Origin: Serinicoccus chungangensis
GTDB taxonomy: Bacteria; Actinomycetota; Actinomycetes; Actinomycetales; Dermatophilaceae
Assembly: GCF_001483745.1 (NCBI RefSeq)
Contig: NZ_LQBL01000032.1
Location: forward strand, 227,649 to 291,648
Reading direction: 5' to 3'
Length of the DNA: 64,000 nt
Under the pieces are notes generated by a model. It did not search any database and was not told where the DNA came from. It worked only from the letters and a program-made list of their open reading frames with translations. A program made the translations under genes and the position numbers. This document shows, piece after piece, positions 1 through 64,000 of the stretch (the first letter of the stretch is position 1; every line of letters starts with the position of its first letter).

Positions 1-420
1 GATGACGTGCATCTCCCGCCCGATGCCGGAGTCGGAGAGCAGCTCCTGCACGTCCAGGAGCCGGCAGGAGGTGCCGTTGATGGCGTACTCCGAGCCACCG
101 GTGCGGAACATCGTCCGGGTGATCGTCACCTCGGTGTAGTCGATCGGCAGCGCGCCGTCGGTGTTGTCGATGGTCAGCGACACCTCGGCCCGCCCCAGCG
201 GCTGCCGCCCGGAGGTCCCGGCGAAGATGACGTCCTCCATCTTGCCGCCGCGCAGGCTCTTGGCGCCCTGCTCCCCCATGACCCACGCCAGCGCGTCCAC
301 GACGTTGGACTTGCCCGACCCGTTCGGCCCGACGATGCACGTGATCCCCGGCTCGAGGCGCATCGTCGTCGCCGAGGCGAACGACTTGAAGCCCTTGAGG
401 GTGAGGCTCTTGACGTACAT
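1..420 (-). CDS. smc: Chromosome segregation protein SMC, N-terminal part (cut by window edge)
   Basis: Encodes the first 140 residues of SMC, the ATPase that condenses and segregates the chromosome together with ScpA and ScpB. The start [14 protein letters not shown] is typical of the family. The Walker A loop [13 protein letters not shown] lies at residues 31-43, followed by [12 protein letters not shown] at about 48-58, which belongs to the head domain. The reading frame runs open off the left edge, so coiled coils, hinge and the signature and Walker B half are not in the window. The ATG at 420 was chosen because it gives the family's exact N-terminus. The acylphosphatase gene lies upstream on the same strand, a neighbour often seen beside smc in actinobacteria. 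Confidence 0.96.
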
Positions 421-544
421 CGACCTGCTCTTCGCTCTCGGCTCCGGGACGGCTCGTCCGCCAACATACCTGTCGCGGGTGCTGCCGCCGCGGCGCCGCG
501 CGGCCGCCCGCCCGCCGGGTCCGACGGGGCGGGTCAGCGGCGGG

Positions 545-826
545 TCAGCGCTCGACGAACCCCGTGATCCCCTCCCGCGCCGGGTGCCGCTGCACCACCA
601 CGCCGTCGACCCGACCCGGCCGGCTGCGGGTCGAGGGGTCCTCGCGCAGCAGGTCGACGAGGCCGTCGACGGCGCCCGGCTCCCCCTGGGCGCTGACCTC
701 CACCCGGCCGTCCGGGAGGTTCCTGGCGTGGCCGACGAGCCCCAGCTCGAGCGCCCGCGCCCGCGTCCACCACCGGAAGCCGACACCCTGGACCCGACCA
801 CGGACGAAGATCAGCGCGCGCTCCAT
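545..826 (-). CDS. acyP: Acylphosphatase
   Basis: A 93-residue cytoplasmic acylphosphatase, which hydrolyses the carboxyl-phosphate bond of small acyl phosphates. The signature GRVQGVGFR (residues 10-18) supplies the phosphate-binding loop and the catalytic Arg18, and Asn36 in ARNLPDG matches the second catalytic residue of the family. The length is normal for the family (about 90-100). A longer in-frame reading upstream has no family similarity, and [10 protein letters not shown] is a typical beginning, so the ATG at 826 is preferred. It is transcribed toward smc with a 124 bp gap and is divergent from the oxidoreductase that starts at 850, leaving only 23 bp between the two starts. Confidence 0.95.
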
Positions 827-849
827 ACCCGCGAGACTACGGTGGGGGT

Positions 850-1884
850 ATGCAGCAGCCACCCGCCAGCAGCCCCTCCTACGACCCCGTCGCCGACCGA
901 CCCGTCCGGTGGGGACTGCTCGCCGCGGGAGGGATCGCCCGGGCGCTGGCCGGGGCGATCGCCGCCGTGGACGGTGGCCAGGCCGTCGCGGTCGCGGCAC
1001 GGGACGGCGAGCGGGCCCGGGCCTTCGCGCAGGAGTTCGGCATCCCGCGCTCCTACGGCGGCTACGACGAGCTCCTGCAGGACCCGGAGGTCGACGTCGT
1101 CTACATCTCCTCGACCCACCCCTTTCACCACGAGCAGGCGCTGGCCTGCATCGCCGCGGGCAAGCACGTCCTCGTCGAGAAGCCCACGACGCTCACCGTC
1201 CACGACACCGAGGAGGTCTTCGACGCCGCGCGGGAGGCGGGGGTCCTGGCCGTGGAGGCCATGTGGACCCGCTTCCAGCCGATCGTGCGCGACGCGCGGG
1301 AGCGGGTGCGGTCGGGCGCGATCGGTGAGGTCCGCAGCTTCCACGCGGCGTTCCCCGTGCCGTTCGACTACGACGAGACCCACCGCCTCTTCGACCTCGC
1401 CAACGGCGGGGGTGCCCTCATGGACCTGGGCATCTACCCCGTGACCCTCGCGCACCTGCTCGTCGGGCACCCGACCCACCTGCACGTCCTCGGCTCGAAG
1501 GTCCCCACGGGGGCCGACGCCCTGGTGGCGCTGCAGTGGATGACCGCGGAGGGCGCCGTGGCCCAGGTCATGACGGACTCGCGGTCGCACGGGACCACCG
1601 AGACGATCGTGCGGGGCACGGAGGGGTCGATCACCCTGCACGGCCCGCTCAACCACCCCACCTCCTTCACGGTGCGGCGGGGTGAGGAGGAGGAGACCGT
1701 GACGGGGGACCGTCGGGGCTACGAGCACCAGGTGGAGGAGGTGCAGCGCTGCCTGCGGGAGGGGCTGGTGGAGTCGCCGCTGGCGCCGCACGCCGACACG
1801 GTGGCCATCATGACGATCCTGGAGAGCGCGCGGCGCGAGCTGGGGGTGCGCTACCCCCAAGAGGACGCCCCCCTGCACACCTGA
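850..1884 (+). CDS. Gfo/Idh/MocA family NAD(P)-dependent oxidoreductase
   Basis: A 344-residue oxidoreductase of the Gfo/Idh/MocA family, enzymes that oxidise or reduce sugars and related polyols with NAD(P). After a short N-terminal tail the Rossmann strand runs WGLLAAGGIARALAGAI (residues 21-37). The family motif EKP appears in VLVEKPTTL near residue 115, where the lysine normally contacts the cofactor and substrate. The C-terminal half is the alpha/beta substrate domain. Dihydrodiol or inositol dehydrogenase-like members look similar, and substrate cannot be assigned from sequence. It stands alone except for the small membrane gene 17 bp downstream on the same strand. Confidence 0.85.
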   Translation: MQQPPASSPSYDPVADRPVRWGLLAAGGIARALAGAIAAVDGGQAVAVAARDGERARAFAQEFGIPRSYGGYDELLQDPEVDVVYISSTHPFHHEQALACIAAGKHVLVEKPTTLTVHDTEEVFDAAREAGVLAVEAMWTRFQPIVRDARERVRSGAIGEVRSFHAAFPVPFDYDETHRLFDLANGGGALMDLGIYPVTLAHLLVGHPTHLHVLGSKVPTGADALVALQWMTAEGAVAQVMTDSRSHGTTETIVRGTEGSITLHGPLNHPTSFTVRRGEEEETVTGDRRGYEHQVEEVQRCLREGLVESPLAPHADTVAIMTILESARRELGVRYPQEDAPLHT

Positions 1885-1901
1885 GGCAGGATGGCACCAC
1901 G

Positions 1902-2189
1902 ATGACCCAGCTGCTCCTCTTCGTGCTCCTCGGGTGCGTGCTGCTCGCCGCCATCGGCCAGACGGCCACCCCCCGGTGGCAGCGGCTGCCGCTGCGCCGG
2001 TGGACGCCGGTGCACGTGGCCGACCTGGTCGGGCGCGGGGTGCGCGTCTTCTCCGACGCCGGCAAGGAGCGCCTGCGCCGCCAGGACCTCGCCCGCGAGG
2101 AGGTCGAGGGTCGCCGGGGGGACGAGCGGCCCGAGGGCCCGCCGCCTCCGCCGCCCCCCGGCGCCGAGGACCCGCCGCCGGAGCGCTGA
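1902..2189 (+). CDS. Small single-pass membrane protein of unknown function
   Basis: A 95-residue protein that I do not recognise. Residues 3-20 form one hydrophobic segment (LLLFVLLGCVLLAAIG), so it is probably membrane-anchored with the rest in the cytoplasm. The middle is basic and rich in Arg and Glu, and the C-terminus is a proline-rich tail with seven consecutive prolines. It follows the oxidoreductase closely on the same strand and may be co-transcribed. It ends 4 bp before the stop of the convergent mutM. Codon use matches its neighbours, which supports a real gene, but no function can be proposed. Confidence 0.55.
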   Translation: MTQLLLFVLLGCVLLAAIGQTATPRWQRLPLRRWTPVHVADLVGRGVRVFSDAGKERLRRQDLAREEVEGRRGDERPEGPPPPPPPGAEDPPPER

Positions 2190-2193
2190 GGGC

Positions 2194-3126
2194 TCAGGCC
2201 CGCACCCGCGGCACGGTCTGGCACCGCGGGCAGTAGTGCGAGCTGCGGTTCATGAACTCCTCGCGCCGGATGGGGCCGCCGCAGCGCGGGCACGGGCGGC
2301 CGGTCTGGCCGTAGGCGTCCAGCGAGCGGTCGAAGTAGCCGCTCGCGCCGTTGACGTTGACGTAGAGCGCGTCGAAGCTGGTGCCGCCCTGGGCCAGCGC
2401 CTCCCGCATCACCGCGGCGGCGTGGTCCAGGAGGCGACCGATGGCGGGGCGGGTCAACGCCGAGGCGGGACGCCGGCCGTGCACCCCGGCGCGCCAGAGC
2501 GCCTCGTCGGCGTAGATGTTGCCGATGCCGCTGACGACGCCCTGGTCCAGCAGCAGCCTCTTCACCGCGACGTTCTTGGACTTCATGGTCCGGATGACGG
2601 TCGGACGGTCGAAGGCGTCCTCGAGCGGGTCGGGAGCGATGTGCGCGACCGGTTGCGGTATGCCGTGACCGTGCTCGGCGGCGGACCGGGACGCGTCCGG
2701 CGCGCCGGCCCCGGCAGCCCGCCGGTGGGCGTCGGGCAGGAGCGGGGTCAGGGCCAGGCCACCGAAGGTGCGCTGGTCGACGAAGCGCAGCTGCGGGCCG
2801 TCGTCGTCGAAGTCGAGGGTGGCGTGCAGGTGCTTCTCCCGCGGGGCGTCCGGAGGCTCCACGAGCAGCTGCCCGCTCATCCCGAGGTGCATGACGAGGG
2901 CGTGCGGGTCGTCGTCGGGGGGGTCCAGGACCAGCCAGAGGTACTTGCCCCGCCGGTCCGCGGCGAGGACCTGGGCCTGACGCACCCGGGCCGCGAGGTC
3001 GGCCGGACCGCCCTCGTGGCGTCGGGCGACCCGCTGGCCCAGGAGCTGGGCGGTGCTGATGCGGCGCCCGACGACGTGCTCCGCGAGCCCTCGTCGGACG
3101 ACCTCGACCTCGGGCAGCTCGGGCAC
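2194..3126 (-). CDS. mutM: Formamidopyrimidine-DNA glycosylase (Fpg/MutM)
   Basis: A 310-residue bifunctional DNA glycosylase/AP lyase that removes 8-oxoguanine and formamidopyrimidines. The GTG at 3126 is the true start because it places Pro2-Glu3 (PELPEVEVV), the catalytic nucleophile and acid, directly after the initiator; the reading frame continues upstream, but that would bury Pro2. A lysine in RRGKYLW near residue 60 corresponds to the family's Lys57. A C-terminal zinc finger has CPRCGG and CPRC pairs at about residues 277-303. The stretch around residues 130-160 between family blocks is longer than in E. coli Fpg. It lies 5 bp downstream of rnc, in the usual actinobacterial order rpmF-rnc-mutM. 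Confidence 0.96.
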
Positions 3127-3131
3127 GGAGC

Positions 3132-3884
3132 TCAGTCCGTCCCGACGTCGAGCGCCGGGGCCACGCCGGGAGTGGTGGCGACCACCTCGGCGGCGCGGTC
3201 GGTCAGCAGCCGCCACCCGTGCTCGGCGGCCTGCTGCTCGGCGAGCTTCTTGGAGCGACCCACCCCGGTGCCGACGACCTCCCCACCGACGACCGCCCGG
3301 GCGGTGAAGGTCTTGTCGTGGTCGGGCCCCTCGGCGTCCAGGACGTACTCGGGCGGACCGTGCTCGGCCGCCGAGGCGACCTCCTGCAGGCTCGTCTTCC
3401 AGTCCAGCCCGGCGCCGAGGTCGGCGCTGCGGGCCATCACCGGGTCGAGGACGTGGTGGATGAAGGTGTCCGCCCGGGCCAGCCCGAGGGAGACGTAGAG
3501 GCAGCCGATGACGGCCTCGGTCGTGTCCGCGAGGATCGAGTCCTTGTCCCGGCCGCCGGTCGCCTCCTCCCCCTTGCCGAGCAGCACGAACTCGCCGAGG
3601 TCGATGGTGCGCGCGACCTCGGCGAGGGCGCGCGAGTTGACGACCGCGGCGCGCAGCTTGGCCAGCTGGCCCTCGGACAGGTCCGGGTGCGTGCGGTAGA
3701 GCGTGTCGGTGACCACCACCCCCAGCACCGAGTCACCGAGGAACTCCAGCCGCTCGTTGTGGGGCTGGCCGTTGTGCTCGTAGGAGAACGAGCGGTGCGT
3801 CAGGGCACGCAGCAGCAGCGCCTCGTCGCACCGCTCACCGACGACCTCGGCGAGGTAGTCGTTGAGCTCGGCGACGGGGCGCAT
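3132..3884 (-). CDS. rnc: Ribonuclease III
   Basis: A 250-residue double-strand-specific endoribonuclease that processes rRNA precursors and structured mRNAs. The RNase III signature [13 protein letters not shown] is at residues 43-55 and carries the metal-binding acidic residues. A second acidic cluster follows in the catalytic domain ([11 protein letters not shown] near residue 120). The C-terminal double-stranded RNA-binding domain spans roughly residues 165-235 and ends with the typical [16 protein letters not shown] helix. The length is normal. The gene sits between rpmF (13 bp upstream) and mutM (5 bp downstream) in one transcription unit. Confidence 0.97.
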
Positions 3885-3897
3885 ACCGCGGTCCGGG

Positions 3898-4092
3898 TCA
3901 GCCCTGATGCTCGGTGCGCTCGGCGGCGGCGTAGTGCCGGCCGCCGTAGGAGCCGCAGGACGGGCACGCCTGGTGCGGGGTCGCCACGGCCTGGCACTGC
4001 GGGCAGGTGGTCAGCGCGATCGGGGCGGCCTTCCACTGCGAACGGCGGTGCCGGGTGTTGGAACGGGACATCTTCCGCTTGGGAACGGCCAC
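3898..4092 (-). CDS. rpmF: 50S ribosomal protein L32
   Basis: A 64-residue large-subunit ribosomal protein. The N-terminus [20 protein letters not shown] is the standard L32 opening. Four cysteines at residues 30, 33, 43 and 46 (CPQC and CPSC) form the zinc-binding version of the protein, so this is the Cys-containing paralogue rather than a zinc-independent form. It starts 1 bp after the end of the DUF177 gene, the normal YceD-rpmF pair, and is followed by rnc. Confidence 0.98.
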
Positions 4093-4093
4093 G

Positions 4094-4696
4094 TCAGGTC
4101 CTCTTCTCGTCGTCGTCGGCCGGGCTGGCCATGGCGGCCAGCGCCGACCACCGGGGGTCGATCACGTCGTGCTCGTGCTCCGGGTCGTCGGCCAGGCGTG
4201 CCCCGCACTCGGAGCACAGTCCCGGACAGTCGTCCCGGCACACCGGTTGGAAGGGCAGCGAGGTCACCACGGCGTCCCGGACGACCTCTTCGAGGTCCAT
4301 CAGGTCGCCGTCGAGAGTCCGCTGCTCGTCCTCGTCGGCGCTCGCGTCCTTCTCGCTCCCGGGCCGGCCCGCCACCTGCTGGTGGTGCGCCGCCCGGTCC
4401 GGATAGGCGTACAGCTCCTGGAACGGGACCTCGAGGGACTCGACGATCTCGTCCAGGCAGCGCACGCACTCCCCGACCGCCGTGGCCCGGGCCTCCCCCG
4501 TCGCCAGGATGCCCTCGACCACCGACTCCAACCGCAGCTCCACCTGCACCGGCGCGCCGGGGGGGATCGCGATGACGTCGGTGCCCAGGGGCTCCGTCGT
4601 GGTCACCACACGAGAGACCTCGCGCATCGTGCCGGGCCGGCGGACCAGCTCCCGGGTGTCGAACACCCAGTCGCGTTCCGTCTGCTGGGCAGCCAT
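4094..4696 (-). CDS. DUF177 (YceD) family protein
   Basis: A 200-residue protein of the YceD/DUF177 family. It is nearly always encoded upstream of rpmF, and family members are linked to 23S rRNA accumulation. Conserved features are the Cys pair CVRCLDE near residue 85 and the downstream cysteine cluster CRDDCPGLCSECG near residue 155, which may bind metal. The frame is open upstream to 4756, but the ATG at 4696 follows a GAGGGA ribosome-binding sequence and gives the normal N-terminus, so the shorter form is preferred. It is separated from the coaD stop by a 116 bp gap, which probably holds the promoter for the DUF177-rpmF-rnc-mutM unit. Confidence 0.9.
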   Translation of the reverse strand: MAAQQTERDWVFDTRELVRRPGTMREVSRVVTTTEPLGTDVIAIPPGAPVQVELRLESVVEGILATGEARATAVGECVRCLDEIVESLEVPFQELYAYPDRAAHHQQVAGRPGSEKDASADEDEQRTLDGDLMDLEEVVRDAVVTSLPFQPVCRDDCPGLCSECGARLADDPEHEHDVIDPRWSALAAMASPADDDEKRT

Positions 4697-4812
4697 GCTG
4701 AAGTCCCTCACGTGTGTCTGACCTGCTGATCGGGGTTCGGCCCTGATCCGTGGCACGGAGGCGGGAAGGACACAAACCGACTGCTCAGACTACCGGAGCG
4801 GGCGGTCCGGGC

Positions 4813-5295
4813 TCAAATCTGCCCCAGCGCCCGCAGGACGGGCGCGGGGACCAGGGCGGAGACGTCTCCCCCGAGCCGGTGGACCTCCTTGACCAGGGAG
4901 CTGGAGACGTGCTCCAGCGCCGGGTCGCCGGGCAGGAAGACGGTCTCCACCCCGGTGAGGTGGCGGTTCATCAGCGCCATGGGCAGCTCGTAGGTGAAGT
5001 CCGTGCCGCCCCGCAGCCCCTTGACCACGGCCTGGGCGCCGACCTCCTGGCACACGTCCACGAGCAGGCGCTCGGCATACGCCTCCACCCGGACCACCGG
5101 GGTGACCTCCTGCGGCAGCGACTCCCGGACGAACTCCAGCCGTTGCTCGACCGGGAACGTGCCCTGCTTGGCGGGGTTGTGCATCACCGCGACGAGCACC
5201 TCGTCGAAGAGCGCGGCGGCCCGCACGACGACGTCGACGTGACCGAGGGTCACCGGGTCGAAGGATCCGGGGCACACGCAGCGACGGGTCGTCAT
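4813..5295 (-). CDS. coaD: Pantetheine-phosphate adenylyltransferase
   Basis: A 160-residue enzyme that catalyses the penultimate step of coenzyme A synthesis, adenylating 4'-phosphopantetheine with ATP. The nucleotidyltransferase motif is clear: CPGSFDPVTLGHVDVV at residues 8-23, with the TxGH element at 16-19. The C-terminal FLPGDPALEHVSSSLVKEV matches the family's ISSS/R block. The length is standard. It lies 40 bp downstream of the hemerythrin gene on the same strand. In most actinobacteria coaD is next to rsmD and recG, and here that pairing is interrupted only by the hemerythrin gene. Confidence 0.97.
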   Translation of the reverse strand: MTTRRCVCPGSFDPVTLGHVDVVVRAAALFDEVLVAVMHNPAKQGTFPVEQRLEFVRESLPQEVTPVVRVEAYAERLLVDVCQEVGAQAVVKGLRGGTDFTYELPMALMNRHLTGVETVFLPGDPALEHVSSSLVKEVHRLGGDVSALVPAPVLRALGQI

Positions 5296-5335
5296 GCCCG
5301 GAGCCTACTGCCGGCCTGCGCCACGACCGCGCGGC

Positions 5336-5878
5336 TCAGTCCTCGTCGTCGAGCAGCCCGTCCTCCTCGGCCTGCTCGACCAGCGCGCGGACCTGCTCGA
5401 TGCCGACCCCCTGGTCCAGGTGGTGCCCCCGGACCTCCAGGAAGGCCGCGCCCAGATCGGCGCGGTCCTTCTCGGACACCTCGTCGCGGGCCGGGTTGAG
5501 GATGGTCAGCTCCTCCTCCGTCAGGTGGTGCTGCAGCACCTCGTTCATCGCCTCGACCGCGTCGTCGAACTTCTGGGTGTCGGTGCCGGCGCACTCCAGC
5601 AGGTCGAGCAGCGCGCGGTTGATCTCGGCGTGCTCCTCCTCGCCGTGCTCGGCCTCGTGCGCGTCGATGGCCTCCTTGCGGCGCAGCCGGGGGTAGACCT
5701 TCTCCTCCTCGGCCTCCCCGTGTGCGACGAGGACCGCGGCGAAGGCCTGGCGGGCGGACTCGCGGTCCGCGCTGCTGTCGCGCAGGTCGCGCATGAGCTC
5801 CTCGAAGAGGCGGTGGTCGGCCAGGATGAGGTCGACGACGTCACCGGAGACGGGTCGGGGGATCGTGTATGAGGTCAT
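5336..5878 (-). CDS. Hemerythrin domain-containing protein
   Basis: A 180-residue predicted non-haem di-iron four-helix-bundle protein. Histidines and acidic residues follow the hemerythrin HHE pattern: DHRLFEEL near residue 20, HGEAEEEKVYPRL near 53, the Glu-rich EHGEEEHAEI near 77, and HHLTEEELTIL near 113. Such cytoplasmic proteins bind oxygen, nitric oxide or iron. Residues 125-180 extend past the core as an acidic helical tail. The ATG at 5878 is chosen because upstream sequence in frame has no similarity and overlaps rsmD. It sits between rsmD (26 bp) and coaD. Confidence 0.88.
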   Translation of the reverse strand: MTSYTIPRPVSGDVVDLILADHRLFEELMRDLRDSSADRESARQAFAAVLVAHGEAEEEKVYPRLRRKEAIDAHEAEHGEEEHAEINRALLDLLECAGTDTQKFDDAVEAMNEVLQHHLTEEELTILNPARDEVSEKDRADLGAAFLEVRGHHLDQGVGIEQVRALVEQAEEDGLLDDED

Positions 5879-5903
5879 GACCCGATCCTGGCAAACGGCC
5901 GGC

Positions 5904-6473
5904 TCAGGCGCTCGCCGGGGTGGCGGGCTCGGCGAGGTGCACGGCGGTCTCGCCGTAGCGGCGGGTGTCGAGGTGGGCCAGCCCGGAGGGCCAGGCCGGC
6001 CGCGGGGACCTGGCGCTGCGCTCCAGGACGACGAGCCCGTCGGGGTCCAGCCACGGCACCAGCGCGGCGAGCACCTCACCGAGCTCGGCCTCCCCCAGGT
6101 CGTACGGCGGGTCGAGCAGCGCCAGGTGGAACGCCTCGCCCTGCGGCCCGGCCCTGAGCACCTGGGCGACCGGGGCCGTCCGCACCTCGACGCCCGGGAG
6201 CCCCAGGTCGGCCGCGTTGCGCTCCACGAGCCGAGCCGTCGCCCGGTGGCGTTCCACCGCCAGCAACCGGCCCCCGCCCCGGGACACCGCCTCGAGGCCG
6301 AGGGCACCCGAGCCGGCGTAGAGGTCGAGCACGGCGCACCCCTGGAGGTCGAGCAGCGACTCGATCCGGGAGAACACCGCCTCCCGCACGCGGTCGGTCG
6401 TGGGCCGGGTGAGCGCACCCCGAGGGGTGTGCAGGCTGCGCCCGCCGGCGGACCCGGCGATGATGCGGGTCAT
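5904..6473 (-). CDS. rsmD: 16S rRNA (guanine(966)-N(2))-methyltransferase RsmD
   Basis: A 189-residue SAM-dependent methyltransferase that modifies guanine 966 of 16S rRNA. The N-terminal MTRIIAGSAGGRSL is typical. The SAM-binding motif I is VLDLYAGSGALGLEAVSRG near residue 48, and the catalytic motif IV is DPPYDLG near residue 120, as in N2-guanine methyltransferases. The ATG at 6473 lies 5 bp after the recG stop. A longer in-frame reading extends into recG but lacks family similarity, so it was not used. It is the standard recG-rsmD pair. Confidence 0.95.
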   Translation of the reverse strand: MTRIIAGSAGGRSLHTPRGALTRPTTDRVREAVFSRIESLLDLQGCAVLDLYAGSGALGLEAVSRGGGRLLAVERHRATARLVERNAADLGLPGVEVRTAPVAQVLRAGPQGEAFHLALLDPPYDLGEAELGEVLAALVPWLDPDGLVVLERSARSPRPAWPSGLAHLDTRRYGETAVHLAEPATPASA

Positions 6474-6477
6474 CGGC

Positions 6478-8778
6478 TCACCCCCGCTCCAGGAAGGCCG
6501 CCCGGGCCGCGTCGAGCCGGGTGAGGGCCTCGACGAGCGCGGGGTGCCGCTCCAGCTCGGGGTCGGCCTCGACCGTGCGCCACGCCGCCTCGTGGGCCTG
6601 GACGATGAGCTCCTCGTCACGGGCCAGGCGCAGGAACCGCAGCCCGCTGCGCCCGCCGCTCTGGCTGGCCCCCAGGACGTCGCCCTCGCGCCGGCTCTCG
6701 AGGTCCAGCCGGGCCAGCTCGAAGCCGTCGGTGGTCGCCGCCACCTGCTCCAGCCGCTCCACGGCGCCCGGGTCGACCCCCTCCCCCTGGGTGAGCAGCA
6801 GCGCCAGCCCCGGCCGGCCGCCCCGGCCCACCCGACCCCGGAGCTGGTGCAGCTGGGAGATCCCGAAGCGGTCGGCGTCCAGCAGCACCATGGTGGTGGC
6901 GTCGGGCACGTCCACGCCCACCTCGATGACGGTGGTGGAGACGACCACGTCTACGCGCCCCGCGGCGAAGGCCACCATGACGGCGTCCTTGTCCTCGGCG
7001 GGCATGCGTCCGTGCAGGACCTCGATGGTCAGCTCGCGCGTGGCGGCCAGGCCGCGCAGGCAGCGCGCCACCTGGTGCACCCCGTGCAGCGCCGGCGGGG
7101 CCGCCCCCGGCCCGTCGGGCGCCCCGAGGAGGTCGGCGCCGTCGTCACCGGTGGTGCCCCCCGACACCGGCACCGACCCGGTGGGCAGCCCCGGCCCGGC
7201 GCCACCGGTGCCGGGCAGGTCCGGGTCGTCGACCTCCCCGATCCGGGGGCACACGACATACACCTGGCCGCCCCCGCGGACCTCCTCGGCGACCCGCTCC
7301 CAGGTGCGGCGGACCCAGTCGGGACGCTGGCCGTCGACGACGAAGGTGTGGATGGGGCGGCGGCCGCCGGGCAGCTCGCGCAGCGTGGAGATCTCCATGT
7401 CGCCGTAGACGGTCATCGCCACGGTCCGCGGGATCGGGGTGGCGGTCATGACGAGGACGTGCGGCGCGGTGCCCTCGGGCGCCTTGGCGCGCAGCGCGTC
7501 ACGCTGCTCCACCCCGAAGCGGTGCTGCTCGTCGACGACCACCATGGCGAGGTCGGCGAACTGCACGTGCTGCTGGATGAGCGCGTGGGTGCCGATGACG
7601 ATGCCGGCCTCCCCCGAGGCCGCCGCGAGCAGCGACGCCCGGCGCTCCCCGGTCGACTGGCTGCCGGTGAGCAGGCTGATCCGGGTGCCCTCGGCCAGAC
7701 CACCGAGGAGCCCGGCCTCGGCGATCGGGCCGAGCATCTGCGACATGGACCGGTGGTGCTGGGCCGCGAGCACCTCGGTGGGCGCCAGCAGTGCCGCCTG
7801 GCCGCCCGAGTCCACGACGGCCAGCATGGCGAGCAGCGCGAGGACCGTCTTGCCGGAGCCGACCTCGCCCTGGAGCAGGCGGTGCATCGGGACCGTGCGG
7901 GCCAGGTCGTCGAGCAGCTCGGCGAGGACCGCCTCCTGCCCCGCGGTGAGCTCGAAGGGCAGCCGGTGCCGCAGCCGGGCGCCCAGACCGTCCACGGCCG
8001 GGACGCGCGGGCGGGCGGGCACGGCCTCGGCGGAGCGGCGGACGCGGGCCAGCTGGGCCTGCACCGTGAAGGCCTCGGTGAACTTCAGCCGCCAACGGCC
8101 GCGCCGGTGGTCGGCCTCGGTGCGGGGCCGGTGCACCAGGCGGTAGGCCTCGAGCAGCCCCGGCAGCCCCACCTCCCGGCGCACCTCCTCCGGGACGGGG
8201 TCGCGCAGCTGCTCCACGTGGTGCAGGACCAGCTCGAGGCACTGGCCGTGGACGATCGGCGACAGCCCCTTGGTGGCGGTGTAGACCGGGACCAGGCCGT
8301 CCAGCAGCCACTGCGCGCCGCCCTCGCCGTCCTCACCCAGGGTGGCGTAGTCCGGGTGGGTGAGCTGGAGGGTCTCGCGCCACACCCCGACCTGGCCCGA
8401 GCACACCACGCGCACCCCCGGCCGCAGGCGGTCCTGGTGACCGAAGGGCTTGAAGAAGGTCAGCTCGATCGTGCCGCCCGCGTCGTCGGCGACCTCCACC
8501 ACGAGCCGGCGACCCCGGCGGTTGCGCATCTGGTGGGTCGTCGCGGCCCGCACCGTTCCGACCACGACGACGTCCTCGCCGTGCGGCAGGTCGCGGAAGG
8601 CGGTGGGGCGGGCGGGGTCGAGGTAGGTCCGGGGGAGCCAGTCCAGCAGCTGGCCCACCGTGCGGATGCCGCGCGCCCGCTCCAGCGTCCGGGCGCTCGT
8701 GCCGACGACGTCGCGCAGCCCGATGTCCAGGGGGTTGAGGTCGCCGTCCGCCACGGCGCGCAGGTGCCGCTGCGCCAT
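6478..8778 (-). CDS. recG: ATP-dependent DNA helicase RecG
   Basis: A 766-residue branch-migrating helicase that remodels stalled forks and Holliday junctions. The N-terminal wedge/OB domain occupies about residues 1-240 ([15 protein letters not shown] region). Helicase motif I is GEVGSGKT near residue 305, motif II is DEQH near 413, motif III is TATPIPRT near 445 and motif VI is [11 protein letters not shown] near 650. An insertion rich in Gly, Pro and Asp around residues 510-560 (the [11 protein letters not shown] region) separates the two helicase halves and is longer than in E. coli RecG. The start overlaps the stop of the DAK2 gene by one base (TGATG), so translation is probably coupled. 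Confidence 0.97.
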
Positions 8779-10460
8779 CACTCGACCCCGATCAGCACGG
8801 CATAGGTCGGCTGTCCCCCGTCCAGGACGGAGAGCTCGACCTCGGCGCCGGCGGCGCGACCGGTCAGCTGCCGCTCGACCTCGGCGCGCACCGGCGCGTC
8901 GCCCCCCTCGCCGAGCAGGACGGTGACCAGCTCGACGCCGGGGTGCCAGAGGGTGTCGAGCACCGCCTCGGCGGCCGGCGCCAGGGCGTCCTCGACGGCG
9001 ACGATGGCGTGGTCCACGATGCCGAGCCACTGGCCGGGGCGGCACGGACCGACGGGGGTGTCGGCGCCGCGGTCGGCCCGGGTGAGCGCGCCCCCGTGCA
9101 CCCCGCCGGCGGCCTCCCGCATCGTGCGTGCGGCGCCCTCGAGCCGCCCGTGCGGGTCGAGGACGGCCAGGGCGGCCAGCCCCTCGGGCAGCGAGCGGGT
9201 GGGCACCACCTCCACCGCCAGTCCCTCCCGCCGCGCCTCCGCGGCCGCGGCCCGCGCCACCATGACCATGTCCTCGTCGTTGGGCAGCACCAGCACCCCC
9301 TCGGACTCGCAGGCCCGGATCGCGGCGAGGAGCTGGCCGGCCGAGGCGCGACGCCGTGGGCCGCTGGGCACGAGGACGGCACCGGCCGACGCCATGAGCG
9401 CGGCCACGCCCTCGCCGAGCACGCAGCTGACCACCTGGAGACCGGTGGGCAGACCGGCCGGACCGCCGTCGGGGCGGCCGTCGCAGCGGGGGCCGTCCCC
9501 TGGGCCGTGGGCCGCCCCGTCCCCGGTGAGGGAGGTGTGCCGGACCTCGCTCACGACGCCGGCCAGCCCCCCGGCCTCGAGCGCGGCCGAGGGGTCGTCG
9601 AGGTGGACGTGCACCTGGTAGTCGTGCGGCCCGCCGGCCACGACCACGGAGTCGCCCACGTGGGTGAGGTGGGAGCGCAGCCGCGCGGCGCGCTCGGGGT
9701 CGCTGCCGGTCAGCAGGAACATGACCTCGACGGTCCCGCCGGCCTCCACCGCCCCGCCGGACGCGGGCTGTCCGGCGCCGGTCGACCACCAGCCGGGCAC
9801 CTCGCCGTCGGCGCCGGCCGGCCGGTCGAGCAGCACGGTGTGCAGCGCCTCGACGACCAGCACCAGCCCTGCCCCGCCCGCGTCCACGACCCCGGCGTCG
9901 CGCAGCTCGGCGAGCTGGTCGGGGGTGCGGGCGAGCGCGTCCTGGGCGGCGTCCAGGGCGGCCGCGACCACCTCGGCGACGTCGCGCTCCCCCGCCTCCA
10001 CCGCCCCCCTCGCGCCCTGGGCGGCGGCCCTGGCGACGGTGAGGATGGTCCCCTCCACCGGTGTCGCCAGGGCGTCCCAGGCGCTGCGCGCCGCCTGCTC
10101 GAAGGCCGCGGCGACCTCCTCGGGGCCGACCGCCCCGACGTCGGGGCCGACGGCGTCCGCCAGCCCCCGGGCGAGCTGGGCCAGGATGACCCCCGAGTTG
10201 CCGCGGGCGGCCAGCAGCATCCCGCGGGCGATGAGGTGCAGACCGTCCCGCAGGCCGCCGCCGTCCTCACCCAGCTCGACCTGGACCCGGACGTGCTCCA
10301 GGGCCCCGTCGAGGGTGAGGAACATGTTGGTGCCGGTGTCGCCGTCGGCCACGGGGAAGACGTTGAGCGCGTCGACCTGCTCGCGCGCCGCCGCGAGGGA
10401 CAGCCGTGCCGTCATCGCCCACCGGCGGGCGGTCGCGAGGTCGAGGGCTGGTCCGGGCAC
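8778..10460 (-). CDS. DAK2 (DhaL/FakA-like) domain kinase protein
   Basis: A 560-residue protein with an N-terminal DAK2 domain (residues 10-205) related to the dihydroxyacetone kinase nucleotide domain and to fatty acid kinase FakA. The metal/ATP loop [14 protein letters not shown] lies at residues 33-46, with Asp39 and Asp41 as likely magnesium ligands, and a second Gly-rich block ([10 protein letters not shown]) is near residue 90. The C-terminal half is a DegV-like or DUF1949-like domain ending in the TYAVLIGVE block. The family normally sits just upstream of recG in actinobacteria, as here. FakA-type proteins phosphorylate fatty acids held by a FakB/DegV partner; whether this one does is inference. 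Confidence 0.85.
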
Positions 10461-10507
10461 GCCCCCAACCTAGTGCCCGCCCCCGACCACCCCCGCAGCC
10501 CCGCACC

Positions 10508-10651
10508 GGACGCGTGCTCAGCCCGCACAGGACGTCCGCTCAGCGCCATCCGGACGCGTGCTCAGCCCGCACCGGACGTCCGCTCGGCGCCATCCGGACG
10601 CGTGCTCAGGCCGCACAGGACGTCCGCTCGGCGCCGTCCGGACGCACCCAC
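10508..10651. repeat. 22-bp tandem repeat, six alternating units plus a partial
   Basis: Six consecutive 22-bp units start with GGAC at 10508, 10530, 10552, 10574, 10596 and 10618, and a partial unit begins at 10640. Units alternate between an A type (GGACGCGTGCTCAGCCCGCA plus two bases) and a B type (GGACGTCCGCTCAGCGCCAT plus two bases), so the array also reads as three 44-bp repeats with only a few substitutions. It fills most of the 300 bp between the divergent DAK2 gene and rpmB, leaving about 110 bp for the rpmB promoter. A related 22-bp array in opposite orientation lies at 27614-27700. Confidence 0.9.
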
Positions 10652-10760
10652 GCCGGGATTTGGGCGCCGCGAGCGCCGTCCGGTACGCTGGTCCGGTTGC
10701 CCGCGCGCCCCGACGCCGTGGGCCCTCGACCTCTCACCGGACGACCTTCAGGAGAACACC

Positions 10761-10946
10761 GTGGCTGCCACTTGCGACGTCTGCGCCAAGGGACCGAGCT
10801 TCGGTCACAGCATCTCGCACTCGCACCGCCGCACCAAGCGCCGTTGGAACCCCAACATCCAGCGCGTGCGCACCACCATCGGCGGCACCTCGAAGCGACT
10901 CAACGTCTGCACCTCCTGCCTGAAGGCGGGCAAGGTCACCCGCTGA
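10761..10946 (+). CDS. rpmB: 50S ribosomal protein L28
   Basis: A 61-residue large-subunit protein. The sequence [18 protein letters not shown] with cysteines at 5 and 8, and a second pair at 50 and 53 (CTSC), marks the zinc-binding form of L28. The GTG at 10761 is preceded by an AGGAG ribosome-binding site seven bases upstream and gives the normal length; a longer in-frame reading has no similarity. It is monocistronic: a 22-bp repeat array lies upstream and a strong hairpin terminator begins 21 bp after its stop. Confidence 0.97.
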
Positions 10947-10967
10947 CCTCCCCCTCGGCAGGCACGT

Positions 10968-11001
10968 GAGCCGGCGGCACCCACCAGGGTGCCGCCGGCT
11001 C
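10968..11001. terminator. Perfect 15-bp hairpin between rpmB and thiL
   Basis: GAGCCGGCGGCACCC (10968-10982) pairs perfectly with 10987-11001 around a four-base ACCA loop. It sits 21 bp after the rpmB stop and 19 bp before the stop of the convergent thiL, so it can terminate transcription from both sides. There is only a weak T-rich tail (CCGTCGTTCC), which is usual for high-GC actinobacteria. Confidence 0.88.
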
Positions 11002-11020
11002 CGTCGTTCCCGTCGCCCCC

Positions 11021-12040
11021 TCACCCGCCGTAGTGGTCCCAGCCCCCGCGGGCGGGGTCGAGACAGTCCGGGCCGAGCCAGACCCCGGCGCCGCCGCCGT
11101 CGGGCGCCACCACGTCGCCGAGGAGGACCCACCCGTACGGCACGGCGTCGGGGACGAAGGTGGCGAGCAGCACGTGCTCCTCCCCGCCGCCCAGCACGGC
11201 CCGGCGGGCAGCCTCGGCCGGCACCCCGTCCAGGGCGGCGGCGAGGGCGTCCACCGCCCCGGGCCGCAGGTCGATCCGCACGTCGCTGGCCCTGGCCACG
11301 CGGTCGGCGTCACGGACCAGCCCGTCGGACACGTCGATCATCGACGATGCCCCCGCGAGCGCGGCCCGCGGCCCCTGACCCAGGTCGGTCCAGGGACGCC
11401 GGTGGTAGTCGACCCACGCCCCCTCGTGGCGTCCCTCGAGCAGCTGGGCGAGCCCCGCCCCCGAGCGACCCAGCGGCCCGGAGACGGCGAGCACGTCACC
11501 CGGACGGGCACCGTCTCGCCGGACCGGGTGCTCCACCCCCTCCGGCAGCTCGCCCAGCGCGGTGACACCGACCATGACCACGCCGTCCGGCGCCGCGCCG
11601 AGGTCACCCCCGACGACCGGGACACCGCTGCGCCGCGAGGCCCACGCCATACCCTCCGCCAGGCCGCGCGCCCACGCCACCGGCAGCCGCGGGTGCGCCG
11701 CGAGCGTGACGAGCAGACCGGTGCCCGCCCCGCCCATCGAGGCGATGTCGGCGAGGTTCTGCGTCGTGGCCTTGACCCCGACGTCCTGCGGCGTCGACCA
11801 GTCGTCGCGCCAGTCGTGGCCCAGCACCATGGTGTCCGTGGTCGCGAGCACCGCTGCCCGCCGCACCCGCAGGTATGCCGTGTCGTCACCCGGGCCCACG
11901 AGCACGCCGTCGACCGGCTGGTCGGCGAGGGCGGCGAAGACCTCGGCGAGCACGCCCCGCTCCCCCACCTCCCCGAGCAGCGGCCCCGTCGTCGCGCCCT
12001 CACCGGGGCCCACCCGTCCACCGTCCTCGCTCGCGTCCAC
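11021..12040 (-). CDS. thiL: Thiamine-monophosphate kinase
   Basis: A kinase of the AIR synthase/PurM fold that phosphorylates thiamine monophosphate to the active cofactor thiamine diphosphate. Family motifs are VGPGDDTAYL near residue 48, the metal-binding TTDTMVLGHDW near 65, VVGGDLGAAPDG near 145 and SSMIDVSDGL near 235. Two GTG starts are possible: 12061 (346 residues) and 12040 (339 residues). The second is preferred because a GGGAGG ribosome-binding sequence lies about 11 bases before it, inside the longer reading. It is divergent from the Lrp-domain gene, with 47 bp between the starts. No TPP riboswitch was seen upstream. Confidence 0.93.
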   Translation of the reverse strand: MDASEDGGRVGPGEGATTGPLLGEVGERGVLAEVFAALADQPVDGVLVGPGDDTAYLRVRRAAVLATTDTMVLGHDWRDDWSTPQDVGVKATTQNLADIASMGGAGTGLLVTLAAHPRLPVAWARGLAEGMAWASRRSGVPVVGGDLGAAPDGVVMVGVTALGELPEGVEHPVRRDGARPGDVLAVSGPLGRSGAGLAQLLEGRHEGAWVDYHRRPWTDLGQGPRAALAGASSMIDVSDGLVRDADRVARASDVRIDLRPGAVDALAAALDGVPAEAARRAVLGGGEEHVLLATFVPDAVPYGWVLLGDVVAPDGGGAGVWLGPDCLDPARGGWDHYGG

Positions 12041-12087
12041 CCCCGCACGGTAGCCTCCCACCCACCGAGCCGGATCAGGAGGAAGCC

Positions 12088-12321
12088 GTGGTCAAGGCAT
12101 ACATGCTCGTCCAGACCCAGGTCGGGGCGTCCGCGCAGGTCACCCGCACCCTCCGGGGCCTCGCGGGGGTGGTGAGCGCCGAAGACGTCGCCGGGCCCTA
12201 CGACGTCATCGCCGTCGTGCAGGCGCCCACGGTCGCCGAGCTCGGCCGAGGGGTGATCGCCCGCGTCCTCGAGGTCCCCGACATCACCCGCACGACGACG
12301 TGCACGGTCGTCGAGCTCTGA
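12088..12321 (+). CDS. Lrp/AsnC ligand-binding (RAM) domain protein
   Basis: A 77-residue protein consisting only of the RAM ligand-binding domain of Lrp/AsnC regulators, without the DNA-binding helix-turn-helix. The fold is visible as alternating strands and helices (KAYMLVQTQVG, then DVAGPYDVIAVVQA, then TRTTTCTVVEL). Such stand-alone domains bind small effectors such as amino acids and assemble as octamers. The GTG at 12088 has an AGGAGG ribosome-binding site four bases upstream. Its end overlaps the DUF3515 gene by 22 bp, and the pair sits between thiL and ddl, a common actinobacterial arrangement. Its target is unknown. Confidence 0.85.
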   Translation: MVKAYMLVQTQVGASAQVTRTLRGLAGVVSAEDVAGPYDVIAVVQAPTVAELGRGVIARVLEVPDITRTTTCTVVEL

Positions 12322-12773
12322 GGGGCCTGCTGCCCGCGACCGCCGTCGTGCTCGCGCTGGGCGGGTGCGGGGACGGGGCGGTGCGGGCGGTGCCCTTCGA
12401 CGCCGCCGACTCCGCGCCCTGCCAGGAGGTGGCGCGCCACTGGCCCAGCACGATCGGGCCCTACGAGGCGCGGGTCACCGCCGTCCAGTCCGAGGGGGTG
12501 GCGGCCTGGGGCGACCCTCCCATCGTCGCGCGCTGCGGCAAGGCGCCGCCCGGTCCGACGACCGACCCGTGCATCGACGTCAACGGCGTCGACTGGGTGG
12601 CCACCCAGCTGGACGACGGCGGCACGATGTTCACGACCTACGGGCGCGAGCCGGCGCTGGAGGTGCTGGTGCCGGCGGACTACGACAGCCACCCCCTGCT
12701 GCTGCCGCCCCTGGGCGACGCCGCCGAGGCGGTGCCGCAGACCCTCGGGGAGTGCTCCTCGACCGACGGCTGA
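12300..12773 (+). CDS. DUF3515-type lipoprotein
   Basis: A 157-residue secreted lipoprotein of the actinobacterial DUF3515 family, function unknown. The N-terminus has two arginines, a hydrophobic core and the lipobox LGGC, giving a lipidated Cys23. The GTG at 12300 was chosen because later starts would delete the signal peptide; it overlaps the end of the Lrp-domain gene by 22 bp. The mature part has three further cysteines (near residues 41, 79 and 91) and one near the C-terminus, possibly two disulphides. It converges on ddl with a 2 bp gap, so the two genes probably share a terminator further away. Confidence 0.82.
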   Translation: MHGRRALRGLLPATAVVLALGGCGDGAVRAVPFDAADSAPCQEVARHWPSTIGPYEARVTAVQSEGVAAWGDPPIVARCGKAPPGPTTDPCIDVNGVDWVATQLDDGGTMFTTYGREPALEVLVPADYDSHPLLLPPLGDAAEAVPQTLGECSSTDG

Positions 12774-12775
12774 GG

Positions 12776-13909
<1,134 letters not shown>

Positions 13910-13964
13910 CGCCGCCGAGCCTAGCCAAGGTGGTGCGGGCGCCCGCGCAGGACGCGCACGCCGC

Positions 13965-14966
13965 TCAGTGACGCTCGTGCTTGCGCGCCCGGGTCATGAG
14001 CTCGCCGGTGAGCCGCTCCGGGGTGACCGACCCGTCCACCACGGCGCTGACGCCCTGGCAGATGGGCATCTCCACCCCGTGCCGGGCCCCGAGCTCCACG
14101 ACGCTGCGGCAGGACTTCACGCCCTCGGCGGTCTGGTGCGGCACCGCGAGAATCTCCGCGACGGTGCGGCCCTGCCCGAGCGCCACGCCCACCCGGTGGT
14201 TGCGCGAGAGCGGCGACATGCACGTCGCGATGAGGTCGCCGACCCCGGCCAGCCCCATGAGGGTGGCCGGGTCCGCGCCCAGCGCCTGCCCCAGGCGGGC
14301 GGTCTCGGCCAGCCCCCGGGTGATGAGGCTGGACTTGGTGTTGTCGCCGTAGCCGAGCCCCTCGGCCATGCCGACGGCCAGGGCGATGACGTTCTTCACC
14401 GCGCCGCCGAGCTCGGCACCCACCACGTCGGTCTGGGTGTAGGGCCGGAAGTAGGGCGTCATCACGGCGGCCGCGACCCGGTCGGCCGTCGCGTGGTCGG
14501 TCCCGGCGACGACGCTGGCCGCCGGCTGCCGGGCGGCGATCTCCCGGCTCAGGTTGGGGCCGGTCACGACCACGACGCGGCGCTCGTCGATGCCGCTGGC
14601 CACGATGACCTCGCTCATCCGGCGCCCGGTCCCGAGCTCGATGCCCTTCATGAGCGACACCACGGGGGCCCCGGCCGGCAGGTGGCCGCCCCAGCCGTCG
14701 AGGTTGTCCTGCAGGCTCTGGCTGGGCACCGCGAGCACCACGAGGTCGGCCCCCTCGGCCGCCTCCCGCGGGTCGGCGGTGGCGGTCACGACGGGCCCGA
14801 GCTCGACGTCCGGCAGGTAGTCCGGGTTGCGGTGCTCCTCGCGCACCTGCCGGGCCACCTCGGGGCGGCGCGCCCAGAGGGTCACCCGCTCGGCCCCGGC
14901 GTCCGCGAGGACCTGCGCGAAGGCGGTGCCCCAGCTCCCGGCACCGAAGATGGCGGCCCGCGTCAC
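13965..14966 (-). CDS. gpsA: Glycerol-3-phosphate dehydrogenase [NAD(P)+]
   Basis: A 333-residue enzyme that reduces dihydroxyacetone phosphate to sn-glycerol-3-phosphate, the backbone of phospholipids. The Rossmann motif GAGSWGTAFAQVL starts at residue 7; VSLMKGIE and GPNLSREIA follow at about 105 and 137; and the catalytic lysine lies in GAELGGAVKNVIALA near 190. The GTG at 14966 overlaps the stop of plsC by four bases (GTGA), so translation is coupled to the acyltransferase that uses its product's pathway. Confidence 0.97.
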   Translation of the reverse strand: MTRAAIFGAGSWGTAFAQVLADAGAERVTLWARRPEVARQVREEHRNPDYLPDVELGPVVTATADPREAAEGADLVVLAVPSQSLQDNLDGWGGHLPAGAPVVSLMKGIELGTGRRMSEVIVASGIDERRVVVVTGPNLSREIAARQPAASVVAGTDHATADRVAAAVMTPYFRPYTQTDVVGAELGGAVKNVIALAVGMAEGLGYGDNTKSSLITRGLAETARLGQALGADPATLMGLAGVGDLIATCMSPLSRNHRVGVALGQGRTVAEILAVPHQTAEGVKSCRSVVELGARHGVEMPICQGVSAVVDGSVTPERLTGELMTRARKHERH

Positions 14967-15697
14967 CGGCCCTCCCCGCGGTGCTCGTGCGGGTGCGCCG
15001 GCGGCTCCTCGCCCCGCAGCGTCGCCAGCTGCGCGGTGACCGCCGCCATGATGCGGGTGGTCGCCTCGGTGTGGGCTCGCGGGTCCTCCGGGCGGTCCTG
15101 CAGGTCGGAGAGGTCCACCGGCGGCCCGGCCAGCACCTGCTGCACGGGGCGCGCCAGGAGGTTCCCCGGGCGCCGGGCGTAGCGGCCCAGGATGCGCTGG
15201 GCGCCCCACTGGGCGACCGGGATCACCGGGGCGCCGGAGGTGAGGGCCAGACGGCCGACCCCCGGCTTGGCGCGCATGGGCCACAGGTCCGGGTCCCGCG
15301 TCAGCGTGCCCTCCGGCATGATGACGATGCAGCGACCGTCGTGCAGCGCCTCGCGGGCGGCGACGAGCGCGTCCCGGGCCCGCGAGCTCGCGCGGTAGAC
15401 CGGCACCTGCTCGAGGTGGGTGAGGGCGCGGCCGAGCAGCGGCACCTCGAAGAGCGAGGACTTGGCCAGGTAGAACGGCGGGTGCCCGTGGTCGACGAGG
15501 TAGTGGGCCAGCGTGATGGGGTCCACCTCGGAGTAGTGGTTGCCGGCCACGATGAAGCCGCCCCGCTCCGGCAGGTGCTCGCCGCCGGCCCAGTCCCGCC
15601 GGGTCGCGACCTGCAGCAACGGCCGTACGGTGGTGATGACCGCGTGGTAGGACCACGGCAGGTCGTGGTGGCTGGGCTGGCGTCTCACGACGGTCAT
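14963..15697 (-). CDS. plsC: 1-acyl-sn-glycerol-3-phosphate acyltransferase family protein
   Basis: A 244-residue membrane-associated acyltransferase for phosphatidic acid synthesis. The catalytic motif is NHYSEVD (the family's NHxxxxD) near residue 50, and the glycerol-phosphate-binding motif VIMPEGTLTRD is near residue 122. The ATG at 15697 was chosen because it gives the usual distance to the catalytic motif; in-frame sequence upstream is not conserved. Other enzymes of this superfamily acylate mannosides or ornithine, so the exact acceptor is inferred from the coupling to gpsA. It is divergent from cofC (37 bp between starts). Confidence 0.88.
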   Translation of the reverse strand: MTVVRRQPSHHDLPWSYHAVITTVRPLLQVATRRDWAGGEHLPERGGFIVAGNHYSEVDPITLAHYLVDHGHPPFYLAKSSLFEVPLLGRALTHLEQVPVYRASSRARDALVAAREALHDGRCIVIMPEGTLTRDPDLWPMRAKPGVGRLALTSGAPVIPVAQWGAQRILGRYARRPGNLLARPVQQVLAGPPVDLSDLQDRPEDPRAHTEATTRIMAAVTAQLATLRGEEPPAHPHEHRGEGR

Positions 15698-15734
15698 CTT
15701 TGCATCCGGGCCGGGTGGTCGCGAGGATGCACCG

Positions 15735-16418
15735 GTGACCCCGACCCCCCGCGCCCCCCGGCCCGCGACCCGGTGGCGCCTCGTGGTCCCGCTCCAGCAG
15801 GCGGAGCGCGCCAAGACCCGCCTGGTGGCGCCCGAGGGGGTCGACCGGGTCGCGCTGGCCCGCGCCATCGCCGCCGACACGCTGGAGGCGGTATGCCGTG
15901 CCCTCCCCCCGGGCGACGTCGTCGTCGTCACCTCGGACGAGGCCGGTGCGGCGCGGGCGGCCGCGCTGTGCGCGCAGGTCGTCGACGACCCCGGGGGCGG
16001 GCTGAACGCCGCCATCCGGGCCGGCCTCGAGGTCGCCGGCGACCCGGGTGACGGGACGGCGGGCGGGGCCGGCGCACGGGGTCTGGCCGTCCTGCTCGGT
16101 GACCTGCCGTGCCTGCGGCCCGCAGACCTGGTGGCGGCGCTGGACGTCTGCGCAGGCCACCCGCGCGCGGTGGTGCCCGACGCCGACGGCTCGGGCACCG
16201 TGCTGCTCACCTCCGTCGACGCCGACCTCGAGCCGCGCTTCGGAGCGGGCAGCGCCGCCCGGCACGCGAGGACCGCCGCGCGACTGGGGCTGGACCTCCC
16301 GCGCCTGCGCCGCGACGTCGACACCAGCGCGGACCTGGGCGACGCCATACACCTGGGCCTGGGGCCGCGGACGACCGCCGCGCTCGCGGACGCAGGCCCC
16401 CCGCCGACCTCGGCCTAG
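15735..16418 (+). CDS. cofC: 2-phospho-L-lactate (phosphoenolpyruvate) guanylyltransferase
   Basis: A 227-residue nucleotidyltransferase of coenzyme F420 biosynthesis (CofC/FbiD), which couples GTP with 2-phospholactate or phosphoenolpyruvate. The N-terminal VVPLQQAERAKTRLV matches the family block V(P)K..AKTRL. The central LAVLLGDLPCLRPADL has the metal-binding Asp, and GSGTVLL with FGAGSAARHA follows near residues 155-175. The GTG at 15735 gives the best length. Its presence suggests the organism makes F420, but the other cof/fbi genes are not in this window. Confidence 0.88.
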   Translation: MTPTPRAPRPATRWRLVVPLQQAERAKTRLVAPEGVDRVALARAIAADTLEAVCRALPPGDVVVVTSDEAGAARAAALCAQVVDDPGGGLNAAIRAGLEVAGDPGDGTAGGAGARGLAVLLGDLPCLRPADLVAALDVCAGHPRAVVPDADGSGTVLLTSVDADLEPRFGAGSAARHARTAARLGLDLPRLRRDVDTSADLGDAIHLGLGPRTTAALADAGPPPTSA

Positions 16419-16428
16419 AGTGGGCGGC

Positions 16429-16665
16429 ATGCAGGCCAGCGTCCACACCTACGACCTGGACGCGCGCACGGGCGAGGTGCTCCTCGACACCGGCCGCGTC
16501 CTGCCCTTCCCGGCCGCCGCCGTCGAGGCGAGCGGTCTGCGCCACCTGCGGGTGGGCCAGCGGGTGAGCATCGAGGTGGCCGACGGCGCGGACCCCGAGA
16601 CCGCGGGCGCCACCGTCTCCCGGGTGTGGATCGTCGGCATCGGCGAGGGCGAGACCATCGCCTGA
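16429..16665 (+). CDS. Conserved small actinobacterial protein of unknown function
   Basis: A 78-residue protein made almost entirely of predicted beta strands (ASVHTYDLDARTGEVLLDTG, then HLRVGQRVSIEVA, then VSRVWIVGIG). The pattern, especially GEVLLDTGRVLPF and the later VGQRVS, is reminiscent of a small OB or cold-shock-like barrel, but the RNA-binding aromatic motifs are absent. It starts 10 bp after cofC on the same strand and may be co-transcribed. Codon use matches the neighbours. No function is proposed. Confidence 0.6.
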   Translation: MQASVHTYDLDARTGEVLLDTGRVLPFPAAAVEASGLRHLRVGQRVSIEVADGADPETAGATVSRVWIVGIGEGETIA

Positions 16666-16691
16666 GGGCCCAGCCCTCCGTGGCCGGCCGC

Positions 16692-17468
16692 TCAGCGCTT
16701 CCTCTTCTCCTGGTCCTTCTTCCGGCCCGTGGCCGGGGGCGCGCCCTTGCCCTTGCCCTTGCCCTTGCCGCCCTTCTTCTTCCCCTCGCCGCCCTTCTTC
16801 TTCCCCTTGCCGCCCTTCTTCGAGGACGACCGGGTGGACTCCGCGATCACCTGGTCGTTCTTGACCCGGGCCAGCTGCGCCTTCTTGGCCGAGATCATGC
16901 CGGCCGTGATGTCCTCGCCACCGGCGAGGACCAGGCCGGCGCCGCCCGGAGCCGAGGGACGGGTCTCGGCCTCGGCCGGTGCGGCGTCGCCGGGGGCCTC
17001 CTTGCGCACGCTCGACGGGGTGCCGGACGCCGCCCTCCTGGAGGCCCGCCCCTCGCGCGCGGCGGGGGCGGCCCGGCCGCCAGGAGCGCCCTCACCCGCG
17101 GAGCGTCGCACGCTGGCCGGCGCCCCCGACCGGCTCCCCGTCCCGTCGACCACCGCGCCCCGCACCCCGGCGGAGCCCTCCGCGGGGAGCCCCGCGGGGT
17201 CGGCGACGACCTCCTTGAAGTAGCTCCCCGGACGGAAGCGCGGCGTCGTCGTGCGCGCGATGGGCACGCGGTCCCCGGTCCGCGGGTTGCGACCCGTCCG
17301 CGGGGCCCGCTGCACCCTCTCGAAGGTGCCGAAGCCGGTGATCGCCACCGACCCCCCGGAGGCCACCTCGCGCAGCACCACGTCGACCAGCGCCTCCACG
17401 GCCGCGGTGGCGGCGGCCCGGCCGCCCAGCCGTGGCGCGAGCGCCTCGATCAGGTCTGCCTTGTTCAT
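16692..17468 (-). CDS. hup: HU-family DNA-binding protein with long Lys-rich C-terminal tail
   Basis: A 258-residue nucleoid protein. Residues 1-92 are a standard HU domain (MNKADLIEALAPRLGG at the start, GFGTFERVQRAPRTGRNPRTG near 45-65, FRPGSYFKEVV near 80). A low-complexity Ala/Pro/Gly/Arg linker follows, then a basic tail from about residue 215 with repeated KKKGG and GKGKG blocks. This matches the HupB/Hlp type of mycobacteria, where the tail binds DNA and is modified. The ATG at 17468 is the exact HU start; an in-frame extension upstream is spurious. The final codons and the tail have repetitive DNA (CCCTTGCC units). Confidence 0.95.
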   Translation of the reverse strand: MNKADLIEALAPRLGGRAAATAAVEALVDVVLREVASGGSVAITGFGTFERVQRAPRTGRNPRTGDRVPIARTTTPRFRPGSYFKEVVADPAGLPAEGSAGVRGAVVDGTGSRSGAPASVRRSAGEGAPGGRAAPAAREGRASRRAASGTPSSVRKEAPGDAAPAEAETRPSAPGGAGLVLAGGEDITAGMISAKKAQLARVKNDQVIAESTRSSSKKGGKGKKKGGEGKKKGGKGKGKGKGAPPATGRKKDQEKRKR

Positions 17469-17563
17469 GCCGCACCTCTCCACCGTGCCGGGCGTGTGTG
17501 TGCAGGTCAGGCGACCGCGCCACGCCCTCCCCACGCTACCGCGACACCAGGCCCCGACACGAG

Positions 17564-17599
17564 GAACGGCCCCCACCGCGCGTGCGGTGAGGGCCGTTC
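17564..17599 (-). terminator. Terminator hairpin downstream of tRNA-Glu
   Basis: GAACGGCCC at 17564-17572 pairs with GGGCCGTTC at 17591-17599, and CACCGC pairs with GCGGTG inside it, making a long stem with small internal bulges. It lies 8 bp after the 3' end of tRNA-Glu in the direction of transcription and upstream of hup, so it most likely ends the tRNA transcript. Confidence 0.7.
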
Positions 17600-17607
17600 G
17601 ACACGGG

Positions 17608-17680
17608 TAGCCCCGACGGGATTCGAACCCGCGCTACCGCCTTGAGAGGGCGGCGTGCTAGGCCGCTACACAACGGGGCC
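17608..17680 (-). tRNA. tRNA-Glu (CTC)
   Basis: A 73-base cloverleaf read on the minus strand. The 7-bp acceptor stem is GGCCCCG with CGGGGCT (one G-T pair), the D stem is GTGT/GCAC, the anticodon stem is CCGCC/GGCGG with loop CTCTCAA, and the T arm contains GGTTCGAATCC. The anticodon CTC reads GAG. The discriminator base is A, and CCA is not encoded. It lies near tRNA-Gln and gltX, the synthetase that charges it. Confidence 0.96.
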
Positions 17681-17765
17681 GTGTCCGGCGCTGAGAGCGC
17701 CGAGCGGAGAGCCTACCCGAGAGGGCGGACCTCCACGAAATCGAGAGCGGCGTCTCGATGTCGCG

Positions 17766-17837
17766 CTGGGGTACCAGGACTCGAACCTAGAACAACTGAA
17801 CCAGAATCAGCCGTGTTGCCAATTACACCATACCCCA
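17766..17837 (-). tRNA. tRNA-Gln (CTG)
   Basis: A 72-base cloverleaf on the minus strand. The acceptor stem TGGGGTA pairs with TACCCCA, the anticodon loop is TTCTGGT with anticodon CTG (reads CAG), and the T arm contains GGTTCGAGTCC. The discriminator is G, and CCA is not encoded. The first pair of the acceptor stem is T-A, as is usual for tRNA-Gln. It sits between gltX and tRNA-Glu, all on the same strand. Confidence 0.96.
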
Positions 17838-17936
17838 AGGGGTATCTCCGTCCCCGTGCGGGGCGGCGAACCGAGGAACCACTCTACCGTGACCCGGTCG
17901 TCGACCCAAATCCCCGGGCGGCCCCGCGGTGCGCCG

Positions 17937-19490
17937 TCAGAGCGAGGCGCGCAGCCGCCGGAGCCGGTCGAGCGTCTCCTCCCGGCCCAGGATCTCCATC
18001 GACTCGAAGAGCGGCGGGCTGATGCGCTGGCCGGACACGGCGGTCCGCAGCGGCCCGAAGGCGAACCGCGGCTTGAGGCCGATCCTGTCCACCAGCGCCT
18101 CGCGCAGGGCTGCCTCGATGCGGTCGTGGGTCCACTCCACCCCCCCGCCGAGCGGCTCCGGGGCAGCCCCGGAGATCGGCTCGAGCGCCGCGACCGCGGC
18201 GTCCAGGACGGCCGGGGCGTCGTCCTTGAGCTGCCCCCGGGCGTCGTCGGCGATCTCCAGGTCCGCCCCGCGGACGTAGAACGGACGGACCATGGGGACG
18301 GCCTCGGAGAGCACCTGGATGCGGGTCTGGATGAGGTCGGCCACCGCCTCGAGCCGCGCGAGCTCGCCCATGTCGCTCTGCTCGCCCAGGACACCGGCCT
18401 CGCGCAGGACCGGCAGCAGCCGGGAGGTGAAGTCCGGCAGCGAGAGCCGGCGCAGGTGGTCGCCGTTGATGGACTCTGCCTTCTTCTGGTCCCAGCGCGC
18501 CGGGTTGGGGTTGACGTCGGCGACGTCGAAGGCCTGCACGAGGTGCTCGGGGTCGAAGATGTCGCGGTCCGGACCGATCGACCACCCGAGCAGGGCGAGG
18601 TAGTTGATCATCCCCTCCCGGACGAAGCCCCGCTCGCGGTGCAGGAAGAGGTCGGACTGCGGGTCCCGCTTGGACAGCTTCTTGCTGCCCTCCCCCAGGA
18701 CGAGCGGGAGATGCGCGAAGGTCGGCACCCGCTGCGCGACACCGATCTCGACGAGCGCGCGGTAGAGCGCGATCTGCCGTGGCGTCGAGGACAGCAGGTC
18801 CTCGCCCCGGATGACGTGGGTGATGCGCATCAGGGCGTCGTCGACCGGGTTGACCAGCGTGTAGAGCGGGTGGCCGTTGCCGCGGACGATGACGAAGTCG
18901 GGCACCGACCCCGCGCCGAAGGTGACCTCCCCGCGGACCAGGTCGGTGAAGGTGAGGTCCTCGTCGGGCATCCGCAGCCGCAGCACCGGCTCCCGGCCCT
19001 CGTCGCGGTAGGCCTGCCTCTGCTCCGCGGTGAGGTCCCGGTCGTGGTTGTCGTAGCCGAGCTTGGGGTCGCGGCCCGCCGCCCGGTGCCGCGCCTCCAC
19101 CTCCTCGGGGGTGCTGAAGGACTCGTAGGCCAGGCCCGCCTCGAGCAGGCGGCGCGCCACGTCGGCGTGCAGGTCCGCGCGCTCGCTCTGCCGGTAGGGA
19201 CCGTAGGGCCCGCCGACGCCGGGGCCCTCGTCGTAGTCCAGGCCCAGCCACTCCAGCGCGTCGACGATCTGCTGCATGGACTCCTGGGAGTCCCGGGAGG
19301 CGTCGGTGTCCTCGATCCGGAAGACCAGCGTGCCGCCGTGGTGGCGGGCGTAGGCCCAGTTGAAGAGCGCGGTGCGCGCCAGGCCGACGTGCGGCGTCCC
19401 GGTGGGGCTGGGGCAGAAGCGCACGCGGACGTCGGGGCCGGTGACGTCGTCGTGCTCGGTGGCGGAGACAGGGGCGGAGTGCGTCGTCAT
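17937..19490 (-). CDS. gltX: Glutamate--tRNA ligase
   Basis: A 517-residue class I aminoacyl-tRNA synthetase. The HIGH-type signature is [18 protein letters not shown] near residues 28-45, the ATP/tRNA-binding [12 protein letters not shown] is near 248, and the KMSKS-type loop is KKLSKRD near 290. There is a C-terminal anticodon-binding domain. In actinobacteria the enzyme is normally non-discriminating: it also charges tRNA-Gln with glutamate, which GatCAB then amidates. The two downstream tRNAs, Glu and Gln, are the two substrates expected for such an enzyme. Confidence 0.96.
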
Positions 19491-19569
19491 GATGGGTGCC
19501 AGCCTACGTCGGGCGTAGCCCGGTGCACGCCCCTCGGCCGCCGCCTGGACCGCCGGCCCAGGGGAGGCC

Positions 19570-20154
19570 TCAGCGGCCCATGAGAGCGGTCGTCACCGAT
19601 TCCTGCACCCAGGAGAGGAAGTCGTAGTAGGCCATCTTCTGCGCGAGGGCAGGATCCAGGTCGGTCTCGCCCGACAGGGCCGCCTCGAGCTCCTCGTGCA
19701 GACGTTCGGAGTCCTCGTCGGTGCGCAGCCCGAGCCGTTCCCCGAGGATGAGCCGGGCGTCGGTGAGGGCGATCGCGAGGGCTCGCGCCTGGTCGAGGTC
19801 AAGCTCCAGGCGGGGCGGGGTCGCCTCCTCGAGGGCCGCGATGGCCGTGGCCAGGGTGCCTGCCTTGCGCTGGCGCAGGCCGTGCTCGGTGAGGCGACGG
19901 AACTCGGCCGCCTGCTCGTCGTCGTCGCGGGAGGCCGGCGGCAGCAGGCGGCGCAGCGCGGGGTCGCTGGGCTCGGTGGGGTCGACCTCGTCCCCCAGCC
20001 CGGCGACCAGGTCGAGGAAGGGGTCGCCGGTCTCCGGGCGCTCCGGGGCGACGAAGTCCCGGGTCAGCCGCAGGACGTGGACGACGACGGCGATCTCGTC
20101 GGCGTCGAAGGAGCCCACCAGCCGCTCACCCGAGCGCCGGAACGCGCGCGCCAT
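19570..20154 (-). CDS. DUF2017 family protein
   Basis: A 194-residue actinobacterial protein of the DUF2017 family. It is mostly helical, with a Glu/Leu-rich central region and a conserved C-terminal helix ([18 protein letters not shown]). No catalytic motif is visible. It is almost always found directly after clpS, as here (3 bp after the clpS stop in transcription order), which suggests a role around ClpAP/ClpCP proteolysis, but this is only genomic association. Confidence 0.82.
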
Positions 20155-20157
20155 ACC

Positions 20158-20490
20158 TCAGTCGTCCTTCTGGAAGGTGGCCCACAGGCCGTAGCCGTGC
20201 ATGGCCTCGGTGTCGGCCTCCATCTTCTCCCGCGTGCCGGTCGAGACGACCGCGCGGCCGACGGTGTGCACGTCCATCATGAGCTTCTCGGCCTTGCTGC
20301 GGCTGTAGCCGAAGTGCGTCTGGAAGACCCAGGTGACGTAGCTCATGAGGTTGACCGGGTCGTTCCACACCAGGGTCACCCACGGGCGGTCCGACTCCGG
20401 GCGCTCCAGGACGGCCACCCCGCCCTGCTCCTGCGGGGTGGTCTGCGGGTCGGCCGGTGGCGCCGGCGGGCTGGGGGTGTCGATCGGCAC
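20158..20490 (-). CDS. clpS: ATP-dependent Clp protease adapter ClpS
   Basis: A 110-residue adapter that delivers N-degron substrates to the ClpC/ClpP protease. The core follows an N-terminal Pro/Ala-rich tail: WVTLVWNDPVNLMSYVTWVF with the substrate-binding Asn-Asp near residues 40-60, and HTVGRAVVSTGTREKME near 75-92. The GTG at 20490 was chosen over the frame's upstream start because the latter would overlap the divergent pncB; a GGTGGGG sequence precedes it. Only 22 bp separates the clpS and pncB starts. Confidence 0.94.
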   Translation of the reverse strand: MPIDTPSPPAPPADPQTTPQEQGGVAVLERPESDRPWVTLVWNDPVNLMSYVTWVFQTHFGYSRSKAEKLMMDVHTVGRAVVSTGTREKMEADTEAMHGYGLWATFQKDD

Positions 20491-20512
20491 GCCCCCACCA
20501 TAGGGTGCGGGG

Positions 20513-21814
20513 GTGAGCCCGAGCACCGCCCTGCTGACCGACCACTACGAGCTGACGATGATCCAGGCCGCGCTCGCCAGCGGTCACGCCGAGCGGCGCT
20601 GCGTCTTCGAGGCGTTCGCCCGCCGGCTGCCCGAGGGGCGGCGCTACGGCGTCGTCGCTGGCACCGGACGCGCGCTGGAGGCGCTGCGCGACTTCCGCTT
20701 CGGCGAGGAGGAGCTCGCCTTCCTCGCCGACCGCGAGGTGGTGGACCGCAGCACCCTGGACTGGCTGGCCGACTTCCGGTTCAGCGGCGACATCTGGGGG
20801 TATGCCGAGGGCGAGGTCTACTTCCCGGGCTCCCCGCTGCTCGTCGTCGAGTCGGGCTTCGCCGAGGGGGTGGTGCTGGAGACCCTCTTCCTGTCGGTCC
20901 TCAACCACGACTCGGCCGTGGCCTCGGCGGCGTCCCGGATGACGGCGGTCGCCCACGGCCGCCCGTGCATCGAGATGGGCAGCCGACGCACGCACGAGGC
21001 CTCGGCGGTGGCGGCGGCGCGGGCGGCATACCTCGCGGGGTTCTCCTCCACCTCCAACCTCGAGGCGGGCCGGCGGCACGGCATCCCGACCATGGGGACG
21101 GCCGCCCACTCCTACACCCTCCTGCACGACGACGAGCGCCAGGCCTTCGCCAACCAGCTCGCCAGCCTGGGGCTGTCCACCACCCTCCTGGTCGACACGT
21201 ACGACGTGACCGGCGCCGTCGAGCTGGCGGTCGAGCTGGCCGGGAGCGAGCTCGGTGGCGTGCGGCTGGACTCCGGTGACCTGGTGAGCCAGGCCTTCGA
21301 GGTCCGCAGCCAGCTGGACCGGCTCGGGGCGCCGGACACCCGCATCGTCGTGACCTCCGACCTCGACGAGCACGCCATCGCCGCGCTGCAGGCGGCGCCC
21401 GTGGACGCCTACGGCGTGGGCACCAAGGTGGTGACCGGCTCGGGTCACCCGGCGGCGGGGATGGTCTACAAGCTGGTGAGCCGGGAGAGCGGCGCCGGCC
21501 GGATGGAGGGGGTGGCCAAGGCCAGCAAGGACAAGGCGAGCGTGGGCGGGCGCAAGTACGCCCTGCGCCGACGGTCCACCGGGGGCGAGGCGACCGAGGA
21601 GATCATCGGGATCAACGAGCGACCCCAGGACGACGGCGACGACCGTCCCCTGCTCGTGCCGCTGGTCGAGCGCGGCGAGGTGGTCGCCCGCACCGACGTC
21701 GAGGCCGCGCGGGAGCACCACGAGCGGGCCCGGGCAGAGCTGCCGCAGCGGGCGCTGCGGCTCTCCCTCGGCGACCCGGCGCTGGCGACGACCTACCTCG
21801 ACGACTGGACCTGA
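20513..21814 (+). CDS. pncB: Nicotinate phosphoribosyltransferase
   Basis: A 433-residue enzyme of NAD salvage that joins nicotinate to PRPP with ATP hydrolysis. Family blocks are LLTDHYELTMIQAAL at the start, EMGSRRTHEASAV near 158, the catalytic region GFSSTSNLEAGRRHGIPTMGTAAHSY near 175-200 (with the phosphohistidine-type His), and the phosphate-binding VRLDSGDL near 248. The length is normal. The nicotinamidase gene converges on it from 22458, so both salvage steps are encoded next to each other. Confidence 0.95.
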   Translation: MSPSTALLTDHYELTMIQAALASGHAERRCVFEAFARRLPEGRRYGVVAGTGRALEALRDFRFGEEELAFLADREVVDRSTLDWLADFRFSGDIWGYAEGEVYFPGSPLLVVESGFAEGVVLETLFLSVLNHDSAVASAASRMTAVAHGRPCIEMGSRRTHEASAVAAARAAYLAGFSSTSNLEAGRRHGIPTMGTAAHSYTLLHDDERQAFANQLASLGLSTTLLVDTYDVTGAVELAVELAGSELGGVRLDSGDLVSQAFEVRSQLDRLGAPDTRIVVTSDLDEHAIAALQAAPVDAYGVGTKVVTGSGHPAAGMVYKLVSRESGAGRMEGVAKASKDKASVGGRKYALRRRSTGGEATEEIIGINERPQDDGDDRPLLVPLVERGEVVARTDVEAAREHHERARAELPQRALRLSLGDPALATTYLDDWT

Positions 21815-21846
21815 GGGCCGGGGCCCCACGGCCTCCGGGCGCCGGA

Positions 21847-22458
21847 TCAGGGATGCGCCGGTCCCCCCGCCGGGGTGTCGTGCGCCACGACGACGCCGGC
21901 GTCGCGCATCTCCCGCAGCGCGGCCTCCGTCGTCCGGGGCGCGACACCGGCGCACAGGTCGAGCAGCACGTGGGTCTCCAGCCCCTCCCGACGGGCGTCC
22001 AGCGCCGTCGCCCGGACGCAGTGGTCGGTGGCGATGCCGCAGACGTCCACGGTCGTGATGCCCCGCTCGCGCAGCCAGTCGGCCAGCCCGAGCCGGCGGC
22101 CGTGGACCTCGGTGCTGCCCTCGAAGCCGGAGTAGGCCGCCTCGTGCTCCCCCTTGCGGAAGACCGCCTGCACGTGCTCCAGCGCGGCGGCGAGCTCGGG
22201 CCGGAAGTCGGCGCCCTCGGTGCCGACCTCGCAGTGCACCGGCCAGGAGGTGACGAAGTCGGGCTCGCCGTCCGTGGCCCAGTGCTCGCCGGGGTCGACG
22301 TGCCAGTCGGCGGTGGCGACGATCGTCGCGTACTCCTGCGCGTGGGCCACCGTGTAGGCGCTCACGCCCTCGGCGACGGCGATCCCCCCGGTGACCGGGA
22401 GCGAGCCGCCCTCGCAGAAGTCGTGCTGGACGTCGACGATGATCAGGCCTCGGCTCAT
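21847..22458 (-). CDS. pncA: Nicotinamidase / isochorismatase-family hydrolase
   Basis: A 203-residue amidohydrolase that converts nicotinamide to nicotinate. The catalytic triad is recognisable: Asp9 in IIVDVQHDFC, a Lys in FRKGEHEA near residue 100, and the nucleophilic Cys in GIATDHCVRA near residue 146. A metal-binding pattern DWHVDPGEH around residues 50-58 also fits nicotinamidases rather than other isochorismatase-like enzymes. It converges with pncB, whose product uses nicotinate; together they form the NAD salvage route. Confidence 0.9.
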   Translation of the reverse strand: MSRGLIIVDVQHDFCEGGSLPVTGGIAVAEGVSAYTVAHAQEYATIVATADWHVDPGEHWATDGEPDFVTSWPVHCEVGTEGADFRPELAAALEHVQAVFRKGEHEAAYSGFEGSTEVHGRRLGLADWLRERGITTVDVCGIATDHCVRATALDARREGLETHVLLDLCAGVAPRTTEAALREMRDAGVVVAHDTPAGGPAHP

Positions 22459-22543
22459 ACCCCGATGGTGCCACCTCGCGCCGGCAGCCGCGCGGGGGCG
22501 CCCGGCCCTCGTCGCCCCAGGGCGGACCCGGCCGGTGCGGTGC

Positions 22544-23473
22544 TCAGCGCCGCTTGACGACGTTGGTGCCGGCCGCCTTGTCGTGCAGGGCCTGGTTGTT
22601 CGCGTCCCACAGCGGCCACAGGACGTTGACGATGGTGAACAGGCCGAGGAAACCCAGCGCGGGCGACAGGCTGCCCACGAGGTTGGGGCCCTGGTAGACC
22701 GCGGAGCGCAGCAGCACCGCGCGCCACGTGGGCAGGCCCGGCTCGTCGCGCAGCCGCACCCGCAGCCCGGTGATGAGCTTGCCGACGGTGCCGCCGAAGA
22801 ACTTCACCATGAGGATCTCGTAGGCCAGGCCGAGGAACGCGGTGACGAGTCCGAGCTGGAGGATCCAGTCCTCGAGGACCACCGGCACGGCGCCCGTGGG
22901 GTCGGGGTCCATGACGTAGTCCTCCATCGCGCCACGCACCTCGGGGGTCACCGTGACCACGACGAGGACGGTGCTGACGACGAGCGCGAGGAGACCGTCG
23001 AGCAGGCGGGCGCCGACGCGGTGCCACCACCCGGCGAGCGGCTGGCCGTCCGGGGTGGTCGGGCCCGGCTGCGGCTGGTAGCCGCCGGGCACCGGTCCTC
23101 CCTGCCACTGGCCCTGGTAGGGGTTCTGCCCGGTCTGCCCGGCGTAGGGGTTGGTCTGCTGCTGGCCCTGGCCGTAGCCGCCCTGGCCCTGCTGACCCCA
23201 GCCCTGCTGACCCTGGCCGTACCCACCCTGGCCCTGCTGACCCTGGCCGTAGCCGCCCTGGCCCTGCTGGCCCCAGCCCTGCTGACCCTGGCCGTACCCA
23301 CCCTGGCCCTGCTGCGTGCCGTCGCCCGCCTCGGGTGCCTGCCACTGCTGCCCCGACTCGGCGAGGTTGGGCTTCTGCTTGGGTGCCGTGTGGTGGGTCC
23401 ACTGCACGCCGTCCCAGTAGCGGAGGTTCTGCTCGTCCTGCGGGTCGTCGTACCACCCTGCCTGCTGACTCAT
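22544..23473 (-). CDS. DUF2510 and RDD domain membrane protein with Gly/Gln/Tyr repeats
   Basis: A 309-residue membrane protein. Residues 1-35 form a DUF2510 motif (GWYDDPQDEQNLRYWDGVQWT), common at the N-terminus of actinobacterial membrane proteins. Residues 55-105 are a low-complexity repeat of GGYGQGQQ units. From about residue 145 an RDD domain (GWWHRVGARLLDGLLALVV, conserved Arg-Asp-Asp-like start) carries three to four membrane segments. The function is unknown; RDD proteins are sometimes ion or peptide transport related. The ATG at 23473 is chosen because it begins the DUF2510 motif. Confidence 0.85.
   Translation of the reverse strand: MSQQAGWYDDPQDEQNLRYWDGVQWTHHTAPKQKPNLAESGQQWQAPEAGDGTQQGQGGYGQGQQGWGQQGQGGYGQGQQGQGGYGQGQQGWGQQGQGGYGQGQQQTNPYAGQTGQNPYQGQWQGGPVPGGYQPQPGPTTPDGQPLAGWWHRVGARLLDGLLALVVSTVLVVVTVTPEVRGAMEDYVMDPDPTGAVPVVLEDWILQLGLVTAFLGLAYEILMVKFFGGTVGKLITGLRVRLRDEPGLPTWRAVLLRSAVYQGPNLVGSLSPALGFLGLFTIVNVLWPLWDANNQALHDKAAGTNVVKRR
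23155..23312 (-). repeat. In-gene repeats coding for GGYGQGQQ units
   Basis: Within the RDD gene four units starting GGYGQGQQ alternate in length: 15, 10 and 15 residues, then a shortened one. At the DNA level the units are nearly identical (GCCCTGGCCCTGCTG type), so they probably expand and contract by slippage. The encoded stretch has almost only Gly, Gln, Tyr and Trp. Confidence 0.85.
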
Positions 23474-23684
23474 GGTGGTCAGACTATCGGCGCAGGTGAC
23501 CTGCTCCAGCACCGCAGCCCCGCCGGCCCGGCGGGCCACCTCCCGGGCGACGAGCACCTGGTCCGAGCTGCTCGGCGCGGGCAGACCCCTCCGGCTCGTC
23601 CCGCTGGGAGAGGACGCTGCCACGCGGCTGGAGCATCCCGGTGGGCCGGGCACACCGTCGGCGCCGGTGCTCGGGCCCGTCGGT

Positions 23685-23775
23685 CAGCTGGGCCGACGGG
23701 CCATACCTGTGCACGCCCGACGCACCTGTGCACGCCAGCTGGGCCGACCGGCCATACCTGTGCACGCCAGCCGCG
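23685..23775. repeat. 51-bp tandem duplication ending in CATACCTGTGCACG
   Basis: The segment CAGCTGGGCCGACGGGCCAT followed by ACCTGTGCACGCC occurs at 23685 and again at 23736, with one base difference. It belongs to the 404 bp gap between the RDD gene and the P450 stop. Each copy ends with the CCTGTGCACG word that also forms the left arm of the palindromic element immediately to its right (23776). The remainder of the gap (23474-23684) shows no gene that I can support. Confidence 0.8.
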
Positions 23776-23842
23776 CCTGTGCACGGTTGTGCAGCCTGTG
23801 CATGCCGTAGACCCTCTGTACCGGCTGCATATCCGTGCACAG
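23776..23842 (+). repeat. Dispersed palindromic element, copy 1
   Basis: A 67-bp element bounded by CCTGTGCACG on the left and CCGTGCACAG on the right, which pair with each other. Inside, GCAGCC (left) pairs with GGCTGC (right) around a core containing TGTGCATGCCGTAGA. It lies 35 bp beyond the P450 stop, in the gap to the RDD gene. Bases after it (CCCGCGGCGGTCGTCC) resemble those after copy 2. Three other copies in the same strand orientation lie at 25362, 26575 and 27507. Confidence 0.9.
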
Positions 23843-23877
23843 ACCCGCGGCGGTCGTCCCGGGTGCACGAGCGGCGG

Positions 23878-25200
23878 TCAGCCGGGCAGGGGACGAACCC
23901 GCAGCGGGGCGCCGTCACCCGGGACGTTGGTGATGTTGCGCAGCCGGGTGGGCGCCGGGGCATCGGCGACGACGTCGACGCGGGTCAGGACCTCGCGCAG
24001 CACGACCACGCCCTCCATGAGCGCGAACGGTGCTCCGATGCACCGGCGGACGCCTCCGCCGAACGGGAGGTACGTGTGCGCCGCGGGACCCTCGCCGAGG
24101 AAGCGCTCGGGCCGGAACCTGTCCGGCTCCGGGAAGGCGTCCGGGTCGTGGTGCGCGAGCAGGATCGCCGGGGCGGCGGTCGCGCCGGCGGGCAGGCTGA
24201 CACCCCCGATCCGCTGGTCGCTGCGCAGCGTGCGGGCGACGTAGTCGATGATCGGGTGCAGCCGCATCGCCTCCTTGACGCAGGCCTCCAGGTGCTCCTC
24301 GTCACCCTCCTGTGCCGCCCGTCGGGCGCGGGCCCGGGCCTGCTCGTCCCGGCCGAGCTCGTGCAGCGTCCAGGCCAGGGTCGAGGCCGTGGTCTCGTAG
24401 CCGGCGAGCAGCAGGGTCACGACCTGGTCACGGATCTCCTGGCTGGTCAGCGGCTCCCGGTCGTCATCGGGGTCGGTGCCGACGGCGAGCAGCTGGTCGA
24501 GCAGGTCCGGGGTGGCGGACGCGTGGCCGGTCCGGCGCTGGCGCACCTCGGCGTGGATGAGCTCGTCGATCGCCGCGAGGTTGCGGGCGTGGCCACGCCA
24601 CGGCGGAAGGGCGCGCAGCCGCGGGTAGAGCCAGCCTCCGACCACGACCGGGTCCACCTCGACCAGCCGCAGCACCCGCGGGCGCAGCGCGGCCAGCCGG
24701 TCCGGGTCGCTGGCGCCGAGGACGACCTGCATCATCACCGCCAGCGTCACCTGGCTCATCCGCTCCAGGGCGACGACCGAGGAGCCGGGGACCCAGGTGT
24801 CGACCTCGTCCGTGGCCGCACGCATCACGACCGGACGGTATGCCCGTACCGCTGCCGGGGAAAAGGCCGGCATGAGGTAGCGCCGGATGGCCCGGTGCGC
24901 GTCGCCGTCGTTGAGCATGACCGAGCGGTCGCCCATCGCGGCGCGCAGCATCTCGTTGCCTTGGGCCCCGCTCAGCTCGACCGGGTCGCCGGCGAAGATC
25001 TCCTTGATCGCCCCGGGGTCGCTGAAGAGCACGAGGTGCTGCGGGCCGGGCAGCATGCGCACGGTGAAAGGGTCGCCGTACCGGGACCGGTGCCGCTCGA
25101 AGGTGCCGCGCCGGTCGGTGAAGGCCTGGATCGTCTGGATCAGCGCCGGGGTCCGCGGGCCCGGCGGCAGTCCCCCGCGCGCCGGCTGTCGGGTGCGCAT
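23878..25200 (-). CDS. Cytochrome P450
   Basis: A 440-residue soluble P450 monooxygenase. The I-helix oxygen-activation motif is LLLAGYETTAST near residue 260-270, the ExxR motif is KEAMRL near 310, and the haem-binding loop FGGGVRRCIGAPFA is near 380, with the axial cysteine. There is no membrane anchor. The substrate is unknown and no ferredoxin or reductase gene is nearby. The ATG at 25200 is chosen because upstream sequence in frame runs into the tandem repeats. It is flanked by copies 1 and 2 of the palindromic element. Confidence 0.93.
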   Translation of the reverse strand: MRTRQPARGGLPPGPRTPALIQTIQAFTDRRGTFERHRSRYGDPFTVRMLPGPQHLVLFSDPGAIKEIFAGDPVELSGAQGNEMLRAAMGDRSVMLNDGDAHRAIRRYLMPAFSPAAVRAYRPVVMRAATDEVDTWVPGSSVVALERMSQVTLAVMMQVVLGASDPDRLAALRPRVLRLVEVDPVVVGGWLYPRLRALPPWRGHARNLAAIDELIHAEVRQRRTGHASATPDLLDQLLAVGTDPDDDREPLTSQEIRDQVVTLLLAGYETTASTLAWTLHELGRDEQARARARRAAQEGDEEHLEACVKEAMRLHPIIDYVARTLRSDQRIGGVSLPAGATAAPAILLAHHDPDAFPEPDRFRPERFLGEGPAAHTYLPFGGGVRRCIGAPFALMEGVVVLREVLTRVDVVADAPAPTRLRNITNVPGDGAPLRVRPLPG

Positions 25201-25244
25201 GCCTCCGCACGCTACCGCTCGTCGAGGCGACGTCTCCTCCCCTA

Positions 25245-25340
25245 CCGCGCCACCCGGCATACCTGTGCACCTCCCCCGGCCGCGCCACCCGGCATACCTG
25301 TGCACCTCCCCCGGCCGCGCCACCCGGCATACCTGTGCAC
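25245..25340. repeat. 35-bp tandem repeat, two full units and a partial third
   Basis: Units starting CCGCGCCACCCGGCATACCT lie at 25245, 25280 and 25315 with a period of exactly 35 bp. The first two are identical over their full length and the third is identical for 26 bases before it diverges. Each contains CATACCTGTGCAC, related to the left arm of the palindromic element that starts at 25362. The array occupies the region between the divergent P450 and AbiEi-like genes, where both promoters must lie. Confidence 0.92.
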
Positions 25341-25361
25341 GTCACAGGCGCCCCACCCCCA

Positions 25362-25429
25362 CCTGTGCACGCTGATGCAGCCTGTGCATGCGGTAGAACC
25401 TGTGCACCGGGGACATATCCGTGCACAGG
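25362..25429 (+). repeat. Dispersed palindromic element, copy 2
   Basis: A 68-bp copy with perfect 10-bp outer arms, CCTGTGCACG (25362-25371) and CGTGCACAGG (25420-25429). The core GCAGCCTGTGCATGCGGTAG matches the other copies, but the inner right arm is altered (GGGGAC in place of GGCTGC), so its inner stem is weaker. It sits 81 bp before the AbiEi-like start codon in a divergent promoter region. Confidence 0.9.
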
Positions 25430-25509
25430 CTCGCCGCGGTCGTTCCACACCAGGCCACCTGTGGACAACGGCCCGTCCACGACACCGGGATCGGCCACAG
25501 TGGGTCGCC

Positions 25510-26466
25510 ATGGAGCACCTCCAGGCCCGCCTGTCCGCCCAGCACCACGTCGCCAGCGGTGACGACCTGCGGGCTCTCGGTCTCAGCCGTACCCAGATCC
25601 GCAGACTCGTCGCCGGAGGCGTCCTGGTGCGGATCCGCAAGGACTGCTTCGTGTCGGGCGAGGTATGGCGTGGGGCGGCTCCGTGGCACCTGCACGAGCT
25701 CCGGGCGCGCGCGGTCGCGACGAAGCTGTGCGGACCCGGCCGTCCGTACGCCCTGAGCCACCAGAGCGGGCTCGAGGTCTGCCAGATCGGGACCTTCGGG
25801 GTCGACGACAGGGTGCACCTCACGCGGACCGACGCCCAGCGGGGGCGTAGCGACGGTGTCGTGCACATCCACCCCCCGGTCAGCCCGACGTGGGTGATCT
25901 TCCCTGACGACCCGGCGAGCCGGGAGCCGCCCGTCGTCGACCCCGCCCTGGCCTGTCTGCAGGTGGCTGGGTCCAGGGGCCTGGTGGCCGGGCTGGTCAG
26001 CGCGGACATCGCCCTGCGGCAGAGGGCGACGGCCATCGAGCGGTTGCGTCAGGCGGGCCGAGAAGGGTCCTTCGGGCACGGGGCCCCCGCCGTCCGCACG
26101 GTGGTCGAGCACGCCACCGGTCTGAGCGGGTCGGCCGGTGAGACCCGGGCCCGCTGGATCATGCTCGAAGCCGGGCTGCCCGCCCCGGAGCTTCAGGCGA
26201 TGATCTGCGACGAGCACGGCGAGCTGGTCGGCTTCGTCGACTTTATGCTGCGGGAGGCGTGGACGGTGGTCGAGTTCGACGGGGCGCTCAAGTATGGCTC
26301 CTCCCGCGACCTGATGGCCGAGAAGTGGCGCGAGGACCGTCTCCGGGCACTCGGCTACGAGGTGGTGCGCATCACCTGGGACGAGCTGGCCCACCCCGAG
26401 CGCGTCGTCGCCAAGATCCGTGCCGCCATGGCCCGTGGGCTCGCTCGGCGCGCGACCCCGGCCTGA
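25510..26466 (+). CDS. AbiEi-like helix-turn-helix protein with DUF559-type nuclease domain
   Basis: A 318-residue protein. The N-terminal 55 residues (ASGDDLRALGLSRTQIRRLV and following) resemble the winged helix-turn-helix of AbiEi-type antitoxins. The C-terminal part, from about residue 225, resembles the DUF559/Vsr-like PD-(D/E)XK nuclease fold: GFVDFMLREAWTVVEFDG near 240-257, then KWREDRLRALGYEVVRITWDEL. The acidic residues of FVDF and EFDG are candidate metal ligands. Such proteins are common in actinobacteria and usually have no separate toxin; none is visible next to this one. Its function is unknown, and a role in defence is only suggested by domains. Confidence 0.8.
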   Translation: MEHLQARLSAQHHVASGDDLRALGLSRTQIRRLVAGGVLVRIRKDCFVSGEVWRGAAPWHLHELRARAVATKLCGPGRPYALSHQSGLEVCQIGTFGVDDRVHLTRTDAQRGRSDGVVHIHPPVSPTWVIFPDDPASREPPVVDPALACLQVAGSRGLVAGLVSADIALRQRATAIERLRQAGREGSFGHGAPAVRTVVEHATGLSGSAGETRARWIMLEAGLPAPELQAMICDEHGELVGFVDFMLREAWTVVEFDGALKYGSSRDLMAEKWREDRLRALGYEVVRITWDELAHPERVVAKIRAAMARGLARRATPA

Positions 26467-26574
26467 GCCACCCTCGCATCCTCGGACGACGGCCTTTGCG
26501 GCCCGGCGTGCCGGTCCTCTTGAGCCGTCGGGTCACGACCGGGCACTCAGCACCGTGGGCTGGAGCAGCCCGGC

Positions 26575-26643
26575 CTGTGCACGCCAGGTGCAGCCTGTGC
26601 ATGCCGTAGAACCTCCGCACCGGCTGCATATGCATGCACAGGT
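26575..26643 (+). repeat. Dispersed palindromic element, copy 3
   Basis: A 69-bp copy with outer arms CCTGTGCACG and CATGCACAGG (one mismatch), inner arms GCAGCC/GGCTGC and core TGTGCATGCCGTAGAACCTC. It lies in the 317 bp gap between the convergent AbiEi-like gene (ends 26466) and the DUF6226-like gene (ends 26784). The rest of that gap, 26467-26574 and 26644-26783, shows no gene that I can support. Confidence 0.9.
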
Positions 26644-26783
26644 ACTCCTGGGGCGGGTGGGAACGTGCACACGGACACCGCAGGACCGCTCGGGCGCCCT
26701 GACCTGTCTGTCGCCGGGAGCGGCGCAGCTGAGCCCGGTGTCCCCACCCGCCGTGGAGCGGCAGATCCCCGGGGCGAGGCCGC

Positions 26784-27446
26784 TCAGGCGCAGCCCCATC
26801 CCTGGCTGACCAGGACCCGGGCGTCGTCGGGCACGTCGACCTGCTCCCCGGCGAGGAGCGAGTCCGCGAGCCGGACCAGCTCGGAGAAGCTCCACGGCTC
26901 GCTCCGTCCCCCCGACCCCTGCGTCATCACCCCACGGTCGAAGGACCAGTCCTCACCGCGCAGGGCGACGAAGGGGCTGATGGCGTGAAGGACCAGCTCG
27001 TCGACCTCCTCGAGCAGGCGGTCGCTGCCGTCGTCACAGGCGTCGCAGCCACACATCGGTAGCCGTCCCAGGCTCACCCGAGGCTCCCCGACGGCGATCT
27101 CGACAGCGGCCACCAGCCCGTCGCGTGCTCGGCCGAATCTCTCCAGGAACCAGATCGGCGGGGCAGCATCGGTGGGCAGCCTGAGGAGTACCTCGCGGTT
27201 GGCCGCCGCCTCCCGCAGGGCGGCCCTGGGCGCAGGTGTGTCCGCGCGCTGGGCTCCCACAGCGGTGCAGAGGACCTCGGCCCACACCCTCCTCCTGGCG
27301 AGCAACGCGTCATACCGCGCCGGGTCCGTCACGCGGGAGTACTCCCAGCTCTGCGGCGACTCCGTCGGGTCCCTCGGGCATGGCCACGAGGGCTCGTCGA
27401 GCACGGCGTAGCGACGGGTCACCTCGTCCATCAACGCCAGCCTCAT
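26784..27446 (-). CDS. Uncharacterised protein, DUF6226-like
   Basis: A roughly 220-residue protein that I recognise only loosely as a DUF6226-type actinobacterial family. Visible features are an N-terminal block ending WEYSRVTDPARYDALLARRR, a central GRLPMCGCDACDDGSDRLLEEVDE with three closely spaced cysteines that could bind metal, and a C-terminal WSFSELVRLADSLL. No signal peptide or membrane segment is present, so it is probably cytoplasmic. Starts at 27446 (ATG), 27431 (ATG) or 27488 are possible; 27446 is used because it keeps the element copy at 27507 outside the gene. Its function is not known. Confidence 0.7.
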   Translation of the reverse strand: MRLALMDEVTRRYAVLDEPSWPCPRDPTESPQSWEYSRVTDPARYDALLARRRVWAEVLCTAVGAQRADTPAPRAALREAAANREVLLRLPTDAAPPIWFLERFGRARDGLVAAVEIAVGEPRVSLGRLPMCGCDACDDGSDRLLEEVDELVLHAISPFVALRGEDWSFDRGVMTQGSGGRSEPWSFSELVRLADSLLAGEQVDVPDDARVLVSQGWGCA

Positions 27447-27506
27447 GACGGTGCACGATAGGCGGCCGGCCGTGTCCAGGACAGCCATTTTCGTTCTAGG
27501 GCCCGG

Positions 27507-27575
27507 TCTGTGCACGTCCTGCGCAGCCTGTGCGTGCGGTAGAACCTGCGTACCGGCTGCATACCCGTGCACAGG
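27507..27575 (+). repeat. Dispersed palindromic element, copy 4
   Basis: A 69-bp copy with outer arms TCTGTGCACG and CGTGCACAGG (one mismatch), inner arms GCAGCC/GGCTGC and core TGTGCGTGCGGTAGAACCTG. It lies in the gap between the DUF6226-like start and the helicase stop. The sequence after it (TGTGGGTGGGGCGG) resembles the sequence after copy 3, so copies 3 and 4 share flanks beyond the palindrome. Confidence 0.9.
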
Positions 27576-27613
27576 TGTGGGTGGGGCGGATGTGGCGTGC
27601 ACAGGTCACGGTC

Positions 27614-27700
27614 TGACCACGCGTCCGGTGCGTCCTGACCGCGCGTCCGGTGCGTGCTGACCGCGCGTCCGGTGCGTGCTGACCGCGCGTCCGGTGCGGG
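27614..27700. repeat. 22-bp tandem repeat, four units, related to the array at 10508
   Basis: Units of TGACCGCGCGTCCGGTGCGT plus two bases start at 27614, 27636, 27658 and 27680. On the opposite strand the unit matches the A-type unit of the array at 10508-10651 at 19 of 22 positions by direct comparison. It lies just after palindromic copy 4 and 8 bp before the helicase stop codon. Confidence 0.9.
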
Positions 27701-27707
27701 TATGGCG

Positions 27708-29456
27708 TCAGCGGCGGCCCACGAACCAGCGCCGGATCGAGTCGATGCGGTCGCGGACCTGCTCGGACGTGGCCGTGGCCAGCTCCGGGCCGCCGCAGGC
27801 GCGGCGCAGCTCGGCGTGCACGACGGCGTGCGGCTGGCCCTTCTTCTGCGCGTAGGCGGAGACCAGCTTGTTGAGCTCCTTGCGGTGCTCGGCGAGGGCG
27901 CGGTGGGCGGACACGGCCTGGGCGCGCGCCTGGCCACCGTCGCGGCCGACCTGCTTCTTCTGCCGTTCGCGCAGCAGGGTCGCGACCTGGTCCGGCTCCA
28001 GCAGCCCGGGCAGGCCCAGGTAGTCGTCCTCGTCCTCCGACCCGGGCACCCCACCCAGGCCGAACTGCTCGGCGTCGTAGAGGACGTGGTCGAACTCCGC
28101 GTCCGACCCGATCGCCTCGTAGCTGCCGGTGAGGTCGTCCGAGGCGCCCTCGGCGGCCTGCGCCTGCTCGAGCAGCCCGTCCTCCTCGGACCACAGCTGC
28201 TCCTCCCCGTCGTCCTTCCGGTTGAGCGCGTGGTCCCGCTCCAGCTCCATCGAGCCGGCGTGCCCGAGGAGCCGCGGCACGTTGGGCAGGAAGACGGAGG
28301 CGGTCTCGCCGCGACGACGGGCCCGCACGAAACGCCCCACCGCCTGCGCGAAGAACAGCGGTGTCGACGTCGAGGTGGCGTAGACCCCCACCGCCAGCCG
28401 CGGCACGTCCACCCCCTCGGACACCATGCGGACGGCCACCATCCAGCGCGAGCCGCCGTCGGCGAACTCCTCGATCCGGGCGGAGGCCCCGGCGTCGTCG
28501 GACAGCACGACGGTCGCCGGCTCACCGGTGATCTCGCGCAGCTGCTTGGCGTAGGCGCGCGCCGACCGCTGGTCGGAGGCGATGACCAGACCGCCCGCGT
28601 CCTCGACGTGCCGGCGCACCTCGGTGAGCCGCTTGTCCGCCGCCCGCAGCACCGCCGGGACCCAGTCGCCGGCCGGGTCCAGCGCGGTGCGCCAGGCCTG
28701 CTTGGTGACGTCCTGGGTCAGCGGCTCCCCCAGCCGCGCCTCCAGCTCGTCGCCCACCTTGGTGCGCCACCTCATGGTGCCGCCGTAGGAGAGGAAGAGC
28801 ACGGGCCGGACGACGCCGTCGCGCAGCGCGTCGGCATAGCCGTAGGTGTAGTCGGCCGAGGAGCGCAGGATCCCCTCGGCGTCCATCTCGTAGCGCACGA
28901 ACGGGATGGCCGCGGTGTCGGACCGGAACGGCGTCCCGGTCAGCGCCAGCCGCCGGGTCGCCGGCTCGAAGGCGTCGCGCACGGCCTCGCCCCACGAGAG
29001 CGCGTCGCCACCGTGATGGACCTCGTCCAGGATGACCAGCGTGCGCGCCGCTTCGGTCCGGGACCGGTGCAGCAGCGGCTTGCTGGCGACGCCGGCGTAC
29101 GTCACGGCGACCCCGTCGAAGTCCTGGCTGTGCCGACCCTGGGCGTTGGCGAAACGCGGGTCGATGCGGATGCCGACCTTGGCGGCCGCCTCGGCCCACT
29201 GGGTCTTGAGGTGCTCGGTCGGGGCGACCACCGTGATCCGCTGCACCTCGCCGCGGTCCAGCAGCTCGGTCGCCACACGCAGCGCGAAGGTCGTCTTTCC
29301 GGCACCGGGCGTCGCCACCGCGAGGAAGTCACGGGGGCGCTCGGCGAGGTAGGTCTGCAGCGCGCTCGCCTGCCAGGCACGCAGCTTGCCCGCCGTGCCC
29401 CAGGCGGCACGCTCGGGATAGGCGGGGGGCAGGTGGGAGGCGGCTGAAGTGGACAT
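27708..29456 (-). CDS. DEAD/DEAH-box (SF2) helicase
   Basis: A 582-residue superfamily 2 ATPase. Motif I is ATPGAGKTT near residue 50, motif II is LDEVHHG (DEVH) near 140, motif III is ALTGTPFRSD near 172, and the second helicase domain has motif V-like SEGVDVPRL near 345 and motif VI AVGRFVRARRRG near 370. The C-terminal 180 residues are acidic then basic and helical, with no recognised domain. Similar single-gene helicases occur in many actinobacteria, some related to RadD/XPB. The ATG at 29456 gives the conserved beginning. There is no partner gene nearby. Confidence 0.9.
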   Translation of the reverse strand: MSTSAASHLPPAYPERAAWGTAGKLRAWQASALQTYLAERPRDFLAVATPGAGKTTFALRVATELLDRGEVQRITVVAPTEHLKTQWAEAAAKVGIRIDPRFANAQGRHSQDFDGVAVTYAGVASKPLLHRSRTEAARTLVILDEVHHGGDALSWGEAVRDAFEPATRRLALTGTPFRSDTAAIPFVRYEMDAEGILRSSADYTYGYADALRDGVVRPVLFLSYGGTMRWRTKVGDELEARLGEPLTQDVTKQAWRTALDPAGDWVPAVLRAADKRLTEVRRHVEDAGGLVIASDQRSARAYAKQLREITGEPATVVLSDDAGASARIEEFADGGSRWMVAVRMVSEGVDVPRLAVGVYATSTSTPLFFAQAVGRFVRARRRGETASVFLPNVPRLLGHAGSMELERDHALNRKDDGEEQLWSEEDGLLEQAQAAEGASDDLTGSYEAIGSDAEFDHVLYDAEQFGLGGVPGSEDEDDYLGLPGLLEPDQVATLLRERQKKQVGRDGGQARAQAVSAHRALAEHRKELNKLVSAYAQKKGQPHAVVHAELRRACGGPELATATSEQVRDRIDSIRRWFVGRR

Positions 29457-29589
29457 CGACTCGCCAGGATAGGTCGTTTCCCGATCCGACTCACCGACCC
29501 TCCCGCTCCCGACCGGGCACCGCAGACCGTGGTATGCCCTCGCTCCCGCCCGCGGGCGGGCATACCGGGGCGCGCCTAGACTGGGGTGC

Positions 29590-29919
29590 ATGAGCGTCCG
29601 CATGTCCGACCAGCCCCTCGACGCGCCCGAGGCACCCACCCAGCCGTCGACGCAGACCGCCGTGCTGGAGCGCGAGGACACCCGGGTCCAGCCCGACCTG
29701 TCCGAGCCGGGCGACCACGAGCGCTTCTCGCACTACGTCCGCAAGGAGAAGATCATGGAGTCGGCCCTCAGCGGCGACCCCGTGATCGCCCTGTGCGGCA
29801 AGATCTGGGTGCCGGGGCGCGACCCGCAGCGGTTCCCGGTCTGCCCGCAGTGCAAGGAGATCTACGAGGGGCTCCGCGAGCCGCAGGACGGCGGCGGATC
29901 CGGCGGCGGGGACGACTGA
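29590..29919 (+). CDS. DUF3039 family protein
   Basis: A 109-residue actinobacterial DUF3039 protein. The conserved centre is RFSHYVRKEKIMESALSGDP followed by VIALCGKIWVPGRDP and VCPQCKEIYE, with three cysteines that could form a zinc site. The C-terminal Gly-rich tail (DGGGSGGGDD) is encoded in a perfectly duplicated 41-bp segment that carries the stop codon. The function is unknown. It is divergent from the helicase and lies 68 bp before the stop of the convergent yqgE-like gene. Confidence 0.85.
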   Translation: MSVRMSDQPLDAPEAPTQPSTQTAVLEREDTRVQPDLSEPGDHERFSHYVRKEKIMESALSGDPVIALCGKIWVPGRDPQRFPVCPQCKEIYEGLREPQDGGGSGGGDD

Positions 29920-29962
29920 GACCGCAGGACGGCGGCGGATCCGGCGGCGGGGACGACTGAGA
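29881..29962. repeat. Perfect 41-bp tandem duplication across the DUF3039 stop codon
   Basis: Bases 29881-29921 and 29922-29962 are identical over all 41 positions. The first copy contains the last 13 codons of the DUF3039 gene, including TGA; the second follows the stop. Because 41 is not a multiple of three, the second copy is read in another frame and leaves the protein unchanged. Confidence 0.96.
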
Positions 29963-29987
29963 CCTCCTCCGGGCGGGCCGGGCCACC

Positions 29988-30566
29988 TCAGTTGCGCTCG
30001 GGGTGCTCGGTCCAGGTGGTGAGGAAGGAGGCCGCCGAGCGCTGGCGCAGCAGCACCTCCCGCCAGAGGCCGGTGGTGTCCTCGCGGAAGGCGTCGCGCG
30101 GCTCGCGGGGCACGACCTCCCACGCGCCGTGCCGGATCTCGGAGTCGAGCTGGCCGGCGGACCAGCCGCTGTAGCCCACGAAGATCCGGAAGGCACCCAG
30201 CTCGGGCACGACCAGCGGCGCCGGGGCGTCCAGGTCGACCAGACCGATCCCGCCGAAGAGCAGCTGGGTGCCCAGGGGCGGGTCCTCGGGCAGGTGCCCC
30301 GGCACGCTCACCAGCCCCATCGCCGTGTCCCGACCGACCGGGCCGCCGCGGAAGAGCACCCCCGGGTCGGTGACGAAGGGCTGCCACTCCGGCAGCACCG
30401 CGTCGACGCCCGCCTCCATCGGCTGGTTGAGGACGAGCCCGTGGGCACCGTCCTCGTCGTGGTGGAGGATGAGGACGACGGCCCCGACGAAGGGCTCTCC
30501 GGTCAGCGGGGTCGCGACGAGCAGCTGACCGGTGACCTCGCCCCGCTCCCGGCGCGGCGGGCTCAC
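29988..30566 (-). CDS. YqgE/AlgH family protein
   Basis: A 192-residue member of the UPF0301 (YqgE/AlgH) family, whose molecular role is unknown. Typical blocks are GQLLVATPLTGEPFVGAVV near residue 12, HDEDGAHGLVLNQPM near 35-49, [16 protein letters not shown] near 70, and FVGYSGWSAGQLDSEI near 128-143. The GTG at 30566 overlaps the end of the VanZ-like gene by four bases, so the two are probably translated together. Confidence 0.9.
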   Translation of the reverse strand: MSPPRRERGEVTGQLLVATPLTGEPFVGAVVLILHHDEDGAHGLVLNQPMEAGVDAVLPEWQPFVTDPGVLFRGGPVGRDTAMGLVSVPGHLPEDPPLGTQLLFGGIGLVDLDAPAPLVVPELGAFRIFVGYSGWSAGQLDSEIRHGAWEVVPREPRDAFREDTTGLWREVLLRQRSAASFLTTWTEHPERN

Positions 30567-30940
30567 GACGGCCGCCTCGTCCGCGTCGGGGTGTCGCCCA
30601 TGTCCCCATCATGACCCCAGCGACGCCGGGTCGTCGCGGCGACCCAGACCCCGAGCCCCACGCCCAGCAGGTCTGCGGCCGTGTCGAGCAGGTCCGCCTG
30701 CCGACCGGGCGCGAGCAGCTGCTGCAGCGGCTCGCTCACGAGCGCGTGCAGCACCAGGACGGGCAGGAGCCAGCGCGCCCGCAGCCACCACGCCAGGGCG
30801 GTGGGCACGGCGAAGGCGACGAGGTGGCCGACCTTGTCCAGACCGGGGATCCCGGCGGGTCCGGGCGCCTGCGGGGCGTAGAGCCCGTAGGCCTGCACGA
30901 GCAGCGACACGAGCAGCGCGAACCACCCGAGCACGACCAC
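30563..30940 (-). CDS. VanZ-like family membrane protein
   Basis: A 125-residue integral membrane protein with three to four hydrophobic segments (about residues 1-18, 40-56, 57-75 and 88-102). The motif DKVGHLVAFAVPTALAWWL near residue 35-53 is characteristic of VanZ-like proteins, and SEPLQQLLAPGRQADLLDTAAD follows. True VanZ gives teicoplanin resistance, but family members are widespread and mostly uncharacterised. It is coupled by a 4-bp overlap with the YqgE gene downstream. Confidence 0.82.
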   Translation of the reverse strand: MVVLGWFALLVSLLVQAYGLYAPQAPGPAGIPGLDKVGHLVAFAVPTALAWWLRARWLLPVLVLHALVSEPLQQLLAPGRQADLLDTAADLLGVGLGVWVAATTRRRWGHDGDMGDTPTRTRRPS

Positions 30941-30984
30941 GAGGTCCAGGCCGGGCGACTGGTGCGGACCTCGCGGGCCGCCCG

Positions 30985-32400
30985 TCAGCTCGTCGCCTCG
31001 CGCCGCGCCCGCGCGGCCCCCTCGACCGCCTGGGCGACCGCCTTGGTCGCCTTGGGGTTGAAGACGCTCGGGATGATGTAGGTGGGGTTGAGCTCGTCGG
31101 CGGAGACGACGTCGGCCAGCGCCGAGGCTGCCGCCAGGAGCATCTCGTCGTCGATGTGGTCGCTCGCGGCGTCGAGCAGACCGCGAAAGACCCCCGGGAA
31201 GACCAGCACGTTGTTGATCTGGTTGGCGAAGTCGCTGCGACCGGTGGCGACGACGGTGGCGTGGCGGCCGGCCTCGACGGGGTCCACCTCGGGGACCGGG
31301 TTGGCCATGGCGAAGACCACGGCGTCGTCGTTCATCTGCGCGATGTCGTCACCGGTGAGGATGTTGCCCGCCGAGACCCCGATGAAGACGTCCGCGCCGA
31401 CGAGGGCCTCCTTCAGCGTCCCGGTCTCCAGACCCCGGTTGGTCTGGCTGGCGATCCAGGCGAGGTTGCCGTTGTCGCCGCGCATGACGTCGGGCCGGCG
31501 CGGGTGGATGACCCCGTCCACGTCGGCGACGAGGACGTCGGTGGCCCCGGCCTGCAGCAGCAGCCGGATGATGGCCGAGCCGGCCGCGCCCGCCCCGGAC
31601 ATGACGATCTTCACCGACGCCAGCTCCTTGTCGACCACGCGCAGGGAGTTCTTCAGGGCGGCGAGCGCGACGATCGCGGTGCCGTGCTGGTCGTCGTGGA
31701 AGACGGGGATGTCCAGCTCCCGGCGCAGCCGCGCCTCGATCTCGAAGCACCGGGGCGCCGAGATGTCCTCGAGGTTGATCCCGGCGAAGCCGGGGGCCAG
31801 CGCCTTGACGACGCGGACGATCTCGTCGCTGTCGTGGGCGTCGAGGCAGATGGGGAAGGCGTCGATGTCGGCGAACCGCTTGAACAGCGCGGCCTTGCCC
31901 TCCATGACCGGCATCGCCGCGAGCGGCCCGATGTCACCCAGCCCGAGCACCGCAGAGCCGTCGGTGACGACGGCGACGGTGTTGCGCTTGATGGTGAGGC
32001 TGCGGGCGTCGTCGGGGTTCTCCGCGATGGCCTGGCAGATCTTGGCCACGCCCGGGGTGTAGACGAGGGAGAGGTCGTCGCGGTTGCGGATCGGCAGCTT
32101 GGACTTCACCTCGAGCTTGCCACCCAGGTGGGCCAGGAAGGTGCGGTCGCTGACCCGCCCGATCTCCACCCCGTCGACCTCGCTGATGGCCTCGACGACC
32201 TCGGCGGCGTGGTCCGTGCCGTAGGTCGCGATGGTGAGGTCCGCCTGCAGCCGCTCGGGGGCCGAGTCGCTGATGTCGACCGCGGTGACCATGCCGCCGA
32301 CGTCCGCGACCGCGGTGGTGATCTCGGAGACGGCGGTGACGCGGGCCGGCAGCTCGAGACGGACGGTGATGGAGTTCGACACGGACGGGACGGGGCTCAT
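30985..32400 (-). CDS. NAD-dependent malic enzyme with N-terminal ACT domain
   Basis: A 471-residue enzyme that oxidatively decarboxylates malate to pyruvate. Residues 8-85 form an ACT regulatory domain (ITVRLELPARVTAVSEIT and following). The malic N-terminal domain contains VYTPGVAKICQAIAE near 112 and the catalytic lysine region LKRF near 160. FHDDQHGTAIV near 235 carries metal ligands, and the NAD-binding motif is VMSGAGAAGSAI near 270. An ACT domain suggests amino-acid control of activity. It is transcribed alone; the start ATG at 32400 gives a normal ACT N-terminus. Confidence 0.94.
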   Translation of the reverse strand: MSPVPSVSNSITVRLELPARVTAVSEITTAVADVGGMVTAVDISDSAPERLQADLTIATYGTDHAAEVVEAISEVDGVEIGRVSDRTFLAHLGGKLEVKSKLPIRNRDDLSLVYTPGVAKICQAIAENPDDARSLTIKRNTVAVVTDGSAVLGLGDIGPLAAMPVMEGKAALFKRFADIDAFPICLDAHDSDEIVRVVKALAPGFAGINLEDISAPRCFEIEARLRRELDIPVFHDDQHGTAIVALAALKNSLRVVDKELASVKIVMSGAGAAGSAIIRLLLQAGATDVLVADVDGVIHPRRPDVMRGDNGNLAWIASQTNRGLETGTLKEALVGADVFIGVSAGNILTGDDIAQMNDDAVVFAMANPVPEVDPVEAGRHATVVATGRSDFANQINNVLVFPGVFRGLLDAASDHIDDEMLLAAASALADVVSADELNPTYIIPSVFNPKATKAVAQAVEGAARARREATS

Positions 32401-32491
32401 GGCCCCATTGTGGCGCGTCCCGACCCGCGAGGGGTATGCAGCCCGCTCCCGGCGTGCCGCGTCCGCCGGGACCCCGGGGGCCGGCCCCGGC

Positions 32492-34108
32492 TCACCACTC
32501 GACGACGACGTCGCACCAGGTCCGCAGGAGCTCCTCGTCGTGGGAGGCGACCAGCACCCCGCACCCGGTGGCGTGCTGGTGCTCGTGCACGGCCCGGACG
32601 ACCGCGCGGGCGGTGGCCGCGTCCACCATGGAGGTCGGCTCGTCCAGCAGGAGGTAGTCCGCGCCCAGCGCGAGGGCCCGGGCCAGCACGACCCGCTGCA
32701 GCTGGCCACCGGAGACCTCGTCCGGTCGGCGGCCGGCCAGCTCCGGGGCGAGACCCACCCCGTCCAGCATCCGCGCGACGGTGGTGTCGTCGCCGGCCCG
32801 TCCCGCCAGCCGGGACGGCTCCAGCAGGCTCCGACCCAGCGTCCAGCGGGGGTCGACCCCCTGCCGCGGGTCCTGCGGCACGAAGGCGATGCGGCGACGC
32901 AGGGCGGCGGGCACGGCGTACCCCGTGCCGCGGACCGGGCGTCCGTCCAGCCGCACCTCGCCGGTGGCGGGCCGGTGCAGCAGCGCCAGGGTGCGCAGCA
33001 GCGTCGTCTTGCCCGCACCGGAGGGGGCCATGAGCCCCGTCGTGCGGTCCGGGCGCACCCGCAGCGTCACCCCGCTGCGCACGAGCGTGCCCCGGCCCCG
33101 CCGCAGGGTGAGGTCCACGCCGGCCAGGCCGGGGCCCTGCGCCTCGTCCGGCCCTGCGCCCGAGGTGGCCGGTCCTCCCCCGGCGGCCGGTCCTCCCCCG
33201 GCGGCCGGCACCTCCCCGGGCGCGGCCAGGCGCTGCGCGGTGGTGGCGTGCGGGGCCAGGCGGTGGGTCGCCCGGCGGGCCCGGGCGATGACCTCGGTGA
33301 CCGGCACGTCGCTGCCGGTGGTCCGCCCGCCGTCGAGCTCCACCACGGTGTCCGCGGCCTCCTCGGCGAGCCGGAGGTCGTGGGTGACCACCAGCACGGC
33401 CCGCCCCTCGTCGTGGGCCAGCGCCGTCAGCCCGGCCGCCGCGGCCCGCGCCCTCGGCCGGTCCAGGCCGGTCGTGGGCTCGTCGGCCAGGACGAGCCCG
33501 GGGTCACCGAGGAGCGCGAGGGCGTTGGAGACTCGCTGCGCCTGCCCGCCGGAGAGCTGGGAGGGCAGCCGTCGCCACCACTGCGGCTCCACGTCGTGGC
33601 GGCGCATCGCCAACCGCACCGCGGCCTGCACCTGGGCCGCCGGCTCGTGGACCCGCGCCTTCTCGGTGAGGTGGTGGCCGACGGTGAGCACCGGGGTCAG
33701 GGAGCCCACGGGGGCCTGCGGCAGCCACGCCGCGACACGGCCCCGCAGCCGCTCGCGCGCGGGCGCGCCCGGGTCGACGAGGTCCACCGGCTCGGCCGCC
33801 CCGTCCTCCCACCAGCCGTGCCCGCGCACCAAGGATCCGGTGGGCAGCAGGCCCAGCAGGGCCGCCAGGAGCGTCGACTTGCCCGCACCGCTGGGTCCGA
33901 GGAGCACCACGAGGCGCCCACGCGGCACGTCGAGGTCCAGCTGCTCCAGCACCGTGTGGTGACCTCCGCGACCGTCGGGCAGGGCCACCCCGAGCCCGCT
34001 CACCCGGAGGCCGCCGGACGGCTCCCCCCCGGGCCGGCCGCCCGGGCCGGCCGGCCGCGACACGGGCGCCACGAGGTCCCGGCCCTCGGCATACCCCTGG
34101 CCGGTCAC
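32492..34108 (-). CDS. Peptide/nickel-type ABC transporter ATPase with two fused nucleotide-binding domains
   Basis: A 538-residue protein containing both ATPase domains of a Dpp/Opp-type importer. The first domain has Walker A GPSGAGKST near residue 70, signature LSGGQAQR near 190 and Walker B VLADEPTTG near 212. The second has APSGAGKT near 365, VSGGQLQR near 468 and LLLDEPTS near 490. A Gly/Pro/Ala-rich linker (residues 290-335) joins them. The GTG at 34108 overlaps the permease stop by four bases. It is the last gene of the SBP-permease-permease-ATPase operon. Confidence 0.9.
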   Translation of the reverse strand: MTGQGYAEGRDLVAPVSRPAGPGGRPGGEPSGGLRVSGLGVALPDGRGGHHTVLEQLDLDVPRGRLVVLLGPSGAGKSTLLAALLGLLPTGSLVRGHGWWEDGAAEPVDLVDPGAPARERLRGRVAAWLPQAPVGSLTPVLTVGHHLTEKARVHEPAAQVQAAVRLAMRRHDVEPQWWRRLPSQLSGGQAQRVSNALALLGDPGLVLADEPTTGLDRPRARAAAAGLTALAHDEGRAVLVVTHDLRLAEEAADTVVELDGGRTTGSDVPVTEVIARARRATHRLAPHATTAQRLAAPGEVPAAGGGPAAGGGPATSGAGPDEAQGPGLAGVDLTLRRGRGTLVRSGVTLRVRPDRTTGLMAPSGAGKTTLLRTLALLHRPATGEVRLDGRPVRGTGYAVPAALRRRIAFVPQDPRQGVDPRWTLGRSLLEPSRLAGRAGDDTTVARMLDGVGLAPELAGRRPDEVSGGQLQRVVLARALALGADYLLLDEPTSMVDAATARAVVRAVHEHQHATGCGVLVASHDEELLRTWCDVVVEW

Positions 34109-34983
34109 GAGCGCCCCCACGAGACCGGGCGCAGCCGCTCGCCGAGCACGAACACGACCAGGCTCAGCGCCACGAGCAGCAGCCCAGGCAGCACGGCCGG
34201 CCACCAGTGCCCCGCCAGGACGGCCGTGCGCGACTGCTCGATGATGGTGCCGAGGGAGGCCTGGTCGTCGGGCAGCCCGAGGCCGAGGAAGCTCAGGGCC
34301 GACTCGTGCATGATCGCGTGCGGCACCATGAGCACGGTCGCGAGCACCACCCGCCCCATGACGTGGGCCAGCAGGTGCCGGGAGAGCACCCACCAGCGCC
34401 CCGCGCCGGCGCCGACGGCCGCCTCGACGAAACCCACGCCCTCCAGGGCGAGCAGCTCGGCCCGCACCAACCGCGCGGTCGTCGTCCAGTGGGTCAGGGC
34501 GACGCTGAGGATCACGCTGCCGAGGGAGGGTCCGAGCAGGGCCACGATGACGATGCCGAGCACCAGGTGCGGGAGGGCGTTCACGGCGTCGACCACCCGC
34601 ATGAGCACGCCGTCGACGACGCCGCCCCCGCGCGTCGCCAACGAGCCGGCGAGCCCTCCCACCACCACGCCGACGACGCTGGAGACGAGGGCCGCCACCA
34701 GCCCGACGAGCAGCGAGACCCGGGCGCCGGCGAGGCTGCGGGCCAGCAGGTCACGGCCGGCCTGGTCGGTCCCGAAGGGGTGCTGCGCCGAGGGAGGCAG
34801 GAAGGCCTGCGCGAAGTCCGCCCGCTGGTCGTCAGCACCCGCGCCGAGCAGCAGGACGAGGACGACCACGCCGCCGAGGACGGCCCACCAGGGGCCGGAG
34901 CCGCCCCGCGGCTCCGCTCGCCGGGTCCCGGCCCAGGGCCGCGAGCGGGCGCCGGCGACCTCGCGCCACCCGTCACCCGTCAC
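34105..34983 (-). CDS. ABC transporter permease (DppC type)
   Basis: A 292-residue inner-membrane permease with about six hydrophobic segments (for example residues 33-52, 95-125 and 135-160). The DppC/OppC signature HPFGTDQAGRDLLARSLAGARVSL is near residues 64-87, and the ATPase-coupling EAA loop is around residues 175-215 (FVEAAVGAGAGRWWVLSRHLL). Its GTG start overlaps the end of the DppB-type gene by 11 bases, and its end overlaps the ATPase gene. Confidence 0.9.
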   Translation of the reverse strand: MTGDGWREVAGARSRPWAGTRRAEPRGGSGPWWAVLGGVVVLVLLLGAGADDQRADFAQAFLPPSAQHPFGTDQAGRDLLARSLAGARVSLLVGLVAALVSSVVGVVVGGLAGSLATRGGGVVDGVLMRVVDAVNALPHLVLGIVIVALLGPSLGSVILSVALTHWTTTARLVRAELLALEGVGFVEAAVGAGAGRWWVLSRHLLAHVMGRVVLATVLMVPHAIMHESALSFLGLGLPDDQASLGTIIEQSRTAVLAGHWWPAVLPGLLLVALSLVVFVLGERLRPVSWGRS

Positions 34984-35977
34984 GGCGCCCCACCCTCGGG
35001 TCGACCAGCCGGTAGGCGACGTCCGCGGCCAGGTTGCCCAGCACGACGAGGACGGTGGTGAGGACGGTGAGGGCGGCGAGCAGCGGGAAGTCGAGGCGCA
35101 GCGCGGAGTCGACGGTGGCGCTCGCGACCCCGGGCCAGGAGAAGACGGTCTCGACGAGCACGGCCCCGGTGATGAGCTCGGGCACCCGCACGCCGAGGAC
35201 CGTCACCAGGGGCAGCAGCGCGGGCCGGACCGCGTGCTGACGCAGCAGGCGGGACGTGGGTATGCCGCGGGCCCAGCCCGCGCGCACCGGCACCCCCGCC
35301 AGGGCGTCCCGGGTGGCGTCGCGGACGACCAGGCCGAACCACGGCAGCTGCGAGAGCGCCAGGACCAGCACGGGGAGCACCGCGTGCTGCAGCACGTCCA
35401 GCGGCTCCACGGTGCCCGAGCCGGGCGAGGTCGCCCCGCCGGTCGGCAGCCACCCGAGCCACACGGCGAAGACCCACACCGCGACGAGACCCACCCAGAA
35501 GGGCGGCGCCGCCTGGAGCGTGAGCAGCCCGCCGCCCACCACGCGGTCCGCCCACGACCCGGGTCGGGTGCCGGCCAGGCCCCCCACCAGCACGCCCCCG
35601 AGCACGGCCAGCACCAGCGCTGCGGACATGAGCCCGACGGTCCACGGCAGCCGCTGCGCGATGACGGTGGCCACCGGCGAGCGCTGGCTGGAGGACACGC
35701 CGAGGTCACCCTGCAGGGCGTTGCCCCACCACGCGGCCCACTGCTGCACGGCGCCCGTGTCCGCGGCGCGGGCGCGCATGGCCTCGAGGGTCGGTCCGTC
35801 CATGGTGAGCGCCCGCTCCCCCAACGAGGCGAGGACCGGGTCGAAAGGGGTGCGCTGCGCCAGGGCGAACATCACGAGGGTCACCACGGCCACGAGGACG
35901 GGCAGCAGCAGCAGCCGTCCGACGAGCAGCCCGGTGAGCGGCGGACGGGACGGGTGCAGCCGGTCCCGCAGCCTCAC
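34973..35977 (-). CDS. ABC transporter permease (DppB type)
   Basis: A 334-residue permease with an N-terminal membrane segment (LLVGRLLLLPVLVAVVTLVMFAL), a periplasmic loop, and five further segments. The coupling loop is DALAGVPVRAGWARGIPTSRLLRQHAV near residues 210-236, and VFSWPGVAS near 272 is the usual OppB/DppB block. The GTG at 35977 was chosen because it overlaps the upstream stop by exactly four bases (GTGA), as in the other junctions of this operon; a longer GTG start at 36010 is possible. Confidence 0.9.
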   Translation of the reverse strand: MRLRDRLHPSRPPLTGLLVGRLLLLPVLVAVVTLVMFALAQRTPFDPVLASLGERALTMDGPTLEAMRARAADTGAVQQWAAWWGNALQGDLGVSSSQRSPVATVIAQRLPWTVGLMSAALVLAVLGGVLVGGLAGTRPGSWADRVVGGGLLTLQAAPPFWVGLVAVWVFAVWLGWLPTGGATSPGSGTVEPLDVLQHAVLPVLVLALSQLPWFGLVVRDATRDALAGVPVRAGWARGIPTSRLLRQHAVRPALLPLVTVLGVRVPELITGAVLVETVFSWPGVASATVDSALRLDFPLLAALTVLTTVLVVLGNLAADVAYRLVDPRVGRRDG

Positions 35978-37584
35978 CCGCCGGCGATCGTCCACTCGGC
36001 CAGGTTCCACCAGGGCCCGCCCTGCAGACCGTGCTCGTGCGGCTCGACGAGGGGCACGTCATACCCGGACCACGCGCCGGCCTCGATGACGTAGTCGTGC
36101 TCGACGTAGGCCAGGAAGACCCAGGGCAGGTCCTGCGCGAGCTGCTCCTGCACCGTGGCGTAGGCCTCGACCCGCTCGGACTCCTCCTGCGCGGCCCGGC
36201 CGGCCTCGAGGGCCGCGTCCATCTCCGGGGAGTCGTAGCCCCCGGGGTTGTCGAAGCCCTGGAGGGCGCGGCTGGAGTGGAAGAGGGGGTAGGTCGACAG
36301 GTCGGCGTTGTAGGGGTTCCCACTGCCGTAGACGAGGGCGTCGGTGGCCATCCGCGGCTCGATCGCCTCCCAGCTCAGCCCCTCCGGCTCGACCTCGATG
36401 CCGAGCTCGGCGGCCTGGGCCTGGACCTCGAGGGCGAGGTTCTGGCGCAGGGTGTCACCGGCCGGGTACATGAGGGTGAAGGCGGCACGCTGCCCGTCGT
36501 TCTCGCGGACCCCATCGGCGCCCTCGACCCAGCCCGCCTCCTCGAGAGCCCGCTGCGCGGCACCGGGGTCGGACTCGACCTCGACCACGTCGGAGTACTC
36601 GGGCGCCTCGGGCGGGATCGGCCCGTAGGCCGGGCGCCCGGCCCCCGCCAGGGCACCGTCGACCAGCGCCTGACGATCCAGGCCCGTGTGCAGGGCCTCG
36701 CGGACGGCGGGGTCGCCGGTCACCTCCCCCTCCTCCGGCATGACGAGCGCGCGGAAGTCGGCCGTGTCGCGGCGGACGACGTCGTAGGCCTCGTCGTCCT
36801 CGAACCGGCCGAGCGCCTGCGTCGGCAGCAGCGCGGCGTCCACCTCACCGGAGGCGAGCCGGGCGGCGCGGGCCGCGTCGTCGTCGACGAAGAGGAAGGT
36901 GGCCCGGGTGACCTCCGGCTCCTCGCCCCAGTAGTCGGGGCTGGCGGCGAGCACCAGGCGCTCCCCCGCCCGGTAGCCGTCCACCTCGTAGGGGCCGGTG
37001 CCGACGACATCCTCCGGCGAGGTCGCGTCGACCTGGTCGGCCGGGAGGATGCCGAGGGTGGTCGTGGTGACGAAGGCGGACTGGGGGTGGGCCAGGGTGA
37101 AGCGGACGGTGCGCTCGTCCACGGCCTCCACCGACTCCAGCGCGGTGAGGTCGGCGGCCACCGGGGAGCCGTTCTCCGGGTCGAGGGCAGCCTCGTAGGT
37201 CGCCACGACGTCCTGCGCACCGAGCGGCTGCCCGTCGTGGAAGGTCACGTCGTCCCGCAGGGTGACGGTGTAGGTGAGGCCGTCCTCGGAGACCTCGGGC
37301 AGCTCCTCGGCCAGCACCGGCCGGGGCTCGAGGTCGACACCCAGCTCCACCAACCCCTCGACGACCTTGCCGTCGCCCCACCGGGCGTAGCCGAGGACCG
37401 GGTTGAAGCTGTCCGGCTCGGCGCCGGTCGCGATGACGACCTCGGTCGCGCCGGAGGACGTGGCGGCGGCCTCCTCGTCGTCCCCGGCCGGGGTCGTGGT
37501 CGGGTCGGTGCAGCCGGCGAGCAGCAGGCCGACGACGGCGGCGGAGGAGAGGGGTGCGGCATACCTGTTGCGAAGCGTTCGCAT
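35974..37584 (-). CDS. Peptide/nickel ABC transporter substrate-binding lipoprotein
   Basis: A 536-residue extracellular solute-binding protein of family 5. The signal peptide ends in the lipobox LLAGC, giving a lipidated Cys25, followed by an acidic Ser/Ala linker. SBP family 5 blocks follow: DSFNPVLGYARWGDGKVVEGL near residues 62-82, DDVTFHDGQPLGAQDVVATY near 120, and VGTGPYEVDGY near 185. It heads the first importer operon (SBP, DppB, DppC, double ATPase). The ligand is not predictable. It is divergent from the thioredoxin gene, with 64 bp between them. Confidence 0.93.
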   Translation of the reverse strand: MRTLRNRYAAPLSSAAVVGLLLAGCTDPTTTPAGDDEEAAATSSGATEVVIATGAEPDSFNPVLGYARWGDGKVVEGLVELGVDLEPRPVLAEELPEVSEDGLTYTVTLRDDVTFHDGQPLGAQDVVATYEAALDPENGSPVAADLTALESVEAVDERTVRFTLAHPQSAFVTTTTLGILPADQVDATSPEDVVGTGPYEVDGYRAGERLVLAASPDYWGEEPEVTRATFLFVDDDAARAARLASGEVDAALLPTQALGRFEDDEAYDVVRRDTADFRALVMPEEGEVTGDPAVREALHTGLDRQALVDGALAGAGRPAYGPIPPEAPEYSDVVEVESDPGAAQRALEEAGWVEGADGVRENDGQRAAFTLMYPAGDTLRQNLALEVQAQAAELGIEVEPEGLSWEAIEPRMATDALVYGSGNPYNADLSTYPLFHSSRALQGFDNPGGYDSPEMDAALEAGRAAQEESERVEAYATVQEQLAQDLPWVFLAYVEHDYVIEAGAWSGYDVPLVEPHEHGLQGGPWWNLAEWTIAGG

Positions 37585-37648
37585 GACGCGACCGTAGCAG
37601 GGGCGCAGGACATGGAAGAAGGTGAGCGGCGCCCGCGTTGGAACGGCT

Positions 37649-38032
37649 ATGAGCACCGTAGACCTGACCGCAGACACCTTCGAGCAGACCGTCACCGGCA
37701 ACGACATCGTGCTGGTGGACTGGTGGGCCGAGTGGTGCGGCCCCTGCAAGATGTTCGCCCCGAACTACGAGAAGGCCTCCGAGAAGTACGACGACGTCGT
37801 CTTCGGCAAGGTCGACACCGAGGACCAGCAGGCACTGGCCCAGGGAGCGGGTATCAGCTCGATCCCGACGATCATGGCCTTCAAGGAGGGTGTGCTCGTC
37901 TTCCGCCAGGCCGGCGCCCTCCCGGCACGCGACCTCGAGTCCGTCGTCGACCAGGTGCGCGAGCTCGACATGGACGAGGTGCGCGCCAAGCTGGCCGAGG
38001 CCGAGGCCGGCCAGGCGTCCCAGCAGGCCTGA
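37649..38032 (+). CDS. trxA: Thioredoxin
   Basis: A 127-residue thioredoxin with the active site WCGPCK near residue 31-36, in the normal VDWWAEWCGPCKMFAPNYE context. The cis-proline motif SIPTIMAFK is near residue 75. The C-terminal 20 residues are an Ala/Glu-rich helix beyond the core. The ATG at 37649 follows the usual distance to the first strand; an upstream in-frame start at 37622 is less likely. It is the first gene of a plus-strand group that continues with two decayed genes. Confidence 0.95.
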   Translation: MSTVDLTADTFEQTVTGNDIVLVDWWAEWCGPCKMFAPNYEKASEKYDDVVFGKVDTEDQQALAQGAGISSIPTIMAFKEGVLVFRQAGALPARDLESVVDQVRELDMDEVRAKLAEAEAGQASQQA

Positions 38033-38196
38033 GCAACGCGGCCCCGGTCCTCGTGCTGCACGAGCACGCCGGTCCCAGGCGCCATGAACTTCTGACGCTC
38101 GGCGTCTAGACGGTCCACGCCGCCAGTGCCAGACTCCTCTGATGTGCGTGGGTTCACCACCCGGGCAGACCCGCTGGTGAGGAGAGGACAGTGCCC

Positions 38197-38711
38197 ATGG
38201 CGACCCTGACCGTATGGAAGTTCGACGACCCGACGCGTGCCGAGCAGGTCCGCTCGCAGGTGATCGAGCTCTAGAAGAAGCAGCTCATCAAGGTCCACGA
38301 CGCCGTCGTCGTCTCGTGGCCGGAGGGCAAGAAGAAGCCCAGGACCCAGCAGGCGTTCTCCCCCACTGCAGCAGGCGCCTCGGGTGGCGCGTTCTGGGGC
38401 CTGCTCTTCGGCATCATCTTCTTCGTGCCCCTCTTCGGTATGGCGTTCGGCGCCGCGATGGGCGCGCTCTCGGGGTCGATGCGCGACTTCGGCATCAGCG
38501 ACGACTTCATCGACACCGTGCGCGAGAAGGTCACCCCCGGGACCTCCGCGCTGTTCCTCATGTCCAGCGACGGCGTGCGCGACCGGATCGCCGAGGAGCT
38601 GGGCGACACCAGGGCGAGCTCATCGCCACCAACCTCAGCGTCGAGGACGAGGCGGCGGTGCGCGACATGTTCGATCCCGAGGAGTCCGCGGCCGACGGCG
38701 AGCAACGCTGA
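38197..38711 (+). pseudogene. Decayed DUF1269-family membrane protein gene
   Basis: The reading MATLTVWKFDDPTRAEQV starts at the ATG at 38197 but meets an in-frame TAG at 38272 after 25 codons. Downstream the same frame continues KKQLIKVHDAVVVSWPEGKK, a Gly/Phe-rich membrane segment and FIDTVREKVTPGTSALFLM, as in DUF1269 proteins. A one-base loss near 38613 then shifts the frame, and the normal end (GELIATNLSVEDEAAVRDMF) is found in the next frame. Two independent lesions make it a pseudogene unless both are sequencing errors. Its neighbour is decayed too. Confidence 0.85.
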
Positions 38712-38745
38712 GCCTGGACCTCCCCGACGGAGACAGAGCACCCCG

Positions 38746-39822
38746 ATGAGCATCACCTCGAGCCCCTCCGACGACACGTCCGCCGGGGGGCCTCGACCTA
38801 CCTCGACTCCCCGGACGGCCGCTCGTTCCGGGTCCGGGGGTCGTGGACGCCCCCGCGGGTCGGTGACTTCCTGCACCTGGAGAGCGGCGGCTCGACGCTG
38901 CTGGGCCAGGTCGAGCGGCTGGAGGCCTCGACCGGCACGAGCACGTGGCCTCCGGGACCCTGGTGTCGGTCGACGGGCCTCCCCCGGCGCCGGTGCCCAC
39001 CCCGGTCGAGGTCTCCCGCGCCTCCGACGAGGAGGTGGGGGCGGTCGTCTCCGGACCCGACCGCCGGCTGCACGTGGGTCGGCTGCAGTCGATGCCGGAG
39101 GTCCCCCTGGGACTGGTCGCGCGCAAGCTGAACCGGCACACCTTCTGGTGCGGGCAGAGCGGCTCGGGCAAGACCTACGCGCTCGGCGTCGTGCTCGAGC
39201 GCATCCTCACGGCCACCGACCTGCCCGTCCTGGTCCTTGACCCCAACAGCGACTTCGTGCACCTGCACACCACGGTGCCGACGGCCGACCCGGTGGAGTC
39301 GCGCGAGCTCGCCGACCGGGACGTCCAGGTCCTGCGCCCCGACAGCGACGAGCACCCGCTGCTCATCGTGGTCGACGAGGCCCACAACCTGTGCCCGCCG
39401 CAGGCCGAGACCCGCTCGGCGCCGCGGTCCGCGACCGTCTGGTCCAGATCGCCGCCGAGGGTCGCAAGTACGGCCTCTGGCTGCTGGTCTCCACCCAATG
39501 ACCGTCCAAGGTGCACCCGGGGATCGTCACGCAGTGCGACAACCTGACGCTGATGCGGATGACCTCGCGGGCGGACCTCGAGCAGCTGGCCGGCATCTTC
39601 GGCCACGTCCCGGAGGACATGCTCCGGCGGGCCGCCCAGTTCCGGCTGGGCGAGGCGCTCGTCGCCGGCACCTTCGTCCCACGCCCGAGCCTCGTGCAGA
39701 TGCGGGACCGGGTGACCGAGCAGGGTGGCTCCGACGTCTCCGTGCCCCTGCGGGAGGACCCGGCGGCGGGGTCGCCGTCTCAGTCGCATCACCCCCGTAC
39801 GGACGAAGGAACGGTGTCATGA
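38746..39822 (+). pseudogene. Decayed HerA/FtsK-like ATPase gene
   Basis: A helicase-like ATP-binding gene broken in several places. The ATG at 38746 opens one frame; similarity continues in a second (STYLDSPDGRSFRVRG) and then a third, which holds Walker A GQSGSGKTYALG near 39151 and Walker B LLIVVDEAHNLCPP near 39365. Between those motifs most of the usual central domain is missing (VLRPDSDEHPL joins directly to LIVVDEAH). Similarity then moves to a fourth segment (AAVRDRLVQIAAEGRKYGLW), is stopped by TGA at 39499 where orthologues have Arg, and resumes as PSKVHPGIVTQCDNL to the end. At least three one-base shifts, one deletion and one nonsense codon are visible. Confidence 0.85.
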
Positions 39823-40247
39823 GCCCATTCACCTATGGTCCCGTCGAGCTGCACCTCGTGGGCTTCGGCACCGGTGATCCCGACCCGCAGGCCGTGGGGG
39901 CGCTCCGCGAGCTCGTCGACAGCAGCCTGCTGCGCCTGCTGGACCTCGTCGTCGTCTCCCGCTCCGAGAGCGGCGAGCTCACGACGCAAGAGCCCGGCGA
40001 GGGGCCGCAGGACTGGGGCCTCGGGGACCTGGAGCCGGCCGAGACCGGCCTGACCGGCGACGAGGACATCGAGGAGCTCGCGGCCTCGTTGGAGCCCGGG
40101 ACCTCGGGCCTGGTGGTGGCCTTCGAGCTCGTCTACGCCCGGACCCTGGCGCAGCGGCTCGCCGCGGCGGGCGGGTCCGTGCTGCGGACCGAGCGAATCC
40201 CCGCGCCGGTCGTCAACGAGCTGCTGGACGCAGCCGCGAAGGAGTAG
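39819..40247 (+). CDS. DUF6325 family protein
   Basis: A 142-residue actinobacterial protein of the DUF6325 type. The conserved start GPVELHLVGFGTGDPDPQAV is followed by ALRELVDSSLLRLLDLVVVS and an acidic middle, and the C-terminal part has a Gly/Ala-rich VVAFELVYARTLAQRLAAAGG helix. The ATG at 39819 overlaps the stop of the decayed ATPase frame (ATGA), which suggests the two were once translated together. The SHOCT protein gene follows after 9 bp, the usual pairing. The function is unknown. Confidence 0.82.
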   Translation: MSPFTYGPVELHLVGFGTGDPDPQAVGALRELVDSSLLRLLDLVVVSRSESGELTTQEPGEGPQDWGLGDLEPAETGLTGDEDIEELAASLEPGTSGLVVAFELVYARTLAQRLAAAGGSVLRTERIPAPVVNELLDAAAKE

Positions 40248-40256
40248 GAGAGCACC

Positions 40257-40598
40257 ATGCCCATCCGTCGAGTCGGTCGTCCCGGCCTCATCGGTCTCGC
40301 CGCCCGCACCGCCGTGGTCGCCGGCACCGCCCAGGCGGTGAGCGGCGGCATGGCCCGCAACCAGCAGGCGCGTGCCCAGCAGGCCGCCCAGCAGCAGGAG
40401 TACGCCGACTACCAGCAGCAGGCGCAGGCCAACGCCGCGGCGCAGGCCGCCGCAGCCCAGTACGCCGCGCCCCCGCCTCCCCCGCCCGCACAGCCGACCG
40501 ACCTCATCGGCGAGCTCCAGAAGCTCGCTGCGCTCCAGCAGGCCGGGGTGCTCACCGACGCGGAGTTCGCGGCCGCCAAGGCCAAGCTGCTGTCCTGA
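40257..40598 (+). CDS. SHOCT domain protein
   Basis: A 113-residue protein. Residues 1-35 have a hydrophobic stretch (PGLIGLAARTAVVAGTAQAV) that may attach to the membrane. A Gln/Ala-rich segment and six consecutive prolines follow, and residues 80-113 are a SHOCT domain (DLIGELQKLAALQQAGVLTDAEFAAAKAKLL), a short C-terminal oligomerisation motif. It is paired with the DUF6325 gene. The function is unknown. Confidence 0.85.
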   Translation: MPIRRVGRPGLIGLAARTAVVAGTAQAVSGGMARNQQARAQQAAQQQEYADYQQQAQANAAAQAAAAQYAAPPPPPPAQPTDLIGELQKLAALQQAGVLTDAEFAAAKAKLLS

Positions 40599-40688
40599 CC
40601 GGACACCCACCTGCGGGCACGACGTGTGCGGTCGTGGCCCTCACCGGGCCACCGGTGCACACAGCCCGACGCCCGCCCCGGGCCGTCG

Positions 40689-42182
40689 TCAGCGCCCGGC
40701 CCGGACCGGCTGTCCCGGGAACGCCCCCTCGTCCAGCTCGCGGTCACGCACCACGAACTCGCCCTGCACCAGCAGGTGCCGCACGCCGGTGGAGGGCCGG
40801 GTCGGGTCGGTGTAGCTCGCGCGGTCCGAGACCGCCTCCGGGTCCAGCACCACGACGTCGGCGTCCGCACCGACCGAGAGGTGACCCTTGCGGGCCGCGG
40901 CCGGGCTCACCTCGGCCAGCACCTGCGACGGCAGCCAGCTGCAGCGGCGGAACGCCTCCACCCACGTCCAGGCCCTCAGCTCCCGCACCATGATCCGCAG
41001 GGCCTTGGCGAAGGTGCCGCTCGTCCGGGGATGGGCGGTGCCGCCCGGTGGCAGGGGCCAGCGGCGCGACTCCCGGACGCCCTCGGGCCACAGGACCGGC
41101 ATCGCGTCGCTCGCGACGATGGCGTCGGGGAAGGCCAGGGCCCGCTGCAGCAGCTGCAGGTCCGCCGGCTCGCGCTCGTCGAGGAACTCGACGATGCACG
41201 CGTGGCCCGGGTCCTGTCGACGGACCTGCCGCAGGTGGGCCTCGTCCCGGATCCGGGTGCCCTCGGGCAGCAGGACCAGGTGGGTGGGGTCCAGGCCCCA
41301 GACGCCGAGCCGCTCCGGGGCGAGGAAGGCTGCGCCGATCCCGGTGCTCCCCGCACCGTAGGGGTAGGCCTCGACGGTGACGCTCGACCCCTCCGCCCGC
41401 GCGGCCGCCAGGGTCGCCAGCACCTGGTCGAGGTGCCTGCGCGAGGTGCTGTTGACGTGGCAGTGGTGCATGCGCGCCCCGGTCTCGCCGGCGGCGACGA
41501 CGATCTCCGAGCTGCCGTCCACCGGCGTGCTCGGGTCGGCCGCGGCCAGCTCCCGCACGTGGGTGAAGGTCGGCACCCCGGTCTCGGCCGCCAGCCGGGC
41601 CACCGCGGTGAACTCCGTCGGGTCGGTGCGCGGGGCATACCCCTGCAGGATGCCGATCCCCAGGGCGCCGTCGCCGACCTCGGCCCGCAGCAGCTCCAAC
41701 CACCGGGCCAGCTCGGTCGGCGAGGAGGAGCGCTGCCACTCCGCCTGCCCGAGCATCCCGAGCGAGGATGTCAGGTCCAGGGTCGGCTCCCAGCCGAGCA
41801 GCACCGTCGCCCGGGCCTGGCCCCAGGAGGCCGAGAAGCCGAAGTTCAGCGGCCGGCCCTCCTGCGCCGTGCGCCGGTAGGCGAGGTCCACCGGCATGAG
41901 CCCACCCTCCAGCTCCAGCGCGGTGGTGACGCCGTCCATCGCCTGGAGGCGTTGCCCGGCGACCGAGTTCACGTGGCTGTGCAGGTCGACGAACCCGGGC
42001 CCGACGACGCAGCCGCTCACGTCCAGCACCTGCGCGCCGTCCGGGGCCGGCAGCGTGGGGCCGACCGCGTGCACCCGGCCCCCCGCCAGGTGCACGTCGA
42101 CGACCCGCTCGTCCCCCCGGGCGGGGTCGGCGACCCGGCCCCCGCGCAGCACGACGTGGGCGGGGGCGGTGGCGCCGGTCAC
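40689..42182 (-). CDS. N-acyl-D-amino-acid deacylase (D-aminoacylase family amidohydrolase)
   Basis: A 497-residue metal-dependent amidohydrolase that removes the acyl group from N-acyl-D-amino acids. The N-terminal beta-sandwich strand VLRGGRVADPARGDERVVDVHLAGG leads to the metal-binding GFVDLHSHVNS near residue 63-73, and later IVASDAMPVLWPEG near 360 carries the catalytic Asp. The conserved Cys seen in this subgroup is not obvious in the expected position. It is the last gene of the eight-gene operon, its GTG overlapping the preceding stop by four bases. The alternative of a dihydroorotase- or hydantoinase-like enzyme is less likely. Confidence 0.85.
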   Translation of the reverse strand: MTGATAPAHVVLRGGRVADPARGDERVVDVHLAGGRVHAVGPTLPAPDGAQVLDVSGCVVGPGFVDLHSHVNSVAGQRLQAMDGVTTALELEGGLMPVDLAYRRTAQEGRPLNFGFSASWGQARATVLLGWEPTLDLTSSLGMLGQAEWQRSSSPTELARWLELLRAEVGDGALGIGILQGYAPRTDPTEFTAVARLAAETGVPTFTHVRELAAADPSTPVDGSSEIVVAAGETGARMHHCHVNSTSRRHLDQVLATLAAARAEGSSVTVEAYPYGAGSTGIGAAFLAPERLGVWGLDPTHLVLLPEGTRIRDEAHLRQVRRQDPGHACIVEFLDEREPADLQLLQRALAFPDAIVASDAMPVLWPEGVRESRRWPLPPGGTAHPRTSGTFAKALRIMVRELRAWTWVEAFRRCSWLPSQVLAEVSPAAARKGHLSVGADADVVVLDPEAVSDRASYTDPTRPSTGVRHLLVQGEFVVRDRELDEGAFPGQPVRAGR

Positions 42183-43558
42183 CCGACCGGGACCCGCCGG
42201 GCCAGCCGCCCACCCAGGTGCACCCCGGAGACGGTGCCGTCCGCCTCCCGGACGAAGGTCCCCTTCATCCCGGTCGACGACCCGCTGGTGGTGACGAACT
42301 CGTCCTCGCGAACCATGCCCAACGAGATCGGCGGCTCGACGAACTCCTCGCGGGTGGCGCCGAGGGAGTCCAGGAAGGCCTGCTTGGGCTCCATCATCAC
42401 CGACAGGGCACGGTCCTGCAGCGAGACCTCGATGGTCAGCGCCACCGTGTCGTAGCTGCCCAGGTAGGCCTCCAGCTCCGCCGGGTCACGGTCGACCGGG
42501 TCGGGAGTGCGCTGTCGCAGACCGAGGAACTCCTCGCGGACCCGGCGCACCACGGCGTTGTTGAAGACCGTGCCCGGCCCGGACGCGTTCGTCGTGCTGG
42601 TGATGCCGAAGCCGCGCTCCGGGACCATGGTGAAGGCGGACTCCTGCCCGATCGTGCTGCCGCCGTGCGCCACCACCCGGGCGCCGTCCAGGTCCTCGAG
42701 CATCCAGGAGATGCCGATGTGGTCCCCGAGCGCCGACCCCTTGACGGTCACCGTCGGCTCCTGCATCGCCCGCAGCGAGGCCTCCTCCAGCACCCGGGTG
42801 CCGTCCGGGGCGGTGCCGTCGCCCAGGTGGAAGCGGATCCAGCGGACCAGGTCGCCCGCGTTCGCGGTGATCCCGCCGGCAGGGGCGCTCCCGCGCGGCA
42901 TGCTCCACGGGCGGGCGACCGCCATCGTCTCCCCCGCGGGGACGTGGCCCACGGCGAACCGGTGGGTCATGACGTCCTCGGGCAGGAACAGGCTGTGCTC
43001 CAGGCCCAGCGGCCCGAAGATCAGCTCGGCCATCGCCTGCTCGTAGGTGCGGCCGGTGACCACCTCGATGATGCGCCCCGCCACCGACAGGGAGGCGTTG
43101 TTGTAGGACATCCCCGCCCCGACCGGGAACTCCTGCTGGGCGTCGGCGAGCCCCGCCACGAAGCGGGCGAGCGCGTCGTCACCCCGGTCGCGGACGTCCC
43201 CCATCCGGTCGCCGGACCACCCCGCCGTGTGGTTGAGCAGGTTGAGCACGGTGGCCCGGGCGGAGGCCTCCTCGTCGGTGACGGCGAAGTCGGGCAGGTA
43301 GCGCCGGACCGGCGCATCGAGGTCCACCTCGCCCCGGTCCACCAGCCGCATGACGGCGCTGGCCGTGAAGGTCTTGCCCGTGGAGCCGAACTGGAAGAGG
43401 GTGCCCTCGTCGACCGGCAGCGGGTGCTCCACGCTGGTCACCCCGTGGTAGGCGTAGTGGTCCTCGTCGTCGAGGACCATCCCGACGGCGACCCCTGGGA
43501 CGCCCGCCCGCTCGGCCTCGTCGCTCACGATCTCCTGCAGTCGGTCCTGGGTGCTCAT
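42179..43558 (-). CDS. Serine hydrolase of the beta-lactamase/S12 family (second of two)
   Basis: A 459-residue serine hydrolase. The nucleophile motif is GSTGKTFTA with Ser59 and Lys62, the second motif is SYNNASL (YxN) near residue 143, and the third is HGGS near 300. There is no signal peptide, so it should work in the cytoplasm, unlike secreted beta-lactamases. Residues from about 345 form a second, lipocalin-like domain as in D-aminopeptidases and related S12 enzymes. Together with its neighbour (next upstream gene) it is best explained as a peptidase acting on imported D-amino-acid peptides, but the substrate is inference. Confidence 0.88.
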   Translation of the reverse strand: MSTQDRLQEIVSDEAERAGVPGVAVGMVLDDEDHYAYHGVTSVEHPLPVDEGTLFQFGSTGKTFTASAVMRLVDRGEVDLDAPVRRYLPDFAVTDEEASARATVLNLLNHTAGWSGDRMGDVRDRGDDALARFVAGLADAQQEFPVGAGMSYNNASLSVAGRIIEVVTGRTYEQAMAELIFGPLGLEHSLFLPEDVMTHRFAVGHVPAGETMAVARPWSMPRGSAPAGGITANAGDLVRWIRFHLGDGTAPDGTRVLEEASLRAMQEPTVTVKGSALGDHIGISWMLEDLDGARVVAHGGSTIGQESAFTMVPERGFGITSTTNASGPGTVFNNAVVRRVREEFLGLRQRTPDPVDRDPAELEAYLGSYDTVALTIEVSLQDRALSVMMEPKQAFLDSLGATREEFVEPPISLGMVREDEFVTTSGSSTGMKGTFVREADGTVSGVHLGGRLARRVPVG

Positions 43559-45042
43559 GCTGCGTCCTCTCCGGAGGTCTCGGGGCTGGCGGGGGTGGTC
43601 ATGGGGTTGGCTCGCACGCCGTAGTGGACGTACCTCACACCGGTGTCGAGCTGGTAGAAGGTCACCGGGACGTGGGTGTCGAGTCCCGGCGGTGTCGCGG
43701 CATACAGCCCCTCGGACACCGCGACCATCGGCCACCGCTGCACGGCGCTGTCCGGCTCGAGCTCGGCCAGCACGCCCCGCATCGTCTGGGTGATCATCGG
43801 CGTCCCGTCCTCGAGGGAGATCTGGGTGGTGACGGAGGCTCGCTCGTAGGTCCCCAGCCACGGGGTGAGGTCGAGCTGGGGCGGGTCCTCCGGCGGGGTG
43901 AAGGCCGGGGGCATCCGGACCTCCCTCAGCTCCTCGAACAGCTCGGTGAACAGCTGCTGGTAGAGCTCGCGCGTGCGTCCGCCGTTCGTCAGCAGGGCGA
44001 CCGCGAAGCCCCCGTCGGGGTCGCCGTCCGCCCCGGGCAGGACCCGCAGGAAGGCGTTCTGCCCCAGGGTCGTGCCGTCGTGCCCGATGAGCCGCTGCCC
44101 GTCCCAGTCGAACCTGATCCAGCCCAGACCCCAGGAGTCCCCGCCGAGGGAGTACGGGTCCGGCACCGTCGCCTGGTGCTCGGTCATCTGCCGCGCGGCG
44201 TCCTCGCTCAGCAGGCGACGTCCGTCCGGCGCGACGCCCCCGGCGAGGTGGGCGCGGGTGAAGCAGAGCAGGTCGTGCACCCGGCTGGAGATGAGACCGG
44301 CCGGGCCCATGGACCTCGGCAGCAGCAGCTGCGGGGTCGGGTGCGGTGCCTCCCCCGGGGTACCGACGTGCCCGATGGCCGCCGCGCGCAGCATGGTCTC
44401 CTCGGGCAGCGTCGTGGTGTGGGTCAGACCCAGCGGTTCGATGATGCGGCTGCGCAGCGCCCCGTCCCAGGTCTGCCCGGTCACCTTCTCGACGATGGCG
44501 CCGAGCACGACGTAGCCGGAGTTGCAGTAGGACCAGGTCGCGCCCACCGGGTGGTTCTGCCCGATCGTGCCTGCCTGCTCCAGGTACCGGGCGACGCAGT
44601 CGTCGCCGCGCCCGGTGTCGGTGAAGACGTCGCCGTCCATGCCGCTGGTGTGGGCGAGCAGCTGGCGGACCGTGATCTCGGCGGCCGCGGCCTCGTCCAC
44701 CAGGGTGAAGTCCGGCAGCACCTCGACCACGCGCTGGTCCAGCTGGAGGTGCCCCTCGTCGACGAGCTGCAGGACCAGGGTCGCGGTCCACACCTTGGAG
44801 ATGGACCCGATCTGCCACAACGAGTCGGGGGTGGCCGCGGCGCCGGTCTCGGTGGACAGGACCCCGGCGGTGACCTCGGTTATCGCGCCGTCCCTGAGGA
44901 TGCCGAGCGACGCGCCGGGGACCTGGTATGCGGCGATCAGCTCGGTGAGACGTCGGCGCCAGTAGGCGGTGTCGGCCGGGGTGGTCGAGCTGGGGCGGTG
45001 CGTGGCCCGGCCCGTGGCGGGCGGCGCGGTGTCGGTACTCAT
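43555..45042 (-). CDS. Serine hydrolase of the beta-lactamase/S12 family (first of two)
   Basis: A 495-residue paralogue of the following gene. The motifs are GSISKVWTA with Ser80 and Lys83, SYCNSGYV (YxN) near residue 167 and HDGT near 325. A 30-residue hydrophilic N-terminal extension is present, and no signal peptide is seen. The C-terminal beta domain begins near 390 (LTPWLGTYERASVTTQISL). Its ATG overlaps the end of the S9 peptidase gene by four bases, and its own end overlaps the second paralogue. The sequences differ enough to suggest different substrates rather than recent duplication. Confidence 0.88.
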   Translation of the reverse strand: MSTDTAPPATGRATHRPSSTTPADTAYWRRRLTELIAAYQVPGASLGILRDGAITEVTAGVLSTETGAAATPDSLWQIGSISKVWTATLVLQLVDEGHLQLDQRVVEVLPDFTLVDEAAAAEITVRQLLAHTSGMDGDVFTDTGRGDDCVARYLEQAGTIGQNHPVGATWSYCNSGYVVLGAIVEKVTGQTWDGALRSRIIEPLGLTHTTTLPEETMLRAAAIGHVGTPGEAPHPTPQLLLPRSMGPAGLISSRVHDLLCFTRAHLAGGVAPDGRRLLSEDAARQMTEHQATVPDPYSLGGDSWGLGWIRFDWDGQRLIGHDGTTLGQNAFLRVLPGADGDPDGGFAVALLTNGGRTRELYQQLFTELFEELREVRMPPAFTPPEDPPQLDLTPWLGTYERASVTTQISLEDGTPMITQTMRGVLAELEPDSAVQRWPMVAVSEGLYAATPPGLDTHVPVTFYQLDTGVRYVHYGVRANPMTTPASPETSGEDAA

Positions 45043-47075
45043 GAGGGCTCCTTCTCGGTGGGCTGGCGGTCGACGTGCCGGGTGATCCAGTCGACGACCC
45101 GGTCGTGGTAGTCGCGTCGGTGCGAGGGTCGTCCGGCCAGGATGAACAGGTGGGACGCCCCCGGGTAGAGCACGAGCACGGGGTGCTGGCCCCGGGCGCG
45201 CAGCGCGGCGAACCACAGCTCCGCCTGCCCCGCCGGGCAGCGCTCGTCCTCGGCCCCGTGCAGGATGAGCGTGGGCGTGCGGACCCGGTCGACGGCGCTC
45301 ATCGGGGACTGCTCCCACACCCGGTCGTGGTCGAGGGAGCCCAGCTCCAGCGCGATGGTGGGGTGGCCGACGTCGCTGGCGAGCATGCTCGCCGTGTCCG
45401 CGACGACACCACCGGCGACCGCCGCGGCGAAGCGCTGGGTGTGCCCGGTCAACCAGCAGGTGGTGTAGCCGCCGTAGCTGTAGCCGGTGACCGCGAGCCG
45501 CTCGCCGTCGGCGACCCCCTCCGCGACGAGCTGGTCGAGCGGCTCCAGGAAGTCGGCCTGGTCCCCCGCGCCCCAGCGGCCCACGTTGGCCAGGAAGAAG
45601 TCCTCGCCGTAGCCGTCGCTGGCCCGGGGGTTCAGCAGCAGCACCGACCAGCCACGGGCCACGAGCGTCTGGTGGTAGACGTGCGCGGCGTCGGGGCTGG
45701 GGCCCCACGCGTTGTGCGGCCCACCGTGCACGTCCAGCAGGAGGGGGGTGGGGCCCACCGCCCCCTCGGGACGGAGCAGGAAGCCGTGCACCGTGCGACC
45801 GTCGGAGATGGCGAAGCGGCGTTCCTCGGGCTGTCGTGGCGCGAGGCCGGGCAGCGAGTCGGCGGTGTGGGACGTCAGGGTGCGGCGGCGTCCGTCCGCG
45901 AGGTCGAGCAGCTGGACCTCGCCGTAGCTGCCCTCCTCGGCGACCACCAGGGCGGCGACCGGGGCCCGGGTCGCCACGGAGAGCCCGGAGACCTCGGCCC
46001 AGCCGCCGGCGAGCACCGGAGCCGGGCCCTCCCGACCCGCCGACCCCGAGGTGCCCACCCGGGCCCGGTAGAGGCCGGTGGACCCCTGGTCCCTGGCGCA
46101 GAAGAGCAGGTCGCCCTCCACCGTCAGCTGCGGCAGCCCACCGGGATAACCGGGGCCGCCGGGCATGACGTTGCGGTCCAGACCCTCGGTGAGCGAGGTG
46201 AGCTCCCCCTGGACGCCCTGCAGCACGTGCAGGTGGCCCAGACCCGGGTCGCGCCGCCCCACCACCAGCAGCCGTGAGCCGTCGGGGTGCCAATCGGCCA
46301 GCACCACCATCGCGTCCTCGGGCGTGAGCCGTCGCAGGTCCGCCTGTGACCGCGGTCCGTCCTCGGTCCGGACCGGGACCTCGTAGGCCGCGCCGGCCAG
46401 CCGCAGGTCCGCGTCCTCGCCCAGCGCGGCGCAGGTGACGAGGCGGTCCCCGTCGGGGTGCCACCGGGGCGGGCCGAGGTCCGCCGGTCCGGTGGTCAGC
46501 TGCCGGCACCTCCGGGCGCCGGCCCTGGTCGTGGGGACGACCTCGGTGCCCGCGCCGCCGTCGACCTCGAGGAGGTGCACCTGGGCACGGGCGGACCCCG
46601 CGAGACCGCCCCCGTCGCTCTTGTAGCCCAGCCGGTCGACCACGACGGGTGGTGTCCCGGGCGCGTCCTGCTCCTCCTCCCCCGGGGTGCCCTCGACCGG
46701 GGCGGTGAAGGCGACGGCCGACCCGTCCGGGCTCCAGACGGCCGCGCCCGCCCCCGAGGCCAGGTGGGTGAGCACCTCCACCTCACCCGGCCCGTCCAGC
46801 GGGAGCAGGTGGAGCTGCGGGACGCCGTCGACGGGGCGCAGGAAGGCCACCCGGCTGCCGTCGGGACTCACCCGTGGAGCGCTGTCACGTCGACCCTGCG
46901 TGAGGGGTCTGGCGTGCTCCCCCGGGGTGACCCACCACAGCTGGCTCCGGTCCTCGTCGCGCTCCCTGTCCACGGTGGTGACGACGTAGACGACGGCGCC
47001 CCCGTCGGGCAGGACCGCCGGGTCGCTGGGCCGCTGCAGGCGCTCCATCGCGGTCAGGTCGGGCAGGGAGCTCAC
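45039..47075 (-). CDS. S9 family (prolyl oligopeptidase-type) peptidase
   Basis: A 678-residue cytoplasmic serine peptidase. The N-terminal two thirds are a beta-propeller with repeated WSPDGS/WHPDG blades (for example near residues 115 and 195). The C-terminal alpha/beta hydrolase domain has the nucleophile motif VTGYSYGGYTT near 532-542, the catalytic Asp in LHGAEDERCP near 605 and His in PGASHLF near 640. No signal peptide is seen. Dipeptidyl or acylaminoacyl peptidases of this family cleave short peptides, which fits the importer encoded upstream. The GTG start overlaps the ATPase gene's stop. Confidence 0.92.
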   Translation of the reverse strand: MSSLPDLTAMERLQRPSDPAVLPDGGAVVYVVTTVDRERDEDRSQLWWVTPGEHARPLTQGRRDSAPRVSPDGSRVAFLRPVDGVPQLHLLPLDGPGEVEVLTHLASGAGAAVWSPDGSAVAFTAPVEGTPGEEEQDAPGTPPVVVDRLGYKSDGGGLAGSARAQVHLLEVDGGAGTEVVPTTRAGARRCRQLTTGPADLGPPRWHPDGDRLVTCAALGEDADLRLAGAAYEVPVRTEDGPRSQADLRRLTPEDAMVVLADWHPDGSRLLVVGRRDPGLGHLHVLQGVQGELTSLTEGLDRNVMPGGPGYPGGLPQLTVEGDLLFCARDQGSTGLYRARVGTSGSAGREGPAPVLAGGWAEVSGLSVATRAPVAALVVAEEGSYGEVQLLDLADGRRRTLTSHTADSLPGLAPRQPEERRFAISDGRTVHGFLLRPEGAVGPTPLLLDVHGGPHNAWGPSPDAAHVYHQTLVARGWSVLLLNPRASDGYGEDFFLANVGRWGAGDQADFLEPLDQLVAEGVADGERLAVTGYSYGGYTTCWLTGHTQRFAAAVAGGVVADTASMLASDVGHPTIALELGSLDHDRVWEQSPMSAVDRVRTPTLILHGAEDERCPAGQAELWFAALRARGQHPVLVLYPGASHLFILAGRPSHRRDYHDRVVDWITRHVDRQPTEKEPS

Positions 47076-48079
47076 GGCGCCTCCACGGTCTGGGGGTCAC
47101 GGGGTCGGGGGGAGGGCAGGTCAACCCGCTCTCCCGGGAACCAGCAGGCCGCCCGGTGCGGGCGGTCACCGGACCCGTCGGAGGGGTCCTCGTCGACGCA
47201 CTGCTGACGTCCGGGCAGGACCATGGGTCCCCGGGGGCAGCGTGGGTGGAACCGGCAGCCGGTCGGGGGGGCGTGCGGGTCGGCCGGCTCGGTGTCCTGC
47301 ACCTGCGGGGGCAGCGTGCTCGCGGCCAGCGAGGTGCCCACGCGGGGGGCGGTCGAGAGCAGCAGCCGGGTGTAGGGGTGCTGCGGGTCCGCGACCAGCT
47401 CGGCGGTCGGGCCGACCTCGACGATCCTGCCGAGGTACATCACCGCCACGATGTCGCAGACGTAACGGACGACCGCCAGGTTGTGGGAGATGAAGAGCAT
47501 CGACAGGTTCAGCTCGGCGCGCAGCTCGCGGATGAGGTTGAGCATCGCGCCCTGCACCGACACGTCCAGCGCCGAGGTGATCTCGTCGGCGATGATGACC
47601 TCCGGGCGCGCGGCGATGGCACGGGCCACCGACACCCGCTGGCGCTGCCCGCCCGAGAGGGCTGCCGGCATCCGTCCGGCCAGTCCCGGATCGAGGTGGA
47701 CCAGCTCCAGCAGCCGCGCCACCTCCGCCTCCCGCTCCCGCCGGGGGACCGCACCGGCCACCCCCAGCGCCTCGGTCAGGCTGGCCCGGACGCTCATCCG
47801 GGGGTCGAGGGCGGCCACCGGGTCCTGGAACACCATCTGCACCGGGCGGCGCCCCCGACGCGGCAGTGGCCGGCCGCTGGCGGTGATGCTGCCCGCGGTC
47901 ACCGGGGCCATCCCGATGGCGGCCCGGGCCAGAGTGGACTTGCCCGAGCCGGACTCCCCCACCAGGCCCACCACCGACCCGGCAGGCACCTGCAGGGTCA
48001 CGTCGTCGACGGCCCGGAGCGTCTGCGTCCCGGTGCCGTAGGTGACGGTCACGTCGCGGAAGTCCAGGGCCGGGATCAC
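47072..48079 (-). CDS. Oligopeptide ABC transporter ATP-binding protein (OppF/DppF type)
   Basis: A 335-residue ATPase. Walker A is GESGSGKST near residue 40, the signature is LSGGQRQRVSVARA near 140 and Walker B is IIADEITSALD near 162. The C-terminal oligopeptide-transporter extension contains GCRFHPRCPRGP near 280, as in OppF. The GTG at 48079 overlaps the end of the fused permease-ATPase by four bases. It provides the second ATPase of the importer. Confidence 0.93.
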   Translation of the reverse strand: MIPALDFRDVTVTYGTGTQTLRAVDDVTLQVPAGSVVGLVGESGSGKSTLARAAIGMAPVTAGSITASGRPLPRRGRRPVQMVFQDPVAALDPRMSVRASLTEALGVAGAVPRREREAEVARLLELVHLDPGLAGRMPAALSGGQRQRVSVARAIAARPEVIIADEITSALDVSVQGAMLNLIRELRAELNLSMLFISHNLAVVRYVCDIVAVMYLGRIVEVGPTAELVADPQHPYTRLLLSTAPRVGTSLAASTLPPQVQDTEPADPHAPPTGCRFHPRCPRGPMVLPGRQQCVDEDPSDGSGDRPHRAACWFPGERVDLPSPRPRDPQTVEAP

Positions 48080-50058
48080 AGGGTCTCCTCGACGGGGTGG
48101 TGGCAGGCGACGGCACGGTCTCCGTGCCGGACCAGGGGCGGCTCGATCTCGCAGGTCCGGTCGGCCCGCGGGCAGCGGGGGGCGAAGGGACACCCGGTGG
48201 GCAGCGCGGCCGGGTCCGGGGGGCGACCCGGGATGCTGCTGAGCCGCTCCTCGCGCGGCGTCTCCATGGTCGGCACCGCCTCCACCAGGGCGCGGGTGTA
48301 GGGGTGGTGGGCCTGCTCCAGGGCGCCCACCGGCAGGTCCTCGACCACGCGACCGGCATACATCACCAGGACTCGGTCGCACACCCCGCTGACCACCGAG
48401 ATGTCGTGCGAGATGAGCAGCAGCGCGGCGCCGGTCCGCGCCCTCGTGGCCTGGATCACCTCCAGCACCTGCTGCTGCACGGTCACGTCGAGCGCGGTGG
48501 TCGGCTCGTCGGCGATGATGAGCCGCGGGTCGCCCATGAGGCCCATGGCGATCATCACCCGCTGGCGCATCCCCCCGGACAGCTCGTACGGCAGCTGCCT
48601 GGCCCGTCGTTCGGCCGCCGACAGCCGGACGGCCCGCAGCTGCTCGACCGCGCGGGCGCGGGCCGGTCCCCAGCTGGTGCCCTGGTGCTCGGTGGCGACC
48701 TCGGCGAGCTGGTCACCCGCACGCATCGTCGGGTTGAGCGAGCTCATCGGGTCCTGGAAGACCATGCTCAGCGAGGTGCCCAGGCGGGTGCGCTCGGCGG
48801 CACCCAGCCGGTGCCGCAGGTCGAGCCCGTCGAAGCGCAGCCTGCCGGCGTCCACGCGCACCGGGTCGTGGGTGAGGCGGGCGATCGCGAGCGCGGTGAG
48901 GCTCTTGCCGGAGCCGGACTCGCCCAGCACGCCGACCGCCTCCCCGGGGGCCAGGTCCAGGTCGACCCCCCGCACCGGTCGGATCATCCCGTCGGCGGTC
49001 GGGATGCGCACCTGCAGGTCGCGCACCGAGAGCACGGTGCCGTGGGCGTCGTCGGACGCCGCCGAGGGGCCGGGTCCCGCGTCCGGCGCGACGCCGGCGC
49101 CCGGGTCGACCTCGGGTCCGGTCCCGCCCGCGTCCCGGACGGCACCGAGGGTCGAGGGAGGCACGGGCGGGACGGTCAAAGCCGGGACCTTGCGGTGGAC
49201 CCGCGCGCGACCGCCCACCGCCTGGGCCGCGAACTCGCCGGCGAGGTTGAAGGCGAGACCGCTGACGACGATGGCCAGGGCGGGTCCGAGGGCGGCCGAG
49301 GGGTTGGTGTAGATCGAGTTGAGCCCCTCCGAGAGCATGCGACCCCAGTCGTAGGCCGGCGGCTGGACGCCCAGGCCGAGGTAGGACAGCCCGGCGAAGG
49401 CCAGGAGCGCCGACCCGGCCGCCACCGTGCCGTTGACGATGAGCGGCTCGGCGAGGTTGGGCAGCACGTGGCGCACCAGGATCCGGACCCGGGACACCCC
49501 GAGGGCCCGGGCTGCGGAGACGTAGTCCTGGCTGGTGACGGAGGCGGCGAGGGTCTGGGTCAGCCGGGCGAACCCCGGCGCCATCGCGAAGCCCAGCGCG
49601 AGCACGGCTCCCCGGGGGCCGACCCCGAAGATCACTGCGAAGAACAGCGCCAGCAGCAGACCGGGGAAGGCCACCGCGATGCCGATCATCATGGCCAGGA
49701 ACCGGCGCAACCGCCGTCCGGACATGCTCGCCACGGCACCGACGAGCACCCCGAGGACCATGCCGATGGCGGTGGCGGCGACCGCCAGACCGATGGACAG
49801 GCGGGCCGCCACGAGCACCCGCGCCAGGATGTCGCGCCCCAGCTTGTCGGTGCCGAAGGGGTGGGCCGCGCTGGCCGGCTGGTCCAGGCTGGTGAAGTCG
49901 TTGGTCTCCGCCGCCTCCCCCCAGATCACCGGGCCGATGACCGCCGTGCCGAGGACGAGCGCACCCGCCAGGAGCGCGGCGACGGCCATCGGGTTGCGCA
50001 GCGTGTCGGACACCCGCCGCCCCGCACCTGCCCGGTCCGCACCTGCCCGGCCCGCCAC
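48076..50058 (-). CDS. Fused ABC permease (DppC) and ATP-binding (DppD) protein
   Basis: A 660-residue fusion. Residues 1-285 are a DppC-type permease with six membrane segments: HPFGTDKLGRDILARVL near 66-82, and the coupling loop DYVSAARALGVSRVRILVRHVL near 176-197. A Gly/Pro/Ala/Asp linker spans about 295-345. Residues 345-660 are a DppD-type ATPase with Walker A GESGSGKS near 382, YELSGGMRQR near 488, Walker B IIADEPTTALD near 510, and the CPFAPRCP C-terminal motif. Permease-ATPase fusions of this kind occur in other actinobacteria. Confidence 0.92.
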   Translation of the reverse strand: MAGRAGADRAGAGRRVSDTLRNPMAVAALLAGALVLGTAVIGPVIWGEAAETNDFTSLDQPASAAHPFGTDKLGRDILARVLVAARLSIGLAVAATAIGMVLGVLVGAVASMSGRRLRRFLAMMIGIAVAFPGLLLALFFAVIFGVGPRGAVLALGFAMAPGFARLTQTLAASVTSQDYVSAARALGVSRVRILVRHVLPNLAEPLIVNGTVAAGSALLAFAGLSYLGLGVQPPAYDWGRMLSEGLNSIYTNPSAALGPALAIVVSGLAFNLAGEFAAQAVGGRARVHRKVPALTVPPVPPSTLGAVRDAGGTGPEVDPGAGVAPDAGPGPSAASDDAHGTVLSVRDLQVRIPTADGMIRPVRGVDLDLAPGEAVGVLGESGSGKSLTALAIARLTHDPVRVDAGRLRFDGLDLRHRLGAAERTRLGTSLSMVFQDPMSSLNPTMRAGDQLAEVATEHQGTSWGPARARAVEQLRAVRLSAAERRARQLPYELSGGMRQRVMIAMGLMGDPRLIIADEPTTALDVTVQQQVLEVIQATRARTGAALLLISHDISVVSGVCDRVLVMYAGRVVEDLPVGALEQAHHPYTRALVEAVPTMETPREERLSSIPGRPPDPAALPTGCPFAPRCPRADRTCEIEPPLVRHGDRAVACHHPVEETL

Positions 50059-50059
50059 C

Positions 50060-51088
50060 TCAGGCCTCCCTGATCGTGGACCTGGGGTCCAGCATCGAGA
50101 GCGCGATGTCCACCACCAGGGTGATGGTGAGGACCATGGCGCCGTAGATCAGCACGATGGCCTGCATCAACGGGTAGTCCTTGGTGATGATGGAGCTGAC
50201 CATCGTCGGCCCCAGACCGGGCCAGGCGAAGATGCTCTCCACGATGACGGTCGAGGCGATGAGCCCGGAGAGCAGCAGACCGCCGAGCGTGATGGTGGCG
50301 GTCAGGGCGTTCGGCAGGGCGTGCCGCAGGTAGACCCGGCGCGGGCGCAGCCGCTTGGCCCGTGCGGTCCGCACGAAGTCCCGGCCCAGCACGCTGAGCA
50401 GCTCCACCCGCACGATGCGCGACAGCGCGAGGGCGGAGCCGAGGGACAGCGCGGCCACGGGCAGGACCAGCGAGGCCGGGCCGGCGTTGCCGGCGATCGG
50501 CAGGAGCTCCAGACGGACCGCGAAGACGTAGACCAGCACCACACCCATGAGGAACTCGGGGATGGCCGAGACCACCATGGCGATCCCGGTGTAGCCCAGC
50601 TCCAGCAGACGGTGCCGCCCGTGCTGGGTCAGCACCGCCATCCCCGTGCCGATCGGCAGGGCGACGAGCAGCGTGACCACGAAGGTCAGCCCGGCCAGCA
50701 GCAGGGTGTTCGGCAGCCGCTCGGCGATGACCTGCGTCACCGGCAGCCGCGACTGCAGCGAGACCCCCCAGTCACCGCTCACGAGGTCACCCAGGTAGCG
50801 CACGTACTGGCTCAGCAGGGGCTCGTCGAGGTGCAGCTCGGCGCGCCGCGCGGCGACGAGCTCGGGCGAGGCGTTGACGCCGAGGGCCGCCCGCACCGGG
50901 TCACCCGGGATGAGGTGGATCATCGCGAAGGCGAAGGTGACCAGCAACCAGAGCGAGAGGGCGAACACCCCGAGGCGACGGACGACATACCTCGTCCACG
51001 TGCGCCGCGCCCCGGTGCGCGTGGCCCCCGCCCCGGCACCGAGGCGCGGCGCGGCGGCGTCGGTGCCGGTGTCGGTCGCGGCCGTCAC
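50060..51088 (-). CDS. ABC transporter permease (DppB type)
   Basis: A 342-residue permease. After a 30-residue Arg/Ala-rich N-terminus, the first membrane segment is VFALSLWLLVTFAFAMIHLI. IPGDPVRAALG and the LGVSLQSRLPVTQVI block follow near residues 52-110, and the coupling loop DFVRTARAKRLRPRRVYLRHAL is near 215-240. The GTG at 51088 overlaps the substrate-binding protein's stop by four bases. It is separated from the fused permease-ATPase by 1 bp. Confidence 0.92.
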   Translation of the reverse strand: MTAATDTGTDAAAPRLGAGAGATRTGARRTWTRYVVRRLGVFALSLWLLVTFAFAMIHLIPGDPVRAALGVNASPELVAARRAELHLDEPLLSQYVRYLGDLVSGDWGVSLQSRLPVTQVIAERLPNTLLLAGLTFVVTLLVALPIGTGMAVLTQHGRHRLLELGYTGIAMVVSAIPEFLMGVVLVYVFAVRLELLPIAGNAGPASLVLPVAALSLGSALALSRIVRVELLSVLGRDFVRTARAKRLRPRRVYLRHALPNALTATITLGGLLLSGLIASTVIVESIFAWPGLGPTMVSSIITKDYPLMQAIVLIYGAMVLTITLVVDIALSMLDPRSTIREA

Positions 51089-52704
51089 TGGCCGAGGCGC
51101 AGGGAGCTGCCGTCCAGCTCGCCACCGGGGTACTCGAGGGTGCCACCGCTGAGGTAGGTGCCCGCGACGGCGTCGAACATCGGCACCACGTCGCCCTCGG
51201 AGATCAGGGCCGTCTCGGCCTCGTTCCAGAGCTCGCAGGCGGTCTCGGTGTCGCCGGTGGCCAGCGCCTCGGTGGAGCGCTCGTTGTAGGTGGCGTTGTC
51301 GAGGTGCCCGAAGTTCGTGCCGTCGGGTGCCGCGGGGCCGGAGAAGAAGGGCACCAGCTGGCTCGGCAGGCTGACGGTGATGGGCACCCAGCCCGCGTCC
51401 CAGTCCCCGGTGGCGAACAGGACCTCGTTGAGCTGGGTCGAGGTGACGCTCTGCAGGGTGACGTCCGCGCCGACCTCGCGCCACATCTGCTCGACCAGCT
51501 CCGCCGCAGCGGCGACCGAGTCCCCGGTGGCGGCGGGGTAGATGAAGGTCATCGCGAGGGGCTCGCCGTCCTTGGCCCGCACCCCGTCCGGGCCGGCGCT
51601 CCAGCCGGCCGCGTCCAGGGCCGCCGCGGCGGCGGCGGAGTCGTAGGTCGGCAGGTTGCCCGAGACGGTGTCGCCCTGGCAGGGCTTGGGCTCGGTGGTG
51701 ACCAGCCCCACCGACTGGGCGTCCTCGCGGCCGGTGGCGACGGTGGCCAGGGCCTCGATGTTCAGGGCCTGCAGCAGGGCCTGCCGGACCTCGGGGTCGG
51801 AGCCGGGCTGGCCCTCCGCCTGGTTGAAGACGAACTCTCCCTGCGGGGAGCGCAGCTCGATCTTCTCGACACCCTCGCTGTCGAGACGGTCGGCGTCCGC
51901 ACCGATCACCGTCGCCGCGTTGACCTCCCCCGACAGCACGAGGTTGGTGAGCGTCGTCGGGTTGGCGATCACCCGCACGACGACCTCCTCGGGGACCCCT
52001 TCGCCCTCCAGGGAGGTGCCGTCGGGACCCCAGGCGTAGTCGGCACGCCGCGTGTAGGTGTAGTGGTCGTCGGCCACCGCCTCGGACAGCACCCAGGGGC
52101 CGGTGCCGTGCGTCTCCTGGGCCAGCGCGTCGTGGTCGTCGAGCCCGCTGCGGCAGAGGATGAAGACGTTGGTGAAGCCGTTGAGGAGGAAGGCGTTCGG
52201 CTCGGGCGCGGTCACGGTGACGGTCCCGGCGTCGTCGTCCGCCTCGGTGGTCAGGCCGGCGGGGACGAAAACCCCCAGCAGCGGGCTCTGGTTCTCCGGG
52301 TCGGTGATGTAGTCCAGGTTGTCCTTGACGTCCGTGGCGGTCAACGGGCTGCCGTCCGAGCAGGTGACGTCCGGGTCGAGGGTGAACTCGATCTCCTGGG
52401 GCCCGACCTGCCAGTCGGTCGCCAGCTGGGACACGAAGGAACCGTCCTGACGCTGGTGGACGAGCGTGTCGTAGCTCAGCCGGCTCACGGTCCGGGTGAC
52501 CGACAGCACGGTCATGGAGGGGTCGAGGTTTCCCGGGTCGTTGCCCACGCCGAGGACGAAGCTCCCGTCGTCCACCGGCGCGGCACTGGGCTGTCCTGCG
52601 TCGTCCGTCTCGGTGCCGCCGCCCTCCCCTCCTCCTCCGGTACAGGCGGCGAGCACGGTGGCGGTGGCGGCGGCGATGGCCAGGGTCTTGGCTGAACGGT
52701 GCAC
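51085..52704 (-). CDS. Oligopeptide ABC transporter substrate-binding lipoprotein
   Basis: A 539-residue family 5 solute-binding protein that heads the eight-gene operon. The signal peptide MHRSAKTLAIAAATATVL ends in the lipobox LAAC, giving lipidated Cys21, followed by a Gly/Glu/Asp-rich linker. Family blocks are GNDPGNLDPSMTVLSVTRTVSRL near residues 54-76, DVTCSDGSPLTATDVKDNL near 112-130, and GTGPWVLSEA near 195. The GTG start at 52704 follows a GAGGAG sequence. Peptides or acylated amino acids are likely ligands by context only. Confidence 0.93.
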   Translation of the reverse strand: MHRSAKTLAIAAATATVLAACTGGGGEGGGTETDDAGQPSAAPVDDGSFVLGVGNDPGNLDPSMTVLSVTRTVSRLSYDTLVHQRQDGSFVSQLATDWQVGPQEIEFTLDPDVTCSDGSPLTATDVKDNLDYITDPENQSPLLGVFVPAGLTTEADDDAGTVTVTAPEPNAFLLNGFTNVFILCRSGLDDHDALAQETHGTGPWVLSEAVADDHYTYTRRADYAWGPDGTSLEGEGVPEEVVVRVIANPTTLTNLVLSGEVNAATVIGADADRLDSEGVEKIELRSPQGEFVFNQAEGQPGSDPEVRQALLQALNIEALATVATGREDAQSVGLVTTEPKPCQGDTVSGNLPTYDSAAAAAALDAAGWSAGPDGVRAKDGEPLAMTFIYPAATGDSVAAAAELVEQMWREVGADVTLQSVTSTQLNEVLFATGDWDAGWVPITVSLPSQLVPFFSGPAAPDGTNFGHLDNATYNERSTEALATGDTETACELWNEAETALISEGDVVPMFDAVAGTYLSGGTLEYPGGELDGSSLRLGQ

Positions 52705-52794
52705 GGAGGTCTCCTCGGCTGGGACGTGCGTTCATGATGGCAACCCCGAGCAGACCTCGGCTTCGTCGGATCAGCCGAAGATTGTGGCCCTGTT

Positions 52795-52809
52795 TGGTCC
52801 GATCGACCA
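52795..52809. promoter_or_regulatory. Inverted repeat in the divergent promoter region
   Basis: TGGTCCGATCGACCA has perfect 5-bp arms (TGGTC/GACCA) around CGATC, itself nearly palindromic. It lies in the 143 bp between the divergent SBP and M20 starts and could be an operator for the regulator encoded at 56028. A second, weaker pair (CGGCT/AGCCG) lies at about 52768-52787. No experimental support; the assignment is tentative. Confidence 0.35.
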
Positions 52810-52847
52810 TTGAACCCGCGCCGCCCGCCGCCCTAGCGTGGCGCAGT

Positions 52848-54053
52848 GTGAACACCGCTCCCGACACCCCCCGGCCGCTGCTGGTCGATGCCGACGCGCT
52901 GGTGCCGGACCTGCTCGCGGACCTGCGTCGCCTCGTGGAGGTGGAGACCCCGTCCGCCGACCTCGCAGCGGTGGCCCGAGGCGCCGCCGAGGTGGCCGAT
53001 GTCGTCGAGGAGCGGCTCGGCCGTCGTCCGGAGACGATCGTCGAGCACGGGGTCACCCACCTCCGGCTGCAGCTCGGAGGTCCGACGCGGGTCCTGCTGC
53101 TGTGCCACCAGGACACCGTGTGGCCCGTCGGCACCCTGGAGCGACTCCCCTGGTCCCAGCGGGACGGGGTCGTCCGCGGCCCGGGGACCTTCGACATGCT
53201 GACCGGCCTGGTGATGGCGGTCCACGCCTGCGCGCTGCTGCAGGATCGCTCCGGCCCAGGGGCCCTGGACGGTGTCACCCTGCTGGTGACCGGCGACGAG
53301 GAGGTCGGCTCCACGCACTCGCGGGAGCTCATCCTGCAGACGGCGCAGGGGGCGGCTGGTGTCCTGGTCCTCGAGGCGTCCGCCGACGGCGGTGCGGTCA
53401 AGGTGGCCCGCAAGGGCGCCAGCCGCTACCGCCTCGAGCTGCAGGGGGTGGCCGCTCACGCCGGGCTGGACCCCGAGCGCGGGGTGAGCGCCCTGCTCGA
53501 GCTGGCGGCACAGCTGCCCCGGATCCTCGAGCTGGCGGACCCCGAGCAGGGCACCACCGTCACGCCCACCACGTTCGCGGGAGGGACGACCACCAACACG
53601 GTGCCGGCTACGGCGACCCTCGACATCGACGTGCGTGCCGCCTCGGCCGCCGAGCTGGAGCGCGTGCACGAGGGGCTGCATACGCTGCGCGCGACCCAGG
53701 AGGGAGCGCAGGTGCGCACGGTCGGGGAGATCAACCGCTACCCGATGGAGCGGCACCACAGCGCCGAGCTCTGGGGCCGCTACGCCGACGTCTGCGCCTC
53801 GCTGGGGCTGCCGGTCCCTGACGCCGCCGCGGTCGGCGGAGCCTCCGACGGCAACTTCACCGCGGCTGCCGGGATCCCGACGCTGGACGGCCTGGGAGCG
53901 GTCGGCGGCGGGGCCCACGCCGAGCACGAGCACGTCCTGGTCGACCAGATCGCGCCCCGGACCGCGGTCCTGGCCAGGCTCGTCGAGCAGCTGCGCGACG
54001 CGGCGCCCGCCCGGGGCGGGGCATCCGCGGCACCCGGACGGAGGGCGGACTGA
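52848..54053 (+). CDS. M20 family peptidase (glutamate carboxypeptidase/N-acyl-amino acid hydrolase type)
   Basis: A 401-residue di-zinc hydrolase. The metal-binding motif LLLCHQDTVWPVG (His87, Asp89) resembles that of carboxypeptidase G2. GPGTFDMLTG holds the bridging Asp116, and TGDEEVGS near 149-156 contains the catalytic and metal-binding Glu pair. A dimerisation domain lies at about residues 190-300. In the Geobacillus D-to-L amino acid pathway an M20 enzyme removes succinate from N-succinyl-L-amino acids, and this gene is in the matching position. The GTG at 52848 gives the normal N-terminus. Confidence 0.9.
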   Translation: MNTAPDTPRPLLVDADALVPDLLADLRRLVEVETPSADLAAVARGAAEVADVVEERLGRRPETIVEHGVTHLRLQLGGPTRVLLLCHQDTVWPVGTLERLPWSQRDGVVRGPGTFDMLTGLVMAVHACALLQDRSGPGALDGVTLLVTGDEEVGSTHSRELILQTAQGAAGVLVLEASADGGAVKVARKGASRYRLELQGVAAHAGLDPERGVSALLELAAQLPRILELADPEQGTTVTPTTFAGGTTTNTVPATATLDIDVRAASAAELERVHEGLHTLRATQEGAQVRTVGEINRYPMERHHSAELWGRYADVCASLGLPVPDAAAVGGASDGNFTAAAGIPTLDGLGAVGGGAHAEHEHVLVDQIAPRTAVLARLVEQLRDAAPARGGASAAPGRRAD

Positions 54054-54054
54054 G

Positions 54055-54900
54055 ATGGCCGGTCCCCACCCCACGGCGCCTCCGCCCTCGGTCGACGGGC
54101 GCCGTCCCGCGGGCGACCTCGCCCTCACGCTGGTCACCCGTCCCGAGGAGTGCGTCGAGGTGGCGCGGCTCTTCGACCGGATCTGGTCGGTCGAGGACGG
54201 CACCATCCTGGACCGCCACATGATGGTCGCCCTCATCCACAGCCAGAACTACGTGCTCCTGGCCAGCCTGGACGGCCGTCCCGTCGGCGCGGCCGTCGGC
54301 TTCTGCGGACCGCCCGGCCAGCCCTTCCACTCGCACATCGTGGGGGTCCGCCCCGAGGCGAGCGGCCACGGCATCGGTCGGGCCATCAAGGAGCACCAGC
54401 GCCGCTGGTGCCTGGACCGGGGGATCGCGACGATGGCGTGGACCTTCGACCCCCTGGTGGCCCGCAACGCCCACTTCAACATCCGCGTGCTCGGCGCCCT
54501 CCCCCGCCACTACCACGAGGAGTTCTACGGCCCGATGCGGGACACGGTCAACGCGGGACAGGCCTCCGACCGCATGGTGGTCCGCTGGGACCTGCCGACC
54601 GGGGCCCCCTCCGACCGCACCCGGGCCACGGGCGGCGCCCCTTCCTCGACCACCGCCCACGTCGCCCTGCCGAACCAGCACGACGAGCCGGGTGGGCTCG
54701 CGCTGGACGTCCCCCCGGGCACCACGGACGTGCTGGTCGGCCTCCCCCGGGACATCGAGGGGTTGCGCCGCGACGACCCGGAGCTGGCCCGGCGGTGGCG
54801 GCAGGAGACCCGGCTCGCCCTGGGGAGCCTGCTGGCGCAGGGCTGGCAGGTGCACGACTTCGACGACGACCGGCACTACATCCTGCGGAGGGAACCATGA
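54055..54900 (+). CDS. GNAT family acyltransferase (COG3375-like)
   Basis: A 281-residue acyltransferase of the GNAT superfamily. The acyl-CoA-binding motif A is VGVRPEASGHGIGRAIKEHQRRWCLDRGI near residues 97-125. It is followed by MAWTFDPLVARNAHFNIRVLG, a block typical of the group often encoded beside N-acylamino acid racemases. The C-terminal half is longer than the minimal GNAT fold. In the Geobacillus pathway this enzyme transfers a succinyl group to D-amino acids. It starts 1 bp after the M20 stop and its end overlaps the racemase gene by four bases. Confidence 0.88.
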   Translation: MAGPHPTAPPPSVDGRRPAGDLALTLVTRPEECVEVARLFDRIWSVEDGTILDRHMMVALIHSQNYVLLASLDGRPVGAAVGFCGPPGQPFHSHIVGVRPEASGHGIGRAIKEHQRRWCLDRGIATMAWTFDPLVARNAHFNIRVLGALPRHYHEEFYGPMRDTVNAGQASDRMVVRWDLPTGAPSDRTRATGGAPSSTTAHVALPNQHDEPGGLALDVPPGTTDVLVGLPRDIEGLRRDDPELARRWRQETRLALGSLLAQGWQVHDFDDDRHYILRREP

Positions 54901-56018
54901 GGCTCACCAGCCTGCGGCTGCACCTGATCGAGATGCCGTTGCGCTCCCCGTTCACCACCTCCTTCGCCACGACCACCGCGCGCAGCTGCTACCTCGTGGA
55001 GGCCCGGGCCACCACCTCCGACGGCCGCGAGGTGACCGGCTGGGGAGAGTGCGTGGCGATGGAGGCGCCCCTCTACTCCGCGGAGCACCTCTCGGGTGCG
55101 GTCGAGGTCACCCGCCGCTGGCTGGCCCCGTCGCTGTTCGCGGTCGAGGACCTGACCGCCGAGACCGTCGGGTGGCACCTGCGGCACGTCGTCGGGCACC
55201 CGATGGCCAAGGCCGCCCTGGAGATGGCGGTGCTCGACGCGCAGCTGCGCGCCCACGACCAGTCCTTCGCCGACTACCTGGGGGCGGTCCGGACGAGCGT
55301 GCCCAGCGGGGTCTCGGTCGGCATCCAGCCGTCGGCGCAGGAGACCGTCCGCGTCGTCGGGGAGTTCCTCGATCAGGGGTATGCCCGGATCAAGCTCAAG
55401 ATCCAGCCGGGCAGCGACCTGGTCCCGGTCCGGGCGGTCCGGGAGGCGTTCGGGGACGACCTGCTCTTCCAGGTGGACGCCAACGCCGCCTACACCCTGG
55501 CCGACGTCGGCCTGCTCCGCCGCCTCGACGACGCCGACCTGCTGCTCATCGAGCAGCCGCTCGGGGAGGCGGACCTGCGGCAGCACGCCGAGCTCGCGCG
55601 CCAGGTGCGCACCCCCGTCTGCCTGGACGAGTCCATCGTCTCGGCCGAGGCGGCCGCGGATGCCATCGCCCTCGGGGCGACGTCCGTCATCAACATCAAG
55701 CCGGGACGGGTGGGGGGCTACCTGGAGGCGCGCCGCATCCACGACCTGGCGCGGGCGCACGGCATACCCGTGTGGTGCGGGGGGATGCTCGAGACCGGGG
55801 TGGGCCGGGCGGCCAACGCGGCGCTCGCCGCGCTGCCGGGCTTCGTGCTGCCCGGGGACATCTCGGGCTCGGACCGCTTCTACGCCGAGGACGTCACGGA
55901 GCCGGTCGTCATGCGTGACGGTGCGGTCGACGTGCCGACCGGGCCGGGCTTCGGCGTCGAGGTGCGCCCTGACGCGCTGGAGCGGTTCAGCACCGCCACG
56001 CTGGAGCTCACGCCCTGA
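54897..56018 (+). CDS. N-acylamino acid racemase / o-succinylbenzoate synthase family enzyme
   Basis: A 373-residue enolase-superfamily enzyme of the MenC/NSAR group. The catalytic lysines are in RIKLKIQPG (Lys166 and Lys168) and NIKPGRVGG (Lys268). The metal ligands are Asp194 (FQVDANAAY), Glu219 (LIEQPL) and Asp244 (CLDESI). WCGGMLETGVGRAANAAL near 293-311 is typical of N-succinylamino acid racemases and bifunctional OSBS/NSAR enzymes. Coupling to an M20 hydrolase and a GNAT favours racemisation of N-acyl amino acids over menaquinone synthesis. The ATG at 54897 overlaps the GNAT stop. Confidence 0.9.
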   Translation: MRLTSLRLHLIEMPLRSPFTTSFATTTARSCYLVEARATTSDGREVTGWGECVAMEAPLYSAEHLSGAVEVTRRWLAPSLFAVEDLTAETVGWHLRHVVGHPMAKAALEMAVLDAQLRAHDQSFADYLGAVRTSVPSGVSVGIQPSAQETVRVVGEFLDQGYARIKLKIQPGSDLVPVRAVREAFGDDLLFQVDANAAYTLADVGLLRRLDDADLLLIEQPLGEADLRQHAELARQVRTPVCLDESIVSAEAAADAIALGATSVINIKPGRVGGYLEARRIHDLARAHGIPVWCGGMLETGVGRAANAALAALPGFVLPGDISGSDRFYAEDVTEPVVMRDGAVDVPTGPGFGVEVRPDALERFSTATLELTP

Positions 56019-56027
56019 GCCCCGCCG

Positions 56028-57695
56028 TCAGGACGGCGGCAGGAGCCGGAGGTGCAGCTGGGCGGCGAAGCGGGCTTCGGGGTCTGAGAGGTCCATCGCG
56101 CTGATGCTCTCGATGCGCCGCAACCGGTACCGCAGCGTGTTGGGGTGGACGTGCAGCGCGCCGGCGGCGGCCGCCACGTCGCCGTGCGCGTCGAGCCAGG
56201 CCCGCAACGTGTCCACGAACGCCGTCTGCTGCGCCCGGTCGTGCTCGACCAGGTGGGAGACCGGCCCGCTCGGCCGCTCGTCGTCGGAGAGCAGGCGGTC
56301 GCGCAGCTCCAGCAGGAAGGACTGGATCTGCACGTCACGGTAGGCGGCCACGGCGCCTCCCGACCCCTCGACCGAGCCGGTCCTGCCCTCCATGAGGACA
56401 CGGAGGGCTCGGTCGGCACCGCGACGGGCCGCCGCCAGGGCGTCGACGTCGGTAGCCAGCGGACCGATGCCCACCCGGGAGGACAGCCCCGGTCCCGTAC
56501 GCGTGACGAAGTCCCGGGCGATGCGCTGCGCGGACACCAGGCCGTCGGTGACGGGGATCAGCCCGTAGGTGACCTCTCCGAGCAGGGCCGTCGCGGCCTT
56601 GGGGTGGAGCGAGGTCAGGTGCAGGGCGAGCGCGTCGCTGAGCCGCTCCCGCTCGACCGCGTCGTGGCCGAGCGCCCCGAGGTCGTCCCCGCCCGCCGTC
56701 GACCCGCCGGAGGGTGCACCGACCTGCATCGCCAGGACGGCCACGGTCAGCCCGGCCAGGCCCAGCCGCGTCACGGCGTGCCGTGCGCGCACCCCTCCCT
56801 CGAGGGCGGTGCCGAGGAGGTCGGCGCGCAGCCGTCGTGAGGCGTCGGCGCCCGCGCGGATCCGCAGCAGGTGCAGCGCCACCAGCTTCGCCGACTCCGT
56901 CAGCGCCGCGGCCCGCTCCTCGTCGAGCTCCTCGTCGACCGCGACCCAGATGGACCCCAGCACCTCGGTCCCGGCACGGACGGCCATCGCGACCCGGAGC
57001 TTGCTGACGGCGTCCTCGCCCTGGAGGCGGATGCTGACCGGCCGGTCCGCGGCATACAGGGCGGAGAAGAACCCCTGGTCGTCCAGGAGCCGGGCGTAGC
57101 GCTCAGGCACCTGCCGCTCCAGGATCGTCTCGATGCGCGAGGGGTCGGCCTCGTCCTGGCGCCCGGAGAAGGCCAGCACGCGCGAGCTGCGGTCCTCGAT
57201 GGTGACCGGGGCGTCGACGAGGCTGCCGATCGCGTTGGCGAGCCCGAAGAGGTCGCCCGAGGGCAGACCTCCCATGGTCTCGTCGTCGGCGCCGCCGACG
57301 TCGCCCTCGGCCAGCAGCGAGCGCAGCATGGCGGTGAGCTGCGCCCACGAGGCACCGCGGGTGAGGCCGGCCACGGTCATCCCGTGCCTCCGGCAGATCG
57401 CGGTCAGAGCGGCACCCGCCTCGACCGGCTCCCGCACGATGAGCAGCGAGGCGCCCCTCGCCCCGGCGCGAGCCGCCAGCTCCGCGACCGGCTCCGCGCC
57501 GCTCACCCCCACACCGAGGACGACCGGCGAGGCCGGGTCGTGCTGGTCGTCGAGCGGGTCGTGGATGACCACGCCCTCCACGGCGCGGCCCGGGTTCCCG
57601 AGGACGAGCGGGCGCAGGAAGGTGCTGCCCAGGTCGTCGAGGACCCGACCCACCGTCGCTGAGGGCCGCGGGCTGCTCGGCCGGGCGGAGTTCAT
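56028..57695 (-). CDS. PucR family transcriptional regulator
   Basis: A 555-residue regulator. The N-terminal third (residues 10-140) is a PucR-like ligand domain, the middle (about 150-300) contains a GAF-like region, and the C-terminus carries the PucR helix-turn-helix: GDVAAAAGALHVHPNTLRYRLRRIESISA near 505-530. Members control purine, amino acid or polyamine catabolism. It is convergent with the racemase gene (10 bp between the stops) and is the only regulator next to the peptide block, so it is the best candidate for its control. The effector is unknown. Confidence 0.88.
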   Translation of the reverse strand: MNSARPSSPRPSATVGRVLDDLGSTFLRPLVLGNPGRAVEGVVIHDPLDDQHDPASPVVLGVGVSGAEPVAELAARAGARGASLLIVREPVEAGAALTAICRRHGMTVAGLTRGASWAQLTAMLRSLLAEGDVGGADDETMGGLPSGDLFGLANAIGSLVDAPVTIEDRSSRVLAFSGRQDEADPSRIETILERQVPERYARLLDDQGFFSALYAADRPVSIRLQGEDAVSKLRVAMAVRAGTEVLGSIWVAVDEELDEERAAALTESAKLVALHLLRIRAGADASRRLRADLLGTALEGGVRARHAVTRLGLAGLTVAVLAMQVGAPSGGSTAGGDDLGALGHDAVERERLSDALALHLTSLHPKAATALLGEVTYGLIPVTDGLVSAQRIARDFVTRTGPGLSSRVGIGPLATDVDALAAARRGADRALRVLMEGRTGSVEGSGGAVAAYRDVQIQSFLLELRDRLLSDDERPSGPVSHLVEHDRAQQTAFVDTLRAWLDAHGDVAAAAGALHVHPNTLRYRLRRIESISAMDLSDPEARFAAQLHLRLLPPS

Positions 57696-57794
57696 CCGGT
57701 CAGTCTCTCAACCCACCGTCGACCCGGGACGTCGACCCGCCCGGCGGCGCGGGCGGCCTCCTCCCCCGCCTGGTTTAGGCGAGACGTGGCGCCG

Positions 57795-58154
57795 CTAGAC
57801 CTCGAGCGCGCGACGGGCGAGCGCCAGCCGGTCGGGCACGAGGGTGAACCACGCCCACTGGCCACGCCGGTCACGGGAGAGCAGACCCGCCTCGACCAGC
57901 ACCTTGAGGTGGTGGCTCACGGTGGGCTGGCTGACGCCGAGCGGGACGGGCAGGTCGCAGGCGCATATCTCCTGCCCCGGCGAGCAGCGCACGATGCCGA
58001 GGATCTGCAGACGGACCGGGTCCGCCACGGCCTTGAGCAGACGGGCCACCAGCACGGCGTCCTCGCGCGTCATCGGCGAGCTGCCCTCGGTGGCGCAGCA
58101 GCGGTCCACCGCCTGGGCGAGCTGGGCACGTCCGTCGGGTGCTGGTGCGGTCAT
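57795..58154 (-). CDS. arsR: ArsR family metalloregulator
   Basis: A 119-residue dimeric winged-helix repressor. The DNA-recognition helix is VSQPTVSHHLKVLVEAGLL near residues 74-92. Cys64 and Cys66 in EICACDL occupy the position of the classic ELCVCDL arsenite-binding loop, and a further Cys19-Cys20 pair lies at the N-terminus, so As(III) could bind more than one site. The ATG at 58154 is preferred; a GTG one codon upstream is possible. It is divergent from the arsI gene, with two operator-like repeats between the starts. Confidence 0.93.
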   Translation of the reverse strand: MTAPAPDGRAQLAQAVDRCCATEGSSPMTREDAVLVARLLKAVADPVRLQILGIVRCSPGQEICACDLPVPLGVSQPTVSHHLKVLVEAGLLSRDRRGQWAWFTLVPDRLALARRALEV

Positions 58155-58163
58155 CACCCCCTC

Positions 58164-58183
58164 ATATTGACATAGATCGATAT
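58164..58183. promoter_or_regulatory. Imperfect ArsR operator
   Basis: ATATTGACATAGATCGATAT is an inverted repeat with one or two mismatches between its arms, 10 bp upstream of the arsR start. It contains a TTGACA on the plus strand that could be a -35 box for arsI. The site would let ArsR control its own gene as well. Confidence 0.65.
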
Positions 58184-58200
58184 GAGGTGTCAGGATCCGC

Positions 58201-58220
58201 ATATCGACATCCGTCGATAT
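58201..58220. promoter_or_regulatory. Perfect ArsR operator
   Basis: ATATCGACATCCGTCGATAT has perfect 8-bp arms (ATATCGAC/GTCGATAT) with a 4-bp spacer, 20 bp before the arsI start codon. The ATA-n-TAT form is typical of ArsR/SmtB operators and stands out in this GC-rich region. Confidence 0.75.
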
Positions 58221-58240
58221 TGTGGTCAGAAGGGAACCCC

Positions 58241-58708
58241 ATGAGCCGCGTGCAGCTCGCCCTCGACGTCGTGGACCTCGACGCGTCCGTCGAGTTCTAC
58301 TCCACCCTCTTCGGCGTCGGGCCGCACAAGCGCCGCCCGGGCTACGCGAACTTCGCGATCAGCGAGCCACCGCTCAAGCTCGTGCTCATCCAGACCGACG
58401 TCGCCACCCGCGGCACCGGAGCCAAGGGCGCACTGAACCACCTCGGCGTCGAGGTCGACAGCGTGGAGGAGGTGGCAGGGGCCCGCACCAGGCTGAGCGA
58501 CAGCGGCCTGGCCACCTTCGACGAGAGCGACACGACCTGCTGCTACGCCCTGCAGGACAAGGTGTGGGTCCATGACCCCGCCGGGGCGCCGTGGGAGGTC
58601 TACGTCGTCAAGGACGAGAACCCGGCGGACGCCCGGCCGGCGACGGCCTCTCTCCCGGTCCTGGAGTCCTCCCCGGCGTGCTGCACGCCTGCGGGGGGCC
58701 ACGGGTGA
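58241..58708 (+). CDS. arsI: ArsI/CadI family vicinal-oxygen-chelate (glyoxalase fold) protein
   Basis: A 155-residue protein of the VOC fold closely resembling CadI of mycobacteria and ArsI carbon-arsenic lyases. Candidate Fe(II) ligands are Gln5 (VQLALDV), His67 (NHLGVEV) and Glu119 (PWEVY). The adjacent pair Cys100-Cys101 (TTCCYAL) would bind trivalent organoarsenicals, and a second Cys-Cys pair is at 147-148. ArsI enzymes demethylate methylarsenite with oxygen; CadI is induced by cadmium. Which applies here cannot be decided from sequence. The ATG at 58241 follows an AGGGAA sequence. Confidence 0.88.
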   Translation: MSRVQLALDVVDLDASVEFYSTLFGVGPHKRRPGYANFAISEPPLKLVLIQTDVATRGTGAKGALNHLGVEVDSVEEVAGARTRLSDSGLATFDESDTTCCYALQDKVWVHDPAGAPWEVYVVKDENPADARPATASLPVLESSPACCTPAGGHG

Positions 58709-59796
58709 CGACCGTCCAGGACGCCCCGGAGCAGGTGGCCGGCCGGCTCTCCCCCCTCGACCGCTTCCTGCCCGTGTGGATCGGGGTCGCGATGATCCTC
58801 GGTCTGGCTCTCGGCCGCACGGTGCCGGGCCTGGGCGCCGCACTCGACGCGGTGCAGCTGCACGGCATCTCGCTGCCCATCGCCATCGGCCTGCTGGTCA
58901 TGATGTACCCGCCGCTGGCCAAGGTGCGCTACGACCGTCTCGGCGCCGTGACCTCCGACCGCCGGCTCATGGCCGGCTCGCTGGTCCTCAACTGGGTGCT
59001 CGGCCCCGCGCTGATGTTCGCCCTCGCGTGGCTGATGCTGCCCGACCTGCCGGAGTACCGCACCGGCCTCATCATCGTCGGTCTCGCCCGGTGCATCGCG
59101 ATGGTCATCATCTGGAACGACCTGGCCTGCGGCGACCGGGAGGCCGCCGCCCTGCTCGTCGCGCTGAACTCGCTGTTCCAGATCATCGCGTTCGCCGGGC
59201 TCGGATGGTTCTACCTGACCGTCCTGCCGGGCTGGCTCGGCCTCGAGCAGAGCGCCCTGGACGTCTCCTTCACCCAGATCGCCGTCTCCGTGCTGGTCTT
59301 CCTCGGCGTCCCGCTGCTCGCCGGCTACCTCTCCCGCACCCTGGGCGAGCGGACGAAGGGCCGGGCGTGGTACGAGGGCACCTTCCTGCCGCGCATCTCC
59401 CCGTTCGCCCTGCTCGGTCTGCTGTTCACCATCGTGCTGCTCTTCGCGCTGCAGGGCGAGCGCATCACGAGCCAGCCCCTGGACGTCGCCCGGATCGCCC
59501 TGCCCCTCCTGGCATACTTCACCATCATGTGGGGCGGCGGTTACGCCCTCGGGAGCGCGCTGGGCCTCGGCTACGAGCGCACCACCACGCTGGCGTTCAC
59601 CGCCGCGGGCAACAACTTCGAGCTCGCCATCGCCGTCGCCATCGCCACGTTCGGGGTCACCTCGGGCCAGGCGCTGGCCGGTGTGGTCGGGCCCCTCATC
59701 GAGGTCCCCGTCCTCGTGGCCCTCGTCTACGTATCCCTGGCCCTGCGACGCCGCTCCGGCGTCGGGGGCGCGACCTCCTCCCAGGAGAGACCGTGA
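58705..59796 (+). CDS. acr3: Arsenite efflux transporter of the ACR3 family
   Basis: A 363-residue membrane carrier that exports arsenite. About ten hydrophobic segments are visible, from WIGVAMILGLALG at residue 24 onward. The family's essential Cys is in GLARCIAMVIIWNDLACGD near residue 130, and GNNFELAIAVAIATFG near 295 carries the second conserved region. The GTG at 58705 overlaps the arsI stop by four bases (GTGA), and its own end overlaps the next gene in the same way. Confidence 0.94.
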   Translation: MTTVQDAPEQVAGRLSPLDRFLPVWIGVAMILGLALGRTVPGLGAALDAVQLHGISLPIAIGLLVMMYPPLAKVRYDRLGAVTSDRRLMAGSLVLNWVLGPALMFALAWLMLPDLPEYRTGLIIVGLARCIAMVIIWNDLACGDREAAALLVALNSLFQIIAFAGLGWFYLTVLPGWLGLEQSALDVSFTQIAVSVLVFLGVPLLAGYLSRTLGERTKGRAWYEGTFLPRISPFALLGLLFTIVLLFALQGERITSQPLDVARIALPLLAYFTIMWGGGYALGSALGLGYERTTTLAFTAAGNNFELAIAVAIATFGVTSGQALAGVVGPLIEVPVLVALVYVSLALRRRSGVGGATSSQERP

Positions 59797-60410
59797 CCAC
59801 CTCCCGCCCCGACACCTACACCGCCATCGTCGACGACCTGACCTACACCTACGAGGGGATCTTCCCCCGCGAGTCGGTCCAGCTCGCGGTGGAGCAGGCC
59901 TGGCAGCGGCTCGACGCCGTCTCCACCATCCACACCTACCTGCCGGTGCTCGTCGCCAAGGACGCGCGCGAGCGGCTGAGCGCCGCGGCGCAGGCCGAGG
60001 GCCGCATCACCAAGAAGGTCCCCGAGCTGCTCTTCGTGTGCGTGCACAACGCCGGACGCTCGCAGATGGCCGCCGCCCTGGCCGAACACCTCTCCGGCGG
60101 GCGGGTGCACGTGCGCTCGGCCGGCTCCCGACCCTCCCAGGAGATCAACCCCCTGGTCGTCGAGGCCCTGGCCGAACGCGGGATCTCGCTCACCGAGGCA
60201 TACCCGAAGCCGCTGACCGACTCGGTGACCCGCGCGGCCGACGTCATCGTCACCATGGGCTGCGGCGACGCCTGCCCGATCTACCCGGGGCGCCGCTACG
60301 AGGACTGGGCCGTCGCGGACCCCGAAGGCGCCGACCTCGACACGGTGCGTGACATCCGGGACGACCTGCAGGCCCGGGTCACCGCCCTGCTGCGCGAAGT
60401 CCTCGACTGA
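59793..60410 (+). CDS. arsC: Arsenate reductase (LMW-PTP fold) with N-terminal helical domain
   Basis: A 205-residue protein. Residues 1-75 form a helical domain (three-helix bundle, TYTYEGIFPRESVQLAVEQA and following), as in actinobacterial arsenate reductases that use this region to dimerise. Residues 80-205 are the catalytic low-molecular-weight phosphatase fold with P-loop FVCVHNAGRSQMAAAL and the later MGCGDACPIYPG, a second Cys pair. The GTG at 59793 overlaps the acr3 stop. It is likely mycothiol/mycoredoxin-dependent by family. Confidence 0.9.
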   Translation: MTTSRPDTYTAIVDDLTYTYEGIFPRESVQLAVEQAWQRLDAVSTIHTYLPVLVAKDARERLSAAAQAEGRITKKVPELLFVCVHNAGRSQMAAALAEHLSGGRVHVRSAGSRPSQEINPLVVEALAERGISLTEAYPKPLTDSVTRAADVIVTMGCGDACPIYPGRRYEDWAVADPEGADLDTVRDIRDDLQARVTALLREVLD

Positions 60411-60442
60411 CCCCCGACACCCACGCCCTCCGAGGAGCACTC

Positions 60443-60871
60443 ATGAGCAGCAGTCACCGACCCTCAGTCCTGTTCGTCTGCGTGCACAACGCCGGGCGCT
60501 CCCAGATGGCGCAGGCGTGGCTGACGCACCTCGCCGGCGACACCGTCGAGGTCCGGTCCGCCGGGTCCGCCCCCGCGGACTCCGTCAACCCCGCCGCGGT
60601 CGAGGCCATGCGTGAGGTGGGCATCGACATCAGCCGCGCGAGCCCCACGGTCCTCACCACCGAGTCCGTGCAGCTCTCCGACGTCGTCATCACGATGGGC
60701 TGCGGCGACGCCTGCCCCATCTTCCCCGGCAAGCGCTACGAGGACTGGCCCCTGAACGACCCGGCCGGCCAGGGCGTCGCGGCCGTGCGCCCCATCCGGG
60801 ACGCCATCCGGGAGCGGGTCGTCGACCTGCTCGAGTCGCTGGACCTGCCCGTCGCGGCGGACGGTGGGTAG
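60443..60871 (+). CDS. arsC: Arsenate reductase (LMW-PTP fold)
   Basis: A 142-residue arsenate reductase, a second copy without the helical N-terminal domain. The P-loop is FVCVHNAGRSQMA with Cys13 and Arg19. MGCGDACPIFPG near residue 90-101 gives the other redox cysteines, and YEDWPLNDPAGQ follows. It is separated by 32 bp from the fused copy, the only non-overlapping junction of the ars operon. Its sequence is close to the catalytic half of its neighbour, so the two probably arose by duplication. Confidence 0.93.
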   Translation: MSSSHRPSVLFVCVHNAGRSQMAQAWLTHLAGDTVEVRSAGSAPADSVNPAAVEAMREVGIDISRASPTVLTTESVQLSDVVITMGCGDACPIFPGKRYEDWPLNDPAGQGVAAVRPIRDAIRERVVDLLESLDLPVAADGG

Positions 60872-60892
60872 GCCACCCACCCGATGATGCCC

Positions 60893-60933
60893 GTGTGCGC
60901 AGTCATGGTCCCCAGAGGGCCACGGACGCACAC
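60893..60933 (+). terminator. Hairpin after the ars operon
   Basis: GTGTGCG at 60893 pairs with CGCACAC ending at 60933, and GTC/GAC plus GG-CCC/GGGCC pair inside, with a CAGA loop, making a long imperfect stem. It starts 21 bp after the second arsC stop and has no T-run. It probably ends ars transcription. Confidence 0.55.
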
Positions 60934-61065
60934 AGTCGGTCGCCCACGGCGCCGTCGAGGCACATAGGCCACGCACAGAAACACCTCAGGGCAGGCATAC
61001 CCCGGTCTTCCAGAGTGATGGTGACCGCCCGGCACACCGGGCCCACCACCGGAGGCCAGCACGAA

Positions 61066-61102
61066 GCCCCCAGATCCGCGTCCTCATGCGGAATCTGGGG
61101 GC
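61066..61102. other. Strong hairpin in the gap before the hepT-mntA pair
   Basis: GCCCCCAGATCCGC pairs with GCGGAATCTGGGGGC around an 8-base loop, with a single bulged base. It lies in the 392 bp stretch between arsC and hepT, which holds no protein gene that I can support. It may be a terminator or part of an integration site; no T-run follows. Confidence 0.6.
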
Positions 61103-61137
61103 TGAGGTGCGACAAACCGCACAGCGTGAGACACGTG

Positions 61138-61221
61138 GGTGGAGGTGGCGGGAAACTCCTCGCTAACGCTCTGACCAGCATGGATGCTCGCGGACACTCC
61201 CCCGTGTCAGCCCTGTGTCAG
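61138..61221. other. Possible attachment-site remnant with tmRNA-3'-end-like sequence
   Basis: On the minus strand, 61155-61138 reads TTTCCCGCCACCTCCACC, which resembles the T-arm and acceptor end of tmRNA genes, a common target of integrases. No complete tmRNA is present. About 50 bp to the right are two direct repeats GTGTCAG at 61204 and 61215, 11 bp apart, like arm-type sites of tyrosine recombinases. Base composition drops from here to the right. This reading is a hypothesis. Confidence 0.35.
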
Positions 61222-61263
61222 TTTGATCGGCGGATTCGGCACCTTTCCCACGAGACAGGTCCT

Positions 61264-61584
61264 TCACAGCTGACGGAGGCGATCGGCCAAGGGACCGAGC
61301 TGGTTGTCGACGATGTCGAGGATCAACTCGGCATCGACACGGAAGTACTCGTGCACGACGACGTTGCGCAGTCCCGCGATCGCTCCCCATGGGACCTCCG
61401 GCGCCCGATCGCGCGTCTCGCTGGGAAGTACCCGCACCGCCTCCCCGATCACGGCCAAGTTGCGCAACACCGCGTCGTAGGCCATCTCCTGGAGTTCGCC
61501 GGACGCAAGATGCTGGGTGTAGCCCTGGCATCGTTCGACCGCATGCAGGATGTCGGCGAAGCGTTCCTGCTCGGATCGCGTCAC
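61264..61584 (-). CDS. hepT: HepT-like RNase toxin (DUF86)
   Basis: A 106-residue helical protein of the HEPN superfamily. The RNase motif Rx4HxY is complete: Arg73, His78 and Tyr80 in RNVVVHEY. In characterised HepT-MntA modules the toxin cleaves RNA and is silenced when MntA adds AMP to the motif's Tyr. It starts in a four-base overlap with mntA (ATGA) and is the second gene of the pair. It is low in GC compared with the housekeeping region. Confidence 0.92.
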   Translation of the reverse strand: MTRSEQERFADILHAVERCQGYTQHLASGELQEMAYDAVLRNLAVIGEAVRVLPSETRDRAPEVPWGAIAGLRNVVVHEYFRVDAELILDIVDNQLGPLADRLRQL

Positions 61585-61901
61585 ACCGGCACCGCGTCGC
61601 TGAGCGCGGTACTCGACACCTCAGCGCGCAGAAGGGTCGGCGTCACCACATCGACGCGGCGGCCCAAGACGTCGCTGAGCTCCTCGCCCATGCCCGCCAC
61701 GCGCAAGAGGGGGTTCCCTAAGTCCGGCAGCAGATCCACGAGAAGGTCGACGTCGCTGTCCGCCGTCGCGTCGCCTCTGGCCACCGAGCCGAACAATCTT
61801 GGATTGGTCGCACCGTAGCGCTTGAGGATCTGCTCAAGAGCGTCACGATGAGCAACGACCACCGCACGGAGGGCGGTGCTCTCGGACGTGACGGTGCTCA
61901 T
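61581..61901 (-). CDS. mntA: MntA-type minimal nucleotidyltransferase antitoxin
   Basis: A 106-residue nucleotidyltransferase. The catalytic motif GSVARGDATADSDVDLLVD spans residues 38-56, with Gly38-Ser39, Arg42 and the metal-binding Asp50 and Asp52. The DVVTP strand near residue 83 holds the third acidic residue. By family it AMPylates the HepT toxin. It is upstream of and overlaps hepT by four bases, the usual antitoxin-first order. Confidence 0.92.
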   Translation of the reverse strand: MSTVTSESTALRAVVVAHRDALEQILKRYGATNPRLFGSVARGDATADSDVDLLVDLLPDLGNPLLRVAGMGEELSDVLGRRVDVVTPTLLRAEVSSTALSDAVPV

Positions 61902-62042
61902 GTGTCAAGGGTAGAGGGCCAGCATCGTGACGCCTAGGACCAGGAAACCCACGAGTGAGCGATACGGGTCAGTCAGCATCGCCGCTGATGATCCGTGGCC
62001 CCTTCGAGGCAGCTGTGGAACAGGAGGCAAATGCGCACCGCG

Positions 62043-62414
62043 TTACCACTGAGTCGATGGCCTTCGTCTGTAGACCCGCGCCGCGAGCCAGCCGATCAGG
62101 GCGGCAGCGATCGCGACAGACACATCTATTACGAGGCCCCTACCGAGATGGTCCCAAAGATACGCCCACGCTTCAGCGTCCGAGCCGATGCAGTCCTGTC
62201 CCCACAGGGTGCAGTTAAGACTCTGAACTGCGGCCAGGTGCGACCCGACCATGCCGGACCCCAGCAACGCAACCCAGCCCAGCCCTTCGGCGCCGACTTT
62301 GAGCGTCTCACGCACCCCGGCGTGTCGGAGGAACGACGCTGCGAGAATGCACAGCCAGGCAAGTACCTGAGTGATCTGGGCTAGGACCCACACGGCTTCA
62401 TAGTCGGACGCCAA
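62043..62414 (-). CDS. Small membrane protein of unknown function
   Basis: About 123 residues with three hydrophobic segments (VLAQITQVLAWLCILAASFL near 10-29, GWVALLGSGMVGSHLAAV near 46-63, and VIDVSVAIAAALIGWLAA near 94-111) and a basic C-terminus (RVYRRRPS). The start is probably TTG at 62414 preceded by GGTGGAG, or a GTG seven codons later. I do not recognise the family. Codon use is less GC-biased than in the core genes, in line with an acquired region. The 141 bp between it and mntA, and the 268 bp to lsr2, show nothing recognisable. Confidence 0.55.
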   Translation of the reverse strand: MASDYEAVWVLAQITQVLAWLCILAASFLRHAGVRETLKVGAEGLGWVALLGSGMVGSHLAAVQSLNCTLWGQDCIGSDAEAWAYLWDHLGRGLVIDVSVAIAAALIGWLAARVYRRRPSTQW

Positions 62415-62682
62415 TCGGCTCCACCCCTACAGTGTGGCCCGGGCGGGGCTCGGCGTGCCCAATCTTGACTTGGCCAGTGCCCCCGGGGGCACGACTGCGG
62501 TTGTGGACCCTTGTGCCTGGGATGGCGCAGTCTCGAACGAGCGCAACTGTGCTCGGTGCGGCACGAGCGGACATCTACAAGCGGGAGCGGCTCCGCTGGG
62601 CTACTGCTGCTGTGGAACGTGACGAACGACCATGCCACGCCGTTGCGTGGCCGAGTCACGAGCGAAGGCGCGCGCTGCCTGC

Positions 62683-63030
62683 TCAGCCCTTCTGCGCAGC
62701 CTCGTACGCGGCAACGACCTCGGCGGATATGCGTCCACGGTCAGAGACGGAATGCCCGTTCTCCTTCGCCCACTCCCGGATGGCCTTCGTGCGCTCCCGG
62801 TCCTGCTGATTCGCGCTGTTGCTGGTACCGGTCCTGCGCGTGCCACCAGACACCTTGCGCCCGGCCTTGAGGTAGGGCTGAAGAAGACTGGCAAGTTCCG
62901 CTGCCTCATCGGTGGACAGGTCAACCTCGTAGGTGCTGCCCTTCCAGCCAAAGGTGACAGTGTCGCCTTCCTTGCCCAACTCCTCCCCGGAGAGGTCGGA
63001 GACGAACTGGGTAATGACACGCTGCGCCAT
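62683..63030 (-). CDS. lsr2: Lsr2 family nucleoid-associated protein (xenogeneic silencer)
   Basis: A 115-residue homologue of Lsr2, the actinobacterial silencer that coats AT-rich foreign DNA. The N-terminal dimerisation domain ([33 protein letters not shown]) covers residues 1-58. A basic linker follows, and the C-terminal DNA-binding domain [23 protein letters not shown] contains the AT-hook-like Arg98-Gly99-Arg100. The ATG at 63030 is the family start, although the frame is open to 63099. It sits in the low-GC right part of the window, so it may be carried by an integrated element rather than be the core-genome copy. Confidence 0.95.
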
Positions 63031-63379
63031 GGAATGTTCCTTCTCAAGGGGACGATCAGGTGTGTGCCCAACCGAAGGGGTGAGCCGCGTACCTTCCACC
63101 GTACCCAGGACTTAGCACCGAACAAACTCGGCCAAGGACGCCGCCGAGGGTCGCGAACACATACAGCTGACCTTGCCAGGACGACCCGTAGGGGCGGGCG
63201 TCATGGGCGGCCCGCCTAACCGCACGCGGCAGATCCGGTTGTTTGTTGACGCATACTCTGCTGTGCCCTGCTACCAGGAGGGGCGCATCAAGTGGGCTCC
63301 CGGCGTCCAGCCGCGTGCCGTGAACGAAGCCATTCATTCGAGTGAGGACGGCAGCCGACAGGTCGAGAGCCGCATGACT
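63031..63379. other. 349 bp gap with no recognised gene
   Basis: The sequence between the lsr2 start and the next small membrane gene has open frames on both strands but none with family features, a good ribosome-binding site or matching codon use. The lsr2 promoter must lie at its left end; the ribosome-binding sequence GAAGGAAC is near 63040 on the minus strand. Confidence 0.5.
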
Positions 63380-63610
63380 CTACCGCCTGGGTTCGTGGCG
63401 GCGATCTGCCGCAGAGCTGAGAAGGGCAGCCGCGATCAGGGTCCAGAGCAACGCCAGCATCACCGTCCACACGGGAGGCTCGGGGTCTATGCCGCCGAGA
63501 AAGTAGAACCAGGACCAACCCGCCAGCAAACTGAACAGCAGCCCGAGCCCAACCGATTGTTGAGGCTTTCGAGTGAGGTGCCACCAAGGGGCCCGCTCGC
63601 GTTCCGCCAT
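63380..63610 (-). CDS. Small two-segment membrane protein of unknown function
   Basis: A 76-residue protein with a charged N-terminus (MAERERAPWWHLTRKPQQS), two hydrophobic segments (VGLGLLFSLLAGWSWFYFLGG and VWTVMLALLWTLIAAALL) and a basic tail (DRRHEPRR). The ATG at 63610 is used; the frame is open upstream to 63658. No family is recognised. The shape is that of a helical hairpin membrane protein. Confidence 0.5.
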   Translation of the reverse strand: MAERERAPWWHLTRKPQQSVGLGLLFSLLAGWSWFYFLGGIDPEPPVWTVMLALLWTLIAAALLSSAADRRHEPRR

Positions 63611-63763
63611 GACGTCATCCAAGCAGAACCCACGTCGTCGGGTATGGCGACGCCACACCGTGCTCTTCCCCTGGATCGGGTGATCGTCCGTTTACGCCTC
63701 GGCTGCATACGGGCCAATCGCGTGCCGCCGAACTGGGTGCGGCACGAGCGGAGACTGGTCGTC

Positions 63764-63877
63764 TTAGTTTCCGGGTGGCCACGGGTCGTCTCGGTCTTGT
63801 GAGGACGGCCGCCGATGTCTGCGAAGCAGGCCCGTCGTGAGTGCTGCGACCAGGAACGTGGCAGATCCCAACGCCAT
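63764..63877 (-). CDS. Possible 37-residue membrane peptide
   Basis: A short frame starting MALGSATFLVAALTTGLLRR and ending DPWPPGN. One hydrophobic segment is followed by a run of basic residues, the pattern of a small membrane peptide. There is no family match and no strong ribosome-binding site, so it may not be translated. Confidence 0.25.
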   Translation of the reverse strand: MALGSATFLVAALTTGLLRRHRRPSSQDRDDPWPPGN

Positions 63878-63903
63878 CGTCTCCCACCACCCAAGGTCGA
63901 GTG

Positions 63904-64000
63904 TCAAGGGACAGTGGGACTTCCCTGTAGGCGGACAGTAGATCTCCTTGCTGGCGGACAGTTCATCTCCCTGTCCGTGGTCAGCTGATCTCCCTGGGGC
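63904..64000. mobile_element. Probable end of an insertion sequence, with 23-bp direct repeats (IS21-like)
   Basis: Four direct repeats of about 23 bp begin GGACAGT or GGTCAGC at 63909, 63933, 63956 and 63979, most continuing with a GATCTCCCTG-like word. The sequence TGTCAAGGGACAGTGGGACT at 63904 could be the element's tip. Repeated transposase-binding sites near the ends are a feature of IS21-type elements. No transposase frame is visible before the window ends, so the family is a guess. Confidence 0.45.

Follow-up and report, generated by a model that had tools for sequence, protein, structure and literature searches.

The 64,000-nucleotide stretch of the Serinicoccus chungangensis genome analysed here (the window) contains two divergent operons and a regulator gene, which together encode twelve proteins. 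Read 5' to 3', the minus-strand operon encodes SBP, a family 5 peptide-binding lipoprotein (51085..52704; PF00496, 1.1e-48) with a lipobox-type N-terminus by eye; the permease DppB (50060..51088; PF00528, 1.4e-33, and PF19300); a DppC-DppD permease-ATPase fusion (48076..50058) with PF00528, PF00005 and PF08352 within a single protein; the ATPase OppF (47072..48079; PF00005, PF08352); an S9 peptidase, cytoplasmic by its N-terminus (45039..47075; PF00326, 3.3e-39); two S12 serine hydrolases, S12a (43555..45042; PF00144, 2.9e-66) and S12b (42179..43558; PF00144, 7.9e-63); and a D-aminoacylase-like amidohydrolase (40689..42182; NF006560). These eight genes overlap by 4 bp at six junctions and lie 1 bp apart at the remaining one. 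On the plus strand, a carboxypeptidase G2-like M20 metallopeptidase (52848..54053; PF01546, PF07687; 1cg2, 3.8e-29) is followed after a 1-bp gap by a GNAT acyltransferase (54055..54900; PF00583, 4.6e-6), whose gene overlaps by 4 bp that of an enolase of N-succinylamino acid racemase (NSAR) type (54897..56018; 1sja, 1.6e-140). The M20 gene starts with GTG, the same start as in relative L121. The gene for a PucR-type regulator (57695-56028, minus strand; PF13556, 1.1e-22, and PF17853) is convergent with the racemase gene. These coordinates agree with the tightly packed operons described in an earlier sequence-only reading of this DNA, and its family names were borne out by Pfam and NCBIfam.

The importer is a complete Opp/Dpp set by Pfam, comprising a family 5 SBP, two permease domains and two ATPase domains, and the counterparts of DppC-DppD in relatives also carry a permease/ATP-binding fusion annotation. 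By simple hydrophobicity, a signal-like N-terminus is absent from S9, both S12 proteins, the amidohydrolase and M20 (the highest 15-residue mean is 1.48 for S9 vs 1.95 for SBP), as the sequence-only reading had proposed for the hydrolases.

Two catalytic lysines, three metal ligands and an arginine favouring the NSAR reaction are the marks of an NSAR. The corresponding residues of the window enzyme (K166/K168, K268, D194, E219, D244 and R271) are conserved in 54/54 relatives, with one short match excluded, and by these residues the enzyme is predicted to be of the N-succinylamino acid racemase type. It shares them with the Amycolatopsis NSAR-OSBS (1sja), to which it is about 60% identical by alignment. 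The Amycolatopsis protein is known as an isolated enzyme, to which the present analysis adds an importer and peptidase context: in Amycolatopsis dendrobii, a racemase 97.2% identical to 1sja adjoins the importer operon. That the Amycolatopsis form of the locus holds a near-identical copy of the solved racemase is a new link. Annotation by PGAP labels the racemases of relatives menC, o-succinylbenzoate synthase, in plasmid records.

A role of the racemase only as a menaquinone OSBS, raised by the sequence-only reading, is ruled out by a separate MenC in the genome, which scores 424.6 bits (cut-off 288) on a model that gives the window racemase 68.8. The window racemase scores 292.7 on TIGR01928 (menC_lowGC_arch; cut-off 200.65), a model that appears to catch NSARs as well. 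Relatives follow the same pattern, with a separate MenC in 24/30 locus-bearing genomes and MqnA/D-family proteins in five of the other six; this test covered 30 of the 40 locus-bearing genomes besides the window's own subset, and ten of the 25 S9 genomes described below lie outside it, including G000, which was tested separately.

The NSAR, GNAT and M20 genes are adjacent in the window and in relatives, and the same GNAT family also adjoins NSAR outside this phylum, in Deinococcus, Priestia and Lysinibacillus. The metal and catalytic residues of M20 are conserved in 43/43 sequences. Sakai et al. (2006) reportedly described a Geobacillus pathway in which an NSAR, a GNAT succinyltransferase and an M20 enzyme irreversibly convert D- to L-amino acids. 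Here the same three gene families lie side by side with their catalytic residues kept, and on this basis we propose that GNAT may be a D-amino acid N-succinyltransferase and M20 an N-succinyl-L-amino acid hydrolase. Unlike the Geobacillus pathway, the locus adds a peptide importer, S9 and S12 peptidases, the amidohydrolase and PucR. Among NSAR loci on Bacillota plasmids, L205 has a peptide MFS transporter, whereas L204 and L206 have no peptide importer nearby.

The closest solved structures to the S9 peptidase are 8wt1 and 5yzm, and its catalytic S533, D610 and H642 are conserved in 80/80 relatives. S9 and S12a form a single open frame in 71/80 loci, and this fusion in most relatives is a new observation of this analysis. 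The SxxK, YxN and HxG motifs of S12a are conserved in 77/77 sequences (one short match excluded). Among solved structures, the S12 proteins come closest in sequence to IS11 (7spn, 9.8e-99 for S12b) and PBP-type cyclases, and D-peptidases rank lower (S12a vs alkaline D-peptidase 4y7p, 2.1e-24). The two proteins share the S12 fold family and the SxxK and YxN motifs with D-stereospecific S12 peptidases such as 4y7p and the resistance peptidases, but differ from them in these nearer relatives, in their N-termini and in the fusion of S12a to S9 in relatives; D-aminopeptidase function may be suggested for them on family resemblance. The sequence-only reading had also named exported beta-lactamases as an identity of S12a and S12b that would count against its proposal; this identity is ruled out by their N-termini and by scores of 100.1 and 84.4 bits on the class C beta-lactamase model, far under its cut-off of 415. 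Orthology of S12b with the second S12 gene of relatives (S12a') is not supported by a tree of all 77 single domains and 25/80 fused domains: 53 single-copy S12 proteins form a separate clade (support 0.997), and S12b belongs to a small clade with the copy from L121 and a single further sequence, with deeper nodes poorly supported.

The amidohydrolase scores 620 bits on NF006560 ('amidohydrolase family protein', cut-off 340) and matches solved D-aminoacylase-type enzymes more distantly (3gip, 9.2e-22; 1m7j, 1.2e-18). Homologues occur at 22/180 scanned loci, and the gene recurs next to M20-GNAT-NSAR. The metal ligands H68, H70, H208 and D359 are conserved in 22/22 and H240 in 19/22, so that the HxH, two further His and Asp expected from the earlier name D-aminoacylase are present. 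The bridging Cys of solved D-aminoacylases (1m7j, 3gip type) is absent; the aligned residue is Gly, next to a Glu (E92) found in 22/22. Because of this replacement the protein is classed, from its residues, as D-aminoacylase-like only and as a distant relative of those enzymes, and the earlier name stands only in part.

The two operons recur together across actinobacteria. Scanning with S9 as the anchor yielded 80 named loci, with NSAR within 10 kb in 55/80 and an eight-gene set in 38/80, spread over 13 genera; M20 lies within 10 kb of S9 in only 43/80. Sixteen full-flank S9 loci lacked a nearby NSAR, and in the 15 genomes of these that were searchable, NSAR was found in 15/15, in 12 of them on the same contig just past the flank of the S9 locus. 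Among 246 genomes of the class, all 25 carrying this S9 also have NSAR, vs 71 overall, although the 25 are not independent because all come from 8/104 genera. Both S9 and NSAR are missing from four genomes of the family to which the window belongs. Of 88 NSAR places, 80 made up the NSAR-anchored set, which omits the one in the window and seven from the 42-47% class and was split 46 + 33 with L080 left out of the split; flanks were about 9 kb, and importers are therefore undercounted. GNAT is the most constant NSAR partner (68/80 places). Around the close NSARs L062, L065, L067 and L073, other locus genes were not found. Co-conservation nevertheless holds in both directions, with three gene orders, and the recurrence of the layout across actinobacterial genera rules out a chance neighbourhood. 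The co-occurrence that the sequence-only reading had expected of the two operons is thus observed, and supports their behaving as a single conserved system.

A candidate operator also links them. The dyad TTCGTC-N6-GACGAA occurs upstream of both operons in relatives, a new observation, and in the window a copy with one mismatch lies in the divergent SBP/M20 gap (52762..52779), where it is the sole one-mismatch site in 64 kb and is conserved in L121. The motif is enriched ahead of both operons in relatives vs shuffled sequence (2-base blocks in one test, neighbour-preserving swaps in another), contrasts that are optimistic because the same 263 upstream regions served both to discover the dyad and to score it, and because these regions include duplicates (L127 and L225 share DNA), many Amycolatopsis sequences and perhaps some regions that are not promoters. 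Promoter and terminator scans of the gap gave no match. The PucR gene adjoins NSAR in many relatives, and PucR probably controls both operons via the shared dyad, to which it is presumed to bind.

The explanation we consider likely is that the locus, conserved among actinobacteria, enables the use of peptides with D-amino acids through enzymes of predicted substrates and D-selectivity. The lipoprotein-dependent ABC importer would take up oligopeptides, and the cytoplasmic S9 and S12 hydrolases would break them down into individual amino acids, with cleavage next to D-residues falling to the S12 parts. The amidohydrolase would strip N-acyl groups off D-amino acids or D-terminal fragments; if active on N-succinyl-D-amino acids, it would reverse the relay. 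GNAT would N-succinylate free D-amino acids, the racemase would invert the N-succinyl-D-amino acids and M20 would set free L-amino acids, its hydrolysis step making the conversion one-way, with PucR governing both operons through the shared dyad.

The dppABCDE-ykfABCD system of B. subtilis comprises a Dpp-type importer and M55, LdcA and NlpC/P60 enzymes. Our locus likewise has a Dpp-type importer, putative cytoplasmic D-residue enzymes and a member of the enolase superfamily, which holds the epimerase there, but it has S9 and S12 in place of M55, LdcA and NlpC/P60, a predicted N-succinyl relay in place of dipeptide epimerisation, and a PucR regulator. By analogy, it appears to be a dpp/ykf-like salvage logic made of other enzymes.

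Several other explanations draw on the same genes. Food could consist of N-acylated peptides or N-acyl amino acids, for instance those derived from lipopeptides; M20 would then deacylate the L-form and the amidohydrolase the D-form, and the racemase would interconvert the two, D-peptides being minor and GNAT ancillary. NSARs show promiscuity toward the N-acyl group (PMC7431475), S9 and the amidohydrolase resemble enzymes of N-acyl substrates, and the amidohydrolase gene keeps company with M20-GNAT-NSAR; the constancy of GNAT at NSAR places is, however, hard to explain if food brings the acyl groups, and we regard this explanation as unlikely. Recycling of peptidoglycan stem peptides would follow the same logic as the B. 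subtilis dpp-ykf operon, with dipeptide importer, cytoplasmic hydrolases and enolase-superfamily epimerase/racemase; the ykf part, with ykfB/ykfC, is described in PMC5808125. Yet the LdcA, NlpC/P60 and M55 families gave no match among the twelve locus proteins, and Ala-Glu epimerase models reached only 61.8 and 54.2 bits (cut-offs 500 and 343). Such recycling is improbable, and the protein families do not favour peptidoglycan as a special peptide source.

Quite improbable, too, is a role in detoxification or resistance, in which peptide antibiotics with D-residues would be taken up and broken down by the S12 proteins while the other proteins make use of what is left. Nonribosomal peptide clusters are known to include D-stereospecific resistance peptidases (PMC9231227, PMC9541196), but uptake ahead of breakdown suits feeding better, as does the presence of a complete module for amino acid conversion, and neither S12 protein has a signal-like N-terminus. 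Two unrelated neighbouring operons with a menaquinone OSBS, the function implied by the PGAP name for such racemases, is a most improbable account, contradicted by the co-conservation, the shared dyad and the separate MenC.

Within the favoured reading, use of D-residue peptides, a more specific and still tentative possibility is that S9::S12 is two-handed, the S9 half cutting L-bonds and the S12 half D-bonds, with the products passing to the irreversible succinyl relay. In combination with importer, acylase-like enzyme and PucR/dyad regulon, this might constitute a widespread, undescribed D-peptide feeding route, in which the Amycolatopsis racemase might have its true function. That long-studied enzyme seems to have its natural setting in this locus, which suggests for the Amycolatopsis NSAR/OSBS, a model case of promiscuity in enzymes, a physiological role that can be tested. 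The locus also points toward a peptidase in which S9 and S12 are fused and toward a regulon for which there is an operator candidate. If the favoured reading is true, many soil actinobacteria would have a pathway dedicated to peptides with D-residues as food.

The locus (window 40689-57695) lies in a host genome of 3.56 Mb on 33 contigs and carries eight overlapping minus-strand genes, SBP-DppB-DppCD-OppF-S9-S12a-S12b-amidohydrolase. An M20-GNAT-racemase set runs divergently from these, and a PucR gene is convergent with the racemase, an N-succinylamino acid racemase (NSAR) type enolase at 54897-56018 (+). The gene junctions described in the sequence-only reading, overlaps or 1-bp gaps, were borne out by the coordinates. 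The nearest relative found, another Serinicoccus locus (L121), has the same twelve genes and layout, with 96% racemase identity. An arsenic/heavy-metal gene set at 58139-60410 (+) encodes an ArsI/CadI-type VOC enzyme (179.4 bits, cut-off 116), an ACR3 arsenite efflux protein (442.2, cut-off 282.8) and an arsenate-reductase-like protein that scored under its cut-offs.

Searching the S9 alignment A1 against genome contigs, we took the best 80 of 383 relatives (24 genus-level labels) as anchors. Within 10 kb of S9 in these best 80 were S12a (78 loci), OppF (66), SBP and DppB (64 each), DppCD (59), GNAT (56), NSAR (55), PucR (46), M20 (43) and the amidohydrolase (5), and the set SBP, DppB, DppCD, OppF, S9, S12a, GNAT and NSAR was complete in 38 of the 80, from 13 genera. 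NSAR was absent near S9 in 16 of 61 full-flank loci; genome searches for 15 of them (L182 left out) found it in 15/15, on the same contig ~0.8 to 8 kb past the flank in 12 (contig coordinates) and ~245 kb from S9 on its contig for L197, while L173 and L179 have their best matches on other contigs, with not every further match placed. Ten of those 12 same-contig cases have the order amidohydrolase-M20-GNAT-NSAR-PucR and an eleventh has no M20 match; in these eleven an S12a'-SBP-DppB-DppCD-OppF-S9::S12a set, S12a' being the relatives' second S12 gene, then comes in the neighbouring locus. Three layouts thus exist: a single co-directional operon, two serial operons, or a divergent pair as in the window, with S9 and NSAR on one strand in 50 of 55 loci. 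Genes that are rearranged yet stay together look like a functional unit. Annotated examples are found in Streptomyces SYP-A7193 and Streptomyces NBC_00376; in the latter, two more short genes annotated as 'serine hydrolase' (L202:9405-10298 and 18475-19377) flank the operons. Eight relatives (L123, L125, L138, L151, L168, L177, L184 and L190) carry a distant second amidohydrolase, 28-31% identical to that of the window, which in Jiangella and Phytoactinopolyspora loci lies upstream of SBP.

Across 246 genomes of the class, NSAR (E <= 1e-60) occurred in 71 and S9 (E <= 1e-100) in 25, which represent 8 of 104 genera. The proposed co-occurrence of the two divergent operons in actinobacterial genomes held: all 25 S9 genomes also have NSAR (Fisher p ~1e-15, without kinship correction), and NSAR is within 10 kb in 55 of the 80 S9 loci. 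The locus is patchy, and may have been acquired by horizontal transfer, since four genomes from the same family as the window (G048, G081, G128, G178) lack both S9 and NSAR. We also fetched ~20 kb, less at contig ends, around 80 of 88 listed NSAR places. The 46 places L034-L079 had GNAT (35), M20 (33), S12a (28), PucR (26), S9 (23), OppF (22) and DppCD (18), whereas the 33 places of lower similarity, L081-L113, had GNAT (32), M20 (18), S9 (2), PucR (2) and neither DppCD nor S12a; GNAT and M20 are therefore widespread NSAR partners, and the importer and peptidases belong to one branch. Counting against co-conservation, the other locus genes were not found within reach of some close NSARs (L062, L065, L067, L073).

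The racemase was considered as a menaquinone enzyme and rejected as such, since the host has a separate MenC (424.6 bits, cut-off 288). MenC exceeded its cut-off in 24 of 30 locus-bearing genomes tested; five of the six others had MqnA/MqnD-family proteins, and Streptosporangium G256 had neither. Two MenC-bearing control genomes had no MqnA/MqnD-family proteins. Counting the other way, the window racemase scored above threshold on the menC model TIGR01928 (292.7 vs 200.65). PGAP names the racemase genes of L201, L202 and L208 menC, with a menaquinone GO term, a naming that obscures the D-amino acid module. Compared with the solved N-acylamino acid racemase 1sja, the racemase of Amycolatopsis dendrobii (L225) shows 97.2% identity over 363 residues, the Streptomyces NBC_00376 racemase 95.9%, and the racemases from several further Amycolatopsis loci 89-91%; these genes adjoin the importer operon. 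A review (PMC8142540) gives kinetic data for Amycolatopsis NSARs.

Leaving aside a short match each for NSAR and S12a, the checked active-site residues were invariant in NSAR (54/54), S9 (80/80), S12a (77/77) and M20 (43/43). R271 of the window racemase is the equivalent of R266, the Arg reported to favour the NSAR reaction; 5yzm has been described as an S9 carboxypeptidase. All 22 amidohydrolases keep HxH, H208 and D359, 19 of them keep H240, and the bridging-Cys position has an invariant Glu next to it. S9 and S12a form a single open frame in 71 of the 80 named loci, the matched parts lying no more than 15 residues apart; they are separate but adjacent in seven, one locus meets a contig end and L193 lacks S12a. 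PGAP labels two fusions (1107 and 1127 residues) 'serine hydrolase'. A 2008 survey (PMC2605481) counted five multi-domain members among 254 S12 proteins, with no S9 partner named in its section 31.

The 143-bp divergent gap between SBP and M20 contains the window's only single-mismatch site (52762-52779) for a candidate operator dyad, TTCGTC-N6-GACGAA, which L121 keeps with one spacer base changed. The core TTCGT-N8-ACGAA occurred in 25 of 263 upstream regions (78,900 bases), out of 73 occurrences across the 2,785,769 bases of the 143 loci. Allowing up to two mismatches, the dyad matched in 13/17 regions upstream of the amidohydrolase (shuffled mean 4.3), 36/76 for S12a (12.0), 12/30 for S9 (3.2), 15/62 for SBP (2.6), 12/31 for PucR (2.7) and 0/47 for M20 (1.2), contrasts that are optimistic because the dyad was found and scored on the same 263 regions, which include duplicates (L127 and L225, for instance), many Amycolatopsis and stretches that may not be promoters. 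In L202, L225 and L226 the dyad lies 5' of both operons. From linkage, our guess is that PucR binds it. By eye, TTGAAC-N18-TAGCGT (52810-52848, +) lies directly 5' of the M20 GTG and differs in L121 in the spacer only; an automatic scan reported no promoter there. This promoter-like sequence adjoining the GTG suggests a leaderless M20 transcript.

Searches of the open literature found no paper whose title or abstract presents this locus; subscription papers were mostly outside this scope, and an earlier description is possible. The one paper found there on N-succinylamino acid racemase in connection with operons was a biocatalysis review (PMC7431475). In our best reading, peptides would be imported and cleaved by S9/S12; succinylation, racemisation and desuccinylation would then follow, and the amidohydrolase would act as an accessory deacylase. 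The D-selectivity and the acyl group are putative. The strongest rival is a putative role in the use of N-acylated peptides.

The NSAR, GNAT succinyltransferase and M20 pathway was reportedly described in Geobacillus by Sakai et al. in 2006. In plasmid records from other phyla, NSAR lies beside GNAT in Priestia (L204) and Deinococcus (L203) and beside M20 in Cytobacillus (L206). On a Pseudochrobactrum algeriensis plasmid (L207:1497-11101), a single run of genes comprises a Dpp-type importer, gamma-glutamyltransferase, M20, SBP and an NSAR-like member, a second type of peptide-linked NSAR operon. On a Lysinibacillus fusiformis plasmid (L205:6315-11107), a peptide MFS transporter, M20, GNAT and racemase stand in a row, the same module tied to another kind of peptide importer.
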